In this document: one piece after another, positions 1 to 64,000 of the stretch
Position numbering within the stretch: the stretch's first letter is position 1
Layout of the letters: each line of letters begins with the position of its first letter
Assembly: GCF_018446385.1 (NCBI RefSeq)
Contig: NC_055989.1
Span: forward strand, 129,793,004-129,857,003
DNA from: Zingiber officinale
Lineage: Eukaryota > Streptophyta > Magnoliopsida > Zingiberales > Zingiberaceae
Length of the DNA stretch: 64,000 nt
Direction of reading: 5' to 3'
Notes under the pieces: generated by a model
Seen by the model: only the letters and a program-made list of their open reading frames with translations
What the model was told of the DNA's origin: nothing
The model's database searches: none
Program-made: the position numbers and the translations under genes

Positions 1-970
1 AAAAAAAGGGAGGAGGAAGTTAGCCATGCGGATCTCGCATGGCCGTGGCACGGGTAGTGCGGCGCCCGTGCCCTAACTTATAAAAGGGTCAAGAACCCTA
101 TTCTTGGGGGCATCTTTGGTTTAGGACTTCGTCCCTGTCCTTGGAAAAGGGTTCTCCCCTTTAGGGGAAACCCTAGAGCTTCATCCACCGTCATCCCTTG
201 ACGTTCCGTCCATCTCCAGAGCAAGGAGGCATCCCCAAGACATCGGAAACCTCATCATGCATTTCTTCTTCCCCTTCTTCTCATATCAAGGGTTGTAAGC
301 ATGCTGTACTTTATGTTTTGGAGTTATTCTTCCCTCACAATGGAGTAGATCTCCTTTTCTATGGATGTAGGAAGTAGTTTTGATGTATTGATTGATGTAT
401 GAACTAGTGGACGCTAATTTCCTTGTTCAATGAAGGTTTTATGCCATGCTCTACTTATGTTGTGCCTCTTATGTGTTTGATAAAGCGTGTGAGTGGTATA
501 AGCATGTAGACATGAGAGATTTATCTCCTTATTAAGGTTGCTACTAGACTGGATAACCGGGGGGTCCTTAGTGACAAAGGATACCCATTCAACTGGACAT
601 ATTATGCCCTTAGTGACAGAGGACATCGATACTTACCCAATTTCTAGAGTCAAAAGGTCTTAATATAGGGATTAATCCTTAAACATGGAGGTTAAGGAAG
701 TGACTATCCATTAGGGACATAATCCTACATTATAATGAAATCGAAATCCTAGAATCCATCTCCCAAAGCTCAATTCCCTCCAAGATCGATTCTCTCATCC
801 TTCTCTTTCTCTCTTCAATCACTCTCGTTAGTTTGCAAGTGTCAAAGCCAACTTTCGACCGTCTAGATAACTTACTTTGCGATATTTCTAGTGCTTAATC
901 AATAGTCCCTGTGGATTCGACAAATCTTATATATTACTGACGACGAAACCGTATACTTGTGGTTCGTAAC
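1..970 (+). mobile_element. LTR-end fragment, probable Ty3/gypsy
   Basis: No coding potential is visible. A TATA-like ATAAAAGGG lies near 79-88. The stretch ends with the phrase CCCTGTGGATTCGA (about 908-921) followed by a GACGACGAAACCGTATACTTGTGG-like tail near 940-962, a combination typical of the 3' end of plant gypsy (Athila/Tat-like) LTRs. The left end lies outside the window, so length and target duplication cannot be judged. It is a fossil fragment; the family assignment rests on the tail phrase only. Confidence 0.5.
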
Positions 971-2945
971 AAAAATCATCCTCGAATATGATGTGAGACT
1001 GGTAGCCAGGATTCTCTAAGTGATCTCGAAGCATCTACATGATACCTAGGGAAAATAATAGTACAAATGGGGGTAGTGAGTCCAAATGACTCAGCAGATA
1101 TAAGATAGACAGTGCATAATCATAATATATATTTAAATATCCAAAGGTATACAGTCTCAAAGGGTAATGTAAAACCATAATAAATGTCCATACCTGTAGT
1201 AATGTGTCAAGCACATAATAAATGCAAGTGAAAAGGTGGATTTACGACGGTACTGCTCGTATCCACTATAGCATAATATATGGCATATCTAGCTACTAAT
1301 ATGCAGGCCAATGTTGAGTACATGCGGTATATATATATCAATCATAAGTAAACATATCACAGACATATGGATACAATTAATCACAAGCATATGCAATCAT
1401 ATATCATATGCATATACGTGGCATGGTCACTCCCGCCCACCCCTCAACTACCATAACCCTTGTATGGTCGGGAGATCAAGACAATGACAATTGTACACAC
1501 TACCAACAGCCACTACCCTTGAGTGGTGCGAGTGAACAATTTACAGAGTAGCTATCTAGCTACATAGCAATGGGGTCCCTACTGCTCGCAACTCTAGCTA
1601 CCACTACCCCTTAGTGAAGCAAGTTGGGCACGATGGGACAAGCTACACTCACTCCATGCAGACTACCTCGAGTGATCGAGTGAGCAGCAAAGGTCCACGA
1701 CTCTCTTAACTACAAGGGAGATATGGCCATCAACATGCATACAATGCTATGATGAGCAAGATGCGAATATGCAACAGATCCATCTCAACCATATGTAAAC
1801 ATATCACAAACATATGGATACAATCAATCACAAACATATGGATACAATCAATCACAAACATATACAATCACATATCATATGCATATGCATGACATGGTCA
1901 TTCCCGCCCACCCCTTAGCTACCACGACCCCTGTATGGTCGAGAGGCCAGGACAATAATAATTGTACACACTACCAACAACCACTACTCCTGATTGGTGC
2001 GACTGGACAATTTGTAGAGTAACTATTTAGCTACATAACAACGGGATCCCTACTGCTCGTAACTCCAGCTACCACTACCCCTGAGTGAAGCGAGTTGGGC
2101 ATGATAGGACATGTGACACGTACTCTAACTACAACTACCCCTGAGTGGCCAAGTGTGCGGCAATGACCAACGACTCTCTCAACCACAAGGGAGACATAGT
2201 CATCGACATATATGCAGTTATATAATAAGCAAGATACGAACAATCTTCACTATAGATATATAAATATCAATCAACTATGCTACGATAAAACCAGTATGCT
2301 CAACAAAATACATGTATATACATCAATCAATGCAAGTAAACAAGGTATCTAGTATCTACTAAATATCATGGATGGTAACAAGAGACTGTATAGATATCAA
2401 ATCGATCATCTCTAAGATTAAACATGTAAGTACCAAACTTAGGTAAAATATGAGTATAGTCAAGGTAAATATAATAACTATCTGAATATAGCTCATGCAC
2501 TAAGATCAAAGTACTAAAGAAGTAAGGCAAGAAGTACCCACCTCTATATGCAATCTATGTCAAATGACTCCCACGTCATGATGTTTATCTCAATCAAAGT
2601 CCTGTATTAGTGTATACAATTTAACTATCTTCATATGAATCAAATAGCTAAATTCAATTCCCAAAACTAATTAGTGCGACCCTAATCATAACACGATCAT
2701 CACTGAACCCCCATATAGATGTTTAGGTCTCACTAATCATATTCATTGCTTACATTAGGGTTTTGTCAATTCGCCTCTAATTATCCCATTCTCTTCACTA
2801 GATTGGGTTTAATCCCCAATTAACTCTAATCATTTCGCAATGAAATAGGACTAGCTAACCCCTAACCATTCCACACCCAATTTAGATTTAAATTCATGCA
2901 CGAATCAACCCAATACCCACCAAAATATGGATGCATAACTAGAAG
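971..2945 (-). mobile_element. Old gypsy LTR fragment
   Basis: Read on the minus strand this matches, with heavy divergence, the middle of the long gypsy LTR at 19909-23530. The shared landmark is the motif of a CATGGTCAC run, cytosine-rich text and ACCCCTGTATGGTC, seen here near 1417-1470 and 1894-1945 and as its complement near 22520-22590. The part at 2560-2940 resembles the AT-rich part of the same LTRs. Both ends are lost, at junctions with other repeats. It is old and carries no coding parts. Confidence 0.6.
1417..2215. repeat. Diverged direct repeat, period about 477 bp
   Basis: Two copies (about 1417-1740 and 1894-2215) share the same order of landmarks: cytosine-rich start, ACCACTACCCCT blocks, GGGATCCCTACTGCTCG-like text and a closing CTCTC-AAC-ACAAGGGAGA segment. 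The repeat lies inside the old gypsy LTR fragment and looks like an internal LTR duplication. Between the copies is a short array of CATATGGATACAATCAATCA-like units (about 1795-1862). Confidence 0.65.
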
Positions 2946-3703
2946 GCTAGGTCTAGGTTGGTCGGATGAGGACAAGCGCTGAGTGAATGTACTCAGGGGT
3001 CAAATCTTAAGATTAGGATTTGACCAGTTGACTAGGACAGGGTATAGAATATTTCTATGTCCGCTGGGTGTGAAAATAATCATTTGGTACTGTAGTAGTC
3101 AATCGTTTCTGTAGCAGTCAATCGTTACTGTAGGTGTCGACTGATACAGTATAGCTGTCGACTAGTACACTGTAGTAGTCGACTGGTATCAAGCAGTTTG
3201 TTTGTAATGGTCAAATTCCACTTACGACCAGTCGACTAGTGTCTTTACCAGTCAACTGATAGCGGAAAACATAGTTAGGTGTTTCCTCCCGATCTCTATT
3301 TAATAAAACTCGGGGTGCTAGGCAAAGGTTGAAGAAGCCGTGGTTAATCCCTATTAGTAGTCTTTCAAGTTGCCTAGCATCCCAAGCATGCTTATGCGAG
3401 TTATGGTGAAGTTTCTCTGCCCATAAGGAGCTATGTGAGACAACCAGAGATTTTTTGGGGAGTCATCCACCAATGAATCAGGATCCTCCACCTTACGGAC
3501 AACCGTGGAGTAGGAGCTCTAATCTCCGAACCACGATAAATGCAACGTGTTAGAGGTTTGATTATTTTGTTTATTGCCTCTAGGTTTTAGCTTTCATCTT
3601 GTTAGTTTGTTTTGTATTTTTTCTATGCACTAACAAACGTAGGAAGCGAAGAAGTGGGTGATCGGTTATTCACCCCCTTTAGTCGGACATCTAGGTCCCA
3701 ACA
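2946..3703 (+). mobile_element. Copia LTR, 3' part, GTCGAC-word family
   Basis: The right end reads GGTCCCAACA, the standard 3' end of the copia LTRs in this window. The text is related to the complete solo LTR at 61361-62411: clusters of GTCGACT/CAGTCAACTG words (3110-3260), a TATA-like TTTAATAAAA (3299-3308), and the CACCTTACGGACA...GGAGTAGGAGCTCTAATCTCCGAACCACG segment (about 3492-3534). The 5' part is missing at the junction with the gypsy fragment. Fossil, no coding part. Confidence 0.65.
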
Positions 3704-4312
3704 AGTTTCACTATGAGGAGGCACATCGGAGCTGACTAGAGGTGACTTGAAGTGCACTAGAGGTGCCTCGGAGCTTATGGAAGGCGCCCTCATACGGATA
3801 AAGTTTGAAGTCTTCGGATTGGATAAGCATCATTGGAGGCGCCTCCAACACTGTTTTAAAAGAGGGTTCATCCAGGAGGTTAAGTACAACTTTTTTACAT
3901 GCTTCCTTGACCGTCTGGTTGCTTCGACTTCGTGTTACTACTATACTACAACGCTGCTATGCTCGACCACTACAGACGAACCAACAATGACACCCGAGTT
4001 CAATCATTTCTCTGTCTCCATGTTGCTGTAACTTTAAATTAAGTCATTTATTGCTTAAGAAAGTGTAGGGTTGTTACACTGTCTTATTTGTATTAATTTT
4101 ACGATTGATTAGTGAATTATCCATCAAAAATATCTAAAGGATATGGGTTTTAGAGTAGGAGTCGTCAAAGGCTCCGAACCAAGTAAATCAACCGTGTTTT
4201 ATTTTTCATTTTCTTACTTTGTCCTTTTTCCGCTGCGCAGTTATTTCTCCTCTCTCACGTGCAAACGATCGTACAAGAGGTATCAGAGTAGGGTCACTCA
4301 CTCTAAAGTAGT
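3704..4312 (+). mobile_element. Copia LTR 3' part with primer-binding site
   Basis: This is the end of a further copia LTR. A perfect 12-bp palindrome GGAGGCGCCTCC lies near 3836-3847, followed by a TATA-like TTTTAAAAGAG. The LTR ends GATCGTACA at 4275 and is followed by a primer-binding site resembling GGTATCAGAG (4279-4288), complementary to initiator tRNA-Met. The leader continues to 4312, where the gag-only element at 4313-8488 is inserted, and resumes at 8494. Confidence 0.6.
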
Positions 4313-5338
4313 TGTAGGACTCTTGCGGCCGACTAGAAGGGGGGGTTGAATAGCCCTGAAAAATAAATGAAACCCTTTCTCGAACGATTAAACTAACACT
4401 TGAAAAATAGATTAAGTAGAAAATAACGCATAAAAACGAGGCACCGGATTTGACTTGGTTACAACCGGGGAGGTTGTTAATCCAAGGAAAGGATGAAGCG
4501 CACTATCAATCTCCTTCAGGCGGAGAAGCCTCTTACAACGTTGAAGTACAAAAAGAAAGAAGCTAATCTAAACAGTGGAAAGCACACAAGCGTTTTTACA
4601 ATTTCTGAACTGATGAGAAGCTTCTGGACCAAGGCTATATTTATAGCCTTGGTCGGGGCGCCTGGAAGGGGTTCCGGGCGCCCTGGGGGGATAAAATTTT
4701 ATCCCCAACGTTCAGATCACGTTTGACGCGATCTGGTCAACAAAACGGGTCCGGGAGCCCGGAAGGGTTCCGAGCGCCCCGGGCCGCTCCGGGCGCCCCG
4801 GACTGTTCCGAGCGCCCCGGAGCCCAAAGTCACCCGATGTTGACTTTTTCATCTGGGGACCACTGCTCCGATTCGGTTCAGCTCGGTCCGGGTCTTCTAC
4901 TCCAGATCCGTTCGCTTGGGTGATCTCTGCCGTCCGGAAAAGGGCTCACCCGAACCCAACTTCCGGTCTTCTCGAGCGTGCTTCCCTCCGGCTTCTCGTC
5001 TCTCGGAATCGCCGCGTGTTTCCTTCTCGTCCACCAGCATACTCATCCACAGTCTTCGTCCCTCGGTCTTCGACCTTCTCGCTAGCTGCATCTCTTGCTC
5101 CCCGAGCAATCTTCCGCTCTGGCTTTCGTCCCTCGGAACCACCGCGCGCTTCCTTCTCGTCTACCGGGGTACTCTTCCGCAGCACCTCGTCCCTCGGACT
5201 GTCGTCCTTCTCGCTAGCTGCGTCTTCCGCTCGACTACCTTTGCTCCTAAGCTCTTGCACACTTAAACACAAGGTTAGAAACACACAGGACCTAACTTAA
5301 CTTGTTGATCACACCAAAATAACCTTGGGGTTCCAACA
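4313..5338 (-). repeat. 3' LTR of gag-only copia copy 1
   Basis: LTR of 1026 bp on the minus strand, starting TGTAGGACTC and ending GGGGTTCCAACA on the plus strand. It contains the GGCGCC palindrome cluster (about 4656-4820) and the TATA-bearing palindrome. The GC-rich 4880-5260 part is made of diverged subrepeats containing CTCGTCC...TTCTCGCTAGCTGC. Long open frames in this part are present on both strands and recur in every LTR copy. They reflect composition and are not called as genes. Confidence 0.85.
4627..4848 (-). promoter_or_regulatory. LTR core promoter: TATA palindrome and TTGAC inverted pair
   Basis: On the minus strand the TATA box lies inside a 28-bp palindrome at 4627-4654: 13-base arms GACCAAGGCTATA and TATAGCCTTGGTC around two bases. 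About 170-200 bp upstream in LTR sense (4826-4848) is an inverted pair of TTGAC-type boxes (AAAGTCAC...GTTGACTTT). TTGAC is the core of the WRKY W-box. The GGCGCC words lie between the two. The layout is seen directly; regulation is inferred. Confidence 0.6.
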
Positions 5339-6111
5339 ATCTCCCCCTTTTTGGTGTGATCAACCCAAGTTAAGCTAGGATTATAATAGACATAAAATTA
5401 AGTGAATTAACTTAATTTGCAATTTAAGGGCAAAAAGATAGATAAGAAAAAAATTAAATCTATCTACCTACCTCCCCCTAAACTTATACTTTCCCTTCTC
5501 CCCCTTTGATCACAAAAAAAATGGGGTTCCAAGAAAAACAATCTAAGGGTTAAAGACTTAGAAAAATGATCTAAGTAATTTAAGCTGAGATTTTCTAGTT
5601 TCAGGAAAAAGTTTTTAACTTAAAAAAAATAATTTTTTGAGAATTTTTCTAAGTAAAAAAAATCCTAAGTAACAAGTTTTTGAAACAGAGTAAAAAATCC
5701 TAACTAAAATTTTTAGAATTTTTTAAGCACATTTTTTTAAAAAAATTACTTAGGCAAAAAAATTCTAAGTAAGTAAATTTCTAAATTGAAATGAAATGTT
5801 TTGAATAACTTTTTTTTAAAGCACTAATTAATTCTTGTATTAATGCTTTATTAGTAAGTTAATTAAACATTTATTTCAATATTTTGGCTTCCAGGTCGTG
5901 GTGAGGCACTAGGCCTTCTTAGTTATTGGAGCAACAACCACTTCTTTGACAAAGTCTCATAAAGAAATTCTTTGTTTAATTTTCTCACTTAAAGCACTAC
6001 TTTTAATTTTGAAATTTAGTTTAAGCATGATTTAGGAACCCAATATAGGTTCCGACCTACTGGATAAACTAAGAAGTTTTTAGGGACATATTTTCTTGAA
6101 ATGTTCCTAAT

Positions 6112-7464
6112 TTATCCCGGGTGATATTTAAAGTACCAATTTAAATTATTAAATATTCTAAAATTGGTTTTAGATGAACATGCATAGTTTTTCAAGTTAT
6201 CTACTTGAATTTTCAAATCATTGTTTTCAAGTTTCAATTTTTCATTTTCCAATTTTGATTTATCTAATTCTTCTAGAGGGCGGGATTTAGCTAAAATTAT
6301 TTTTAAATTTTTTATTTCTTTTTCTAATTTACAGTAGTCTTTAGTTAATAACTTAACAAATTTATAAAGTTTATCGGGAGGAAGAGAACGTACCTGACTT
6401 ACCTTGTCGAGTTCGTTGTCCATGTCTCCCCCTGAACTACTGCTGTCTTCTGACGAAGCTCCCCCTTCATCGATGCTCTCGGTGCTCATCTCGGAAGAGC
6501 TTGAATTGCAGTCGTCGTCTTGATGACTCGCCATCAGTGCGAGTCCGGAGAATGCTTCGACTTCTGATTCGGACGACGTATCGTCCCACGTCGCCTTTAG
6601 GGCCTTTCGCTTTTGAATAGGTTTCTCCTAGTCGTTGTTCTTCAGCTTGGGGCAGTTGTCCTTGACGTGCCCTTCTTCGTCGCAGTGGTAGCAGCGGATC
6701 GTTCTTTTCTTCTTTCCCTGCGGATGGTTAGTAGATCTGGATTTACAAAGTTTCTTGAATCTTCTTACCATCATTACCATTTCCTCGTCGTCGATAGAAG
6801 ATTTCGACTCAGGTTCGTCTCTCGAAGCTTTGAGGGCGACGTTGTTCTTGGGCTCCTTCATTCCTGCACATCTTGACTCATGCATTTCAAATGTTGAAAA
6901 AAATTCTTCTAATGAAATTTTTTCTAAGTCCTTCGAAATGTAAAAAGCATCTACTAGTGATGCCCATTTTGAATTTCTTGGAAATGAATTTAACGCGTAC
7001 CTGAGCGAATCTCGGTTACTTACCTTTTCTCCGAGATTCGTGAGTCCGGTGATGATTTCTTTTATTCTGGAGTGCAGATGTGTGACTGTCTCGTCTTCCC
7101 CAAGTCGCAGGCTGGTGAGCCGATTGCGAAGCAGATCTCGTCTAACAAGCTTGGCTTCGGACGTACCTTCGTGCAGCTCGAGGAACTTCTCCCAAAGTTC
7201 CTTTGCGGAGCTATAGTTCCCAATCCGGTTGACTTCTTGAGGCGGAAGAACGCTTAGCAGATGGAATTCTGCTTTGCCGTTCGCTACGAAGTTGGCCTGC
7301 TCCTTTTTTATCCATTGATATATTTCCTTGTTCTCTGAAGCTTCAAAGCCAAGTTTCATTATTAAAATTAATTCAATATCAGTGGTAAAGAATACCTGCA
7401 TGTGCTTTTTCCAGGTGGCGAAATTCCCTTCGAATTTCGGCGGGTGGATGCTTGGTCCGGCCAT
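6112..7464 (-). pseudogene. gag region of gag-only copia copy 1
   Basis: The gag begins with MAGPSIHPPKFEGNFATWKK, the start of the UBN2/copia-type gag domain. It continues through the NRIGNYSSAKELWEKFLELH and LRYALNSFPRNSKWASLVDA blocks to a CCHC zinc knuckle (CYHCDEEGHVKDNC), which packages RNA. A serine/acid-rich stretch and a lysine/glutamate/leucine coiled coil follow. The polymerase genes that normally follow gag are absent, so the element would depend on enzymes from another copia element. The region has about one break. As a gag fossil its family is clear. Confidence 0.8.
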
Positions 7465-7520
7465 CTCGTTGTTTCGTTCGGCAGTTAGTCCTCCTGAAGT
7501 GCCTTAGCTCTGATACTACT

Positions 7521-8488
7521 TGTAGGACCGTTGCGGCTGGTTAGAAGGGGGGGTTGAATAGCCCTGAAAAATAAATGAAACCCTTTCTCGAACGATTAGG
7601 CTAACACTTGAAAAATAGATTAAGCAGAAAATAACGCATAAAAATGAGGCACCGGATTTGACTTGGTTACAACCGGGGAGGTTGTTAATCCAAGGAAAGG
7701 ATGAAGCACACTATCAATCTCCTTCAGGCGGAGAAGCCTCTTATAGCGTTGAAGCACAAAAAGAAAGAAGCTAATCTAAACAGTGGAAAGCACACAAGCG
7801 TTTTTACAATTTCTGAACTGATGAAAAGCTTCTGGACCAAGGCTATATTTATAGCCTTGGTCGGGGCGCCCTGGGGGGATAAAATTTTATCCCCAACATT
7901 CAGATCGCGTTTGACGTGATTTGGTCAACAAAACGGGTCCGGGCGCCCGGAAGGGTTCCGGGCGCCCCGGAGCCCAAAGTCAACCGATGTTGACTTTTTC
8001 ATCTAGGGGCCACTGCTCCGATTCAGTTCGGCTCGATCCGGGTCTTCTACTCTGGATCCGTTCGTTTGGGTGATCTCTGCCGTCCAAAAAAGGGCTCACC
8101 TGAACCCAACTTCTGGTCTTCTCGAGCGTGCTTCCCTCCGGCTTCTCATCTCTCAGAATCGCCGCATATTTCCTTCTCGTCCACCAGCATACTCATCCGC
8201 AGTCTTCGCCCCTCGGTCGTCAACCTTCTCGCTAGCTGCATCTCTTGCTCCCCGAGCAATCTTCCACTCCGGCTTTCGTCCCTCGGAACCACCGCGCGCT
8301 TCCTTCTCGTCCACCGGGGTACTCTTGCGCAGCACCTCGTCCCTCGGACTGTCGCCCTTCTCGCTAGCTGCGTCTTCCGCTCGACTACCTGTGCTCCTAA
8401 GCTCCTGCACACTTAGACACAAGGTTAGAAGCACATAGGACCTAACTTAACTTGTTGATCACACCAAAACAACCTTGGGGTTCCAACA
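7521..8488 (-). repeat. 5' LTR of gag-only copia copy 1
   Basis: LTR of 968 bp, minus orientation, from TGTAGGACCG to GGGGTTCCAACA. It is shorter than its partner at 4313-5338 mainly because it has fewer GGCGCC-word units in the 7865-7975 region. The shortening illustrates how this palindrome cluster changes length while the flanking LTR sequence stays alignable. Confidence 0.85.
7835..7998 (-). promoter_or_regulatory. LTR core promoter: TATA palindrome and TTGAC inverted pair
   Basis: The 28-bp TATA palindrome is at 7835-7862, and the inverted TTGAC pair (AAAGTCAAC, CGAT, GTTGACTTT-like) is at 7976-7998. The arrangement matches the partner LTR, with fewer GGCGCC words between. Confidence 0.6.
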
Positions 8489-8685
8489 GTAGTGAAACCA
8501 CCATAAGAGCATTTCCAATTTTACATTTTCATTTTTTTCACCCTTATTCTGAATTGGTGCAATCACCTCTTTGAATAAGTTTTTCGCTTTTCTTTTAGAA
8601 ATTGCTTGAAATTTATGCAATACCACTCGAGTCGTTCTTTTCGCTTTATTCTCTCTCACACTACTAATCCAAGACCTAGTCTTGG
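8489..8685 (+). mobile_element. Continuation of the older copia leader
   Basis: Begins with the second GTAGT target duplication of the gag-only element. It continues the leader interrupted at 4312 (TGAATTGGTGCAAT..., ...ACTAATCCAAGACCTAGTCTTGG). The same leader phrases occur in the neighbouring copia element at 9983-10190, so both belong to one lineage. It ends where that second copia LTR starts at 8686. Confidence 0.6.
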
Positions 8686-9956
8686 TGTTGGTGCAGTTGT
8701 CACCAATGGTCAAACCTGAGTTTTGATGAATGATAAGTTGATTAAAGTTAGATGTGTTTGTGATATAACCTTGTTACTAAGTGTGCAAGGTAGACTAACT
8801 TGACAGGTTAAGAGGACTAGACACCAGGCAGGAAGTCCAGTCAGGATATGCGATTCTTGATAGGTGAAGTCCAAATCTGGGATTTTAGCAGGAGGTTGGG
8901 ATGTTAGATTCTCGATAGGTGAAGTCTGGATGTGCGATTCCGATAGGAAGACCTAGTGGATTAGATTAGATGTTAAGGAGGTAACTTGACACTTGGTAAG
9001 TGGAGGTAAGTCACTAGAGGAGAGTGACTCAGTAAGGACACGTCCCGATTGAGGGGACAATAGGCGTTGGTCAATTTAGGTTCATTTCGGAAACCTAAAT
9101 TGAGACATTAACTAGTTCATTGTCTTAGAAGGACAGGAACTAATTATTACTACTTATGTTTATTGTGCTAACTTTATCTTGCTGGGTATATTTTATTTGT
9201 GTTGAACTAACACATTTTACAAGGCAAAAGAACACAAATTGCCTTGGGTGAATATTACCCGAGGTGCCTTCCAGGCGACGGGAAGGTGCCTTGAGTATTG
9301 TTCATGGAAGGTGCCTTCGGGAGCTTGGAAGATGCCTTTAGTCGGATAATATAGAATACTTTAGCTACGATAAGAAGTTTCAATAATGGGATAAACTTTT
9401 GGGGTTAAAGGCACCTTCGCTGATATGGAAGGTGCCTTTAATGCTTAATAAAAGAGCATCTCCACTAGCCACTCAAGAACAACTTTTCTACAAGATTCTA
9501 CGTGTCCGTTTGATGTTCCAACTGCTCTGGCTTCATGCTACTGCTTTGCTATGACACAACTATGCCCGACTATTGCTGAGAAGTCATCCAACACCGAATC
9601 TGATCTGATCATCTTCGAAGGTGTTGGGTAACGAAGTTCTTTTTGTACTTAATTTCTATAGAAAAGGAAAGTGTAGCATTTTACACTTGTCCTTATTTGT
9701 TATTGTACTCAATCCCCTCTTCTGGTGGTTCCAGAAGAGGTCTTTAGTAGTTTACCCATCGATAGGTCCACGGGACCCGAGTCTTGGAGTAGGAGTTGTC
9801 GAAGGTTCCAAACCAAGTAAAACCACTTGCGTTCTTGTAATTTCTTTCTTCTTTCTTTTTTGCTGCGCATACTTTATTTTTAAAAAAAGGAAGAAAAAGA
9901 TTATTTTTAAAAAGACACGTGATTCATCCCCCTCACACATGCGTCTCGATCCAACA
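8686..9956 (+). repeat. 5' LTR of an older copia element
   Basis: LTR of about 1271 bp from TGTTGGTGCAGT to CGATCCAACA, followed at 9959-9970 by TGGTGTCAGAGC, a near match to the initiator tRNA-Met primer-binding site. Upstream of a TATA-like TTAATAAAAGAG (about 9446-9457) is a cluster of GAAGGTGCCTT/AAGGCACCTTC words, the CpG-decayed equivalent of GGCGCC clusters in related LTRs. Inserted in the leader of a sister element. No intact 3' LTR was found; a reverse relative lies at 18744-19735. Confidence 0.7.
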
Positions 9957-12900
9957 AATGGTGTCAGAGCAAGATTCTGCTCTGAATTGGTGCAACCACC
10001 AATCAAGCTCGGGGATTTATTTTATTTTTTTTTTCTGATTTTAGTTTTTCATATTTTATTTGAATTGGTAAATCTTACCTCTTCAAATAATTCTTTCTCA
10101 TTCGATTTTTACTTGAAGTTGGTGCAATACCACTCGAGTCGATGATATTTCTTTTTTACTTCAAACTCTACTAATCCAAGACCTAGTATTGGAATATTTT
10201 TTTAATATTTTTTGCAAGATAATTCAAATGGCACAAATTGAAGGGTTCAGTACCGTCTGCCCTTCTCTCTTTAATGGAAATGACTTTTTGTATTGGAAGA
10301 AAAGAATGGAGATCTACCTGAAGATTGACATCGAGCAGTGGTTCACCATCCAACGAGGATACAGAGCGCCTATAGACGAAACAACTAAAATACCCCTCGA
10401 CCTAGAAAGATGGAATCAAAAGACAAGAAGAAGACCCAGATCGACTCGAAGGCATTGAACACAATCCAGTGCAGACTTACGAAAGAATAACTCAATTGAG
10501 TCGGTCCGCATGAGAGCGCAAAGGAGCTATGGGACATGCTCATCGAATTACACGAAGGAACCAATGATGCTAAGGTAACTAAACGAGACTTGCTTCTAAA
10601 TTATTTATTTAATATCAAAATGTAGGACAGAAAAACCGCAAGCCAACTACACGCGAGGATCAAGGATATCCTCAATGACCTACACATGATCGAATATCAA
10701 CTCGAGGACCGTGACATTATCAGATACACTCTAAACTCGTTTCCTCGAACCACACTATGGGCATTGATCGTAGATGCCTATAAGGTTTCAAGGAACCTTT
10801 CAAAGTTGAAATTAGATGAGTTGTTTTATAAATTAGAGATGTACGAACAAACTAACTCCACAAAAGTTGAGGAAGGAATTGTATTTCTTGCAGGTACTTT
10901 TAAGGAAGTGAAAGTAAAACCCAAGCCAAACCCGAGGCGAAAACTGAGTTCGACTTGGAATTATATGAAGAAGAGCAGCTAGTGAACATGATAAGGAAAA
11001 TGTTCACTAGACACAAGAGAAACTTCTCCAAGAACGACATGAAGAAGATGTCCAAGTCCACATCCAACAACTCAAAGGTGAACATCACATACTATGACTG
11101 CAATAAGAAAGGACACTTCAAAAATGAATGCCCTAATGAAAATAAGATAAGGAAGACAAAGCAGAAGAAGACACTCAAGGAAACTTGTGACGAGTCTTCC
11201 TTGGACGGATCAGAAGCAAACGAACCAAAGCAAGCAAGTTACCATGCGCTGATGGCAACCGGAGGTAAATCAAATCAAGAAGACGAGTCCGAATAAGAGT
11301 CGAGGAATGGATCCACATCCGGTTCAGATGAACCAAATGGGGTAAACTTTAATTATACTACTGTAAAGTTTTTCAAAATAATTTCCTACTTAAATAAAAA
11401 ATTAACAAAAACTTAGAAACACGCTAAACTCCTCTTTAAGAAAAATAACATCCTCAAGAAACAATTAAGCTTGACCTCATTAACTGACCAAGTTCAAGAT
11501 AGAAATTTAACTCAAATTATAACCTTGAGAAAGAAAATTCTACTTTGAAAAATCAAGTTAAAGAATTAAAAGAACAGTTGGAAAAGTTTACCTCGGGAAC
11601 CAAGTATCTAAACATGATACTTGGATCCTAAAGAGCTGTGTATAATAAATTTGGACTCGAATACAAGTCTAACTCTACCCTTAAATCTTTTCTAACCCTA
11701 ACTGAAAATAAAAAAACTAACTAAAGCTTGGATTCTGATAGCTTGTCTAATTAACCAAGTATGACTCAATCAATATTATATACCTAAAAATAAAATACAC
11801 TATCTAAAACTAAATCAAAATAAACCAAATAACTCAACCTGAATCTCAAAAATTAAACCTTCTAAGCTAAATTAAACCTAAAAAATAAAATGAAATTAAA
11901 TAAATCAAAAACTAAACTTAAATGAAATAAATATGAAATTAATCTAAACTCAAATTATAATCAAGTTTATTATAATAATAAAATAAATCGACACAAACCT
12001 AAAACTTAAACCCAAGTTTAATAATTCAGAGAGAAGCTTCAAATTAGTTGGCACCTCCAAAATAATAGTCTACCTAGTTGGGTAATTATGACTAATTAAA
12101 TTAGGAACAAAATTTAACTTAACAAACAGTACTGGAGAAGTTTTGGATAATAGTAGGTTAGGGAAGCTCTATCTATGCATGTCTAGGAAGATATGATTTC
12201 GATCTGGTGCATTTGGCTTAGTGGAATTAACTGAAATTACCCCTTACTAATCCTAGTTGCTTAGACCAAAGTTTTATATTAAGTTTCGTGGGCAGGACTA
12301 TTTAAAAAATTTTGAAGCACATGGTTACTCAATGATGTCCAAGTGACTCATCACAACATAGACATTTGTCTAAAGAATGCTTGCTTATTGTACTCAAAAC
12401 TAAACTTGAATCTAACACAAGTTAAACTAAATCCAGAAATTCAAACTTAACTCATCTCATAAAATTATAGGATTCCCTGATTAAAAATATATATCAGGTG
12501 AGATGAATAAAGATTAAAATTAAATTAAATTAAAAATTAAAACTTAAATTTAAAAAATAAAATTTTAATTTAAAATTAAATTAAATTAAAATTTAAACTT
12601 AAAATAAACTTAAAATTTAAAGTTAAATTAAACTTTAATTAAAACTTAAAATTTAAACTTAAAATCAAATTAAAATTTAAACTTGAATTAAACTTAAAAT
12701 CAAATTAAAATTTAAAATTTAAAATTAAAACTTAAATTAAATTAAAATTCAAACTTTAATTTAAAACTTAAATTTTTTAAAAGAATGGTCAAAGGCGCCT
12801 CTAATACAATCGGAGGCACCTTTGGAATAGTGGGAGAACTCTCGCCAAACTAACTGAAGGCGCCTTCAACGCATTTGAAGGTGCCCTCAATATGGTATGG

Positions 12901-13805
12901 AAGTCGCCTTCCATAAGCTTAAAGGTTCCTTTAATCTGAAAGTTAACAGCGAACGGAAATATTTCTATTCGTGAAAACCAACATCGGAAGGCACCCTCCG
13001 GCCACCTTCTTTCAGTTTTCTCTTCATGTTTCACCTTCAAAACCCCAACTATGCCTCCTAGGTACCTTCTAACTCAATCTATCTAGTTATTTTTCTATAT
13101 TTGTGTATTTTTCTTGAATGTTTCATGTATATACTAATTTAGGAAGTGATAGAATGTTATTCCATCTCAGGCCAGTTCCAGTAGTGTCCCCTCTGCCGAT
13201 GCCAGATTTTCTATTGAGCATCTTAGGCTAGATTTCTTAGATCATTCATATATTGCATTAAAATCTAGATTTTTAAGTGGAACATTCTTTACCCGTTATT
13301 GTGCCTCTATTATAGAAGTTATAGACTATTATAAGTTAGATAGATTAGTTTATTATAGTCATTCAGTAAACTTAGACTTATGTGCCCAATTTTATAACAA
13401 CTTAGTTAAAGTTGATGACTTGACATACTCCACCAGAGTAGGTGGTAAGGACTTTGTTTCTCACCCACTCTATTATATTATAGTTTAGGATTTAGGGGGT
13501 CTGCATGTCTTTTTCTGTGTTACCCTAGTAGGGATTTGCCATTTGGCGAACCTTACTCCGATATTATATTGGATACTATCCACATGTATTTTGTAGGAAG
13601 GAAAGAGTACCTACTATGATTGACTTTAGGTCTCTCTCTCTTAGGATTCAAGACTATGTCCTGTATAGAGTTCTGACCACCTGTATTTTGCTGATTACAT
13701 CTCGTGATGATGCTACCCTCCCACTCTTTCTTCCTTTATGCACTATGCCAACGCCTAGACATCAACATTGCATTATACAAAAGGTAATGCTATAGGAGAC
13801 ATGTT
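9957..13805 (+). mobile_element. Decayed interior of copia element with gag remnant
   Basis: Gag remnants span about 10219-11296: the start of the gag domain (SLFNGNDFLYWKKRMEIYLK), the NSFPRTTLWALIVDA block and a knuckle-like YDCNKKGHFKNEC segment, followed by an acid-rich tail. The gag is broken with several breaks. Bases 11300-12480 are A-rich, with phrases of decayed coding sequence. Bases 12790-13000 hold GGCGCC/GGCACC words, and 13160-13800 is a decayed coding-like region of unknown identity. No polymerase domain was recognised. The gag-only copy 2 is inserted at 13811. Confidence 0.6.
12485..12785. repeat. A/T tandem low-complexity block
   Basis: About 300 bases built almost only of AAATTAAA, TTTAAACTTAAA and AAATCAAATT units with almost no G on the plus strand. 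It looks like an expanded degenerate tandem repeat of 10-25 base units inside the old copia interior. No gene. Confidence 0.8.
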
Positions 13806-13810
13806 CATAT

Positions 13811-14708
13811 TGTAGGTCCCTTTGGAGGCCGGCAAGAGGGGAGGGGTGAATTGCCCTACAAAAAAAAAACTAACAACCCTTCCTCAACGATTAAGCTAAC
13901 ACTTGTAAAATGAATTAAGCAGATAAATAAAAGCATAAAAGAAAAGACGAGGCACCAGATGTTTACTTGGTTACAACCGATGTGGTTGTTAATCCAAGGA
14001 AGATTAAGCTCAAAAACTCCTTCAGGCGGAGAAGCCTCTTACAGCGTTTAGGCACAGAAAACAGAAGCTTAACTACAACTAAAGCATACAAGTGTTTGGA
14101 AATAGAATGATCGTGATTGTTGAAAAGCTTCTGGACCAAGGCTATATTTATAGCCTTGGTCGGGGCGCCTGGAAGGGTTCCGGGCGCCCTGGGGGGGATA
14201 AAATTTATCCCCCAACGGTTGGATCGAGTCAAAGCTCGATCCTGTGAAAAAGTCACTTCCGGGCGCCCCGGACAGTTCCGGGCGCCCCGGAACCAAAAGT
14301 CAACCCAGTTGACTTTTGGTCCGTGCTCTCTTCTCCGGTTCAGCTCGCCTCGGTCCGGGTCTTGTTCGCTCCGGTTCCGCCAGCTTGGGTGATCTCGGCC
14401 ATCCGGAATAGGGCTCACCCGAACCCAAGTCTCGGCCTTCTCCTCGAGCAGCCTTCCTTCCCGGTTTCTCGTCCCTCGAACGCCGTGCACGTTCTTCTCG
14501 TCCACCGGTGTACTCTTCCGCGGTCACCTCGTCCCTCGGACGCACCGAGCCCGTCGGCTCTCTCCCCGTGCCGTCCTTCTCGCTAGCCGCGTCTTCCGCT
14601 CGACTTCCTGTGTTCCTAAGCTCCTGCACACTTAGACACAAGGGTTAAACAAATGCAGGACCTAACTTAGCTTGTTTGATCACATCAAAACACCTTGGGG
14701 TTCCAACA
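13811..14708 (-). repeat. 3' LTR of gag-only copia copy 2
   Basis: LTR of 898 bp, minus orientation, from TGTAGGTCCC to GGGGTTCCAACA. It shares the TATA palindrome, GGCGCC words and GC-rich subrepeat part with copy 1, but is clearly a different subfamily in its first 60 bases (GGAGGCCGGCAAGAGGGG). Confidence 0.87.
14134..14320 (-). promoter_or_regulatory. LTR core promoter: TATA palindrome and TTGAC inverted pair
   Basis: The 28-bp TATA palindrome is at 14134-14161. The inverted TTGAC pair at 14292-14320 has 13-base arms ACCAAAAGTCAAC and GTTGACTTTTGGT around CCA, a near-perfect hairpin. Confidence 0.62.
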
Positions 14709-15310
14709 ATCTCCCCCTTTTTGATGTAAGCAACCCAAGTTAAGTTAGGGTAACCATATGCAATAAAAACAATTTATATTCAAATAAGTCCAAGTATTTT
14801 TCAAATGAAAAATTATATTACCTCCCCCTAGACTTAACATACTTCTCCCCCTTTGATCACATAAAAATTGGGGTTTTAAACAAGTCTAAGGTAAATTCAA
14901 ACAAAACTTTGTTTGAAAAAATTTAAGTAAAACATTTTTCAGATAAAAACAGTCATAAGTGTTAAAAAAAATTTTAAGTTTGAAACTTAACATTCCCAAA
15001 AAAAATTCTAAGTTAATATTCATAAGAAACAATTCTAAGATAACTTTCAAAAAAAAAATTCTAAGTCAAGTTAAAAATTTTAAATATTTTCTAACACAAA
15101 TTGAATAACCCTTTTAAACATTAAGTAATTTAAATTAATACTTTTTCAGTTAATCAATTAAACTTTTCATTTCGATACTTGGCTTCCAGGTCGTGGCGAG
15201 GCACTAGGCCTTCTTGGTTATTAGAGCAACAACCACTTCCTTAGACAAAGCCTCATAAAGAAATTAGTTGTTTAATTTCCTTGCTGAAAATTCTAAGTCT
15301 AATTTTAATT

Positions 15311-16747
15311 TTAAATTAAATAGGTTTTTGGAACCCAATAGAGGTTCTTACCTACAGGATTAACCAAGTATTCCCTAGGTATATAGATTTTTGATATATT
15401 TCTAATTTGACTTTGATAAAATCTATAATACCAATTTAAACATTTATAATTTCTAAAAGTAGAAATATTTGAACAAGTAGATTTTTTCAATCTTTCTATT
15501 TCTTCTTTTAGTTTTTCATTTTCAATTTTCAAATTTTCAAAATCCTCTATAAGACATGATTTTGCTAAAATTCTCTTTGTTTCTAAAATTTCATTTTCTA
15601 ATTTGCCATTTGTATTTTCTAATTTATACATGGATTTAGTCATAGCTTTGATACCAAAGTAAAGTTCATCAGGAGGTAAGAGGCATACCTCACTTACCAT
15701 ATCAGACTTAAAGCCTGAATCTCCCCCTGCTTCGCTACTTCCATCCCCTTCATCGATGCTGGGATCTGATGTACTTTGTCCTTCGTGGCTTGCCATCAGT
15801 GCAATCCCCGCATATTCTTGAGCTTCTGATTCAGATGAAGAAGTGTCATCCCAAGTTACTTTTAGGTTGTGTTTCTTGGGTGTCTTCATTTTGACCTTCT
15901 TGAGTTCTGGGCAGTCTTCCCTTAGGTGTCCCTCCTTCTGACACTGGTAGCACTATACCTTTCTCCTACCTTTTTGATTCTTTTTATTCTGCATTTTAAA
16001 TTTATTAGATCTAAAAAACTTTTTAAAGTTTCTTACCATGTACGCTTCTTGATCGTCTTCGGAGTCTGACTCGGGTTCATCCTTGTTGGTTGCGTTCAGC
16101 GCCATAGTCTGGGTTGTGTCCTTTGATATTTCTGCATATCTAGTTTCGTGTAATTCAAGGGTAGAAAACAACTCTTCTAAAGTACTTACCTCCAGGTCTT
16201 TTGAGATGTAGTAAGCATCGACGATTGATGTCCACTCCGGAGTCCTTGGAAACGCGTTGAGCGCGTAGCGTATAGTGTCCCGGTTTGTTACCGTTTCACC
16301 AAGGTTTTCGAGACCAGTAACTAGTTCTTTTACCTTTGCATGAAGACCGGCTACTTTCTCACCTTTCTCCAGACGGATGTTCATCAGTTTGTTGTGGAGG
16401 ATGTCCCTTCTAGCGAGCTTTGCTTCGGACGTGCCTTCATGGAGTTCCAAGAACTTCTCCCAAAGTTCTTTAGCAGATAAATAGTTTCCGATGCGGTTGA
16501 CCTCTTGAGGCGGTAATACGCTCAGCAGGTGATGTTCCGCACGGCTGTTTGCTACCGACTCATTCTGCTCCTTCTTTGTCCAATCGCTCTCTTCTTTTTC
16601 TTTTCCATCTTTATCTATTGGAGCTAAAAAACCATATTTCATAATAAACCGAATTTCAAAATCTATTTTTAGGAATACCTCCATACGACGCTTCCAGTCT
16701 GCGAAGTTCCCCTCGAATTTTGGTGGGACGATGCTTGGTCCGGCCAT
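15311..16747 (-). pseudogene. gag region of gag-only copia copy 2
   Basis: Starts MAGPSIVPPKFEGNFADWKR and keeps the NRIGNYLSAKELWEKFLELH and IRYALNAFPRTPEWTSIVDA blocks of copia gag. A basic region, a knuckle-like segment and a serine/acid-rich plus coiled-coil tail follow. It is clearly the same gag lineage as copy 1 but differs enough to be a separate subfamily. About one break; no polymerase sequence follows. Confidence 0.8.
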
Positions 16748-16804
16748 CTTGTTGCTTCGATCGACAGTTAGTCCTCCTGAAGCACGCCTTGCTCTGATAC
16801 CACT

Positions 16805-17703
16805 TGTAGGTCCCTTTGGAGGCCGGCAAGAGGGGAGGGGTGAATTGCCCTACAAAAAAAAAACTAACAACCCTTCCTCGAACGATTAAGCTAACACTTG
16901 TAAAATGAATTAAGCAGATAAATAAAAGCATAAAATAAAAGTCGAGGCACCAGATGTTTACTTGGTTACAACCGATGTGGTTGTTAATCCAAGGAAGATT
17001 AAGCTCAAAAACTCCTTCAGGCGGAGAAGCCTCTTACAGCGTTTAGGCACAGAAAACAGAAGCTTAACTACAACTAAAGCATACAAGTGTTTGGAAATAG
17101 AATGATCGTGATTGTTGAAAAGCTTCTGGACCAAGGCTATATTTATAGCCTTGGTCGGGGCGCCTGGAAGGGTTCCGGGCGCCCTGGGGGGGATAAAATT
17201 TATCCCCCAACGATTGGATCGAGTCAAAGCTCGATCCTGTGAAAAAGTCACTTCCGGGCGCCCCGGACAGTTCCGGGCGCCCCGGAACCAAAAGTCAACC
17301 CAGTTGACTTTTGGTCTGTGCTCTCTTCTCTGGTTCAGCTCACCTCGGTCCGGGTCTTGTTCGCTCCAGCTCCGCCAGCTTGGGTGATCTCGGCCATCCG
17401 GAATATGGCTCACCCGAACCCAAGTCCCGGCCTTCTCCTCGAGCAGCCTTCCTTCCCGGTTTCTCGTCCCTTGAACGCCGTGCACGTTCTTCTCGTCCAC
17501 CGGTGTACTCTTCTGCGGTCACCTCGTCCCTCGGACGCACCGAGCCCGTCGGCTCTCTCCCCGTGCCGTCCTTCTCGCTAGCCGCGTCTTCCGCTCGACT
17601 TCCTGTGTTCCTAAGCTCCTGCACACTTAGACACAAGGGTTAAACAAACGCAGGACCTAACTTAGCTTGTTTGATCACATCAAAACACCTTGGGGTTCCA
17701 ACA
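16805..17703 (-). repeat. 5' LTR of gag-only copia copy 2
   Basis: LTR of 899 bp, nearly identical to 13811-14708. The differences are mostly transitions. The flanking CATAT target duplication fixes this end. Confidence 0.87.
17129..17315 (-). promoter_or_regulatory. LTR core promoter: TATA palindrome and TTGAC inverted pair
   Basis: The 28-bp TATA palindrome is at 17129-17156 and the inverted TTGAC pair at 17287-17315, as in the partner LTR. Confidence 0.62.
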
Positions 17704-17708
17704 CATAT

Positions 17709-18743
17709 GCCCTACTATCACATTTTAACTTTCATATTTTTGACTATAGGGGTAGATATAACCCAAGGTACATCTACTTTCCTTAACACATATGATGAAA
17801 TTAGTCAACGTTAGCTTACATTAGTGTATACAGATGTTACCACTCAGGGGGGGACTGGCTTGGAGAGTGGGTCCTTAGCCAGACATTCCAAACAAGTTTG
17901 ATAAGGATATCCCACCAATCATTCCGACCGAGGGGGAGGAGATGCCAATATTTACGGTTGAGGAGCTCTTTGGATCTCTTTTGACCCCAATCTAGCCCTT
18001 GACCTCGCTTTTCATAGAGGATCACCTCGCTATACTTGGGGAGTCTTCCATATATATCCGACAGTCAGTATCGGAGAGATTCACCTCTCTTCGTGGTGAG
18101 ATGATCACTGGCTTTAATTGGATTGCTAGACCTATAGATGCAGGTCATCCTTTAGGCTTTACGAGTAACTGATCAGCCTCCACCTCCACCTCCATCTTCT
18201 GATGATGACGAGACATGATTTTGATTAGTGTAGTTGTGTATATTGTTTGTTTGCCTTACTTAATCTATCTAGGCAATTACTTATTGACTACTTTGGATAA
18301 TCTAGTAAATTCCTTTTTGAAAATCTTATTAAGGGGTAGAATGTGTTTTTCATTAAACAAACTTTTAAATTATAGGAAAATTCATTACTTATATTTTTTT
18401 TAAAAAATTCCCATTTCTCTAATGTTTCAAAATTTGTTTTAATGGTAGTCTAGGATGAATTTCTAGAAAGCATGATCCTATAGATTTAGATAATGAGCAT
18501 CTCTCAAGCACATTAGGTCTACCTTAATTGTGTATTAAAAAACTTAGAATGACGTGAGATGCATAGGCCTTTTGCTTGGACTTCAGATGCTTATATCAGT
18601 GCATCAACATAAGTCTGGGCAAAAAATACAAACAGTACATTGATCAAGTTAAATAGTTCTTTTTCAGAAAATTTCTAACTGAACATTAGTACTTAATTTG
18701 ACTAACCAAGTGAACACTACTATCTTCTAATAGTTACTTATAT
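17709..18743 (+). mobile_element. Continuation of decayed copia interior
   Basis: Resumes the old copia interior interrupted at 13805; the text around 13500-13805 and 17709-18200 reads as one decayed region. A stretch near 18070-18200 still has coding-like composition with a proline-rich CCTCCACCTCCACC end. No domain was recognised and no intact gene is present. From 18608 the sequence is the left arm of an inverted repeat. Confidence 0.45.
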
Positions 18744-19912
18744 TGGATCGTAAGGTCACTAGAGTGGGGTGAATAACGATCGTTGCTTTTTTGAAAATAA
18801 AAAATACACAGTAGAAAGGAAATACGAAAATTCAAACGCTAACACAAGTAATTTTTACTTAGTTCAGAGCTTTCGACGACTCATACTCTAAAGCTCACAC
18901 TCGTCGAGTGCTTTCATTAGGCAATCACTTTCAGTTCAAAAAAGGGTTACAACAGATTTAGTATAAGAATTGAAATACAAATGTTACCAACAAACATAAA
19001 TGAAATTTGAACTTTGGAGCAGCCTTTTGCTGTTATCGGAACCTTTTTGGAGCAACGTGCAAGAATGAAACTTGTAGCAATTATTGTCCTGAAGATGTTG
19101 ATCAAAGGCCTTAATATAGGCCCATTTCGGGCACCTGGAACCCCTCCGAGTACCTGGATCATTGCTGACATAGTGATCTTTCGTTGAAACTTTATCCGTA
19201 AAGTTTATTCACCTCCGAGCGCCCGAACCCCCTCCGGACGTCTGGACTATTGATGTGAATATTTTTTCTGATCCGTGCGCTTGGACTAGCTTTGGGCCCC
19301 AGCCCGGGTGAGGCTGGTCCGGGCACCCAGACCAGCTCCGAGCACTCGAATCCGTTCTGGGTGCCTGGACTCCCTTTTTTTCAGCATCTTCTTCCCTGTA
19401 TAAAAAAGGGTTAGTACAAACAATAAAAATATGTTTATCTTGTAAAACAAAGTTAGCACGATATAGCAGGATAGTAGTAGTAATTAAATCCTGTCTTTTC
19501 GAGACCAGGATCTAGTCATAGTCTCAGCTTAGGTTTCTGAAATGGACCTAAGCTGGACCGACGCTTATAATTCCCTTAACTGGGAATGCACCTTCACTAG
19601 ATCTCTCCTCCAATTGCTTACTTCCACTTACCAACTATAGACTTCAAGTCCCTTGACCCACCAGGACTTCCTATCAGATTTTAACCAATTTGGAGTTCCT
19701 CCCCCTGAACCTGATATTTTTATTTAAAAATAGTCATTCAACTACTAATATTGTTAGCACATGTCTAACCATTAGTTACTAACTATCTACCAGAAGATAA
19801 TAGTATTTACTTGGTTAGTCAAGTTAAGTACTAACTTCCAATTAGAAATTACTGAAAAAGGACTACTTAACTTGATCAATTTACTATTATATTTATCGCC
19901 CAGACTTATGTT
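18608..19912. repeat. Diverged inverted repeat around a reversed LTR
   Basis: The left arm 18608-18735 and right arm about 19783-19912 are inverted copies. CATAAGTCTGGGC at 18608 matches the complement of GCCCAGACTTATG at 19898-19910, and the similarity continues through TTGATCAAGTTAA and GACTAACCAAGT. The right arm runs exactly up to the start of the gypsy 5' LTR. The arms are substantially diverged, so the inversion is old. Confidence 0.65.
18744..19735 (-). mobile_element. Reverse-oriented copia LTR relic
   Basis: Read on the minus strand it resembles the copia LTR at 8686-9956, especially GTCTCA...TTAGGTTTC.GAAATG.ACCTAA (19519-19551) and the CTTACTTCCACTTACCAA segment. It has a cluster of GGGCACCTGG/GAGCGCCCGAA words upstream of an AT-rich TATA-like site near 19113-19120. 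The start TGGATCG at 18744 is clear; the other end is frayed. Fossil, no coding part. Confidence 0.55.
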
Positions 19913-22900
19913 ATAAGATATCGAAAAATTAAATAATAAATATTATTGGACGAAAAATCTTATTGGATTTTTTTAGAATTTTTAGAAATTTTCTGGAAAT
20001 TTTTTGGAGCTCGTACGGAGGGGTTTGAGGGGACCAATCGGCGGGTGCCGATAAAGCCTCTTTGGGCTACCCTATTTAAGTGAGAAAATGTTTTAATTAT
20101 AAAATCATTTTCTTTTATTTTTCCCTCTTTATCGCCGAAAACCCCCTCCCCTGATTCTCTTCCTCCTCGATTTCTTCTCCCCCTCGCGCGAGTTCCTTTC
20201 TCCCGAGCCCTCTCTCGCGACTTCTTCTCGCTTGATCGTCGGTCGTCACGAGCTCATCGCCGGCAATAATCCCTCCTCCAGCGTGCCTAGGCCGAGCCCC
20301 CCTCCTCCCTCTCCTTCCCGAGGTGTGAGGTCTTCGTCCTTTTTCTTTCTTGCGGGCGATCGACGATGATCCGGCGGAGCTAGGGCACGACAGGGGGGAG
20401 TTGATTCACATCTTTCTTGGTGGATCGAGCCCCTCTCAGCTTTTCAATTTGATCTATTCATTGGAGGGGGTTGCGGATCGTCGTCCAGTTGAGGTGGATC
20501 GCGCGGATCGATTGAGGTAAGTCTTCGTCGGATGATTCTGTGAATTCAAAGACCTTGCTTAATTGGGTTTGTTTGTGATGATCATCCTGATCTGGATTAG
20601 AGGAAACAGAGGATCCGCGTGCTGTGGACGTTCCCTGTTGCCGGCCACTGCCAATTCCACTTCTTGAAGCTGTGGAGGGTTCCTGCTCGGGTTCACTACT
20701 GGAAAGGTCACCAATTTCGGCAAAGGTTAGCAGCTCATGTTCCTTACAGTTGCATTTGGAGGGGAAGTTGCGGCAGAATTTAGTTTGGGGTAAGATGTAT
20801 ATTAATTTGGATTAATATTGGATTAAATGCATTGATTGTTTGGCTGCATTGGATGAATTTCATTCTGGAATTTAAGGTGTTAATTGTGGATGGAGGATTG
20901 ATTGATTATGGGTTGGAATTTGTGGATCAGTGGTTTATTAGGTGTTCTTGCTGGGAGTATGCATCTGATTTAGTGTTCATAAATTTAGGTGAGTTGTTAT
21001 TTAATTTTGGGTTGGATTAAGTGTGGTAGATAAATTATGTAAGATTGATTTTGGATGTTTAGTAGAGATGATATAATGGAGTTTATGATCGGTTATGGAT
21101 TTGAGATTCATTTGTGGATGGAGTTAAATCTAGTTAGATTTATTTGGGTGTGATTAGGGTGTTGCAGGTTGAATTGATTATGGATTGATTAGTTGAAATG
21201 GATGAATTGTGTGGGATTGATTCATGGTTAAGGAATTGGAAATCGGCTGTGATATATTGATTTGGTTGAATCTTGGATTGATTGTTGGATTTAAGAAGTG
21301 TTGATTAGTGAGTTTTGGATTGATTAATAGATTGTATAGTTTGTTTGGATCTAGAAGGAGTTGGATTAAGGATTGTTTGGAGGATCAATCAGAGATCAAA
21401 TTTGAGTGGAGCTATCCAATTGGGATAGAGATTTTATTTAGCTATTTTAATTCATATGAATTTAGCTAAATAAAATATAAATATATTGATTTCTACAGGA
21501 CTTGGATTCGGGACGAGCATCTCGACACGGGATTACTTGGCACGATCTACACTTTAAGGCGGGTATTTCTTCCTTGGCCTCTTTATAGTTTCTTTGAAAC
21601 TTAGTGCATGATTATTATTGGATAGATTAGGCTGCTTTATCTTATATCATGATCGGTTGCTGTTTTTCCTGCATGATACTTATGCTTGACCCTTGTGATG
21701 ATCTATTTAATTCATATACAGTCACCACTCTTGATATCTACTCTATTGTGATTACACGTGTAGAGTATGCCTTGTACGGATTGTTGGGGTTGTTGGTATT
21801 ACCATGCTGATTGGGTATATGATGTTGACTGTACATAGGTGGGGATGTGTTATAGGAGTCATCTTGTTGACCGTGCATTTGCATGTTGTATGTACACACG
21901 TATTTGTCATGTACTTTTGGAGGAGTTGTGTTGATTGTATGTTTAGGGTATATACACATGTCTGTTGTGTTTTTATTAGAGGATACATGTTGATTGTACT
22001 TATGTTCTGTGTACATGTGTCTTGTGGGGTTATTGGAGATCTTTGGTCGATTATACATGTGTAGTTGTGCGCAGGTGCTTGGTGGTATATATGGAGGTAT
22101 CATGACGATTATACTCATATTGTGGGGTACTCATGTGATTTGGGGGTTGCATTGATGATGACAGTGTCGGTATCATGATTATATATGTATATATATCATG
22201 TCATCATTCATTGCATACTGACGACTATTGTCTCCCTTGTGGTGAGAGAGTTGTCGGTTGTTTATAGCTGCCCATTCGGCCACTGTTGGAGAGTGGTAGC
22301 TAGGAGTGGAGCTAGTCCTGTCGTGCTCATTCAGCCGCTCAGTGTTCTGTCAGCCTCGACCACTCTAGAGCAGTGGGTCTTGAGGGTACAATAGTCAGAG
22401 GGCTTGAGTTGTGAGTGGTCAGGGACCCTTAGCTATGTAGTTATATAACTACTTAGCTGACCGTCCGCTTCGGGCGCCTATAGCGCTGCATGTACTGGAG
22501 GCTAGTACGGTTTGTCACGGACCCAAGCCTCTCGGCCATACAGGGGTCGTGGTGTCTAGAGAGGTGGCGGGGGTGACCATGGAGCATGCATGCACATTTG
22601 CATTTGATGCACGGTGCATCTTTGGAGATATATTGGCATACATGCCTAGTAGAGACTAGTTGCATGTGTTTGTGGTATGTTGCATTTGTTTGCGATATGA
22701 TTGTTGCATATGGTTGTCATGCTGCATACATGTCATTTATTTTACATGTATTTGCAGTCGTATTTATATTGCACAGGTGTCACGAGTAGGTCTGTTGCAG
22801 ATATGGTGAGTTTACTGACCATTGTACCAGGTGTCGATTCCAGATTGGGTATGTATCTATCATTATGTCGGTTGTGGTTTATACAGTATGTATGTCAGGT

Positions 22901-23530
22901 TAGTAGGTCTGATATGTTCAGATGCATTGATTATGATAGTAGGATCGTGTTCTTTGATTCCCTATTGAGACTGTATACTTGTGATCTCCATGTTGTTTAT
23001 GGACCATGCACTATCTTGTCTATTACCCGCTAAGTTACCTATACTCACCACCGCATGTATACATTTATGTTTTCAGGTAGCTTGTAGATGGTTGGTGTCG
23101 CTCGGAGTATCCTGTCTGCCGGGTCCTACGTCACATCCGAAGACCGTGCTTATTTTCTTTTGTATATTCTTTTCTTATTTTTGGCATTGTATTTGTGTAT
23201 AGCCATGTGGCTATCCTATGGTTTTGGTGTTGTATTTGTGTTTAAGTCGTGTCGGCATGCATTGTATTTATTTGTGTTGTGTGGGCTTTCCTTCGTTTTT
23301 CCGCTGTGTTTTGGTACAGCCGTGTGGGTTGTTTTATATATAACTGCGTGGTTGTGATTGTTTCATTCCAGCCGTGTGGGCTGTTATTATAACTGCGTGG
23401 TTGTGTATAAAAATATTCCAGCCGTATGTGGTTGATGTATTTTGCTTGTAGTGATGCTTCAGATTGTCACCGGTACAGGGGAGATGCTGTCGGATTTTTG
23501 TCTGGCAGAGACTCTTTTGGGGGCGTGACA
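19909..23530 (+). repeat. 5' LTR of the gypsy element
   Basis: The LTR is 3.6 kb and ends GGGGGCGTGACA at 23530. Its start is ambiguous by about five bases (TGTTATAAGATATCG here, TGTAAGATACC in the 3' copy). The first 350 bases are AT-rich and resemble the solo LTR end at 58413. A pyrimidine-rich GC block follows at 20120-20350. Small open frames such as that at 20624-20815 recur unchanged in the 3' LTR, but only because the LTRs are nearly identical. Confidence 0.82.
21780..22150. repeat. Minisatellite in the gypsy LTR, unit about 70 bp
   Basis: Diverged units each contain a variant of GTTGA(C/T)TGTACAT followed by TG-rich text (landmarks near 21825, 21868, 21930, 21985 and 22045). It is a local tandem expansion within the LTR; it cannot be compared with the 3' LTR because that copy is truncated before this point. 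Confidence 0.5.
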
Positions 23531-26500
23531 ATTTTTGGTATCAGAGCGGGTACGATGCCTGTTTTGTTTTTGTTTTGGATTTTCGAGATTTATCTGATAC
23601 CAGTTTAGTGGTATCAGAGCAGGTTCGATGCCTGTTATTCGTGTTTTTGGATTTCTGTTTCGATTTTCTTGATGTGACTTTTCGAGTTTTGGGACCAGGC
23701 AGCAGCAGGACATCTCTAGGCTATAGGAGGTATGTTTGCATATTGTTATCATACATTTCTGTTGGTGTATGTATTGTTGCCCATATAGTTATGATGTGTG
23801 TTAGTGTTCTCTTGTTAGTACTTGCCTATTTGTTTGTAGCATGCATTGCATGGTTTGGGTCAATCACTGATCACGGTTGACCTAATGGAGATCAAGGATT
23901 ATAGTCTCAGGGGATTCATCATATCATACTACCAGTAGTTTAGTGTCTATTACTACTAGTTGGTTGAGAGGTAAAGTCGTATACCAGTCTCGGTTATCAT
24001 TAGTTGTGTAGTGAATGATATCTGTATACCCATGTTGACTCAGTTAGTAGAGTATCGGTTTACTCCTGTTGAGGATTGATTTACTTGGTTGACTTGTGTA
24101 GTTATGGTTTGACTTATTACCCTTGTTGACTTGGACAGTTGGGGTTTGACTTATCTTAGTTGGTTTTGTGATCCTATTAGTTCGGTCAGTAGAGGATCGA
24201 TTTACCCTTGTTGACTTGGGTAGTGGTGTATCGATTTACCTTAGTTAGTTTCATCAGTGGATGATTGATTTACTCTTATTGGATCAGTTAGGAGATGATC
24301 GATTTATTTTGTTGGTCCGACCAGTAGGGGACTGACTTACTCTACTTTTAGAGATTCCTATCTTTGGGATGTTTCATACTTGGTTAGATATTTTGACTTG
24401 TACCGGTGTGGAAAGGACTGAATTGGCCGTATACCATTATTGGCTTAGTCAGTCTATAGAGGATCGATGTATCCTATTCTATGGGGACTTTGACTATGGA
24501 TTGTCTGTACCTGGTTAGGGGGCTTAGAAGGTACATTTAGATAGGATATCGCACGGTGTGGAAAAGTGTAAAGCTACGTGCTTAACACTTTGAGATACAA
24601 CCGTTACAAGGGTATAACTTTGAGAGTACATTCGGATATGATGATCTTCGAGGGGTAGAGCGTTGATTGACAGATATTTTGATCAGTTGTTTAGTTGTAG
24701 CGTTCTTCTATCTTTGTGTTCATTGCTCGATACTGGAGGTTGCTGAGCCTCAGGATGGAGCAATCGCAATTTGATGGGGTACAAGACAATGGTTAGACGA
24801 CTCAGCTAACATTGTCTCTATCAGGTGGCTCAAGACCTTGACCACGTGATTATTGTACCAGATCTTGTAGTCTATATCTTATATTAGAGGGTTTGACCTT
24901 TTATCGGTATTTGTTGAGGGACATATATAGGATGATGATGAGGGTGGTGGAGATATCTCTTTGTTAGGTAGACACTTAGTCAGCGGGTTGTGTGACCCTA
25001 TGACTTTGGATTGACATTCTTTTACTGTGGATATTTGATTATTGGAAAGAATGAGATGATGAGATTTGACAGACCTTTTTGGATACGTTTAGTTTGTTAG
25101 TAGTGGGGGTTGAAGGTTGGATACGTTTCTTTGACTCTATCTTTGTTTATGAGACTATCTGGTATGACTGATTAATGTTGAGGATGATTGGAGATTGGTG
25201 GATATTAGGAGATCAGGTGTGGGGATAGGTTGTCTTTTGAGGATCTATTAGTGGATATTTGATTTGATAATCTATTATTTGGTGTTTTATGTTGATAGTG
25301 ACATGGAGTGTAATATGTCTGTGATATATATGGATTTGGTGATTTGTAGTGGGTGATTCGATCACATACTCGTTGTTGGGATCTTACGGTTGAGTGAGCC
25401 TGTTGTACGTACATTATGAGTCCTTGGTGTTACCATTTAGGCATGTCGTGCCTTAGATCTTGTTATGGACTCGATGTACTTGGTATTCCTAGGGTGTGTA
25501 GATCAGTTTTCATTGTCTCCATTGACGATGTTGTGATCTATTTTCGATCCGAGGTGGATCATGTACACTAGCTTCGCATAGTTCTAGAGATGTTTCGACG
25601 GGAACATCTATATGTGAAGTTAGTAGTACGTATTGTGATTGTCTTTTACGAGTTTCTGGGACGCATTGTCTTTAGTAGAGAGATATCGGTGGATCCACAA
25701 GAGATAGAGGCTGTTATCAGTTGGAAGTCGTCGTAGTCTATACAGGAGACTCACAGTTTCCTTGATCTGTCTAGATATTAGCGGAGATTATGTGTGTTTC
25801 CAAGTCACTTCTTATCCGGGAGGAGTTACTGCAGGAAACACATTGATCGAGATTTGTGATACATTCGATTGATACCTGATGTATGGAGACTTGGAGCATT
25901 CTCTTTGGTGGAACGGCATGAAGAAAGACATATCGCGGATTTTGTAGTTTGATGTCTAGTGTGTCAGCAAGTGGAGGCTGAACATCGGATATCAGTAGGA
26001 TTGTTTCAGTAGACTCGTATTTTGGAGTGGAGTTGGGAGCATGTTTGACGGATTTTGTTGTGGGATTATCCAGGACATGAGAGGATATTTTGGTTTGGGT
26101 AATCATTGTTGGGTGACGACTTTGCTCCCTAGCTATCGATTTGTAGGACGGATTCTTTTAGATGGAGTAGCAGGATTATACTCTAGGGAGATTATCGGAC
26201 TGGATGATGTATCTTTGAGTATTGTTTTGGATGGAGATCAGTGATTTCATATCATGGTTTTGATTATGGTTACAGCAGACTTGGGATTATGAGTTTCACT
26301 TTAGTATAGATTTTCATCTCAGACTGATGGATAGTTTGAGCGCTCTATACATGTGTTGGAGGATTTATTGATAGTGGATTTTGGATTTTAGAGGAGTTTG
26401 ATTTATCCACAGTTGGCTAGATTGCAGAGTGAGAGTAGTGGGAGTAGGGTGAGTTCATAGCTCACAGAGTTGTCGCTAGTCACTTGGATTATCATGTTTG

Positions 26501-26648
26501 GAGATATCTTTATGATACTAGGGTTGGAGATTTGTTTATGATACTTGGATGAGTGGCATATGAGTATGTTGATTGGTAGTTACCTTGGAGGAGGGTCCCT
26601 GAGTTGACCAGTAAATTTGGGGACCAAATTTTTATTAGTGGGGGAGAA
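23531..26648 (+). pseudogene. Decayed gag-pol interior of the gypsy element
   Basis: After the primer-binding site a second TGGTATCAGAGCAGG copy lies at about 23609-23623, within a roughly 75-bp repeat of the primer-site segment. Recognisable but broken pol phrases occur from about 25440 (reverse transcriptase palm region) through 26300 (integrase), and the end has the FGDQI-type phrase and polypurine tract expected of gypsy chromoviruses. The interior is far shorter than a full gag-pol and has many breaks. Confidence 0.7.
24020..24350. repeat. Minisatellite, unit about 45 bp
   Basis: Successive diverged units contain GTTGACT(T/C)GG, GTAG.GG and ATCGATTTAC or GGTTTGACTTA. At least six units lie between the primer-binding site and the recognisable pol remnants. 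No gene. Confidence 0.6.
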
Positions 26649-28080
26649 TGTAAGATACCAAAAAATTAAATAATAAATATTATTGGACGAAAAATCTTAT
26701 TGAATTTTTCCAGAATTTTTAGAAATTTTCTGGGAATTTTTCGGAGCTCGTACGGAGGGGTTTGAGGGGACCAATCGGCGGATGCCGATAAAGCCTCTTT
26801 GGGCTACCTTATTTAAGTGAGAAAATATTTTAATTATAAAATCATTTTCTTTTATTTTTCCCTCTTTATCGCCGAAAACCCCCTCCCCCGATTTCTTCTC
26901 CCCCTCGCGCGAGTTCCTTTCTCCCGAGCCCTCTCTCGCGACTTCTTCTCGCTTGATCGCCGGTCGCCACGAGCTCATCGCCGGCAATAATCCCTCCTCC
27001 AGCGTGCCTAGGCCGAGCCCCCCTCCTCCCTCTCCTTCCCGAGGCGTGAGGTCTTCGCCCTTTTTCTTTCTTGCGGGCGATCGACGATGATCCGGCGGAG
27101 CTAGGGCACGACAGGGGGGAGTTGATTCACATCTTTCTTGGTGGATCGAGCCCCTCTCAGCTTTTCTATTTGATCTATTCATTGGAGGGGGTTGCGGATC
27201 GTCGTCCAGTTGAGGTGGATCGCGCGGATCGATTGAGGTAAGGCTTCGTCGGATGATTCTGTGAATTCAAAGACCTTGCTTAATTGGGTTTGTTTGTGAT
27301 GATCGTCCTGATCTGGATTAGAGGAAACAGAGGATCCGCGTGCTGTGGACGTTCCCTGTTGCCGGCCACTGCCAATTCCACTTCTTGAAGCTGTGGAGGG
27401 TTCCTGCTCGGGTTCACTACTGGAAAGGTCACCAATTTCGGCAAAGGTTAGCAGCTCGTGTTCCTTACAGTTGCATTTGGAGGGGAAGTTGCGGCAGAAT
27501 TTAGTTTGGGGTAAGATGTATATTAATTTGGATTAATATTGGATTAAATGCATTGATTGTTTGGCTGCATTGGATGAATTTCATTCTGGAATTTAAGGTG
27601 TTAATTGTGGATGGAGGATTGATTGATTATGGGTTGGAATTTGTGGATCAGTGGTTTATTAGGTGTTCTTGCTGGGAGTATGCATCTGATTTAGTGTTCA
27701 TAAATTTAGGTGAGTTGTTATTTAATTTTGGGTTGGATTAAGTGTGGTAGATAAATTATGTAAGATTGATTTTGGATGTTTAGTAGAGATGATATAATGG
27801 AGTTTATGATCGGTTATGGATTTGAGATTCATTTGTGGATGGAGTTAAATCTAGTTAGATTTATTTGGGTGTGATTAGGGTGTTGCAGGTTGAATTGATT
27901 ATGGATTGATTAGTTGAAATGGATGAATTGTGTGGGATTGATTCATGGTTAAGGAATTGGAAATCGGCTGTGATATATTGATTTGGTTGAATCTTGGATT
28001 GATTGTTGGATTTAAGAAGTGTTGATTAGTGAGTTTTGGATTGATTAATAGATTGTATAGTTTGTTTGGATCTAGAAGGA
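26649..28080 (+). repeat. Truncated 3' LTR of the gypsy element
   Basis: Matches 19909-21361 almost perfectly and stops at GGATCTAGAAGGAG, where the left arm of the AUG4 palindrome begins. Its missing end means no target duplication can be tested. Bases 27240-28080 are virtually identical to the 5' copy. Confidence 0.85.
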
Positions 28081-28650
28081 GATGACAAACCATACACTCT
28101 AATCACATACAAATCCCAATTTGTTTTTATCACAAATCAAAAACTTCGACTATGCTAGAATAAACACGAGTAATGCTGCATCTCTCTTACAAGAAAAAAA
28201 AATGAGACCATCCACTCTCATTCATTATAAAATTGTTGGGAGGGAGATAAATCAGGGGGGAAATAAGCGAGAAATCGAACCAGAAAGGAGATGCAGATCC
28301 GAGGCTTGAGTAGTGAGCGTTCGCTAGGGCTTCGTCGTAGGGACAGTTGAGAGACAGAGAGCTTCGGTCCATCCATTTCGTATTTTTTTTTTAAAAAAAA
28401 ATCTCATAAATTTCATGAAATGGACCCGTTTAAGGCTTTAAGCATCCGTTCTCCATTACATTAACCCGCAACCGGTCAGCTGATTCGATAATCCGTTTCA
28501 CTTCCCTAATACCATTTATATGGTTATCAATTATTTTTTAATACAAATATTTAATTTAGTCAATTGCTAGATTTAAAGAGAATTATTTTAGAAAATGAAT
28601 ATATCTTAAATTATTATAATAATATTTTAAAACACCATTATATGGCCGCT

Positions 28651-28651
28651 A

Positions 28652-28723
<72 letters not shown>
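28651..28723. repeat. (AAT)n(ATT)n microsatellite
   Basis: A run of AAT units followed by ATT units, itself self-complementary. The right-arm counterpart at about 29955-29990 is shorter, so the two copies have changed length since the duplication. Confidence 0.95.
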
Positions 28724-28915
28724 CAATAAGATATTCATGTCTTACAGTTTGATTAATCATCAGTGGACGGCCTTACCATGATTCACCCTTCGATAAATTC
28801 AAAAGTGCAAACTATCTAGTAGCCTAGTAGCCAATATACCCTATTTTTCAAACACGATGATGAATTTCTTGCTTGTCCTAGGTTTTGAACCCTGATTACA
28901 TGGATGATCTATTAG

Positions 28916-29438
28916 TAGGGATGTAAATGAACCAAACGGTTCGCGAGCTATTCGGAGCTCGATTCGGTAAAAAGCTCGTTCGAGTTCGTTCGTTTATCTT
29001 ATCGAGCCGAGCTCGAGTTCGATTTCGAGCTCGACAGTTTTATCGAGCCGTGCTTGAGCTTAAGGATGTTCGGCTCGTGAGCTCGCGAACATGCTCGTTT
29101 ATAGGCTCGCGAGCCAAAAAAACGAGCCTTAAAACGAGCCAAAAAACAAGCTCTAAAACGAGCTCTAAAACGAGCCTTAAAACGAGCTTTAAAATGAGCC
29201 AAAAAAACAAGCTCTAAAACGAGCCAAAAACGAGCCCGAGCTCGCTTAACAAGTTAGGCTCGTTAACTTTGATAATCGAGCTAATAACGAGCCGAGCTCG
29301 AACTGTTCGCGAGCTTGATAATTCTAAAACGAGCCGAGCTCGAGCCTTGTGATAAAAGCTTGATTCGAGCTCGAGCCCGAATATAACTTAAACGAGCCGT
29401 GCTCGAGCCTGATACTGTTCGACTCGTTTACATCCCTA
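28916..29438. mobile_element. hAT-type MITE with 8-bp target duplication
   Basis: A 523-bp non-autonomous element with inverted ends TAGGGATGTAAA and TTTACATCCCTA and a perfect 8-bp duplication TCTATTAG at 28908-28915 and 29439-29446. Eight-base duplications are the hAT signature. The interior is dominated by GAGCTCG and AAAACGAGC words, so much of it can fold on itself. No transposase is coded. The open frames across it are compositional. Confidence 0.85.
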
Positions 29439-29446
29439 TCTATTAG

Positions 29447-29767
29447 GGCTCGAGCCGTTTGGTATCAAGTGAGCCATCAAAGTTAACGAGCCTAACTCGT
29501 TAAGCGAGCTCGGGCTCGTTTTCGAGCTCGTTTTTGAGCTCGTTTTTGAGCTCGTTTTTTGGCTCGTTTTTTTGGCTCGCGAGCCTATAAACGAACATGT
29601 TCGCAAGCTCACGAGCCGAACATCCTTAAGCTCGAGCTCGGCTCGATAAAACTGTCAAGCTCGAAATCGAGCTTGGCTCGATAAGATAAACGAACGAACT
29701 CGAACGAGCTTTTTACCGAATTGAGCTCCGAATAGCTCGCGAACCGTTTGGTTCATTTACATCCCTA
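29447..29767. mobile_element. Truncated inverted copy of the MITE in the right arm
   Basis: Complement of the left part of the MITE, ending CATTTACATCCCTA at 29767 and followed by the inverted flank CTAATAGATCATCC. The inner end is lost near the palindrome centre. The MITE and its flank are therefore part of the palindrome and were not inserted independently on each side. Confidence 0.8.
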
Positions 29768-30225
29768 CTAATAGATCATCCATGTAATCAGGGTTCAAAA
29801 CCTAGGGCAAGCTAAAAATTCATCATCGTGTTTGAAAAATAGGGCATCTTGGCTACTAGATAGTTTGCACTTTTGAATTTATCGAAGGGTGAATCATGGT
29901 AAGACCGTCTACTGATGATTAATCAAACTGTAAGACATGAATATCTTATTGATAATAATAATAATAATAATTATTATTATTATTATTATTGAGCGGCCAT
30001 ATACTGGTGTTTTAAAATATTATTATAATAATTTAAGATATATTCATTTTCTAAAATAATTCTCTTTAAATCTAGCAATTGGCTAAATTAAATATTTGTA
30101 TTAAAAAATAATTGATAACCATATAGATGGTATTAGGGAAGTGAAACGGATTATCGAATCAGCTGACCGGTTGCGGGTTAATGTAATGGAGAACGGATGC
30201 TTAAAGCCTTAAACGGGTCCATTTC

Positions 30226-30723
30226 ATGAAATTTCTGAGATTTTTTTTTAAAAAAAAATACGAAATGGATGGACCGAAGCTCTCTGTCTCTCAACTGTCC
30301 CTACGACGAAGCCCTAGCGAACGCTCACTACTCAAGCCTCGGATCTGCATCTCCTTTCTGGTTCGATTTCTCGCTTATTTCCCCCCTGATTTATCTCCCT
30401 CCCAACAATTTTATAATGAATGAGAGTGGATGGTCTCATTTTTTTTTCTTGTAAGAGAGATGCAGCATTACTCGTGTTTATTCTAGCATAGTCGAAGTTT
30501 TTGATTTGTGATAAAAACAAATTGGGATTTGTATGTGATTAGAGTGTATGGTTTGTCGCATGTGGGTGATTTTAATCTGTTAGCAAAGTTCTGTGATTAA
30601 TGTTTGTACTGCACGATAAATTTGATTTAAATTTATTAATTGATGCCATTTTCCAGGTCAATCTGTTCCACTAGTCCGGCCAATTGATTCAGCGAGCCAA
30701 TAGCTGGTTCTTATAATAGATCC
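30226..30723 (+). promoter_or_regulatory. AUG4 upstream/leader region with a small upstream ORF
   Basis: The leader-like stretch (pyrimidine-rich, CGAAGCCCTAGCG at about 30306-30318) precedes the AUG4 start. A 61-codon frame at 30269-30454 is identical in translation in the left arm of the palindrome. A leader intron is likely: an acceptor TTTTCCAG ends at 30656, with the donor somewhere after about 30530. Whether the small frame is in the mRNA depends on the transcription start, which was not determined. Confidence 0.5.
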
Positions 30724-33700
30724 ATGGCAAAGATTGCGCAATCCCAGAATCTGCCTGCTGACGTGATGCATCTCATCGAGCAGCTCGAGCGCCACTGCCT
30801 CGCCCCTGATGGTTCTTATGTGTCAAAATCTTCTTTCACCGAACTTCAACTTGTAATCGCGTTTGTATTACAATTAAACTGCGAGAAATATATATTATTC
30901 CATTTGATTATTCATAGTTTGTTTTTTTTCCTTGTTTATTGTTTGATATGGTGGTAACAGGCGAGGGAGGAAATGCTGCGGGAGCGGACATGCTACTTGG
31001 AAGCCATGGTGGGTGATCTGTTGTCCTGTAGGAGTAGTGATGTATACTTTTATGACCTTTGGATGTGTGGCTTATTGGCTTGATTTAATTGTGAAATGTT
31101 CTATAGGCGGTTTATGGTGAGGCAATCACGATGGTTGAAGAGTACCAGCAGACTGTTTTGGGGGGGAACCTTGGAGGGGTTAAAGACATTCCTGGTCTCC
31201 ATTCTCATCTCGGGCAGAAGTGCTCCCCTGAGGTTTATTTGTCTTGTTTAATTTTGAGCTTTCACTTCTTTTTGGATCTTACATTTTAAGTCCAGGAAAA
31301 ACAGAGACCATGATCACCTAGAATTGCCAAATCCTCTGGATATCAACTAGTGTTAGACATTTTAACTGTGCATATGTGGCATGATGTGCTAATCCATGTT
31401 GTATTGCCTTAGTTCAGTCAGTTATTGTTTCTCATGCAGTAGCAGATTTGATATTATCTTTTTGGTGCCAACAAAGCAAGAGATATAGGACTACCTTGAC
31501 TTGCTTTAATCACATTTTTGTCTTATATACATGCTCCAATATCCATACTAAAGGCCCACTAGCACCTGGTTGGTTATCCTACTGGCTTAATGTTCTCTTA
31601 ACTGGACGTTTGTACATTGCATACTTGCATGCAGATTGATTTTTCAATGTTAACTTGAAATTTTCAAATCCTTTTCCTGTGAATTTCTTCTTTAGATATT
31701 GAGTTGGGCTAACAAACTCTTGTTTTTCTTGAAGTCTTTTGTGTTATCAATTCTACTTTGATTTAGATAAAACATAAAAAAAATCTTAGAAATCAGAACC
31801 TATTTGGTCAGACACTGATGCTTGGGATATGCTGAAATTAAATTGAAAGTCATTTTTAGTTTGGTTCATGTCATGCATGGTGCTGTTGATCTGAAAATAT
31901 AATTGTGATGTAATAGACATGTATTAAATGCAGAAAGATTCTAATAAAGATGATTAGGAATATACTTAGCAACCATAATGTTATGGCCATAATAACTTAT
32001 GACGCCACATTTCTAATAACTAATAGATATTCGTTTGAAATTCTTGATGCAAAAGATAGGCAAACATAGATGTTTCTAGGCTGTGTTTAGCCTCAACCAT
32101 ATTTCACTAGTCATGTAACTAGCGCCAGCCTTTTGGCTGCATATACTTTGCAGACCTGGAAAGAGATATTATGAACCTTTCTGTAAATATCTTATTACAA
32201 TGGAATCTATGATTTATCTGATATCCTAATGGTTAAATACGGGGTTTTATTTGCAAATATTTCTTTTGGAAGGAGATTATGGTGTCAAAGTTATTGCTTG
32301 TGAAAAGTATTGTGGTTTAACAAAGTTTTAATATTGTCATGTGAAATGTCCTTTGAAGGATGATATAAATTTTTTGATTCAATGGGATAGTATCTGTTAA
32401 CATGCTAGTTGTTTTGAATGCTAAGTAACTGAATGGAGTTGTAGTGGAAGCCTCCTGTTGATTTTGGAGACTGGTCTTTTCTAGTTTTGAAACTTACTTA
32501 TATGGTATTTCGATTTGCAATGTATATACACTTAGAATTTAAACTGTACCATTGGACTCAGGTTTATGATTATCTTGAGCACCGTCTGGCAGTTGCTGAG
32601 GCTGCACAGAGGTTAAGACTTCCCCTTCTGTCTAAAGATGGGGAAATCAATGAGGAGGAAATAGAGAAAGTTAGTATGATTTCAAGGAGCTCTATCGACA
32701 GCACTATAAGTGTAACTCCAAGCACTAGCTCAAATTCAACAAGCTATAATAACAGTTATTCAAATAGCAGTAGCACTGTCTTGGGATTTCCAGCTCCAGC
32801 TAACAGTTCTGATGCTATTGAACCTGGAGTTGGTGGGGTGCCAAATCGTTTTCTTGGAGTAACAGCAGATTTTCTATGGCAAGTCCAACAGCAAAATCCT
32901 TCTATGAATGTGGTAAGGCTAACAACCATATATAATTTTTGCACTTAACCTTTTGTAACTGATATAGATGATACCCATATGGGAATTCTTAATTTGTACC
33001 TTCTGAAACATTTCTTGAGTATGATTATGTTCTTTTAGGATACGTCAGAGCATCAGAGAACCCTTGTTCGTGAAATTGAATGTCGCTTAGATGCTAAGTG
33101 TGAAGCATTAGCTGATATTTTCGCTATGAATGATAATGGTAAGCATTATTCTTAAACAGATGCAAATATTTGAGTACAACTCATTGATGAACAAACTGAT
33201 TGATGCCTTCAACAGACTCGCCATCACTTAGTCAAATTTCAAGTGCTCGGCTTCCAGAGAGGTGATACTTCTTTTCCTATCACTAAGCTTGACTCAGATT
33301 AAATAAAAGAGAATGAAAGCCAAAGATGTATATGTTTGCATGGATGGGCTCATGATGACAATTTAACAAGGATACATAACATGGATGGGCTCATGTAAGC
33401 AGGATCAAGTTTGAATTCAAACTCATGTCATATAAGTTGTTTACTATTACTTTGTTCAGATTTGATTGAGTTGCAACTTTCCAAAAGATATAATAGTTAG
33501 GTTTAGAAAGTTGGCATTCAGTCAAATTGTAACATAGCAGTAGTGTCTGTTTTTGGCTTTCATTCTCTTTTAGTTTAGTATATGAGTTAAGCTTGATAGC
33601 TTGAGAGGATTATAAGCAATATATATATATGTAAATTGGTCTTTTTCAGTTATATTCATATTTTTGGTTAGGTTGGGTCATCCAATGAAAATCTTAATAG

Positions 33701-35822
33701 GTTTGTGATAACTTTGTTAGTTTTGGTAATGGGTAAACTCGAGGACGTTATAGTTAATAGTGAACTTTATTCTTTTTAGAAAATTCTTTTACAAGTAAAG
33801 CTATCACGTTTTGCACAGGGTAAAGTTAATTATTGAAGAGATTGAGAGGGAAGAGGCTGTGTTGTTAGAGGACCTTTATTCAATGGACAGGAAGTTTGCA
33901 GAGCACTACAATGTATGTAGCAAGTAGCACCTTATGATTTTCTCATCCTTTCTCATTTGTGCACAATATGTCCTGTCAAGTGGCATCTTGACTGACATGT
34001 TGGTTGGTTTACATCTCTTCACCTTTTTGTATCTGTAGGTCCTGGAGCAAATACTTGGAGTGCTTATCAGGTTTGTCAAGGACCTGAAGTTGCAGCATCA
34101 GCATCAATATGTAAGTCTGCCGGAGCGCATAATTCTTGAAAATTGTAATCTATTTAATTGTGCTTCAAATATGGAAGATGTGTTTTGTTATATTCATTTT
34201 CGCAAAAATAGTTGTCTTTTTTCATGATATTTTATTATAAGCAGGATGAATTGAGGAAAACATGGCTTTGTAAGAGGTGTCAGACAATGAATGCCAAACT
34301 CAGGTTTGTCTATATAGTTGTACTAGGCTTGCCTCATTGGAAGTTATCTGCATGTGTTACTCTATTACATAAACTCAAAGATTTGAAGTATAGTTCAATG
34401 TTCGTACATACTATTGTCTAACTCAAAGAAATCCAATAGGATTTGCTATTTTGTTCATTATCTAATTGTCATCATCTGTCTCATTGTGCATAACATAACT
34501 ATTGTTGAAGTGTGCTTTTGAAGATGAGAATTTATTCTGTTTTCTCGTGCTTCATCAGCTAGTTTTTATGCATTTTGCATGATAGAGTGGAGTTGTGTCA
34601 ATTCAAATCTTGTACCTGCGCATATGTTACTGCATTTAACTATTTCATTTTGATAATTATTAAGAAGCTCATTTCTACTTCCTTATTTGTTAGGATTTTA
34701 GCCATAGGGTTTTGTTAATAGGACACGGTTCTGATTTCTGCAGCATCTTTCTTGCTTTCCTTAGCATATTGTAATGTTTGCAAGATGGATAGAAATTGTG
34801 ACAAAATTATAGTTCAGCTGTTTTTGTACTGGTAGACATAGTAAAACAATATTACATTGTTACGATGGTTCTTGATTATTTTACTCTATTTTGACGGCTA
34901 TATATCCCTGACATTGTCTCAGTGTTCTTGAACATCTTCTTCTGCGTGACACTTACACTAAGGATTCTGTTCCAGCCCTGCATAAGATACGGTAATTAAA
35001 AAATGACTTCTTAGACCCTTCTTTGTAATGCTATAGCTGTTACCTAATTGCATTCATGCCTTTCAGCAAATATTTATTGGAAGCGAAAAATGACTTCTTA
35101 GACCCTTCTTTGTAATGCTATAGCTGTTACCTAATTGCATCCATGCCTTTCAGCAAATATTTATTGGAAGCGACAGAAGAAGCATCCATTGCTTACAATA
35201 AAGCGGTATAATTACATCAACCTCCTGGAGTTTCATTTTTTTATATTATACAGTATCATGCTTGGTCATTGTTCAACTGTGTCTCTGTTGCATTCATCTT
35301 TCAGGCACATTTGCGTAATCTAAAGAAAACTTTCTAGGTTTAAAAAATTGTATTGTATCTCTGCTATTCATTTAAATTTTTATCTCGGCCAAATGCGGAT
35401 CTCTTGCAAAAATGTAAATCATATAGACGCAGGCAGCCTTCTAAATTGAAATTGACTGCCAAGTACAATGGCTAGATTGGAATTGTCCTTTGATAGATTA
35501 ATTAAATATTATCAATTTAATTTGTTAACTGATATTTAAGCAACTTTTGTCAACATCTGTATCCCATCATTATTTAACAGGTCACACGATTACGGGAGTA
35601 CCAAGGCGTCGACCCACATTTTGATACAATTGCAAGACAATATCATGAGATTGTGAAGGTGCCTACATCTTCCGTTCTTTCAATGCCATTTGTTTTTTGT
35701 AGAAGCAATCTCAGTTGCTTAATTTAGTTAGAATAATTGATTTACAGAAACTGGAAGGAATGCAATGGACGATTCATCAAGTAGAAATGGATTTGAAGCG
35801 TTCACTTGAGCACTCATCCTAA
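30724..35822 (+). CDS. AUG4: Augmin complex subunit 4 (HAUS4-like), 13 coding exons
   Basis: Coding exons by splice consensus and family similarity: 30724-30852, 30961-31008, 31107-31232, 32562-32912, 33039-33138, 33216-33261, 33819-33912, 34039-34110, 34245-34303, 34923-34991, 35154-35205, 35581-35658 and 35748-35822. They sum to 1299 bases, 432 residues, about the usual plant length. Diagnostic blocks are NLPADVMHLIEQLERHCLAP, HRLAVAEAAQRLRLPLLSKD, GGVPNRFLGVTADFLWQ, VLEQILGVLIRFVKDLKLQH and VDPHFDTIARQYHEIVKKLE. Augmin recruits gamma-tubulin complexes to existing microtubules in spindle and phragmoplast; AUG4 is one of eight plant subunits. The phases of all exons fit. An 87-bp tandem duplication creates a decoy acceptor before exon 11. 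The exon 9/10 junction codes serine where I recall arginine in the Arabidopsis protein. Confidence 0.92.
34999..35172 (+). repeat. 87-bp tandem duplication across the exon 11 acceptor
   Basis: Copies at 34999-35085 and 35086-35172, differing at one base in the part read. Each contains the intron end TTTCAG and the first 19 bases of exon 11. Only the second copy continues into the true exon. Use of the first acceptor would read into the duplicated intron and reach a stop within about 15 codons. Confidence 0.95.
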
Positions 35823-36376
35823 GTATGATTTTGGTGCTTCTTTGCATCACATTAATTTAAGTTTTGGTTGTCATTTACTTGCTCCATAGATTGATTTCCA
35901 AGGATCAACTTTGGCATATACTGTTTCAGGCACAAGTGGACCGTGGCTTCTCGCCAGGCGGAGGTGTTGTTCCTCCGGTTAGAAGGTAGCAATGATCATC
36001 GACCACCACTTCCATGTGGGGCGCCTTACCCATGTTATTTGCAAGGATTTTTGGTGTTCAAGCCGTGGTTCATTTGTGACATTCCATGGCTCTTTACATT
36101 AAGTGCTAGTGAAATTAAATTTGTTGTGATTTGTGGAAATTATTATATTCTATCTATTAAATCCTGTGTCTTCTGGTTGTTCTTTGCTTTCTTCGTTCCA
36201 ATGCCACTAAACAACGCATACTTCTCCTTTCTTTTAATACTGCCTTTGAACGGTCAGAATAACTACCAACCAACCGATCGAACACAACGCTTCACCAAGC
36301 GACGGCGTCGCGCCCGCTTGTTTCTACTTATCCACCCTCCTCCGTGCCGCCGACCGCCTGCAAATATCCTCCAGCC
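35823..36376. other. Interval between AUG4 and the zinc finger gene
   Basis: Contains the AUG4 3' region (a GGACCGTGGCTTCTCGCC segment and AT-rich text to about 36230) and the leader of the next gene (about 36250-36376). An open frame at 35943-36380 has no recognisable domain and mixed composition; I read it as untranslated sequence. Confidence 0.5.
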
Positions 36377-36967
36377 ATGAGCATCAGGGGCGGCAGCCTT
36401 GGCAACTACTACGTCAAACTACCAATCGAGGATGAGAGCAAGGAGGAAGGAGAGGTGGCGCAGGAATCGGAGACGATCGCCTGCCACGTGTGCGACAGGG
36501 TATTCGTGTCGAAGAAGGCGCTGCACGGGCACATGCGGTCGCACCCGGCACGGCGGGGGTGCGGTTCGGTGACGCCGTCGATGGAGGAGGAGACGGCGGA
36601 GTTGCTACTGCTGCTCTCCGGCTCCGGCGACCCCCGGCATCGGAAGTACCTATGCCACGGCTGCCACGAGGAGTTCGAGACTCGGCACGCGCTGGAGGGA
36701 CACCGCGCCAGCCACCAGAAGCGGCAGGAATGCCACACCAAGGATTCTGGCCGGCGACGAGACGGACGCAGCGACGATGAGGCAGCGGGGCAACCAGCGG
36801 CAGCGGAGAGTTCAAGAAGGGGGAGGAAGAATAAAAGACCATTATTGGACTTGAATAAGCCACCGTCGCCTTCATCGTCATCGCCGTCAGGATCGAACGA
36901 TGGCAGCGGAGGGAGGAGCGAGAGCTCGTCGTCCGGCGACGCCGGGGGAGGAGGAAGCATGAACTGA
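36377..36967 (+). CDS. Two-finger C2H2 zinc finger protein with DLN-type EAR motif
   Basis: Intronless, 196 residues. The start is the first ATG in the frame. Finger 1 is C36-x2-C39...H52-x3-H56 (CHVCDRVFVSKKALHGHMRSH); finger 2 is C93-x2-C96...H109-x3-H113 (CHGCHEEFETRHALEGHRASH). Both have the plant spacing, but the QALGGH helix is altered to KALHGH and HALEGH. A basic patch RRGRKNKR is followed by LLDLNKPP (156-163), a DLN-x-x-P EAR motif that recruits TOPLESS-type corepressors in known proteins. The C-terminus is serine/glycine-rich. Likely a nuclear transcriptional repressor of the ZAT type; targets unknown. Strongly GC-rich relative to its surroundings, as is common for monocot intronless genes. 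Confidence 0.85.
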   Translation: MSIRGGSLGNYYVKLPIEDESKEEGEVAQESETIACHVCDRVFVSKKALHGHMRSHPARRGCGSVTPSMEEETAELLLLLSGSGDPRHRKYLCHGCHEEFETRHALEGHRASHQKRQECHTKDSGRRRDGRSDDEAAGQPAAAESSRRGRKNKRPLLDLNKPPSPSSSSPSGSNDGSGGRSESSSSGDAGGGGSMN

Positions 36968-37560
36968 GAAGTGGGCGTTCTATTTATCTATGAGACCTGG
37001 TCGCATAGTGATGCTACGTCGTCCTTTATTATTATGCGGATGCAATTTGCTTAGAGCATATATTATAATATTTTTCTAATGGTCCCTATATTCACGTGAT
37101 TAAATATTTATTTTTAATATTTTTTTTAAACCAAGAGAATGATAATTGAGATTGAAAGATATTTATAGAAATATCTCTTCTAAATATAGAAATATTTATA
37201 AAAAAATTGAAAGATATTTATAGAAATATCTCTTCTAAATATCCAAAGTTGTAAATTCAGACGCACGAGAAACATTCTCCGACGATACTTTCGTACGTCG
37301 CATTCCAACGGCTATCTCGGCGACGAAAGATGGCAATGATTTCCCATCCATAAAACGATCCCGCGGATCGCTGACGTGCACACCAAAATATCTCCCATAG
37401 AATCCTGATCGCCTCATCTGGGCCGTCGGATTGCAATTCCTCTCATAACCCAAAACCCACCGCCTCCTGACGCCCTTTTATTATCCCTCCCTTTTCAATC
37501 TTCGATCCGCCTTCTCCCATCGATCGCTCTCCTTTTGCCTTTTGCTGTTCTTCTGCGCTA
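36968..37560. other. Interval upstream of the HMGB gene with a short tandem repeat
   Basis: Contains the 3' region of the zinc finger gene, an AT-rich part with a roughly 55-bp tandem duplication (AAGATATTTATAGAAATATCTCTTC at about 37156 and again about 37211) and, from about 37440, a pyrimidine-rich region that fits an HMGB promoter and leader. No additional gene was seen. Confidence 0.6.
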
Positions 37561-37677
37561 CCACCGTCGTCAATCGTTCGATCAAGGTATGCCGATCATT
37601 CTCCTACTTCTTCCCTTTTTTCAGAAATTATTTGGATTTTTTGGCCGGTCACATGGTGCTTAGTTGCAGTTATCGCC

Positions 37678-38649
37678 ATGAAACGGGGGAAATCGAAGAC
37701 TGATGCGCCGAAGAAGGCTGACCCCAAGTAAAAAATCGAAGACTAATTCTTCGGATTCCTGTTTTCGATGCATCGGTGATATATAGGGTGTTGGATGCTA
37801 GGATCTGATATATGTTTTGTTATAGGCTTGCTGTGAGAAAGGGTTCGGAGCGGCCGGCAAAGAAGCCGAAGAATGCTAAGGCCGAGAAGGATCCGAACAA
37901 ACCTAAGCGACCTCCTAGCGCCTTCTTTGTGTTCATGTAAGCTCTCTCCTATTCCATAGTCGTTTTAGGGTTTTGGGGCTTTGCTGATAACTAATTGCTC
38001 GGCAGGGAAGAGTTCAGGAAGACGTACAAGGAAAAACATCCTAACAACAAATCCGTCGCTGTGGTAAAGTTGCTCTGTCTGTTGTTGATTCTTTTGTCAA
38101 CTGATATTAAATCAAACAAAACCAAGCCATTTTTGATTCAATCAGATTGGCAAAGCTGGCGGTGATAAGTGGAAAACATTGTCCGAAGAAGTAATATTTG
38201 ATATTTGTTTCTCTTCCACTAAATCAATCTTCCTGTTTGTAAGGGGAAAAAAATAACTCGGTGGGATGTGGAATTGTTTTCCTTTTCCAGGATAAGGCTC
38301 CTCATGTGGCTAAAGCAGCTAAATTGAAGATGGAGTACACCAAGAAATTAGCTACCTACAATAAAAACCTGGTTGATGATCTTTCAACTTACTTGATTTG
38401 GATCAATTTAATGATCAATAAACTGATTGTTATTGGCATTGCCTGAACGAATAGTCTGGCGGAGGAAGTCGCGATGCTGCCGATGTTGATGAAGATGAAT
38501 CTGACAAATCCAAATCCGAGGTCCATGATGACGAGGACGGCGAGGAAGGAAGTGAAGAGGTCTGTGATTTATCGTGATATTTGCTTAATAATCGTAGAAA
38601 CTTTTATTCAATTGTTGTTGTTTTAAAACAGGCTGAAGATGATGAGTAA
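37678..38649 (+). CDS. HMGB-type high mobility group protein, seven coding exons
   Basis: Exons 37678-37727, 37826-37936, 38006-38063, 38146-38190, 38291-38371, 38455-38559 and 38632-38649 give 468 bases, 155 residues. The N-terminus is basic (MKRGKSKTDAPKKADPKLAV). A single HMG box begins DPNKPKRPPSAFFVFMEEFR and includes YKEKHPNNKSVA, GKAGGDKWKTLSEEDKAPHV and AAKLKMEYTKKLATYNKNL. The C-terminal tail is acidic (DEDESDKSKSEVHDDEDGEE...AEDDE). This is the structure of plant HMGB1-3 chromatin proteins, which bend DNA without sequence specificity. A leader intron is probable at 37587-37669 (GTATGC...TTGCAG). Convergent with the DUF2828 gene, 275 bases between stop codons. Confidence 0.9.
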
Positions 38650-38923
38650 TGGAAAATTGCAATCATGACTGGTTTGGACTGGAAGAACGGAACCGAGTTT
38701 GGCACATAAAATCAAGTATTTTGTGTGGTTTTTGACTAACATGTTAGTTTCTGTTTGTTTGCTTGCCTGATCATCTCATGATGTTATCTTATCCTTTGTG
38801 CAAAGAATTGCTAGTTTGATAAAATAGATGTAGTTGATTGATGATATGATCCATCTATGCAAATTTGATCTTTGGTTGACAATATTTAGGATAAGTAGAA
38901 TTTAGATTGTTGCAACTCTCGCT

Positions 38924-40765
38924 TCAATCAAAGACCACGAGCTTTTGGTACTCCTCTCCGGCGATCGCCGTCTCCATTACTGTCCTCGGGTTGAGAACCC
39001 CGTCTCTTCCTTCTAAGAACAGCTTGACTAGATTCTTGGAGAAGCCGCTCACCAGCGCCACGCCCTTCTGCAGAGAAGGCACCGGGATCGACGTCGAGTC
39101 TCGCAGGTTCCAGAACACTATCTCCGGCACTGTTTCCTCGTACCCCGCCTCACGGAATTTCCGGCAAATCGCCTCGTAGTCCGTCTCCCAGGGATTAGCG
39201 GACGCCTCGTCGAATTCCATGTCGCTGAACACGAACAGTCGCTTTACCATCGCCTCCGGCGGCAGTTTTCCTTCGACGGCAACCGCGAGCATTTTGTCGA
39301 AGACCTTCTGGAAGTCCGTGTTCGTTCCCCAATCCATGTTGTAGATGAACTCGGTTTTCTCCTGCAGTGAATCGCCCTTGATTAGATGCAGCTCCGGGCT
39401 CTCGCTGAAAGTGATTACCCGCCCTTTCCATGGATCTTCGCTGAGCTCGGAGATGAGGAGCCCGAGCGCGACGCAGACCTCGATCGGGGTGCCCCTCATG
39501 CTACCGGAAACGTCGCATACAGCGATGCAATTCCGCAAGCTACCTCTTGTGGAGAGGTCTTCGATCATCCTCTTCCACTGCAGCTCCGCGACGTCGTCGC
39601 CGGCGTCTTTAAGGATCTCGTGGGGGAGGAGTGCGCCGGCGGCGATTTTGGCTTTACCCTTCTTGACATTGTCGATGTACTCATCGAATCGCCCGGCATC
39701 ATGCTTGGCAAAGAGCTTCTTGTAGTTCTTCATTGCAACAGAAGCGACGTGGTTGTAGGGGAGAACACTCCACTGGCCGGCACTCATGTATACCTCCGGT
39801 AGCTCGAGTGCGCGGCGCAGAGGAACGAGCGCCTCCCTCCGGAGGCGGTCTCGGACGCGATAGGCGTAGTGCTCCTCCTCGAGGGAGGTGTAGTCTGGGT
39901 GGGTGTCCCTGGGGAAGAGGCGGCGCGCAACGGTTTCGCAGAGGAGGATGGATCTGTCGAACGAAGAGTCAGGGGTAGGGCACCACTTGGCGGCGAGGGA
40001 GATCTTGGTCAGCTCTCCTTCACTCAGGTGGCGGAGATCGACGGAGAGGAGCTCGGCGAAGACATCGGCAACGCGGTCGTGGAGGCAGCGGTAGTCTGGA
40101 TCACGGCCATATCGTTCGATCGCTCGTACCGCCATCTCGGCTCTCTTAGTGTGTCGGATTTCCGCCGCCTGCGCCGATAATTCCTTCCTTTTTGCCGTTT
40201 CTGCCGCGATCCTTTCTTCTCTCGTTCCTTCCTTCTTTGGCACCTGTAGCTTCCTGGACCGGCGAAGGAATACACTGCAATGGAAATCGTGCTTTATCCG
40301 CGAGGCTTTGGCCTTCGCTCGAGCATCGTCGCCAGCAACCAGCCGGTGAAGAATCTCCGGTAAGTCCTTCAGGTATCCGAATTCAGAAATGGGCTGCAGG
40401 TTAGAGGTAAGTGTCTTCGGATGGTGGCGGTGAAGCCACAATGCGGAAGAATAGAAGCCCTCACGGTCGGACTTGCCGGTCCCGCGGACGCCGCGGAGGT
40501 GGCAGATAAGCTTGAGGGCTGTGGGGGCCTCCTTCTCCCAGGCTGAAGAGAGGAGCTCCGCGACGGTCGCGGCAGGGGTGTCCGGAACAATCTGGAAGAA
40601 GAAGTCGAGGCAGGGATCACCAGTGGAGAGGAAGGTAGGGGAGAGGTTCTCGGTGAGTCCCATGGGCGGACGCGGCGTGGAGGCGTTCGAAACTGTGTCC
40701 GCGAGGTCGAGGCAGGGATCACCAGTGGTGAGGAATGTAGGGGAGAGGTTCTCGGTGAGTCCCAT
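38924..40765 (-). CDS. DUF2828 protein with vWA-like domain
   Basis: Intronless, 613 residues, ending ...QKLVVFD. The DUF2828 part starts at GLTENLSPTFLSTGDPCLDF and contains the RGTGKSDREGFYSSALWLH and GYLKDLPEILHRL blocks. A charged helical stretch (about 160-205) follows, then a vWA-like half with a metal-site DVSGSM at 418-423 and a GTNTDFQ segment further on. Function of the family is not established; plant members are cytosolic/nuclear proteins of unknown role. A 34-residue block (MGLTENLSPTF...) is repeated in tandem at the N-terminus. The start is the only in-frame ATG below an in-frame stop. An upstream ATG at 40830 opens a different frame, so the true start deserves checking. Confidence 0.88.
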   Translation of the reverse strand: MGLTENLSPTFLTTGDPCLDLADTVSNASTPRPPMGLTENLSPTFLSTGDPCLDFFFQIVPDTPAATVAELLSSAWEKEAPTALKLICHLRGVRGTGKSDREGFYSSALWLHRHHPKTLTSNLQPISEFGYLKDLPEILHRLVAGDDARAKAKASRIKHDFHCSVFLRRSRKLQVPKKEGTREERIAAETAKRKELSAQAAEIRHTKRAEMAVRAIERYGRDPDYRCLHDRVADVFAELLSVDLRHLSEGELTKISLAAKWCPTPDSSFDRSILLCETVARRLFPRDTHPDYTSLEEEHYAYRVRDRLRREALVPLRRALELPEVYMSAGQWSVLPYNHVASVAMKNYKKLFAKHDAGRFDEYIDNVKKGKAKIAAGALLPHEILKDAGDDVAELQWKRMIEDLSTRGSLRNCIAVCDVSGSMRGTPIEVCVALGLLISELSEDPWKGRVITFSESPELHLIKGDSLQEKTEFIYNMDWGTNTDFQKVFDKMLAVAVEGKLPPEAMVKRLFVFSDMEFDEASANPWETDYEAICRKFREAGYEETVPEIVFWNLRDSTSIPVPSLQKGVALVSGFSKNLVKLFLEGRDGVLNPRTVMETAIAGEEYQKLVVFD

Positions 40766-40812
40766 GGGCGGAGGCGGCGTGGAAGCGTTCGAACCTGTGT
40801 CAGCGAGGTCGA
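40664..40812 (-). repeat. 102-bp tandem duplication at the DUF2828 gene start
   Basis: The unit coding LADT.SNASTP.PPMGLTENLSPTFL.TGDPCLD occurs twice in tandem at the 5' end of the coding sequence. The unit length, 102 bases, preserves the frame. It places two near-identical ATG contexts 102 bases apart (40765 and 40663). A start at the second would give the shorter protein most like its relatives. Confidence 0.9.
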
Positions 40813-40948
40813 GGCCGCAGTAGGCGCCATTTTTGGGAGACTGAAAGAGGACGAGGTTTGGGTGAAGAATGGGTAGGTCTGACTCTCGTACACCTGCAGT
40901 TTAGTCTGTAGATGCAAAGGAAGTAGGCGGTACATTTAAAGAGACTTT

Positions 40949-41427
40949 GGCTTGTGCCGCAAGGAATTCTTGCAACGGAAGCTTCAAAATATGTGGACCC
41001 TGCCATCGTGGCGAGTGAAATATTTTATAGTCTGAATTTAATATGCATCGTTTATTATTGTCATATTTTACTCTCAGCAAAAAAATGGTATCTAATAATA
41101 TTTTAATATTTACTTTTTAATTAAAATTTAATTATACATTTCTTTTTTATACTTTATATTTATTATTTTTGTATTATTTTGTTTAAAAGATGAGGCTTGT
41201 GCCGCAACGGAAGCTTCAAAATATTCGGGCCCTGCCATCGTCGCGAGTAAAACGTCTTTTATAGCCTGAATTCAATATGCATCGTTTATTATTATCATAT
41301 TTTACTCCAAGGGAAAAAATGGTATCTAATAATATTTTAATATTTACTTTTAAATTAAAATTTAATTATACATTTCTTTTTAATACTTTATATTTATTAT
41401 TTTTGTATTATTTTGTTTAAAAGATGA
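40949..41427. repeat. Tandem duplication upstream of the DUF2828 gene
   Basis: Copy 1 is 40949-41193 and copy 2 41194-41427, each from GGCTTGTGCCGCAA to TTTTGTTTAAAAGATGA. They differ by point changes and an 11-base indel near the start. The duplication lies about 120 bases upstream of the out-of-frame ATG, so it probably duplicates promoter sequence. Confidence 0.9.
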
Positions 41428-41571
41428 TAAATTAGAAATTTGAATATATAAAAAATAAAAATATGAAGGGAAAATATGAATAAAATTATTCTTTACTATT
41501 TACTTTTCATAGGTGTAAATTAGGATAATATATTATTATTTTATAAATTAAAAATGGTAATTAATTTTTTA

Positions 41572-42565
41572 TGTTGGTGCACGGGGTCGACAAGAGGGGA
41601 GGGGTAAATTACTTGCAAGTAAAAGATATCCTGCTCAAGACTTTCAATTCAAAAAATAATAGTAACAATTAAAAAGATTAAAATAACAGAAAAGAAATAG
41701 AGACAGAAAATTTAACTTGGTAACAATAAAAAAGGTTGTTAATTCAAGACGATGAAAAGCGCACTAAGAAAAGTCTCCTTTCTCTGAAGGCGAAGAAGTC
41801 TTTTACACACTAAAACTCTTACAAGTTACTAGGAATTTGATACTGAGTTGATTGCTTGATTAATACATATTCCCTAGCTCCAGGGGTTATTTTATAGCTC
41901 TTGGAAATTTTATCTCGAAGGTCCAAGACGCCTCCAATAGAGTTCTAAGGCGCCTCCAACAAGTGGATGGATAAAACTTTATCAAAAGGTAGATCCGCTA
42001 CCTTAGCGGCCCCCTAGTTCTGGCTCCACGGATATGGAGGGAGGTTCATGCAGGTACACAGGTCATATGGATAAAACTTTATCCATTACGCAAACGGTCG
42101 TCTTTGACCTGTCTGAGGCGCTTCCATTGAGCAATGAGGGCGCCTCCAAGGTAAAGGCGCCTCCATTGATCAATAAAGGCGCCTCGGGCTTTACTTCCAG
42201 CTCACTTTCTCTTTTATTTTTATTTCCAAAGCTCCATATGTTTGGGTGATTCCGGCCAACCGAAATAGGCTCGTCCGAATTCAATTTCCGGCCTTCTCCT
42301 CGAGCATGCTTGCGTCCTGGCTTTACGTCCCTCGAACGTTGCACACATTTTTCTCGCCCACCGATGTACTCTTCCGCAACTCTCTCGTCCTTCGGACGCA
42401 CCGAGCCCGTCGGCTCCTTTCCCGTGTCGTCCTTCTCGCTAGTTGCGTCTTTCGCTAGACTTCCTGTGCTCCTAAGTTCCTGCACACTTAGACACAGGGA
42501 TCAAATAACAAAGCAGGACCAAACTAACTTGGTTGATCACATCAAAATACCCACGGGGTCCAACA
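41572..42565 (-). mobile_element. Copia solo LTR, GGCGCC-word family
   Basis: 994 bp from TGTTGGTGCACG to CGGGGTCCAACA, minus orientation. Flanks are TTTTA and TTCTA, an imperfect 5-bp target duplication. It contains repeated GGCGCCTCCA words (41930-42190) and the same GC-rich tail with CTCGTCC...TTCTCGCTAG as the gag-only elements. No interior, so it is a product of LTR-LTR recombination. Fossil. Confidence 0.75.
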
Positions 42566-42906
42566 TTCTATTCTTAAATTTATTTCTCACGTTCAATTTA
42601 TTATTTTAGCCGACCCAAGGATAAGACTTATCTCTCATAGCGATTATGATTTATAATCGTTATACTATGATTCGTACAACATGAGCATGGTTGAAATTCA
42701 TGATAAATACTATGTTTAAGTTGTTAAAAATATGTACTAATAATTTTTTTTTTAAAAAAAAATAATGAATCGGACAACATTGAATCTGGAATGATCGGTT
42801 TAATTTTATAGAAAATTTTCATTGACTACTAGAATAATTATAAATTATATATAAATGGTTATAATGTGTTAGTCAATAATATATTATAGTAATTATAAAT
42901 TATACC
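42566..42906. other. AT-rich interval, no feature seen
   Basis: AT-rich sequence between the solo LTR and the hAT transposon, with nothing recognised except a short poly-T/poly-A inverted run near 42745-42765. Confidence 0.5.
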
Positions 42907-43337
42907 TAGACCTGACCCCGGGGCGGGTCTGGTTCGGACCCGGCTCGTAATCGGGTCAACAGGTCGGTTGCCCATTGACCCGGTTCGCCGGGTCGAACTA
43001 GAACCCTTGTCGGCCCGGTTTCGTTTCCCTTGGTGCAAAATCGGTGGACCGCTGGTTTGACCCGCCGGTTCAACCCGTTTTTTTTTTTGAACAGCTTGAG
43101 CCGCTAGTTAACCGACGGTTCATAGCCGTTGGGAGAGGGTGGGGGGATTTTTTGAGTATTTTTTTCAACGGTTAGAATCATTTTACCGTTTTTTGATTAA
43201 TGACTATGATTTAGTATCCGTTACTATCAAAACTCTATAAATAGATAGCTCATTTTATCATTTTTACACACATCTTCTCTACTATTAATCTCAATTTCAT
43301 ATTCTCTATACGCTTTCATTTTCAATTTTCAATTACA

Positions 43338-44914
43338 ATGGAAGGAGGTCACGGAAGTGCGCCATCTCGAGCTCAGAAGGGAAAGGAAATAATGAATCTG
43401 TGAGAGGAGGACCCCAACATTCAATCCACCGTGAGATTGAGCATCTTCCAAATTCGACACCCAAAACACAAGGAAATATTGATGCAATTACTTCTAAGGT
43501 TCGGGAACTTCCTCCTCTAAAGTCTTCTATTTTCACTAAACATTTTGAGAATGTCACTCTTCTATCAGGAGAAATGCGTGTAAAATGTAAGCACTGCAAT
43601 GCTTTCTACAAATTCCAAGCCGGCGGCGGCTATGGGTCGTGGAAACAACATGTAGAAACGAAGCACGCGACAAAATTTGGCCTCAACCGTTCTCAAACAT
43701 AATTATCAAGATTTTCTTCAACTAGCGGTATTATCGATTCCGATTTATTTTTATATTCAGATAATAAATTAAGAGAACCATTAGCTATATTTGTTTTCGT
43801 AAAACATCTTTCTTTTAGTTTTGGATCTAAATGCACATTTGAAGATTTTTTGTAAAGAACCTCTTAATTCATGTGCTAAACGTGTTCCTAGAACTACACT
43901 TACTCGTATAATTAAAAAATTAGTAAAACATGAAAAAAAAGAATTTAATTGATAAATTTAGTAAATTAAATAATAAAGTTTCTTTATATTCCGATATTTG
44001 GAGTAATCATTGGCAAACACATTCGTATATGAGTGTGACTTGTCATTTGATCGATAACTTTTGGAACCTCCAAAAAATATTATTATTTTATAGAGTTTTT
44101 GATAAATCACATAATGCTCATAACATCGCACAATTGTTATATTTAATTTTAGATGAATATGACTTAACTCATAAAATATTTTCGATATCATTAGATAATA
44201 CTAGTTCCAATACCGCTTGTATAAATGATCTAAAATTTGTTTGTCAACCTATTATTGGTGGTTTAATTTTTCATATTCATTGTGTATGCCTTGTTTTAAA
44301 TTTATGTGTTCAAAATGGTTTAAAAATTTTAGAAAGTTCTATTAAACCAATTAGAATTGTAATTTCTTATTTATGACTCATCCATCTATAATGAAACAAT
44401 GGGATAGTTTTTGTAAAACTAATGGAATAAGACCTAAAAAATTTTCACGTGATGTACCAATACTTTGGAATTCAACATACCAATTATTACAAGATTCATT
44501 TCCATATAAAGAATTATTATGTTAATTTTTTGTACAAAATACTAATACTAATATTTATTTATTTTCACAACAATTAAATATTTGTAGTATCATTTGTGAA
44601 ATTTTAAAAGTATTTAATAATGCAACCCAACTTACCGGTATTTATTATCCCATTGCTCAATTAGTTTTAGAAAACTTTTCTAATATAGTATGAAAACTAA
44701 ATGGGAAAAATATTTTTATTTTATTCCTAAAATTTATTTAATTGCATTTGTTTTAGATCCTAAATTTAAATTAGAAGTTTTACAAGAAATGTTAACTTTA
44801 TATTACGATTCTTTAATTCTAATTAAAGATTCTTGTTGTCCTAATCTAGTTAATATTATATATAATGTTAGAATTTATCTTACTATTTTATTAAAAATCT
44901 CTCCGCTTTACTAA
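43338..44914 (+). pseudogene. hAT transposase, N-terminal two thirds
   Basis: ATG at 43338 opens MEGGHGSAPSRAQKGKE, then the frame is lost after about 21 codons. A BED zinc finger follows in another frame (43488-43675: FTKHFENVTLLSGEMRVKCKHCNAFYKF...HVETKH, C-x2-C and H-x4-H). Catalytic-domain segments include SLYSDIWSNHWQTHSYMSVT, FSISLDNTSSNTACINDL and HIHCVCLVLNLCVQNGL (43930-44376), and a later segment has YLIAFVLDPKFKLEVLQ (44690-44914). A TATA-like CTATAAATA precedes the gene at about 43234-43242. At least three interruptions are visible. Confidence 0.75.
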
Positions 44915-45490
44915 CTAACTTTGGTGAAGCCTAAAATGCATTTACATTAATGTCCTTTTTTCTATTTACACTAAAAATAATTTCAAGGTTTATTAGTAAT
45001 TCCACAAGCGAAACAATCAGTGATCTAGAGTTCGAGACTCGGCTGCGACATATGATTATGAATTTTTCTCTTTATTAATTTTCTCTGGTTGTTTTATATA
45101 AAAAATATAGTTCTCTTTAGTCCCACATCTTATAATTGACAATACTATAATCAAAGAAGCTTCTATAAATATTTTAGGCCGACGATGTTAAAAAATATAC
45201 TTTTCTTAGTTTTTTTTACTAAGACAAGTATAATATTAAAATAAAATAATTTTTTGCATAGAGAAGTTCGTTACAGTAGTTTGTTGCTGGAATTCTCTAA
45301 CGTCACTATTGTATCTGGAATTCTCTAGCGTCAGTATTGTATGGGTCTGATGAATCTTACCTAAATAATTAATTGTTGGTTTATAAGGGTGACACTAGAA
45401 AATCTAAACAATTCGGATTTTCAAATACCCAAATAATTTATATATTATTATATTACACACGCGTTTTATATATTATTATATTACACACGC
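44915..45490. other. Insert of unknown origin left of the chloroplast DNA
   Basis: Unrecognised AT-rich sequence. It has a 32-bp tandem duplication TGGAATTCTCTA.CGTCA near 45289-45350. A roughly 28-bp tandem duplication TTTATATATTATTATATTAC directly abuts the chloroplast segment (45437-45490). A GTTCGAGACTC phrase near 45030 resembles a pol III B box but has no partner A box. Confidence 0.4.
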
Positions 45491-45518
45491 AACGAGATTG
45501 GGAGACTCATTACTTCAA

Positions 45519-45662
<144 letters not shown>

Positions 45663-45770
45663 TCAAGATCACAATACAATGGATCTATAATAAGATCGTT
45701 TATTTACAACTACAACGAAATGGTATACAAAGTCAACAAATCTCAACCAATGATTAAATAAATAGGATTT

Positions 45771-45992
45771 ATGGCTACACAAACCGTAGAGGATAGTTCT
45801 AGATCTGGGCCAAGACGAACTACCGTAGGGAATTTATTGAAACCACTGAATTCGGAATATGGTAAAGTAGCTCTGGGCTGGGAGACTACACCACTAATGG
45901 GGATCGCTATGGCCCTATTTGCGGTATTTCTATCTATTATTTTGGAAATTTATAATTCTTCCATTTTACTGGATGGAATTGCAATGAGTTAA
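45771..45992 (+). pseudogene. psbH: psbH, chloroplast-derived copy
   Basis: 73 codons, the usual length, with [17 protein letters not shown] at the start and [17 protein letters not shown] as the membrane helix of the photosystem II 10-kDa phosphoprotein. Several residues differ from what I recall as the common plant sequence (for example KVALGWETT where KVAPGWGTT is usual), consistent with relaxed constraint after transfer. Confidence 0.92.
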
Positions 45993-46119
45993 CTTTAATA
46001 AGAACTATGAAGTATTAGTTAAAAAAAATTACTTTACTTAAACTTAAAACTTTATTCTTCGTCACCGTAAATAGGAATATTGAAAATAGAATTTTTTTTT
46101 TATTTGAAAAAAATATAAT

Positions 46120-46194
46120 GGGCGAACGACGGGAATTGAACCCGCGCATGGTGGATTCACAATCCACTGCCTTGATCCACTTGGCTACATCCGC
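46120..46194 (-). tRNA. trnH-GUG: tRNA-His(GUG), chloroplast-derived copy
   Basis: On the minus strand the 75 bases begin GCGGATGTAGCCAAGTGG, have anticodon GTG in the loop TTGTGAA flanked by GTGGA/TCCAC, and a T arm GCGGGTTCAATTCCCGTC. The cloverleaf is intact and matches plastid trnH. Because pol III promoters are internal, transcription in the nucleus is conceivable but unproven. Confidence 0.93.
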
Positions 46195-46343
46195 CCTTTT
46201 CTAGCTAAAGGATTTTCTCTTTTTTCCATTCATCATTATTGTATTTATTCTGACCTCCATACTTAACTTAGATCGAGATATTGGACGTAGAATGTTAATC
46301 TTTAAAATAAAAAATGTAAAAAAAAGGAGTAATACACTGTGAC

Positions 46344-46622
46344 ATGACACGTTCACTAAAAAAAAACCCTTTTGTAGCTAATCATTTATCGGCAAAAATT
46401 GAAAAACTCAACACGAGGGAAGAGAAAGAAATAATAGTAACTTGGTCTCGGGCATCTACTATTATACCCACAATGATTGGCCATACAATCGCTATTCATA
46501 ATGGAAAGGAACATTTACATATTTATATAACGGATCGTATGGTGGGTCACAAATTAGGAGAATTTGCACCTACTCTGTCTTTTACGAGACACACAAGAAA
46601 CGATAATAAATCTCGTCGTTAA
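46344..46622 (+). pseudogene. rps19: rps19, chloroplast-derived copy
   Basis: 92 codons, full length for plastid ribosomal protein S19: [60 protein letters not shown]. Head to head with trnH, as at the monocot inverted-repeat boundary. A few residues look altered relative to typical S19. Nuclear copy, not expected to function. Confidence 0.92.
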
Positions 46623-46789
46623 GTTCATTTCTTATACTTTATATGCTTATGTATTTGTATTTAATATACATATATACAATCTAAATATCTAAATATGTTA
46701 TATAATATAAATAAATATGTATGCTATATGCAAAAAGTAAATAAAAAAAAAAAGAAGTGATTAACATTCATTGCATCAAACAAAATAAC

Positions 46790-47327
46790 AATACCCCATG
46801 ATCACACTAGTTTATATGATATTTATAATCAATATTGTGCAAAATATGGAATATAAATTAATATTTTTGAAATACAACAAACTACTAGTAGTAATTTAAA
46901 ACTTACAAAAATATAACTTTTATTAAAAGAATAGAGAAAATGTCCACGAGGATTCTCAAGTTCCACACAGGAACTTGAGAATTATTTTACTACTTTTGAT
47001 TTTAATGAAGCAGATAGCGAAAATTTCGATATCTTAAAGTGGTGGTCACAGAAGGCTCAATGTTTTCCCGTCCTCTTCGTGATCACCAAAGAAATTTTAG
47101 CTTGTCCAGTGTCAACTGTTGCTGTGGAGCAAACGTTCAGTACCGGCGGCAACATATTAGATGAACGACGATCAACTTTGTCTCCCGACACATTGGAAGC
47201 CCAAGCATTATTGGACGATTGGACCAGAGCGGAGAAAAGAATCCAAGGAATGTAACTTTCAGATGACGAAGTTGAAGATTTTGATACTGAAAGAATGAAT
47301 ACGACAGGAATAGAAAATGAAAGTGAG
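46790..47327 (+). pseudogene. hAT transposase, C-terminal dimerisation domain
   Basis: After the insertion the transposase resumes with SLYDIYNQYCAKYG-like text. It reaches the hAT C-terminal domain: DFNEADSENFDILKWWSQKA, ILACPVSTVAVEQTFSTGG and LDERRSTLSPDTLEAQALL. The domain is well preserved and identifies the element as the plant RICESLEEPER/Ac-type hAT group. It is separated from its N-terminal parts by about 1.9 kb of foreign DNA. Confidence 0.85.
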
Positions 47328-47656
47328 TGACAATATAAAAGAATAAAAATGTAAAAGAACTACTAGGCTTTGATTATACGTAGGCAACTTAAATAAGTGT
47401 AAGTCTTTTTTTCCAATAAATTTTAATTTGTAATTTGTAATTTTTAATGTTTAATTTTTATTTTTTTTAACATAATAATCTTGAACCGTGACAAATCGTG
47501 ATGAACCATAAACCGACGGTTCTGAACCGTGAACCATAACCATCTTGGGCGGTTAAGGTTAAGGGTCGACCTATCTAGAACCGTTAGTTCGACGATTCCA
47601 AACTGTTGAACCGTCGATTCTAAACTGTCGAACTATCGATTCGGTGATCAGATCTA

Positions 47657-48750
47657 ATGATAGCTACTTCAATATATTTACAAGAGTTTGACGTGGTAAA
47701 AGGTAACTTTGTTCATGTCAAACATCTCTCACTGCGGGGCTCACTGTCTGCCCCGCAGTGAGATGAAGATAGAATTGCACAAGAGATTAAGATTCCATAC
47801 AACAAGGATCTAGCGTAAATATGGGTGATTCAAGTATCAAAAATTGAATGGAGGATCTTTTTGATGATTAGTAAAATAGAAACGTCGACGATTTTAATAG
47901 AGGTGGTTGTTTGTTTAATTTTTGTCCATCTTTGATTTACCTCTCATTATAAATCTATCTTTTAACTCATGGCTTTTGTCCATCTTCGATTTACCTATCA
48001 CAATAAATCTATCTTTTAACTCATAGCTTTTGATGGCCTTTGAGTGGGCCCTGTAAGGACATGATAAATCATACTCCATATTAACATACAATTATTACTA
48101 ATAATGGGCCGTCAGGAAAAGGTTCATAGAGAAAAGAAAGAGTAAGCTTGGCTTAGTACATGGATTTTTGTTTTTTCACAAATATGAACCAGAAGTCGAG
48201 AGTCAAGAAAGCATTCGGAAATAGGAGTCAGAGCCAAAGAGTGCTAGGGATTGGAGTCGGAGCTAAAGAATGCTCGGTAAATGAATTCGGAGTCACATAG
48301 TGCTCGACTAAATCCAGTATTCGAAAATAGACTCGGAATATCAAAAAATGCTGGACTTCAAAGTCCAGTACTCAAAGATTACTCTCAAAGCCAAATAATA
48401 ATTGATTAGTATGAAGGGCAAGGTAATGACGAACATTAGCCGTTAAGGCGTTGTTAAACAAAAAGGTAATAAGTCGGTGACCATTGTAAGAAGAGAATAT
48501 CAATGCTGTAATGAGCATCATTACGTAGTAAAAACTACAAAAGAAAATCAATAATAAATGGACAGATGCTCGTTCTCAAAAAATCATCTCTTTCGTTCCA
48601 TAATTTTTTGTTCTCGAAATCTCACTTAAGTCTTTGAGAGATTGCTGCACATTCACTCTGGATAGGAAATCGTTCCTACTTGACAAGGAGTACTCGACTA
48701 GAGACATCTAAATTCTATCATATCAATACCGATGGAAGGTGAGTGAGGAG
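47657..48750. other. Non-genic interval with hairpin and tandem duplication
   Basis: No gene seen. A perfect 13-bp GC-rich hairpin lies at 47728-47762. A roughly 57-bp tandem duplication (TTTGTCCATCTT.GATTTACCT) lies at about 47924-48035. Bases 48050-48735 have repeated ATGCTCG and GGAGTC phrases and a CTCGAAATCTCACTTAAGTCTTTGAG tail that might be a gypsy LTR end, but I could not fix boundaries. Confidence 0.45.
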
Positions 48751-48964
48751 TGCCCACGGATGGGTCTAGTGGTTAGCACATGAGGTGTTGTCATAATAGA
48801 TCTGGGGTTCGAATCTCGATAAAGCCGAGATAAATATCTCCCTTATGTACTAGTCACTATTCCAAAAATTAATAGTCGTTTATGATTTATCTTCTCTGTA
48901 TTGATCCTGGAACGAATTGATAAAAATATTGAAATGAAATGTATTCATCTTTTATTATGATAAA
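48751..48964 (+). mobile_element. tRNA-derived SINE
   Basis: A 214-bp element with pol III boxes: A box within TAGTGGTTAGCACATGAGG (48768-48786) and B box GGGTTCGAATCTC (48805-48817). The 3' end is T/A-rich. Flanking 14-base duplications AGGTGAGTGAGGAG (48737-48750) and AGATGAGCGAGGAG (48965-48978) agree at 12 positions. The structure fits plant SINEs of the Au type; the family was not verified. Confidence 0.82.
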
Positions 48965-48978
48965 AGATGAGCGAGGAG

Positions 48979-50119
48979 GCCTGTTGCCTTTTGGCCACTT
49001 CTTTCTCATAAATTTGTCAACATAGCAATAAAGTGGAGATTATCCAGTCTAGTCTTCACACCTCGACCACTGATCTTTTTCAAGCCCCTGCGAGCCAGAT
49101 ATTTTCCTAGAATTTTGTTATTCATTTAATTAATTTCAATCTGTTTTCCTTCAAACATATTAAATAGAAAACAGTTTCTACGAATCTAGTGGCCATGAAT
49201 CTTTTTATCGAATTTTAATTTTTTTTTTCTAGAAAAATAAAATAAAGAACACGGCCTACCTTCCATTGTTTTTATAAGCAGCCAAAGGCTCCTACGCCAC
49301 AAATGTACGCCACCATCTTTTTATTATTATTATTATTTGATAAAATTATTATTAAAAAAAATCCAGTAGTGCGGCAAAGGACGTACGCGCGCACTTTGTT
49401 GATGTTGGTGGCTGCGTGGCAGAAAAGTGCAGCACTTTTCGCATCTAGTGGCCAGAAATTTCTCTCTATCCTGCCCAATTTCTGTGGTTCCAAATATTTT
49501 CTTTTTACAGATATTTTTTTTATCGTTTGCCCTCCCAATTCAGCAATTTTTTGTGGCTGCGGATATTTTGTGGAGATTTTTTATTCTTCCATCTCCGTCT
49601 GCCATTTAATTCAATTTGACATATAAATTAAAATTATTTAATACTAATTATTAATATTAAATGATAGTAAACATGTTTTTAAAATTAATTTATATCTTTT
49701 TAAAAGTAAATATAATACTTAGGAGATATTTTGAGCACTTTAAGATTATTCAAACAATTTTTTTTTTTGAATTTTTCAGAAGTTATCAAATGGTAAATCT
49801 CAACCATGTACAAATTGAGTTTATTAATGATCATTCTAAATATTAGAATATGAAAAAAAAATTATTATTTAATTTACAAGATTCTTCAATTAATTTTTCC
49901 CCCTTACCTGACTAATCTTTTAATAGTAAGAGTAAATGTTGTTAGAGCGTTTAGCAGTTGGATTAAGTTATTTTGATAAAAATCTTAAAATATACATTTA
50001 GAACCTAAACTAAAGGAAAGATATTCTAAAAAAAATAAATTTAGTTAATTATTTCTTTAATTTATTATCAGGATACATAAATAAACTGAAAGAGGTACCT
50101 CCACTAGTAAAAAAAAAAT
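48979..50119. other. AT-rich interval, no gene recognised
   Basis: Contains poly-T and poly-A tracts and short open frames (for example 49303-49626) without recognisable domains or codon structure. Nothing else seen. Confidence 0.5.
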
Positions 50120-50600
50120 TAGATAATTACATTTGAGAATGTTCAATTCCAAATTTCGTTAGGTGCTTTCTTTCGACGTGTCATTTTAATGACCCATAGT
50201 CACCGCTCGGTTGAAATTTATAGGAGGCTTTGCAATATTTACATTTTGCATGTAATTCTCCGGACGGAAGAGTGACCTTCTTAAAATGTTTAGTAAAAAT
50301 AAATGATTTTAAAGAAGTATCTTGAATCTTAGAAGTATCATCATCGCTACTTCCTCGTGTCAAAACTTACTCGGGCTCATCATTAATAAATTGAATATTA
50401 TGATCTTCATTCGGAATTGACTATTTCCTTGCCTCTCCAAGAAAGATTTGATGAACCTCCTCCTTCTATTATAATTGTAAAATTGAAGTCAAAAGTGATC
50501 AAGATTTCAGAATTAAGAATGAAAGTAGAGAAGATGGTGTGAAAGTGATGAAATGAACTACTTATTTATAGAGTTTAGAGAGTAACACACACTAAATTGT
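50120..50600 (-). pseudogene. hAT transposase 5' fragment with BED finger
   Basis: On the minus strand, 50181-50363 codes KSFIFTKHFKKVTLPSGELH and CKYCKASYKFQ, a relative of the BED finger at 43488-43675, with the second half of the finger lost. The sequence up to about 50600 resembles the leader of that hAT gene. The rest of the element is missing. It ends where a copia LTR starts. Confidence 0.65.
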
Positions 50601-50601
50601 A

Positions 50602-51299
50602 TGTTGGTGCAATATTCTTGGGTCAAAGTTGACCAAGTTAACTAAACTTTTATTGACTCAAACTTAATTTTGATGTTTGACAATATGTGAGAAATAAGTC
50701 AATTAGATCAAGAGAAGACTGGATACTTACTGAGAAAGGCCTAATTGCAAGTTAGACTATGGAAAGTCCTAACTAATGTTTGTAATAGACAACTCTAACT
50801 AAATGCTAACCAATGGAAAGTTCTAACTAAAGATTAGGCAAGGGTAAGAAGTCGACCGAGTGACTAGTCCTAACTATAGGTTAGGCAAAAGAAGTCCTAA
50901 CTAGAGGTTAGATAAAGGTGAGAAGTCTACTGAGTGATTAGTCCTAATTGGAGGTTAAGCAAGGGAAGTCCAACGGGAAGGTTAACAAGAGAAAAATCCA
51001 AGTAGGTTAAAGAGGATTGGATACTTAGTGTGAAAGTCCAAGTGAGTCAAAGGTTAACCAAACACTTAGTGATTGGAAGTCCAATGGGAAATTAGCAAGG
51101 AAAAGTCTAAGTGGATCAAGGAGGATCAAATAGTTGATAAAGAAGCCCTGGCAAGTCAAGGTTGACCTAATGCTAGGCAACAAGAAGTCCCAGCAAGTTG
51201 TGGATGACTTTAGAATTGGGCAAAGGAACCCTAAACTAAAGTTCAGAGTTTAGGGTTTAGCAATCGATTAACTCAAAGCCAATTGATTAGGCTAATCAA
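50602..51299 (+). mobile_element. Copia LTR, left part, ATCGAT-word family
   Basis: Starts TGTTGGTGCAATATTC and contains repeated AAGTCCTAACT.GAGGTTAG units (50760-51230), as does the complete LTR at 59348-61052. It is interrupted at 51300 by another copia element whose target duplication is ATCAA, and resumes at 63748. Fossil, no coding part. Confidence 0.75.
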
Positions 51300-52343
51300 T
51301 GTTGGTACCCCAAGGTAGTTTTGATGTGATTAAACAAGTTAAGTTGGGTCCTATTGTATTTAACCTTGTGTCTAAGTGTGCAGAAACTTAGGAGCACAAG
51401 AAGTCGAGCAAAAGACACAACTAGCGAAAAGGACGACACGAGAGAGAGTCGACAGGCTTGGTGCGATTGAGGGACGAGGTGTTGCGGAAGAGTACATCGA
51501 CATACTAGAAGGGAGTGTGTGGTGTTTCTGAGGGACGAGAAGCCGGAGCGAAAGATTGCTAGAGGAGCAAAAGACGCATCTAGCGAGAAAGTCGACAGGG
51601 AAGAGAGCCGACGGGCTTGGTGCGTCCGAGGGACGGAGAGCTACAGAAGAGTACGCTGACGGACGAGAAGGAAGCACACAGCGATTTCGAGGGACGAGAA
51701 GCCGGAGCAGAAGCTTGCTCGAGAAGGCCGAAAGTTGGGTTCGGGTGAGTCCTATTCTGAATGGCCGAAATCACCCAAGCGAGATGAAATACCCAGAACG
51801 AAGTAAGCGAAGCCGAAGCTGGAGGTCCAGAGAGAAAGTCAACAAAATGTTGACTTTCCCCTTCGGGGCGCCCGGAACCCTTCCGAGCGCTTGGAACCCA
51901 AGTTTTATTCATTTCGACGTGATCTTTCATCGCTACATCGGAGATAAGTTTTTATCCCACTCCAGGCACCTGGAACCCTTCCAGGCACCCCGACCAAGAC
52001 TATAAATATAGCCTTGGTCCCAGAAGCTAAATACAATATTCATTCTTGCAACAACACTTGTACACATCTCAGTTTTTGTTTAGCTTCTTGTTTTTGTGCT
52101 TTCACTGTTGTAAAGAGGCTTCTCCGCCTAAAGAAGAAACTAGTGCTACTCTATTCCTTGGATTAACAACCTCCCCGGTTGTAACCAAGTAAAACCTCTG
52201 AGCCTCTGTTTTTCAGTTTATTTATAATTTAATGCAAGTGTTCTTTAATTAAGTTATTTGACTGAGGAAGGTATCTTTTGTTTTTATTTGTGCAAGGGCT
52301 ATTCACCCCCCCCCCCTCTAGCCGACCGTCAAGGATCCTAACA
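51300..52343 (+). repeat. 5' LTR of the pol-less copia element
   Basis: 1044 bp. In sense orientation it shows, in order, the GC-rich subrepeat part (51400-51780), the TTGAC inverted pair, GGCGCC words, the TATA palindrome, the leader with CCTCCCCGGTTGTAACCAAG, and the 3' end CCGTCAAGGATCCTAACA. It belongs to the same LTR lineage as the gag-only elements. Confidence 0.85.
51835..52019 (+). promoter_or_regulatory. LTR core promoter: TTGAC inverted pair and TATA palindrome
   Basis: AAAGTCAAC, AAAAT, GTTGACTTT lies at 51835-51857, and the TATA palindrome GACCAAGACTATA/AATATAGCCTTGGTC at 51992-52019 has one arm mismatch. GGCGCC-type words fill the space between. Same design as in the gag-only elements, on the plus strand. 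Confidence 0.6.
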
Positions 52344-52403
52344 AGTGGTATCAGAGCAAGGACGCCTCAGAAGGAGTACTAACTGCCGACTGAAGCAACG
52401 AGA

Positions 52404-53230
52404 TGACCGAAGCTAACATCTACCCACCAACGTTCGAGGAGGAGTTTGCGTTTTGGAAGTGACGAATGGAGGTATTTCTTAAAACAAATTTTAATATTTT
52501 ATTAATAATGAAATATGGTTATAAATCACCAAAGAACACAAATGGAGAAGAAATTGAAAAATACATCTGGACCAAAAAGCAACGCGGTGATTTTACGTCA
52601 AATGGTAAGGCTGAATATCATTTAATAAGCGTATACTGGTGGAGGAACTCGACAGAATCGGCAACTACCAAAGTGTGAAAGAACTTTAGGAAAAACTCTA
52701 GGGACTTTAAATATATGCCTAAAAATAGAAATGCTCATAGGGGTCAAGAAAAATCCAAATCTATGGATTTAATGACGGAGAATCAAGTCTTGAGGTCAAG
52801 ACTTGATAACTTAGAAAGGACCCTAGCAAGAATGAAAAATATTCTTAAAGGTCAAAATGAGCAAACTCTAGGGAGAACTAGGCAAGAGTCATCCAATGGC
52901 TATAGAGGTTTGGGATACAAACCTAAAGTCAAGAAGGATGTAACTTCCTTTCATAGAGTTCCATATAGCTATGGGACCAACCCTAGGTTTAGAGGTCAAG
53001 TCAAAGATACTAGGGAAGGAAGCCCTAATGGTTCTTTTGGCAAGACCAATGTGACCAAGACTTCTAAGAAGTCTAACAAAGTCACAAAGAAGGTCACAAG
53101 GGAGGTCATCCCTAAAGTTGATCTAGTAAAGGTGACTAAAGCTCCAAAAGGCCAAACAAAGTCGCAAAGAAGGGTACAAGGGAAGTTATCCCTAGGAGTG
53201 ACTTAGTAGAAGTGACCAAGGTTTCTAAGA
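52404..53230 (+). pseudogene. gag-like remnant of the pol-less copia element
   Basis: The region begins with a decayed copia gag start and a KTNFNILLIMKYGYKSPKNT block, followed by a coiled-coil/basic part (DLMTENQVLRSRLDNLERTL and a lysine-rich tail) as found late in SIRE-like gag. The central gag domain and knuckle are largely missing, and no polymerase follows. Broken in several places. Confidence 0.6.
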
Positions 53231-53389
53231 AGCCTAGAAAGGTCCTTAGGAAGGTATTAAGGGAAGTTATCCCTAGTGAGTACCTAGAGTACCCAAGGAG
53301 CACCAATAGGTTTTGGGTTCCTAGGAGTATATTTTCTACACCCTAGATGGGTTTAGAAAGTGTCAACTTCAATTGGAAGGGTAATTAAC

Positions 53390-54190
53390 TCAACCTTGTT
53401 AAAAGTTGACACTTGAGAGCATTTTCAAGGTTATTGTTAACCTTTGAAAATGAAAGGGATTATAGTGTTACTCTTTGAAAGAGTAAAATGTGTCACAATT
53501 TGAGGAGTTGAATTTAATTTAAATTGACACACTTGTGAGAAGCAAAAGAAATGTCAAATTGGGAATTCGGTATTTTCTTATAGAATTAAGGGAAATGTAA
53601 ACCTTAATCCAAATTGTTACCCTTGGAAAGAGTAACATGTGCCAAAACCTAAGAAAATTGGATTTAGTTTAACTTGGCACAATTGGGAAAATGTAAGAAA
53701 TACCAAATTGGAGTTTTGGTATTTTCTTAGGGTAATTAAAGGAAAACTAAGTTCTAATGTTTGATTGCATTTACTCTTTAGAGGAGTAAAATGTGCCAAG
53801 TCTTGAGGAATCGGACTTAAATTTAAATTATCACAAATGCAAAAAGAAATACCAAGTTGGGAATTTGGTATTCTAGTGAGGGGTTAAGAAAAAATTCAAA
53901 CCTTAATCAAACTAATTACTCTTTGGAAGAGTAAGGTGTGTCAAATCTTGAGGAATCACATAAAAGGTAAGTTGGCACACTTGGAGGAAGGATAAGAAAT
54001 GTCTAGTTGAGATATTAGTATGTTCTTAAGGGATTAAGAGTAAAATTAAGTCTCAATCTAAATGTTTGATCCTTAAAGAGAGTAATATGTGTCAAATAAA
54101 TATTTGAGGATTGACTTCTTAATTTCAATTGGCACAAATAAAAAGGAGGTAAAAGAAATGTCAAGTTGGGTTTTGGCATTTCTTCAAGAG
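53390..54190. repeat. Tandem array, unit about 150 bp, about five copies
   Basis: Each unit has ACTCTTTG.AAGAGTAA.ATGTG (near 53473, 53620, 53773, 53920 and 54071), then GTTGGCACA-like text, an AAGAAAT(G/A)(C/T)CAA(G/A)TTGGG phrase and a poly-A rich part. Units are well diverged, so the array is old. It is non-coding and lies where pol would be expected. Confidence 0.85.
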
Positions 54191-55623
54191 ATAAGCAATC
54201 TAGGCTTAATTTTAAGGTTTTAGCTAAGGTTTAAGAATACTTAGATAGATTATCTAGGTATATTTCATTTATGCTAAAATTCCATGATTGATTGCTTATT
54301 ATATGTCATGACATCATATTTATTTTTGCATTCATTTCTATTATGAAAAACATAAAACAAAAATATCATGTCATGTCATACATACATTATGTAGCTATAG
54401 CATGCTTTTCTTTTGAAAATTATTTATTTTGATGTATGCCATTGATCATCATGCATTATGTCAATTTCCTTGTAATTAAGGACAAAAGACATTTATCATG
54501 AATGATAAATATCCCAATTAGTGGGATTATACCAAATGACATCCTAGGTGGATGATCATAAGTCTCTTAATGCATAGATAGATATGCATGATCCCTTAGT
54601 TTAGGGCAAAACCAAATATACATCTCACAAAAAATCATAAGGTGGATGGTATGTGTTTTAGTACACATTAGATACAAGTGAGATGTTAGGATGGTGAACA
54701 AAACTCAAGATGTTAATTTAGTGCATCTTGTTGAGTTTTAGGTTCATCAAAAACACATAGTTATGTGTCTTCCAATCATTGGGAAAGCTCAAGTACAAGT
54801 CATGTGCATTGAGCGCAAAGAACATGGTTGGATATTGATTTTGAAAATGATTTTAAAATACTTTTGGAAAACCTTGGTGAAGACTATCTTTTAATAATGA
54901 TCATCATTGAATAGTTAGACACAAACTTGAAGAAAACACTAAAATTTTTACAACTTTTTAAATTTGTGTCAATCTTTGAAAATAAGAAGTATTTTCATAG
55001 AAGACTATTTTTCCTTGATAAAGTATACCCTAAATAATGTCTACATGAATTTTCATGATTTTTAGAATTTTATAGAATTTTTGGAGAGTTTCTGAATTTC
55101 GCTGAAATTGAATTTCAGGAAATCAGAAACACAATCGATCAGCCGATCGATTGGGATGTGTTCGATCGATTAGCCGATCGATTGGGAAGCCATTTCCCGC
55201 GAACAGAAGGGCATTGAATCGATCAGTCGATCGTTTGACCCAGGCTGGATTGATCAGTGGATCGATTCAGAGGGTATTTCTGCAAGCAGTAGCTTGCGGA
55301 ATCGATTAATGGATCAACTGAAGTGATTTCAATCGATTGAGTCCCAACTTCAATCGATTGGAAAGTCTGATTTTGGCCTGAAAAGCCTGATTTCAGCACT
55401 TCAAGTCACTTTGAGTCCTAATAACCATTCCAAACCCCTTGGAATATATTTGTAGACATTTAGGGGGAGTTTTCATGATAAAAACAAGTATGGATTGGTG
55501 AAAATAAACCAAAGTGAAGTTTAGGATAAGGTCTAGTTCAATTCTGAATTTTGGAACCTTAAAACTTCAAGTTTTGGTTTTCAAGGGTCACTAACCATTC
55601 CTAACCCTTTGGCATACACTTGT
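54191..55623. other. Non-coding interior of the copia nest with ATCGAT words
   Basis: No gene. Bases 55130-55375 contain a cluster of ATCGATCAGCCGATCGATTG-like palindromic words. Bases 55425-55600 are a diverged direct repeat of 55600-55623 plus 58414-58560 (ACATTTAGGGGGAGT, AAGTTTAGG..., TTAAAACTTCAAGTTTT), a unit of about 180 bases now split by the gypsy solo LTR. Confidence 0.6.
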
Positions 55624-58413
55624 TGTCACGCCCCAGAGGAGTCTCTGTCCGAAGAAATTTCGGCAGCATCTCCCCTGTACGGCGGACAATATGAAACTTT
55701 CTACATATCACATATACATCAGCCACAGGCGGCTGGAATGATAACAAAAGAAAAAAATAAATACAAACACCACGCAGTTAATAAAGATATCCAGCCTCTG
55801 GCTGTCACAACCACGCAGTTAATAACAGTAATCAATAACAATAGGATTCTGACTCAAAATCCACCCTACTCCACTACACTCGTAAAGCTCAAATTCAACG
55901 AACTCACCTCTTCTGCCATCCAGGCAGGCACGTAGTAGAATGAAATCCAATATCATATCAAAAATCCAACAAAAGGTATCACTCCATACAATATCAATAG
56001 GAAAAAAAAATCCAAAGACAATACTAAATCAAAGTCTGATAAAGAAAAAGGCCAAAATAAAACAAATAATGATCTAGTAGAGAACTAGCTCCACGTGCAG
56101 ATGGGGGGCCAGCGACTGGAACTGCTCCGGACAGCCTCAACCTGAAAATATCAACAATGGAGGCGGGGTGAGTCCAACACTCAGCAGGTACAACTGATAT
56201 ACATAATAAAACAAATAACAGATAACACTAATCATGCGTACAGTCTCCTGAATACGAGAAGGAATAAATGCAACTGAAATGAAATCAGGAGATAACTGTA
56301 CTAACCGGAATCAAGGTACAAAGGTAACAGGTCGTCAGACCGGAGAAATCATAATCCTGTATGCATGTCAATCAAATGCATCCATACAAATGCAGCATAT
56401 AAGTGCAGCAATCACAACAATATAATGCAATAAATGCATATGGTGACCGTGCACTCGGACATCACTGCTCCTGACAGTTACTGAGTTTGGAGTACTCCTG
56501 TCCTCTGGCCCCAACTCATAAATGGGGGAGCTCAATGCTCTCATCTCCCGGTACATAATGACGGGGAGGATATCTCTGCCGGCTACCACGCTGAGTCATC
56601 TGACCAACGGAGCCAAACAAAGTCCACCATCTGCCGGCTACTACGCTGCTACACTAAATGCCAGCGGAGCCAAACAGAGCGGAACTGACTGCCGACTACC
56701 ACGCTAAGTCCTCAGACCAACGGAGCCAAACAGCAGAACCGCCACACACCTGTCTGATATACCACTAACCCATGGGTGGTGGTGGTGTGTGCAGTACATG
56801 TAACTGGCGATGGGCTCGACCATAGCGGAGCCAACAATCGCACAGCATGCAAACATGATGCATGACACTAAGCATGACAATCTCATGAATAGCATAGTAA
56901 GATCCATACATAAATACAAGGTGTACTACAGGTCAATGTATCAAATGGAAGGTACACAAACAGATGGGGTATCATATAAAACCCTAGGTCCAGAACATGA
57001 TGTATCACATGGTTGGGTCACTACCGGAAGCATGTATGGTCAGATAAATAACAATATGCAGGGTATAATAAATAAACAAATAACATGTAACAGATCATGT
57101 AGTGACCAACCGAATAAAATGGAAAACACAATTCTTGTTATATGTTAAACACTTTATTATGCATATCAAAATACATAAGTCAAAGTACCCGCCTCCGAAA
57201 ATAGAAAGGTCCGATCTGTCCAAATCCGGACGTCGAGATACTCGTCTCGCGTCAAGGTCCTGTGATACCAATACACAGATATTTTATTTAGCTAAAAATT
57301 CAAATGAATTGCTAAATAAAATTCCCAACATAATTTAGGACAAAACCCTAAGTCATAATCATTTACCTACCTAATTAAACACATATAATTTAGTTACTCA
57401 ACATGTATCAAATAACTAAATCAAACTCCTAATTCAATTAGGGAAACCCTAATTATTGATCAACCTTAACTAATCATCAATTAACTTATCAACATCAAGA
57501 CCTAAATCCACAAACATTAAACCCAAAAACCTTACCTTTCACTGATCTCTTGGTTCAATCCGTATCACCAACACCTGTAAACATTCTAACAAGCATAAAG
57601 ATTCTGGTGGAGCTAAAAGTGATCAGACAAGAGATCGAATCTATGCTTACCCCTAAGTGGCTACTATTGACTCCCAGCAAAAACACAAATTCAGGCAGCC
57701 TGTACCAACCAACAACAGCAACACTGAAGTCTCAAACCACACAGAAACCCTAGGTCAGCGCTGGCGAAAAGAAGAAAAGGGAGAACCTCGGCTCGACAGA
57801 ATTCTGCGACCTCCACTAGAGCTCACGATAACCAGTGCTAGGACTACGGCAGACAAGGCTTCGGCTGGACAGAGGAGAGAAGAATCAACGTCACTGGAAT
57901 CGGGGCAGAGGCTAGGGCACCGGCGATTGGGGTCGGCGTCGGCTTCTGTGGTCGACGTCGGGTGGCTAGGGCAGGCGGTCGGGCGGCGGTGATTTGCGGC
58001 GACGGCGCTAGGAACTCCACGGCAAGGCTAGGGCAGAGGATGGATCGCCGACAATGGCTTGCGCTCGCCGGCGCTTGGGCAGGGCCGGAGAAGAAGAGAA
58101 GAGGCTCGGGAGAAGTAACCGCCGCCGGCGGTTAGGGCAAGGAGGAAGAAGGGAGACGGCGTCGGGCTCGGGTGTGAGGAGGGGGAAGAAACGAAGGTTT
58201 TAAAGAAATTAAAAAGAAAAAGAAAAAGGAAAAAGAAAAAGAAAAAAAATAAAACTTTTCCTTATTAAAACTGGATAGCCTAAACAGGCTTTTCCGGACC
58301 CCGTTCTTATCCCCGTCAACTCGTCCGTACGAGCTCCGAAAAATTCCCGAAAAATGTCCAAAAATTCCGTAAAATTCCCTTATTAAAAATCGTCATTTTT
58401 CCGGTATTTTACA
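55624..58413 (-). mobile_element. Gypsy solo LTR
   Basis: 2790 bp in minus orientation from TGTCACGCCCC to GGTATTTTACA, with a perfect target duplication CTTGT at 55619-55623 and 58414-58418. Its two ends match the ends of the long LTR at 19909-23530 (GGGGGCGTGACA and TGTAAGATAC), and the GAGCTCGTACG phrase is shared, so both belong to one family with strong divergence in between. The inner part 57900-58180 is GC-rich with CCGCCGGCGG. The frames there are not genes. Confidence 0.88.
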
Positions 58414-58739
58414 CTTGTATCCATTTAGGGGGAGTGTTCATGTTGAAAGCAAGTATAGATTGGTTAAGGTAGACTTAGGTGAAGTTTAGGTTGAGGTTTA
58501 GCTTCTTTATTGAATTTTGAACCTCAAAACTTCAAGTTTTTGTTTTCCTAATTATTTAGGAACCCCAAGTCGTTGTTGGTGCAATGATAGAAATTTGACC
58601 ATGTTTTTAGGGGGAGTTACTCTTTGAAAACATAAAAATCTTTTCAAAGACTTTAGAAGGGGGTTAAACCTTCGTAATGAATTAATACTCAGAGTCGAGT
58701 ATTGGGGAGCAATGGAAGATTGGTTATCTTCATTGCTAG

Positions 58740-59000
58740 GATGATAAATGCTCTCGGATGAGCATTGTGAAGAAGATTATTGCTCAAGGGGGAGCATTGG
58801 GTTAATGAAGGGGATCAGACCTTCATTGGTAAAGTGAAAAATGCTCTCGATTGAGCATTGTGAAGACGATTACTGCTCAAGGAGGAGCAGTGAATACAAT
58901 GAATGGGAGTTTCATTGGGAAATTGACGAATGCTCTCGGATGAGCATTGTGAAGTGAAGTAGAGCTCAAGGGGGAGCATTGGCGGCAATGAAGAATATGA
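58740..59000. repeat. Tandem repeat, unit about 90 bp
   Basis: AATGCTCTCGGATGAGCATT occurs near 58748, 58840 (one change) and 58931, each followed by GTGAAG and a GCTCAAGGGGGAGCA phrase. Each unit contains a self-complementary ATGCTC...GAGCAT core. Non-coding, in the interior of a copia element. Confidence 0.85.
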
Positions 59001-59159
59001 GATCTTCATTGTAGGGTTGTTAACAACATATGAGGTTGTAAACAATGAAGAATTAACTCTTATGGAGAAGAGTTTGTTTTCTGATTTGATGTGTGACAAA
59101 GGGGGAGAATGGAAGGTTAAGTTAGTCCTTCATCTCAAGCAGAGGGAGTTTGCCCTCTA

Positions 59160-59312
59160 GGAAAGAGAAGAGATTAAGGCTATGAGATTTGACCTTGGTA
59201 TAGAGAAGAGATTAATGCAATGGGATTTAGCCTTGGTATAGAGAAGAGATTAAGACTATGGGATTTAGTCTTGGTATAAAGAAGAGGTTAAGGCTATGAG
59301 ATTTAGCCTAAC
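59160..59312. repeat. Tandem repeat, unit about 38 bp, four copies
   Basis: Units of GAGAAGAGATTAAGGCTATG then GGATTTAGCCTTGGTATA, four copies with few changes. They lie just upstream of a polypurine tract and copia 3' LTR. Confidence 0.88.
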
Positions 59313-59347
59313 TTAGAGGAATTGTCAAATATCAAAAAAGGAGAGAT

Positions 59348-61052
59348 TGTTGGGGCAATTTCCCTAGGTCATGTTTGATCAGTTTGACTAAGCTTGAGTT
59401 GGGTCAAGCTTGAGTCGAGAATTGAGTTTTGATGCTTGACAATGTATGGAGATTGCTGGAGCAATCGTCCGATTGTGGAGATGGTCAAGGGATTGACCAA
59501 GTTGATAAAAAGATAAGTCAAGTGGGTCGGTGTTGACCAGAGACTTGACCGGGTAAGTCTTAACTGGAGATTAGGCATCTGGGAAAGTCCTAACTGGAGG
59601 TTAGGCAAGAAAGAAGTCAAGTAGGTCAAGGTTGACAGGAGACTTGACTGGGAAAGTCTTAATTGGAGATTAGGCAAAAGTAAGTCCAACAGGAAGGTTG
59701 ACAAGGGTGAAAATCCAAGTAGGTCAGTGTTGACCAGACTTAGTGGTGAAAGTCCTGATAAGTGAGATCAGGCAATTGGAATGTCCTAGTATAGCTAGGC
59801 AAAGGGAAAGTCCTGGTGAGGAGCCAAGCAACTGGAAAGTCCAAGTGTGATCTTGGCAAAAGGAAAGACCTGGTGAGGAGCCAGGCAATTGGAAAGTCCA
59901 AGTGTGATCTTGACAAAGGTTGTAAGTTCAAACACGTGGTCTTTGCAAGGTAAGTTCTAGTGTGACTTGGCGAGGAGAACCCGACAACTAGGAGAAGGCC
60001 GATAGAAGCTCCAGAAGGCAAGGCGTGAAGGATGGGAGATATCTGAGGGACGCAAGGTTGATGGAGTAGGCTAGAAGGCTAGTTCGAGGTTGGTCGGGAG
60101 TAGCCAAATGCTAGGCGTGCAAACCTAATAGGTCACGGTTGACAGGGAGTTAGGTTTAGGAAGTTGGACTTGAGTTTGAGTCAAGTCCAGGGTGTTCAAT
60201 CGATCGGGCGATCGATTGAACAGGCTCCAATCGATAAGCCGATCGATTGGAGTATGCGCGATTGTTGGAATGACCCAATCGATCAGCCGATCGATTGGGG
60301 TCAGGAAATCGTGAGCACAGAAGCTCTCCCAATTGATCGGGTGATCGATTGGGAGCTGCCAATCCATCGATTGATCGATTGGGCAGGGGTGTTCTCGCGC
60401 GATCGCGAGAAGCACAGAATGCTTCTGGATCGATCCACCGATCGAACCCGATGTTTCCAATAGATCGGTCGATCGATTGAGATTCGACCGTTGCGCAGGA
60501 TGCAGGTGGTGGACGGCTGGGATTGTCCGGATGTGACGTGGCAATCAATTGAGGATGAATTCAATCGATTTGAGCTACTGTATAAAGCCCAGGCGGAGCT
60601 TTTTCTCAGTAGATCTCTTGCGATCTTTTGCGCCCGTCTTCAACGATTCACAGCGAGCTTCTCCGATCTACTCACGCCAATTCTTGAAGGCACTTGGGGA
60701 GTTTCTCCAAGGTTTAAGAGGCGACGACAAGCACAAGTAAGCAAGAAGAAGGGTGTATTACATTGTATTTTTGTTTCTTCTTGTTGTGTTCGTGTTTGTG
60801 TTTGTGTGTGAGTACGAGGCTTCTCCGCCTCCGGCTGCGACCGAGAAGGAGGTTTTCATTAGTGGAGTGAGCGTGTCGTGTGGATCCTTGGATTAGTCAC
60901 CTCTTCTTGAGGTGGATACCAAGTAAATCCTTAGTGTTAGCTTTGTGTGTGTCTTGTGTTTATTTCCGCTACATATTATCAAGACGAAGCAACCGACAAG
61001 CGCGACCAAACGCTATTCACCCCCCCCTCTAGCGGACATCAAGGTCCCAACA
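59348..61052 (+). repeat. Complete copia LTR, ATCGAT-word family
   Basis: 1705 bp from TGTTGGGGCAAT to CAAGGTCCCAACA, preceded by a polypurine tract AAAAAAGGAGAGAT, so it is the 3' LTR of an element whose 5' part is lost. The left half has AAGTCCTAACTGGAGGTTAG repeats (59560-59900). Bases 60190-60560 are a dense cluster of ATCGAT/CGATCGATTG words, just upstream of the TATA box CTGTATAAAG near 60579. The tail has the GAGGCTTCTCCGCCT leader shared with the other copia LTRs. Flanks do not form a target duplication. Confidence 0.78.
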
Positions 61053-61360
61053 AGAATCTCAATTTTTTCATATCATTCGATCTCTTTAATATTTAATTAT
61101 TCTACAAGAGTTATCCCTGCTAACTAAGAAAACTTTTCTGAAAGTTTTTTTAAACATGATATTTTTTTAAAAAAAAAAATTTGAAATTATAAATCTTGAA
61201 AATGTATTTTCTTCTGTCAAAATGCATGCTCTACTACATTTTTCAGAAAATATTTCAAGATTTCCAAAATTGTTTTAAATCTTTCACTTTCTTTTTTTTG
61301 AGTATTCTCTTAGACTTGTGTTTAACATTCACAAAATTTTTTAAGTCATTTTAACCTTAT
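61053..61360. other. AT-rich remnant between two LTRs
   Basis: AT-rich, no gene; it includes the first CTTAT target duplication (61356-61360) of the following solo LTR. Probably interior sequence of the old copia element. Confidence 0.5.
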
Positions 61361-62411
61361 TGTTTGAGCAATCCCAATGGTCCGTGCGATCATGTGTTTT
61401 GGTATTTGAGCAAAGAGTTTAAGTTAGGTTCACTCTTATATTTGATATGTGTATTTGAGTTGTGCAGGTTTACAGGATATACATATGACTCAGGTTGATG
61501 GCTTTAGATCCAGTGAAGGATGGAGCATCCGATGGACTGTGGACAAAACAGCAAGGACAAGGGCTAAGGGAAGCGACTTCTAGGCATACGCGAAGGATGA
61601 CATTGGGGGCGAGCTGCAGGCTTGGATGCATCCGAGGGACGAGAGTCAAAGGAAGTAGGCTTGAAGGCTAAAGGTCAAGGCTGCAATGAAAGGTCAAGTG
61701 AGTCATGAGGGTACGAGTGCATGAGAGATTGTACTCAAGGTAAAATCCTAAGTTTAGGGTTTTACTGCAGCAGTACTGCAACAATTACTGTAGCAGTTAC
61801 TGTACCAGTCGACTGCTAGTTTCACCAGTTAACTGGTGCAGTCGACTGGGAGCGAATAGAATGCTTCTGTTTGTTCGAACAGTGTGAAGCAGTCGCCTGC
61901 TAGTTTTAGCAGTCGACTGATATTGAGCCGTTGGGATATAACCGTCGAATTTCCACAAGATGACAGTCGACTGATGGTTTTGGCAGTCGATTGGTAGACG
62001 GGGTTTCCAATCCGCGACCTATATAACCAAGGCTTAGGAGCTTGGTTATAGTTAACAAAATTAGTAGTGGTAAACCCTAATTAGTAGTCTACTAGTTCTC
62101 AGGTGCTTGTGAGTGTTGTGGTGAGGTTTCTCCACCCACAAGGAGCGACTTGAGATAGCCGGAGTTTGCCGGGGGCTAATCCACCGATGGATAGGGATCG
62201 TCCACCTTACGGACAGCCGTGGCGTAGGAGCTCTAATCTCCGAACCACGTTAAACGAATTTGTTAGCGGTTTGCATTTCCTTTTTTAGTTTTAGTCTTTA
62301 GCTTGTTTGTTTTGTTTGTATTCCGCTGCGCAAGCTAACATTGTAGGAAGCTATCGATTTGGGAGCGTCGTCCATTCAACCCCTCTTCTAGCCGTCCACC
62401 GATTCCTTACA
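61361..62411 (+). mobile_element. Copia solo LTR, GTCGAC-word family
   Basis: 1051 bp from TGTTTGAGCAATCC to GATTCCTTACA with a perfect target duplication CTTAT (61356-61360 and 62412-62416). Bases 61800-61995 hold a cluster of CAGTCGACTG and close variants, followed by the TATA box CTATATAACC near 62020. Related to the fragment at 2946-3703. No interior. Confidence 0.88.
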
Positions 62412-62647
62412 CTTATAACTTCATAATTTTGTTTGTTAAAGGACTTAAAATTTTTGAAAAATTACCCTTAGATTTTTTTTGGTACCCCATTTTTTATGTG
62501 ATCAAAAGGGGAAAAGGAAAGATTAAGTCTAGGGGAAGGTAGCTTAACTTTTTCAATTTTTGCACTTTATTGTAAAATTTATTACTTTTAATTTATGTTG
62601 GTTTACTCTAACTTAACTTGGGTTACTCACATTAAAAAGGGGGAGAT
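62412..62647 (+). mobile_element. 3' end of the pol-less copia interior
   Basis: Non-coding AT-rich sequence that ends in the polypurine tract AAAAAGGGGGAGAT next to the 3' LTR. It is the mirror of the sequence downstream of the LTRs at 5339-5520 and 14709-14870 in the gag-only elements, showing that these elements share 3' interior ends. Confidence 0.7.
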
Positions 62648-63747
62648 TGTTGGTACCTCAAGGTAGTTTTGATGTGATTAAACAAGTTAAGTTAGGTCAT
62701 GTTGTGTTTAACCTTGTGTCTAAGTGTGCAGGAACTTAGGAGCATAGGAAGTCGAGCAAAAGACGCAACTAGCGAGAAGGACGGCACGGGAGAGAGTCGA
62801 TGGGCTCGATGCTTCTGAGGGACGAGGTGTTGCGGAAGAGTACACTATCGAACAAGAAGGGAGCGTGCGGTGTTTCCGAGGGACGAGAAGCCTGAGCAAA
62901 AAATTGCTCAAGGAGCAAAAGACGCAGCTAGCGAGAAGGTCGGTACGAGAGAGAGCCGATGGGCTCGGTGCATCCGTGGAACGGAGAGCTGCGGAAGAGT
63001 ACGCTGGCGGACGAGAAGAAAACACGCGGTTATTCGGTGGGACGAGAAGCCGGAGCGGAAGCTTGCTCGAGAAGGTCGGAAGTTGGGTTCGGGTGAGCCC
63101 TATTCTGGATGACCGAAATCACCCAAGCGAGTGGAAATACCCGGACTGAAGCAAGCGGAGTCGAAGCTGAAGGCCCAAAGAGAAAGTCAACAAAATCTTG
63201 ACTTTCCCCTTTGGGGCGCCTGGAACGATTTCGAGCGCCCAGAGCAGTCTAGGGTGCCTTGAACCATTCCTAGCGCCCGGAGTAGTCCGAGCATCTGGAA
63301 CTCAAGTTTTAGCCATTTCGATGTGGTCTTTGACTGTTACATCGGGGATAAGTTTTTATCCCACTCCAGGCGTCTAAAACCCTTCCAGGCGCCCAACCAA
63401 GGCTATAAATATAATCTTGGTCCCAGAAGCTAAATACAACATTCATTCTTGCAACAACACTTGTACACATCTCAGTTTTTGTTTAACTTTTTATTTTCTG
63501 TGCTTTCACTGTTGTAAAGAGGCTTCTCCGCCTAAAGGAGAAACTAGTGCTACTTTATTCCTTTGATTAACAATCTCCTCGGTTGTAACCAAGTAAATCT
63601 CTGAGCTTCTGCTTTTCTGTTTATTTATTATTTAATGAAAGTAGTCTTTAATTAAGTTATTTGACTGAGAAAAGTATGTTTTGTTTTTATTTGTGCGGGG
63701 GCTATTCACCCCCCCCCCCTTCCAGTCGGTCGTCAAAGGTCATAACA
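62648..63747 (+). repeat. 3' LTR of the pol-less copia element
   Basis: 1100 bp from TGTTGGTACCTC to GGTCATAACA. Same order of parts as the 5' LTR but with more GGCGCC-type words (63214-63390), which accounts for most of the length difference. Followed by the second ATCAA duplication. Confidence 0.85.
63183..63422 (+). promoter_or_regulatory. LTR core promoter: TTGAC inverted pair and TATA palindrome
   Basis: The TTGAC pair is at 63183-63205 (AAAGTCAAC...CTTGACTTT) and the decayed TATA palindrome at about 63395-63422 (ACCAAGGCTATAAATATAAT then CTTGGT). The TATA core is intact although the arms now mismatch. Confidence 0.55.
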
Positions 63748-64000
63748 ATCAATTGGGAGCATTGCGAGAGTACAGTGAGGGCCAGAATTGACTGGGCTTG
63801 GGGTGATCGATTGAAGTATTTCCACAAGAGCATAGTGAGGTCTGGAATCGATTGATCAATCGATTGAGCTTAGGTCAATCGATTAATCAATCAATTGAGC
63901 TTAGGTTAATCGATTGAGCTTAGGTCAATCGATTGAGACAATTGATTAGAGTGCTTTTGTGAGAATGGAAAATTTTTTGGCCTTCTCAAGCAACCTTCAA
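63748..64000 (+). mobile_element. Copia LTR, continuation, ATCGAT-word family
   Basis: Resumes the LTR interrupted at 51299, starting with the second ATCAA. It is dominated by AATCGATTGA words in direct succession (63850-63955). It continues beyond the window. Confidence 0.75.

What the first reader, a model, noticed from the sequence alone, without database searches (positions are those of the whole stretch)
3720..63960. Copia LTR families share one layout but each carries its own CG-centred palindrome cluster before the TATA box
In at least eight copia LTRs a cluster of short self-complementary words sits directly upstream of the TATA-like site. The words are GGCGCC (4656-4820, 7865-7975, 14160-14290, 17157-17286, 41930-42190, 51858-51990, 63214-63390), GTCGAC/CAGTCGACTG (3110-3260, 61800-61995) and ATCGAT (60190-60560, 63850-63955). 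The three commonest words are six-base palindromes with a central CG; GGCACC/GGTGCC clusters (9240-9430, 19130-19370) look like CpG-decayed versions. The flanking LTR parts, such as the GAGGCTTCTCCGCCT leader, are shared between families. Cluster length also differs between the two LTRs of one element. This suggests a rapidly turning-over module, perhaps a site for a dimeric factor or a CG-methylation-sensitive switch. What is seen is the layout; function is inferred.
Basis: partly seen in the sequence, partly recalled or inferred. Interest (0 to 1): 0.8.

Follow-up and report, generated by a model that had tools for sequence, protein, structure and literature searches.

The report
Palindrome arrays in Sirevirus LTR promoters
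The clustered palindromes just before the promoter of these plant jumping genes are real and very abundant, but they are the known repeated palindrome boxes of the Sirevirus group; what seems new is that some of them change their sequence while keeping their two halves complementary.

Summary
ATCGAT, GGCGCC and GTCGAC form clusters upstream of the TATA site in copia LTRs of this 3.09-Gb genome, enriched 14-, 9- and 6-fold over dinucleotide shuffles in 59 sampled Sirevirus-type LTRs. The class "six-base palindromes with central CG" is not enriched: the other 13 words together give 126 against 122.8 expected. The hexamers are cores of longer inverted repeats.

The elements pass five non-coding Sirevirus tests (PBS junction, PPT/attachment site, multiple PPTs, C-rich signal, inverted repeat round the PPT). 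Family-specific palindromic motifs before the Sirevirus TATA box were published in 2010 (PMC2829016). So this is a known feature in a new host.

Additions: (1) arms of the ATCGAT dyads and of a second, distal hairpin array covary (0 of 1000 within-LTR arm swaps), whereas GGCGCC and GTCGAC do not; (2) inverted W-box pairs occur in 34 of 59 Sirevirus-type LTRs and 0 of 21 controls; (3) one 16-base hairpin pattern occurs 103,372 times.

Rapid turnover is plausible, not proven: 9 of 20 confirmed LTR pairs show bursts of difference whose spectrum fits assembly error as well as biology. Methylation and factor binding could not be tested.

The parts
4313..8488 (-). Element A, gag-only Sirevirus-type element, TSD GTAGT; LTRs 4313-5338 and about 7517-8488
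4627..4654 (-). TATA site of A inside a 13-bp-arm dyad (GACCAAGGCTATA-AA-TATAGCCTTGGTC)
4656..4820 (-). GGCGCC palindrome cluster of A (3' LTR)
7865..7975 (-). GGCGCC palindrome cluster of A (5' LTR)
13811..17703 (-). Element B, gag-only Sirevirus-type element, LTRs 98.4% identical, TSD CATAT
17129..17156 (-). TATA dyad of B (5' LTR)
17157..17286 (-). GGCGCC palindrome cluster of B (5' LTR), two pairs spaced 19 bp
17188..17208 (-). GGGGGATAAATTTTATCCCCC palindrome between the GGCGCC pairs
17287..17315 (-). Inverted W-box pair ACCAAAAGTCAACTGGGTTGACTTTTGGT upstream of the cluster
14160..14290 (-). GGCGCC palindrome cluster of B (3' LTR)
51300..63747 (+). Element C/D, TSD ATCAA, LTRs 51300-52343 and 62648-63747 (83% identical), with other repeats between
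51834..51858 (+). Inverted W-box pair GAAAGTCAACAAAATGTTGACTTTC of C
51859..51990 (+). Degenerate GGCGCC-type palindrome cluster of C
63207..63394 (+). Degenerate GGCGCC-type palindrome cluster of D (borders approximate)
60195..60480 (+). ATCGAT dyad array, e.g. TTCAATCGATCGGGCGATCGATTGAA (strand from the order array, TATA word, leader)
60581..60586 (+). TATAAA downstream of the ATCGAT array; leader GAGGCTTCTCCGCCT at 60816
61806..61973 (+). CAGTCGACTG cluster, four exact copies; TATATA at 62020
3136..3236 (+). GTCGAC cluster upstream of an AT-rich TATA-like site
63846..63937 (.). TCAATCGATTGAGCTTAGG array downstream of element C/D; not shown to lie in an LTR
41930..42190 (-). GGCGCC cluster (AAGGCGCCTC type); strand from similarity of 42242-42569 to the minus-strand LTRs A and B
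59589..59856 (+). AGTCC hairpin units (CCTAAC..GTTAGG, CCTGAT..ATCAGG, CCAAG..CTTGG) upstream of the ATCGAT array

Best explanation
The clusters are the repeated palindromic motifs of Sirevirus LTRs. The U3 promoter of these copia elements is an array of inverted repeats that ends at the TATA site. The most likely function is cis-regulation: short family-specific palindromes (GGCGCC, GTCGAC types) and shared fixed dyads (inverted W-boxes; in one cluster of families also a GATAAA palindrome and a TATA dyad) serve as sites for dimeric host factors that drive transcription of the element. A second class (ATCGAT dyads, and a distal array of AGTCC hairpins) keeps complementarity while its sequence changes, so there the inverted repeat itself is what is kept or regenerated. 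Shown: position, enrichment, dyad symmetry, covariation of two classes, Sirevirus hallmarks. Inferred: factor binding, regulation, and the link to small RNAs reported for maize Sireviruses.
For: Sirevirus hallmarks: PBS junction, terminal PPT AGGGGGAG-AT-TG and extra PPTs, C-rich LTR end (CCCC in the last 60 bases of 56 of 59 Sirevirus-type LTRs and 3 of 21 others), inverted repeat round the PPT in A, B and D scoring 24, 20, 21 against shuffled maxima of 12, 12, 14, copia gag with zinc knuckle. Position: 223 against 85.5 expected upstream of TATA, 24 against 22.1 downstream, in 40 of 59 LTRs; none of the 21 PBS-sharing control LTRs has more than 3 copies of one CG palindrome. Imperfect dyads 5.3 per 1.8 kb against 0.34-0.56 in block-shuffled sequence. 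Inverted W-box pairs: 117 in 34 of 59 LTRs, shuffled mean 1.15, control word 3; 0 in 21 others. Genome: CAGTCGACTG 84,304 places against 3,325 for the word read backwards; GATCGATC-N4-GATCGATC 103,372 against 51. Same layout published for other Sireviruses; a review passage reports WRKY binding to W-boxes in the ATCOPIA93 LTR.
Against: No expression, binding, methylation or small-RNA data were available. GGCGCC and GTCGAC flanks do not covary within LTRs (711 and 133 of 1000 swaps reach the observed value). No excess of G.T over A.C in stem mismatches overall (53 against 68, p = 0.20); in cluster 1 it is 2 against 14, on copies that are not independent. The 21 control stretches hold even more dyads (6.8 per stretch), about 70% of them more than 900 bp from the LTR end; no shuffle or base composition was made for them. 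Control LTRs show some excess of CG palindromes too (15 words at 400-500 bp, 2.6-fold; 10-13 words in three bins beyond 800 bp, 2.3-4.3-fold). The last 100 bp of Sirevirus-type LTRs also show a 2-fold excess that the model does not explain. Cluster 3 has no inverted W-box pair in 15 LTRs. The 80 LTRs come from the first 4.1 Mb of one contig, not from a random draw.
Confidence: 0.68

Rival explanations
1. The inverted-repeat structure itself is selected: the transcribed or single-stranded U3 folds into a row of hairpins used in the element's life cycle or read by the host as a source of small RNAs.
For: Arms of the ATCGAT dyads (ATTGAT and ATCAAT cores included) and of the distal AGTCC units covary: observed 0.584 and 0.959 paired against 0.472 and 0.686 in within-LTR swaps, 0 of 1000 reach it; real beats swapped in 19 of 19 LTRs (17 of 19 if only four flanking positions are used) and 18 of 18 LTRs. 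Folding z of the zone -6.3 (sense) and -6.9 (antisense) against -1.0 in R/U5 and -1.5 in the same zone of the controls. Passages in PMC5311732 and PMC10760457 report small-RNA hotspots on the palindromes of maize Sireviruses.
Against: GGCGCC and GTCGAC do not covary, GATCGGTC dyads weakly (14 of 1000), short distal units beat their swaps in only 11 of 16 LTRs. Folding z differs by cluster, -2.6 in cluster 1 to -10.6 in cluster 2, and control R/U5 also folds (-2.7, 9 of 21 below -3). No G.T excess on the sense strand. U3 lies upstream of the start site in the 5' LTR, so the genomic RNA holds it only once, near its 3' end (recalled retroelement biology).
Confidence: 0.3
2. Mutational by-product: slippage, template switching and inverted duplication, for instance in reverse transcription, build and correct inverted repeats, so arms stay complementary without any function.
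For: Complementarity is kept while the sequence changes, without wobble asymmetry overall. In one LTR pair the 3' LTR (L083) carries a 51-base inverted copy (94%) of an array segment, about 80 bases from the direct copy, that its partner L016 lacks; it includes non-palindromic spacer, so it is not just a palindrome matching itself. LTR pairs differ in array length.
Against: The dyads concentrate before the TATA site in the four Sirevirus-type clusters and are nearly absent from R/U5; W-box pairs keep a fixed sequence in three of four clusters. The inverted duplication is one case, in a pair whose target-site duplication was not checked, and could be an assembly fault.
Confidence: 0.25
3. One reading: CG-centred six-base palindromes as such are the module, a CG-methylation-sensitive switch or dimer site.
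For: Three CG-centred words are enriched 5.9-14.4-fold upstream of the TATA site.
Against: The other 13 CG-centred palindromes together are not enriched (126 against 122.8); distal dyads (CCTAG..CTAGG, CCAAGTA..TACTTGG) and the W-box and GATAAA dyads have no CG centre.
Confidence: 0.1
4. The apparent fast turnover between the two LTRs of one element is mainly assembly or base-calling error in methylated, hairpin-rich repeats, not biology.
For: In 9 of 20 TSD-confirmed pairs, picked by eye from the profile, the zone differs by 10.55% with Ts:Tv 1.33 and 54 of 133 indels of one base, distal U3 by 5.00% and R/U5 by 1.15%; in the other 11 pairs 3.55%, Ts:Tv 2.95. In the one pair searched genome-wide, one LTR's block is private (next best 84% among 40 scored of 1351 candidates) while its partner's has relatives at 93% (40 scored of 4392; one partial match at 97%), so no donor copy was seen.
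Against: The expected mark of a methylation-linked error is weak: of 460 short edits in 11 pairs 72 exchange CG for CHG, 116 only gain or lose CG, 272 do neither. The clean pairs still show the zone to be the most diverged part. Two elements with an identical 270-bp R/U5 differ by 28% there, although either may carry errors.
Confidence: 0.5

Closest known systems
Repeated motifs (RM boxes) of Sirevirus LTRs (Bousios et al. 2010, PMC2829016; section 9 and passages seen)
   Same: Palindromic motifs, many copies, mostly an own word per element, upper half of the LTR, CpG-rich, shortly upstream of a conserved TATA box. The Vitis word CGGTCGACCG is found 8 times in 3 of 59 LTRs; CGGTC-N2..4-GACCG, a wider-spaced form of the Osr8/Osr10 words, 33 times in 11 of 59 (and 5 times in the 21 control stretches); Tnd-1 core AATCGATT 10 times in 8 of 59, shuffled 1.6.
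   Different: Of the 12 distinct published words (13 elements) only the Vitis word was found in full; 11 were not. CAGTCGACTG and GGATCGATC-N4-GATCGATCC are not among them. Arms of the ATCGAT class covary.
Palindrome-rich cis-region of maize Sireviruses Ji, Opie, Giepum (Bousios et al. 2016, Genome Research; not held; known here only through citing passages in PMC5311732 and PMC10760457)
   Same: Palindrome-rich regulatory zone of the LTR, high sequence variability, predicted secondary structure.
   Different: There tied to small-RNA mapping; no such data here. The maize word CACCGGAC-n-GTCCGGTG is absent from our 59 LTRs.
W-box/WRKY-driven LTRs, such as ATCOPIA93 (review passage, PMC12786077)
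   Same: TTGAC cores in the LTR promoter.
   Different: Here as inverted pairs in 34 of 59 LTRs, and no binding was tested.

Membership tests
Sirevirus (Ty1/copia) | 5' LTR/PBS junction CA-A(T/G)TGG-TATCAGAGC | tested here: met
   B and C exact; A with one difference; 77,642 places in the genome; the junction alone is not decisive, since 21 of 80 sampled LTRs with it are not Sirevirus-like
Sirevirus (Ty1/copia) | PPT AGGGGGAG followed by AT and the TG of the 3' LTR | tested here: met
   A, B and D exact
Sirevirus (Ty1/copia) | several PPT octamers before the 3' LTR | tested here: met
   A 5341, 5472, 5498; B 14711, 14822, 14845; for C/D the extra copies lie at 58427-59107, in a stretch with other repeats
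Sirevirus (Ty1/copia) | inverted repeat round the PPT/3' LTR junction | tested here: met
   local scores 24, 20, 21 against shuffled maxima 12, 12, 14
Sirevirus (Ty1/copia) | C-rich signal near the LTR 3' end | tested here: met
   seen in A-D; CCCC in the last 60 bases of 56 of 59 sampled LTRs and 3 of 21 controls
Sirevirus (Ty1/copia) | large gag with central CCHC and downstream coiled coil | tested here: inconclusive
   Retrotran_gag_2 and zf-CCHC pass in A and B; coiled coil only as sub-threshold matches in B
Sirevirus (Ty1/copia) | pol phylogeny within the Sirevirus clade | not tested
   no pol match among the 10 frames; no RT was extracted from the genome
Sirevirus RM boxes | palindromic motif, many copies, upstream of TATA in the LTR | tested here: met
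Sirevirus RM boxes | CGG-CCG core (12 of 13 published elements) | tested here: inconclusive
   by eye met by TCCGGGCGCCCGGA and GATCGGTC..GACCGATC types, not by CAGTCGACTG and GGATCGATCC types
Sirevirus RM boxes | at least eight copies per element, identity commonly above 85% | not tested
   copies per element and identity within an element were not measured; counts of one exact CG hexamer in the last 1100 bp run up to 17

The most novel reading that the evidence does not exclude
Sirevirus U3 regions carry two kinds of inverted repeats: fixed-sequence dyads bound by host factors, and hairpin arrays in which complementarity, not sequence, is inherited, kept by selection for structure or by hairpin-templated correction and inverted duplication during reverse transcription. 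Such arrays could rewrite their own arms while staying palindromic, which would explain why families differ in their word.
Probability: 0.3. Interest if true: 0.65.

Novelty: new variant of a known kind. Interest (0 to 1): 0.42.

Why it matters
Sireviruses are a large part of some plant genomes (21% of maize B73 is cited in PMC10760457); here one 16-base hairpin pattern alone occurs more than 100,000 times. Whether the palindromes are switches for transcription, targets for silencing, or by-products of replication decides whether they are a handle on retrotransposon control. The covarying arms offer a direct test: change one arm, both arms, or both with pairing kept.

Tried and rejected
Inversion of the palindrome zone between the two LTRs of an element: of 9 pairs compared, 7 gave no minus-strand match of 30 bases or more; L008/L081 gave one (52 bases, 81%) and L016/L083 two (51 bases at 94%, 57 bases at 82%). 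The 94% match is not an inversion but an inverted copy beside a retained direct copy in the 3' LTR. Inversion rejected as a general mechanism; inverted duplication stands as one case.

Donor exchange between copies: for L137/L138 the 5' LTR block is private (84% next best, 40 of 1351 candidates scored) and the 3' LTR block has relatives at 93% (40 of 4392 scored), so no donor was seen; one pair only.

Module swap in L129 (R/U5 99.3% like L054, no match upstream): by eye L129 is interrupted by other sequence about 430 bp from the LTR end, not a swap.

Sense-RNA wobble signature: not found overall. Within-LTR covariation of GGCGCC and GTCGAC: not found; the pooled swaps (15 and 0 of 1000) had suggested it, so that signal came from differences between LTRs or from GTCGAC inside distal units.

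Rows dropped: 20 of the 100 listed PBS places were not fetched, 4 of 18 pairs gave no end match, and L055/L098 and L062/L100 were left out, 2 of 13 pairs could not be tested, the other 11 had the duplication; one search took those 11 plus 20 new pairs (two of them longer fetches of elements already held) and kept 20, dropping 11 without an identical 5-bp duplication, 19 of 59 LTRs had no TATA word. The split into 9 'messy' and 11 'clean' pairs was made by eye.

Literature: (Sirevirus with palindrom and LTR, hairpin, cis-regulatory, W-box) and wider searches. I saw the listings and abstract starts, and passages of PMC2829016, PMC5311732, PMC10760457, PMC3601003 and PMC12786077; no report of covarying palindrome arms in LTRs was noticed there. 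Only open-licence PubMed Central papers are held.


Full report
I checked the words first. Self-comparison and junction searches give three delimited elements with target-site duplications: A 4313-8488 and B 13811-17703 on the minus strand, and C/D 51300-63747.

What they are. A and B gave gag matches only (Retrotran_gag_2 and a zinc knuckle) and are short, with 2.1-2.2 kb between the LTRs. The PBS junction, the PPT with its AT/TG attachment site, extra PPT octamers, the C-rich signal near the LTR end and the inverted repeat round the PPT match the published Sirevirus features. No pol sequence was placed on a tree, so the assignment rests on non-coding hallmarks and gag.

Sample. The genome holds 77,642 exact PBS junctions, 43,754 exact PPT/3' LTR junctions and 12,597 exact leaders. 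I fetched the 1.8 kb upstream of the first 80 of the 100 listed PBS junctions. By similarity of the last 260 bases, 59 fall in four clusters, of which clusters 1 and 4 also hold the window LTR ends compared; 21 do not and serve as controls with the same PBS. CCCC occurs in the last 60 bases of 56 of the 59 and of 3 of the 21.

Enrichment. CG-centred palindromes exceed dinucleotide shuffles 2.5-3.7-fold at 300-800 bp from the LTR end, 1.67-fold at 800-900, and fall to 0.64-0.66 at 100-300; the last 100 bp show 2.05. Aligned on TATA (40 of 59 LTRs): 223 against 85.5 upstream, 24 against 22.1 downstream. Word by word in the stretch 300-900 bp: ATCGAT 221 against 15.3, GGCGCC 84 against 9.1, GTCGAC 55 against 9.3, CACGTG 12 against 4.2, and the 13 words other than the first three 126 against 122.8. 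LTRs with two or more ATCGAT belong to clusters 2 and 4, GGCGCC to 1 and 3, GTCGAC to 3 and 4. In the 21 controls one bin (400-500 bp) also shows 2.6-fold on 15 words, and three bins beyond 800 bp 2.3-4.3-fold on 10-13 words, but no control LTR holds more than 3 copies of one CG palindrome in the listing.

The unit. The hexamers are parts of longer dyads: TCCGGGGCGCCCGGA in A and B, CAGTCGACTG, GGATCGATC-N4-GATCGATCC and CCAATCGATC..GATCGATTGG, and in cluster 4 GATCGGTC..GACCGATC. Imperfect dyads of nine or more positions number 5.3 per 1.8 kb against 0.34-0.56 in block-shuffled sequence and are nearly absent (0.02-0.03 per 100 bp) from the last 300 bp. The control stretches hold 6.8 each, about 70% of them more than 900 bp from the LTR end, where some may lie outside the LTR; no shuffle was made for them. 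Genome counts: CAGTCGACTG 84,304 against 3,325 for the word read backwards; GATCGATC-N4-GATCGATC 103,372 against 51.

A second array. In distal U3 of clusters 2-4 lie tandem units of the form AGTCC-arm-loop-arm-GG. Of 314 AGTCC starts in the 59 LTRs, 76% have a perfect stem of five or more, against 6.5% in shuffled units; in the controls 20 starts, 20% against about 4%. In 54 units from 23 LTRs (none in cluster 1), anchored on words outside the arms, 16 distinct arm pairs match at 4.50 of 5 positions against 2.47 when arms are swapped, maximum 3.56 in 1000 swaps.

Covariation within LTRs. Swapping arms only among units of the same LTR gives: ATCGAT-type dyads, eight flanking positions, 0.584 against 0.472, 0 of 1000; distal long units 0.959 against 0.686, 0 of 1000; short units 0.961 against 0.863, 0 of 1000 but better than swapped in only 11 of 16 LTRs; GATCGGTC dyads 14 of 1000; GGCGCC 711 of 1000; GTCGAC 133 of 1000. 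Thus two classes keep pairing while sequence changes, and GGCGCC and GTCGAC do not. Stem mismatches show no G.T excess on the sense strand (53 against 68 overall; 2 against 14 in cluster 1, on related copies), so I do not claim an RNA structure. The folding energy z of the zone is -6.3 on one strand and -6.9 on the other, as expected for DNA palindromes too; by cluster it runs from -2.6 to -10.6, and control R/U5 stands at -2.7.

Shared fixed dyads. GTCAA-n-TTGAC, an inverted pair of W-box cores (the name is recalled knowledge), occurs 117 times in 34 of 59 Sirevirus-type LTRs, against a shuffled mean of 1.15 and 3 for a control dyad, and in 0 of 21 others; it is in clusters 1, 2 and 4 but in none of 15 LTRs of cluster 3. 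Cluster 1 adds a GATAAA palindrome and a TATA site inside a long dyad in part of its members.

Turnover. Of 33 LTR pairs examined (two of them re-fetched elements), 20 have an identical 5-bp duplication. Pooled substitutions in these 20 rise from 1.05-1.25% at 100-300 bp to 7-10% at 400-800 bp from the LTR end, with a second rise (4-7%) at 1200-1500 bp. But the pairs are of two kinds: 11 with 3.55% in the zone and Ts:Tv 2.95, about half of the changes being transitions at CG or CHG, and 9 with 10.55%, Ts:Tv 1.33 and many one-base indels, whose bursts reach into distal U3 (5.00%). This spectrum and a private block in the one pair searched fit base-calling or assembly error at least as well as biology, although CG-to-CHG exchanges make up only 72 of 460 edits. 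I therefore claim only a modest excess of change in the zone. One 3' LTR (L083) holds a 51-base inverted copy of an array segment that its partner L016 lacks: if real, a palindrome caught at birth.

Known and new. PMC2829016 (section 9 and passages seen) describes palindromic repeated motifs in 13 elements, upstream of a conserved TATA box, with CpG islands, and extra copies in the linker. Passages in PMC5311732 and PMC10760457 report for maize high variability, predicted secondary structure and small-RNA hotspots there, citing a 2016 paper that is not held. In the searches named under Tried and rejected I noticed no report of covarying palindrome arms, of the distal hairpin array or of the inverted W-box pairs.

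Mechanism. The best reading is a cis-regulatory array; the position before TATA and the fixed dyads argue for factor sites. For the covarying classes, structure or hairpin-templated correction is the better reading. Binding, methylation and small RNAs could not be tested with the tools at hand.

Noticed in passing
28084-30557: A 2.5-kb region that matches its own reverse complement at 86%, with AAAACGAGC-type repeats in both halves: a large foldback structure.
   Followed up: no
19914-21363 and 26651-28084: Direct repeats 97.6% identical, starts 6.7 kb apart, perhaps the LTRs of a further, younger element.
   Followed up: no
38927-40900 (-): Open frame of 658 aa with DUF2828 and DUF7788, probably a host gene.
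   Followed up: partly
36263-36964 (+): Open frame of 234 aa with C2H2 zinc fingers.
   Followed up: partly
G000 C1:1122220, 1425537, 1930332, 2156267: Copies of GATCGATCAGCCGATCGATC (or its complement) about 0.9-1 kb upstream of a PPT (places compared by eye), like the linker copies described for Sireviruses.
   Followed up: no
55134-55358: A further ATCGAT cluster (9 copies) that the finding does not list, inside element C/D.
   Followed up: no
L083 about 1066-1244 (locus as fetched), partner L016: Inverted duplication of about 50 bases of the ATCGAT array in one LTR only, with about 80 bases between the copies.
   Followed up: partly
L123-L126: Two PBS-PPT units in a row that seem to share the middle LTR (LTR-internal-LTR-internal-LTR).
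   Followed up: no
genome sample, clusters 5 and 6: Other LTRs share the exact CAATTGGTATCAGAGC junction (all 10 of cluster 5 and 4 of 5 of cluster 6 by the list) but lack the C-rich end and palindrome clusters, so the junction alone does not identify Sireviruses.
   Followed up: partly
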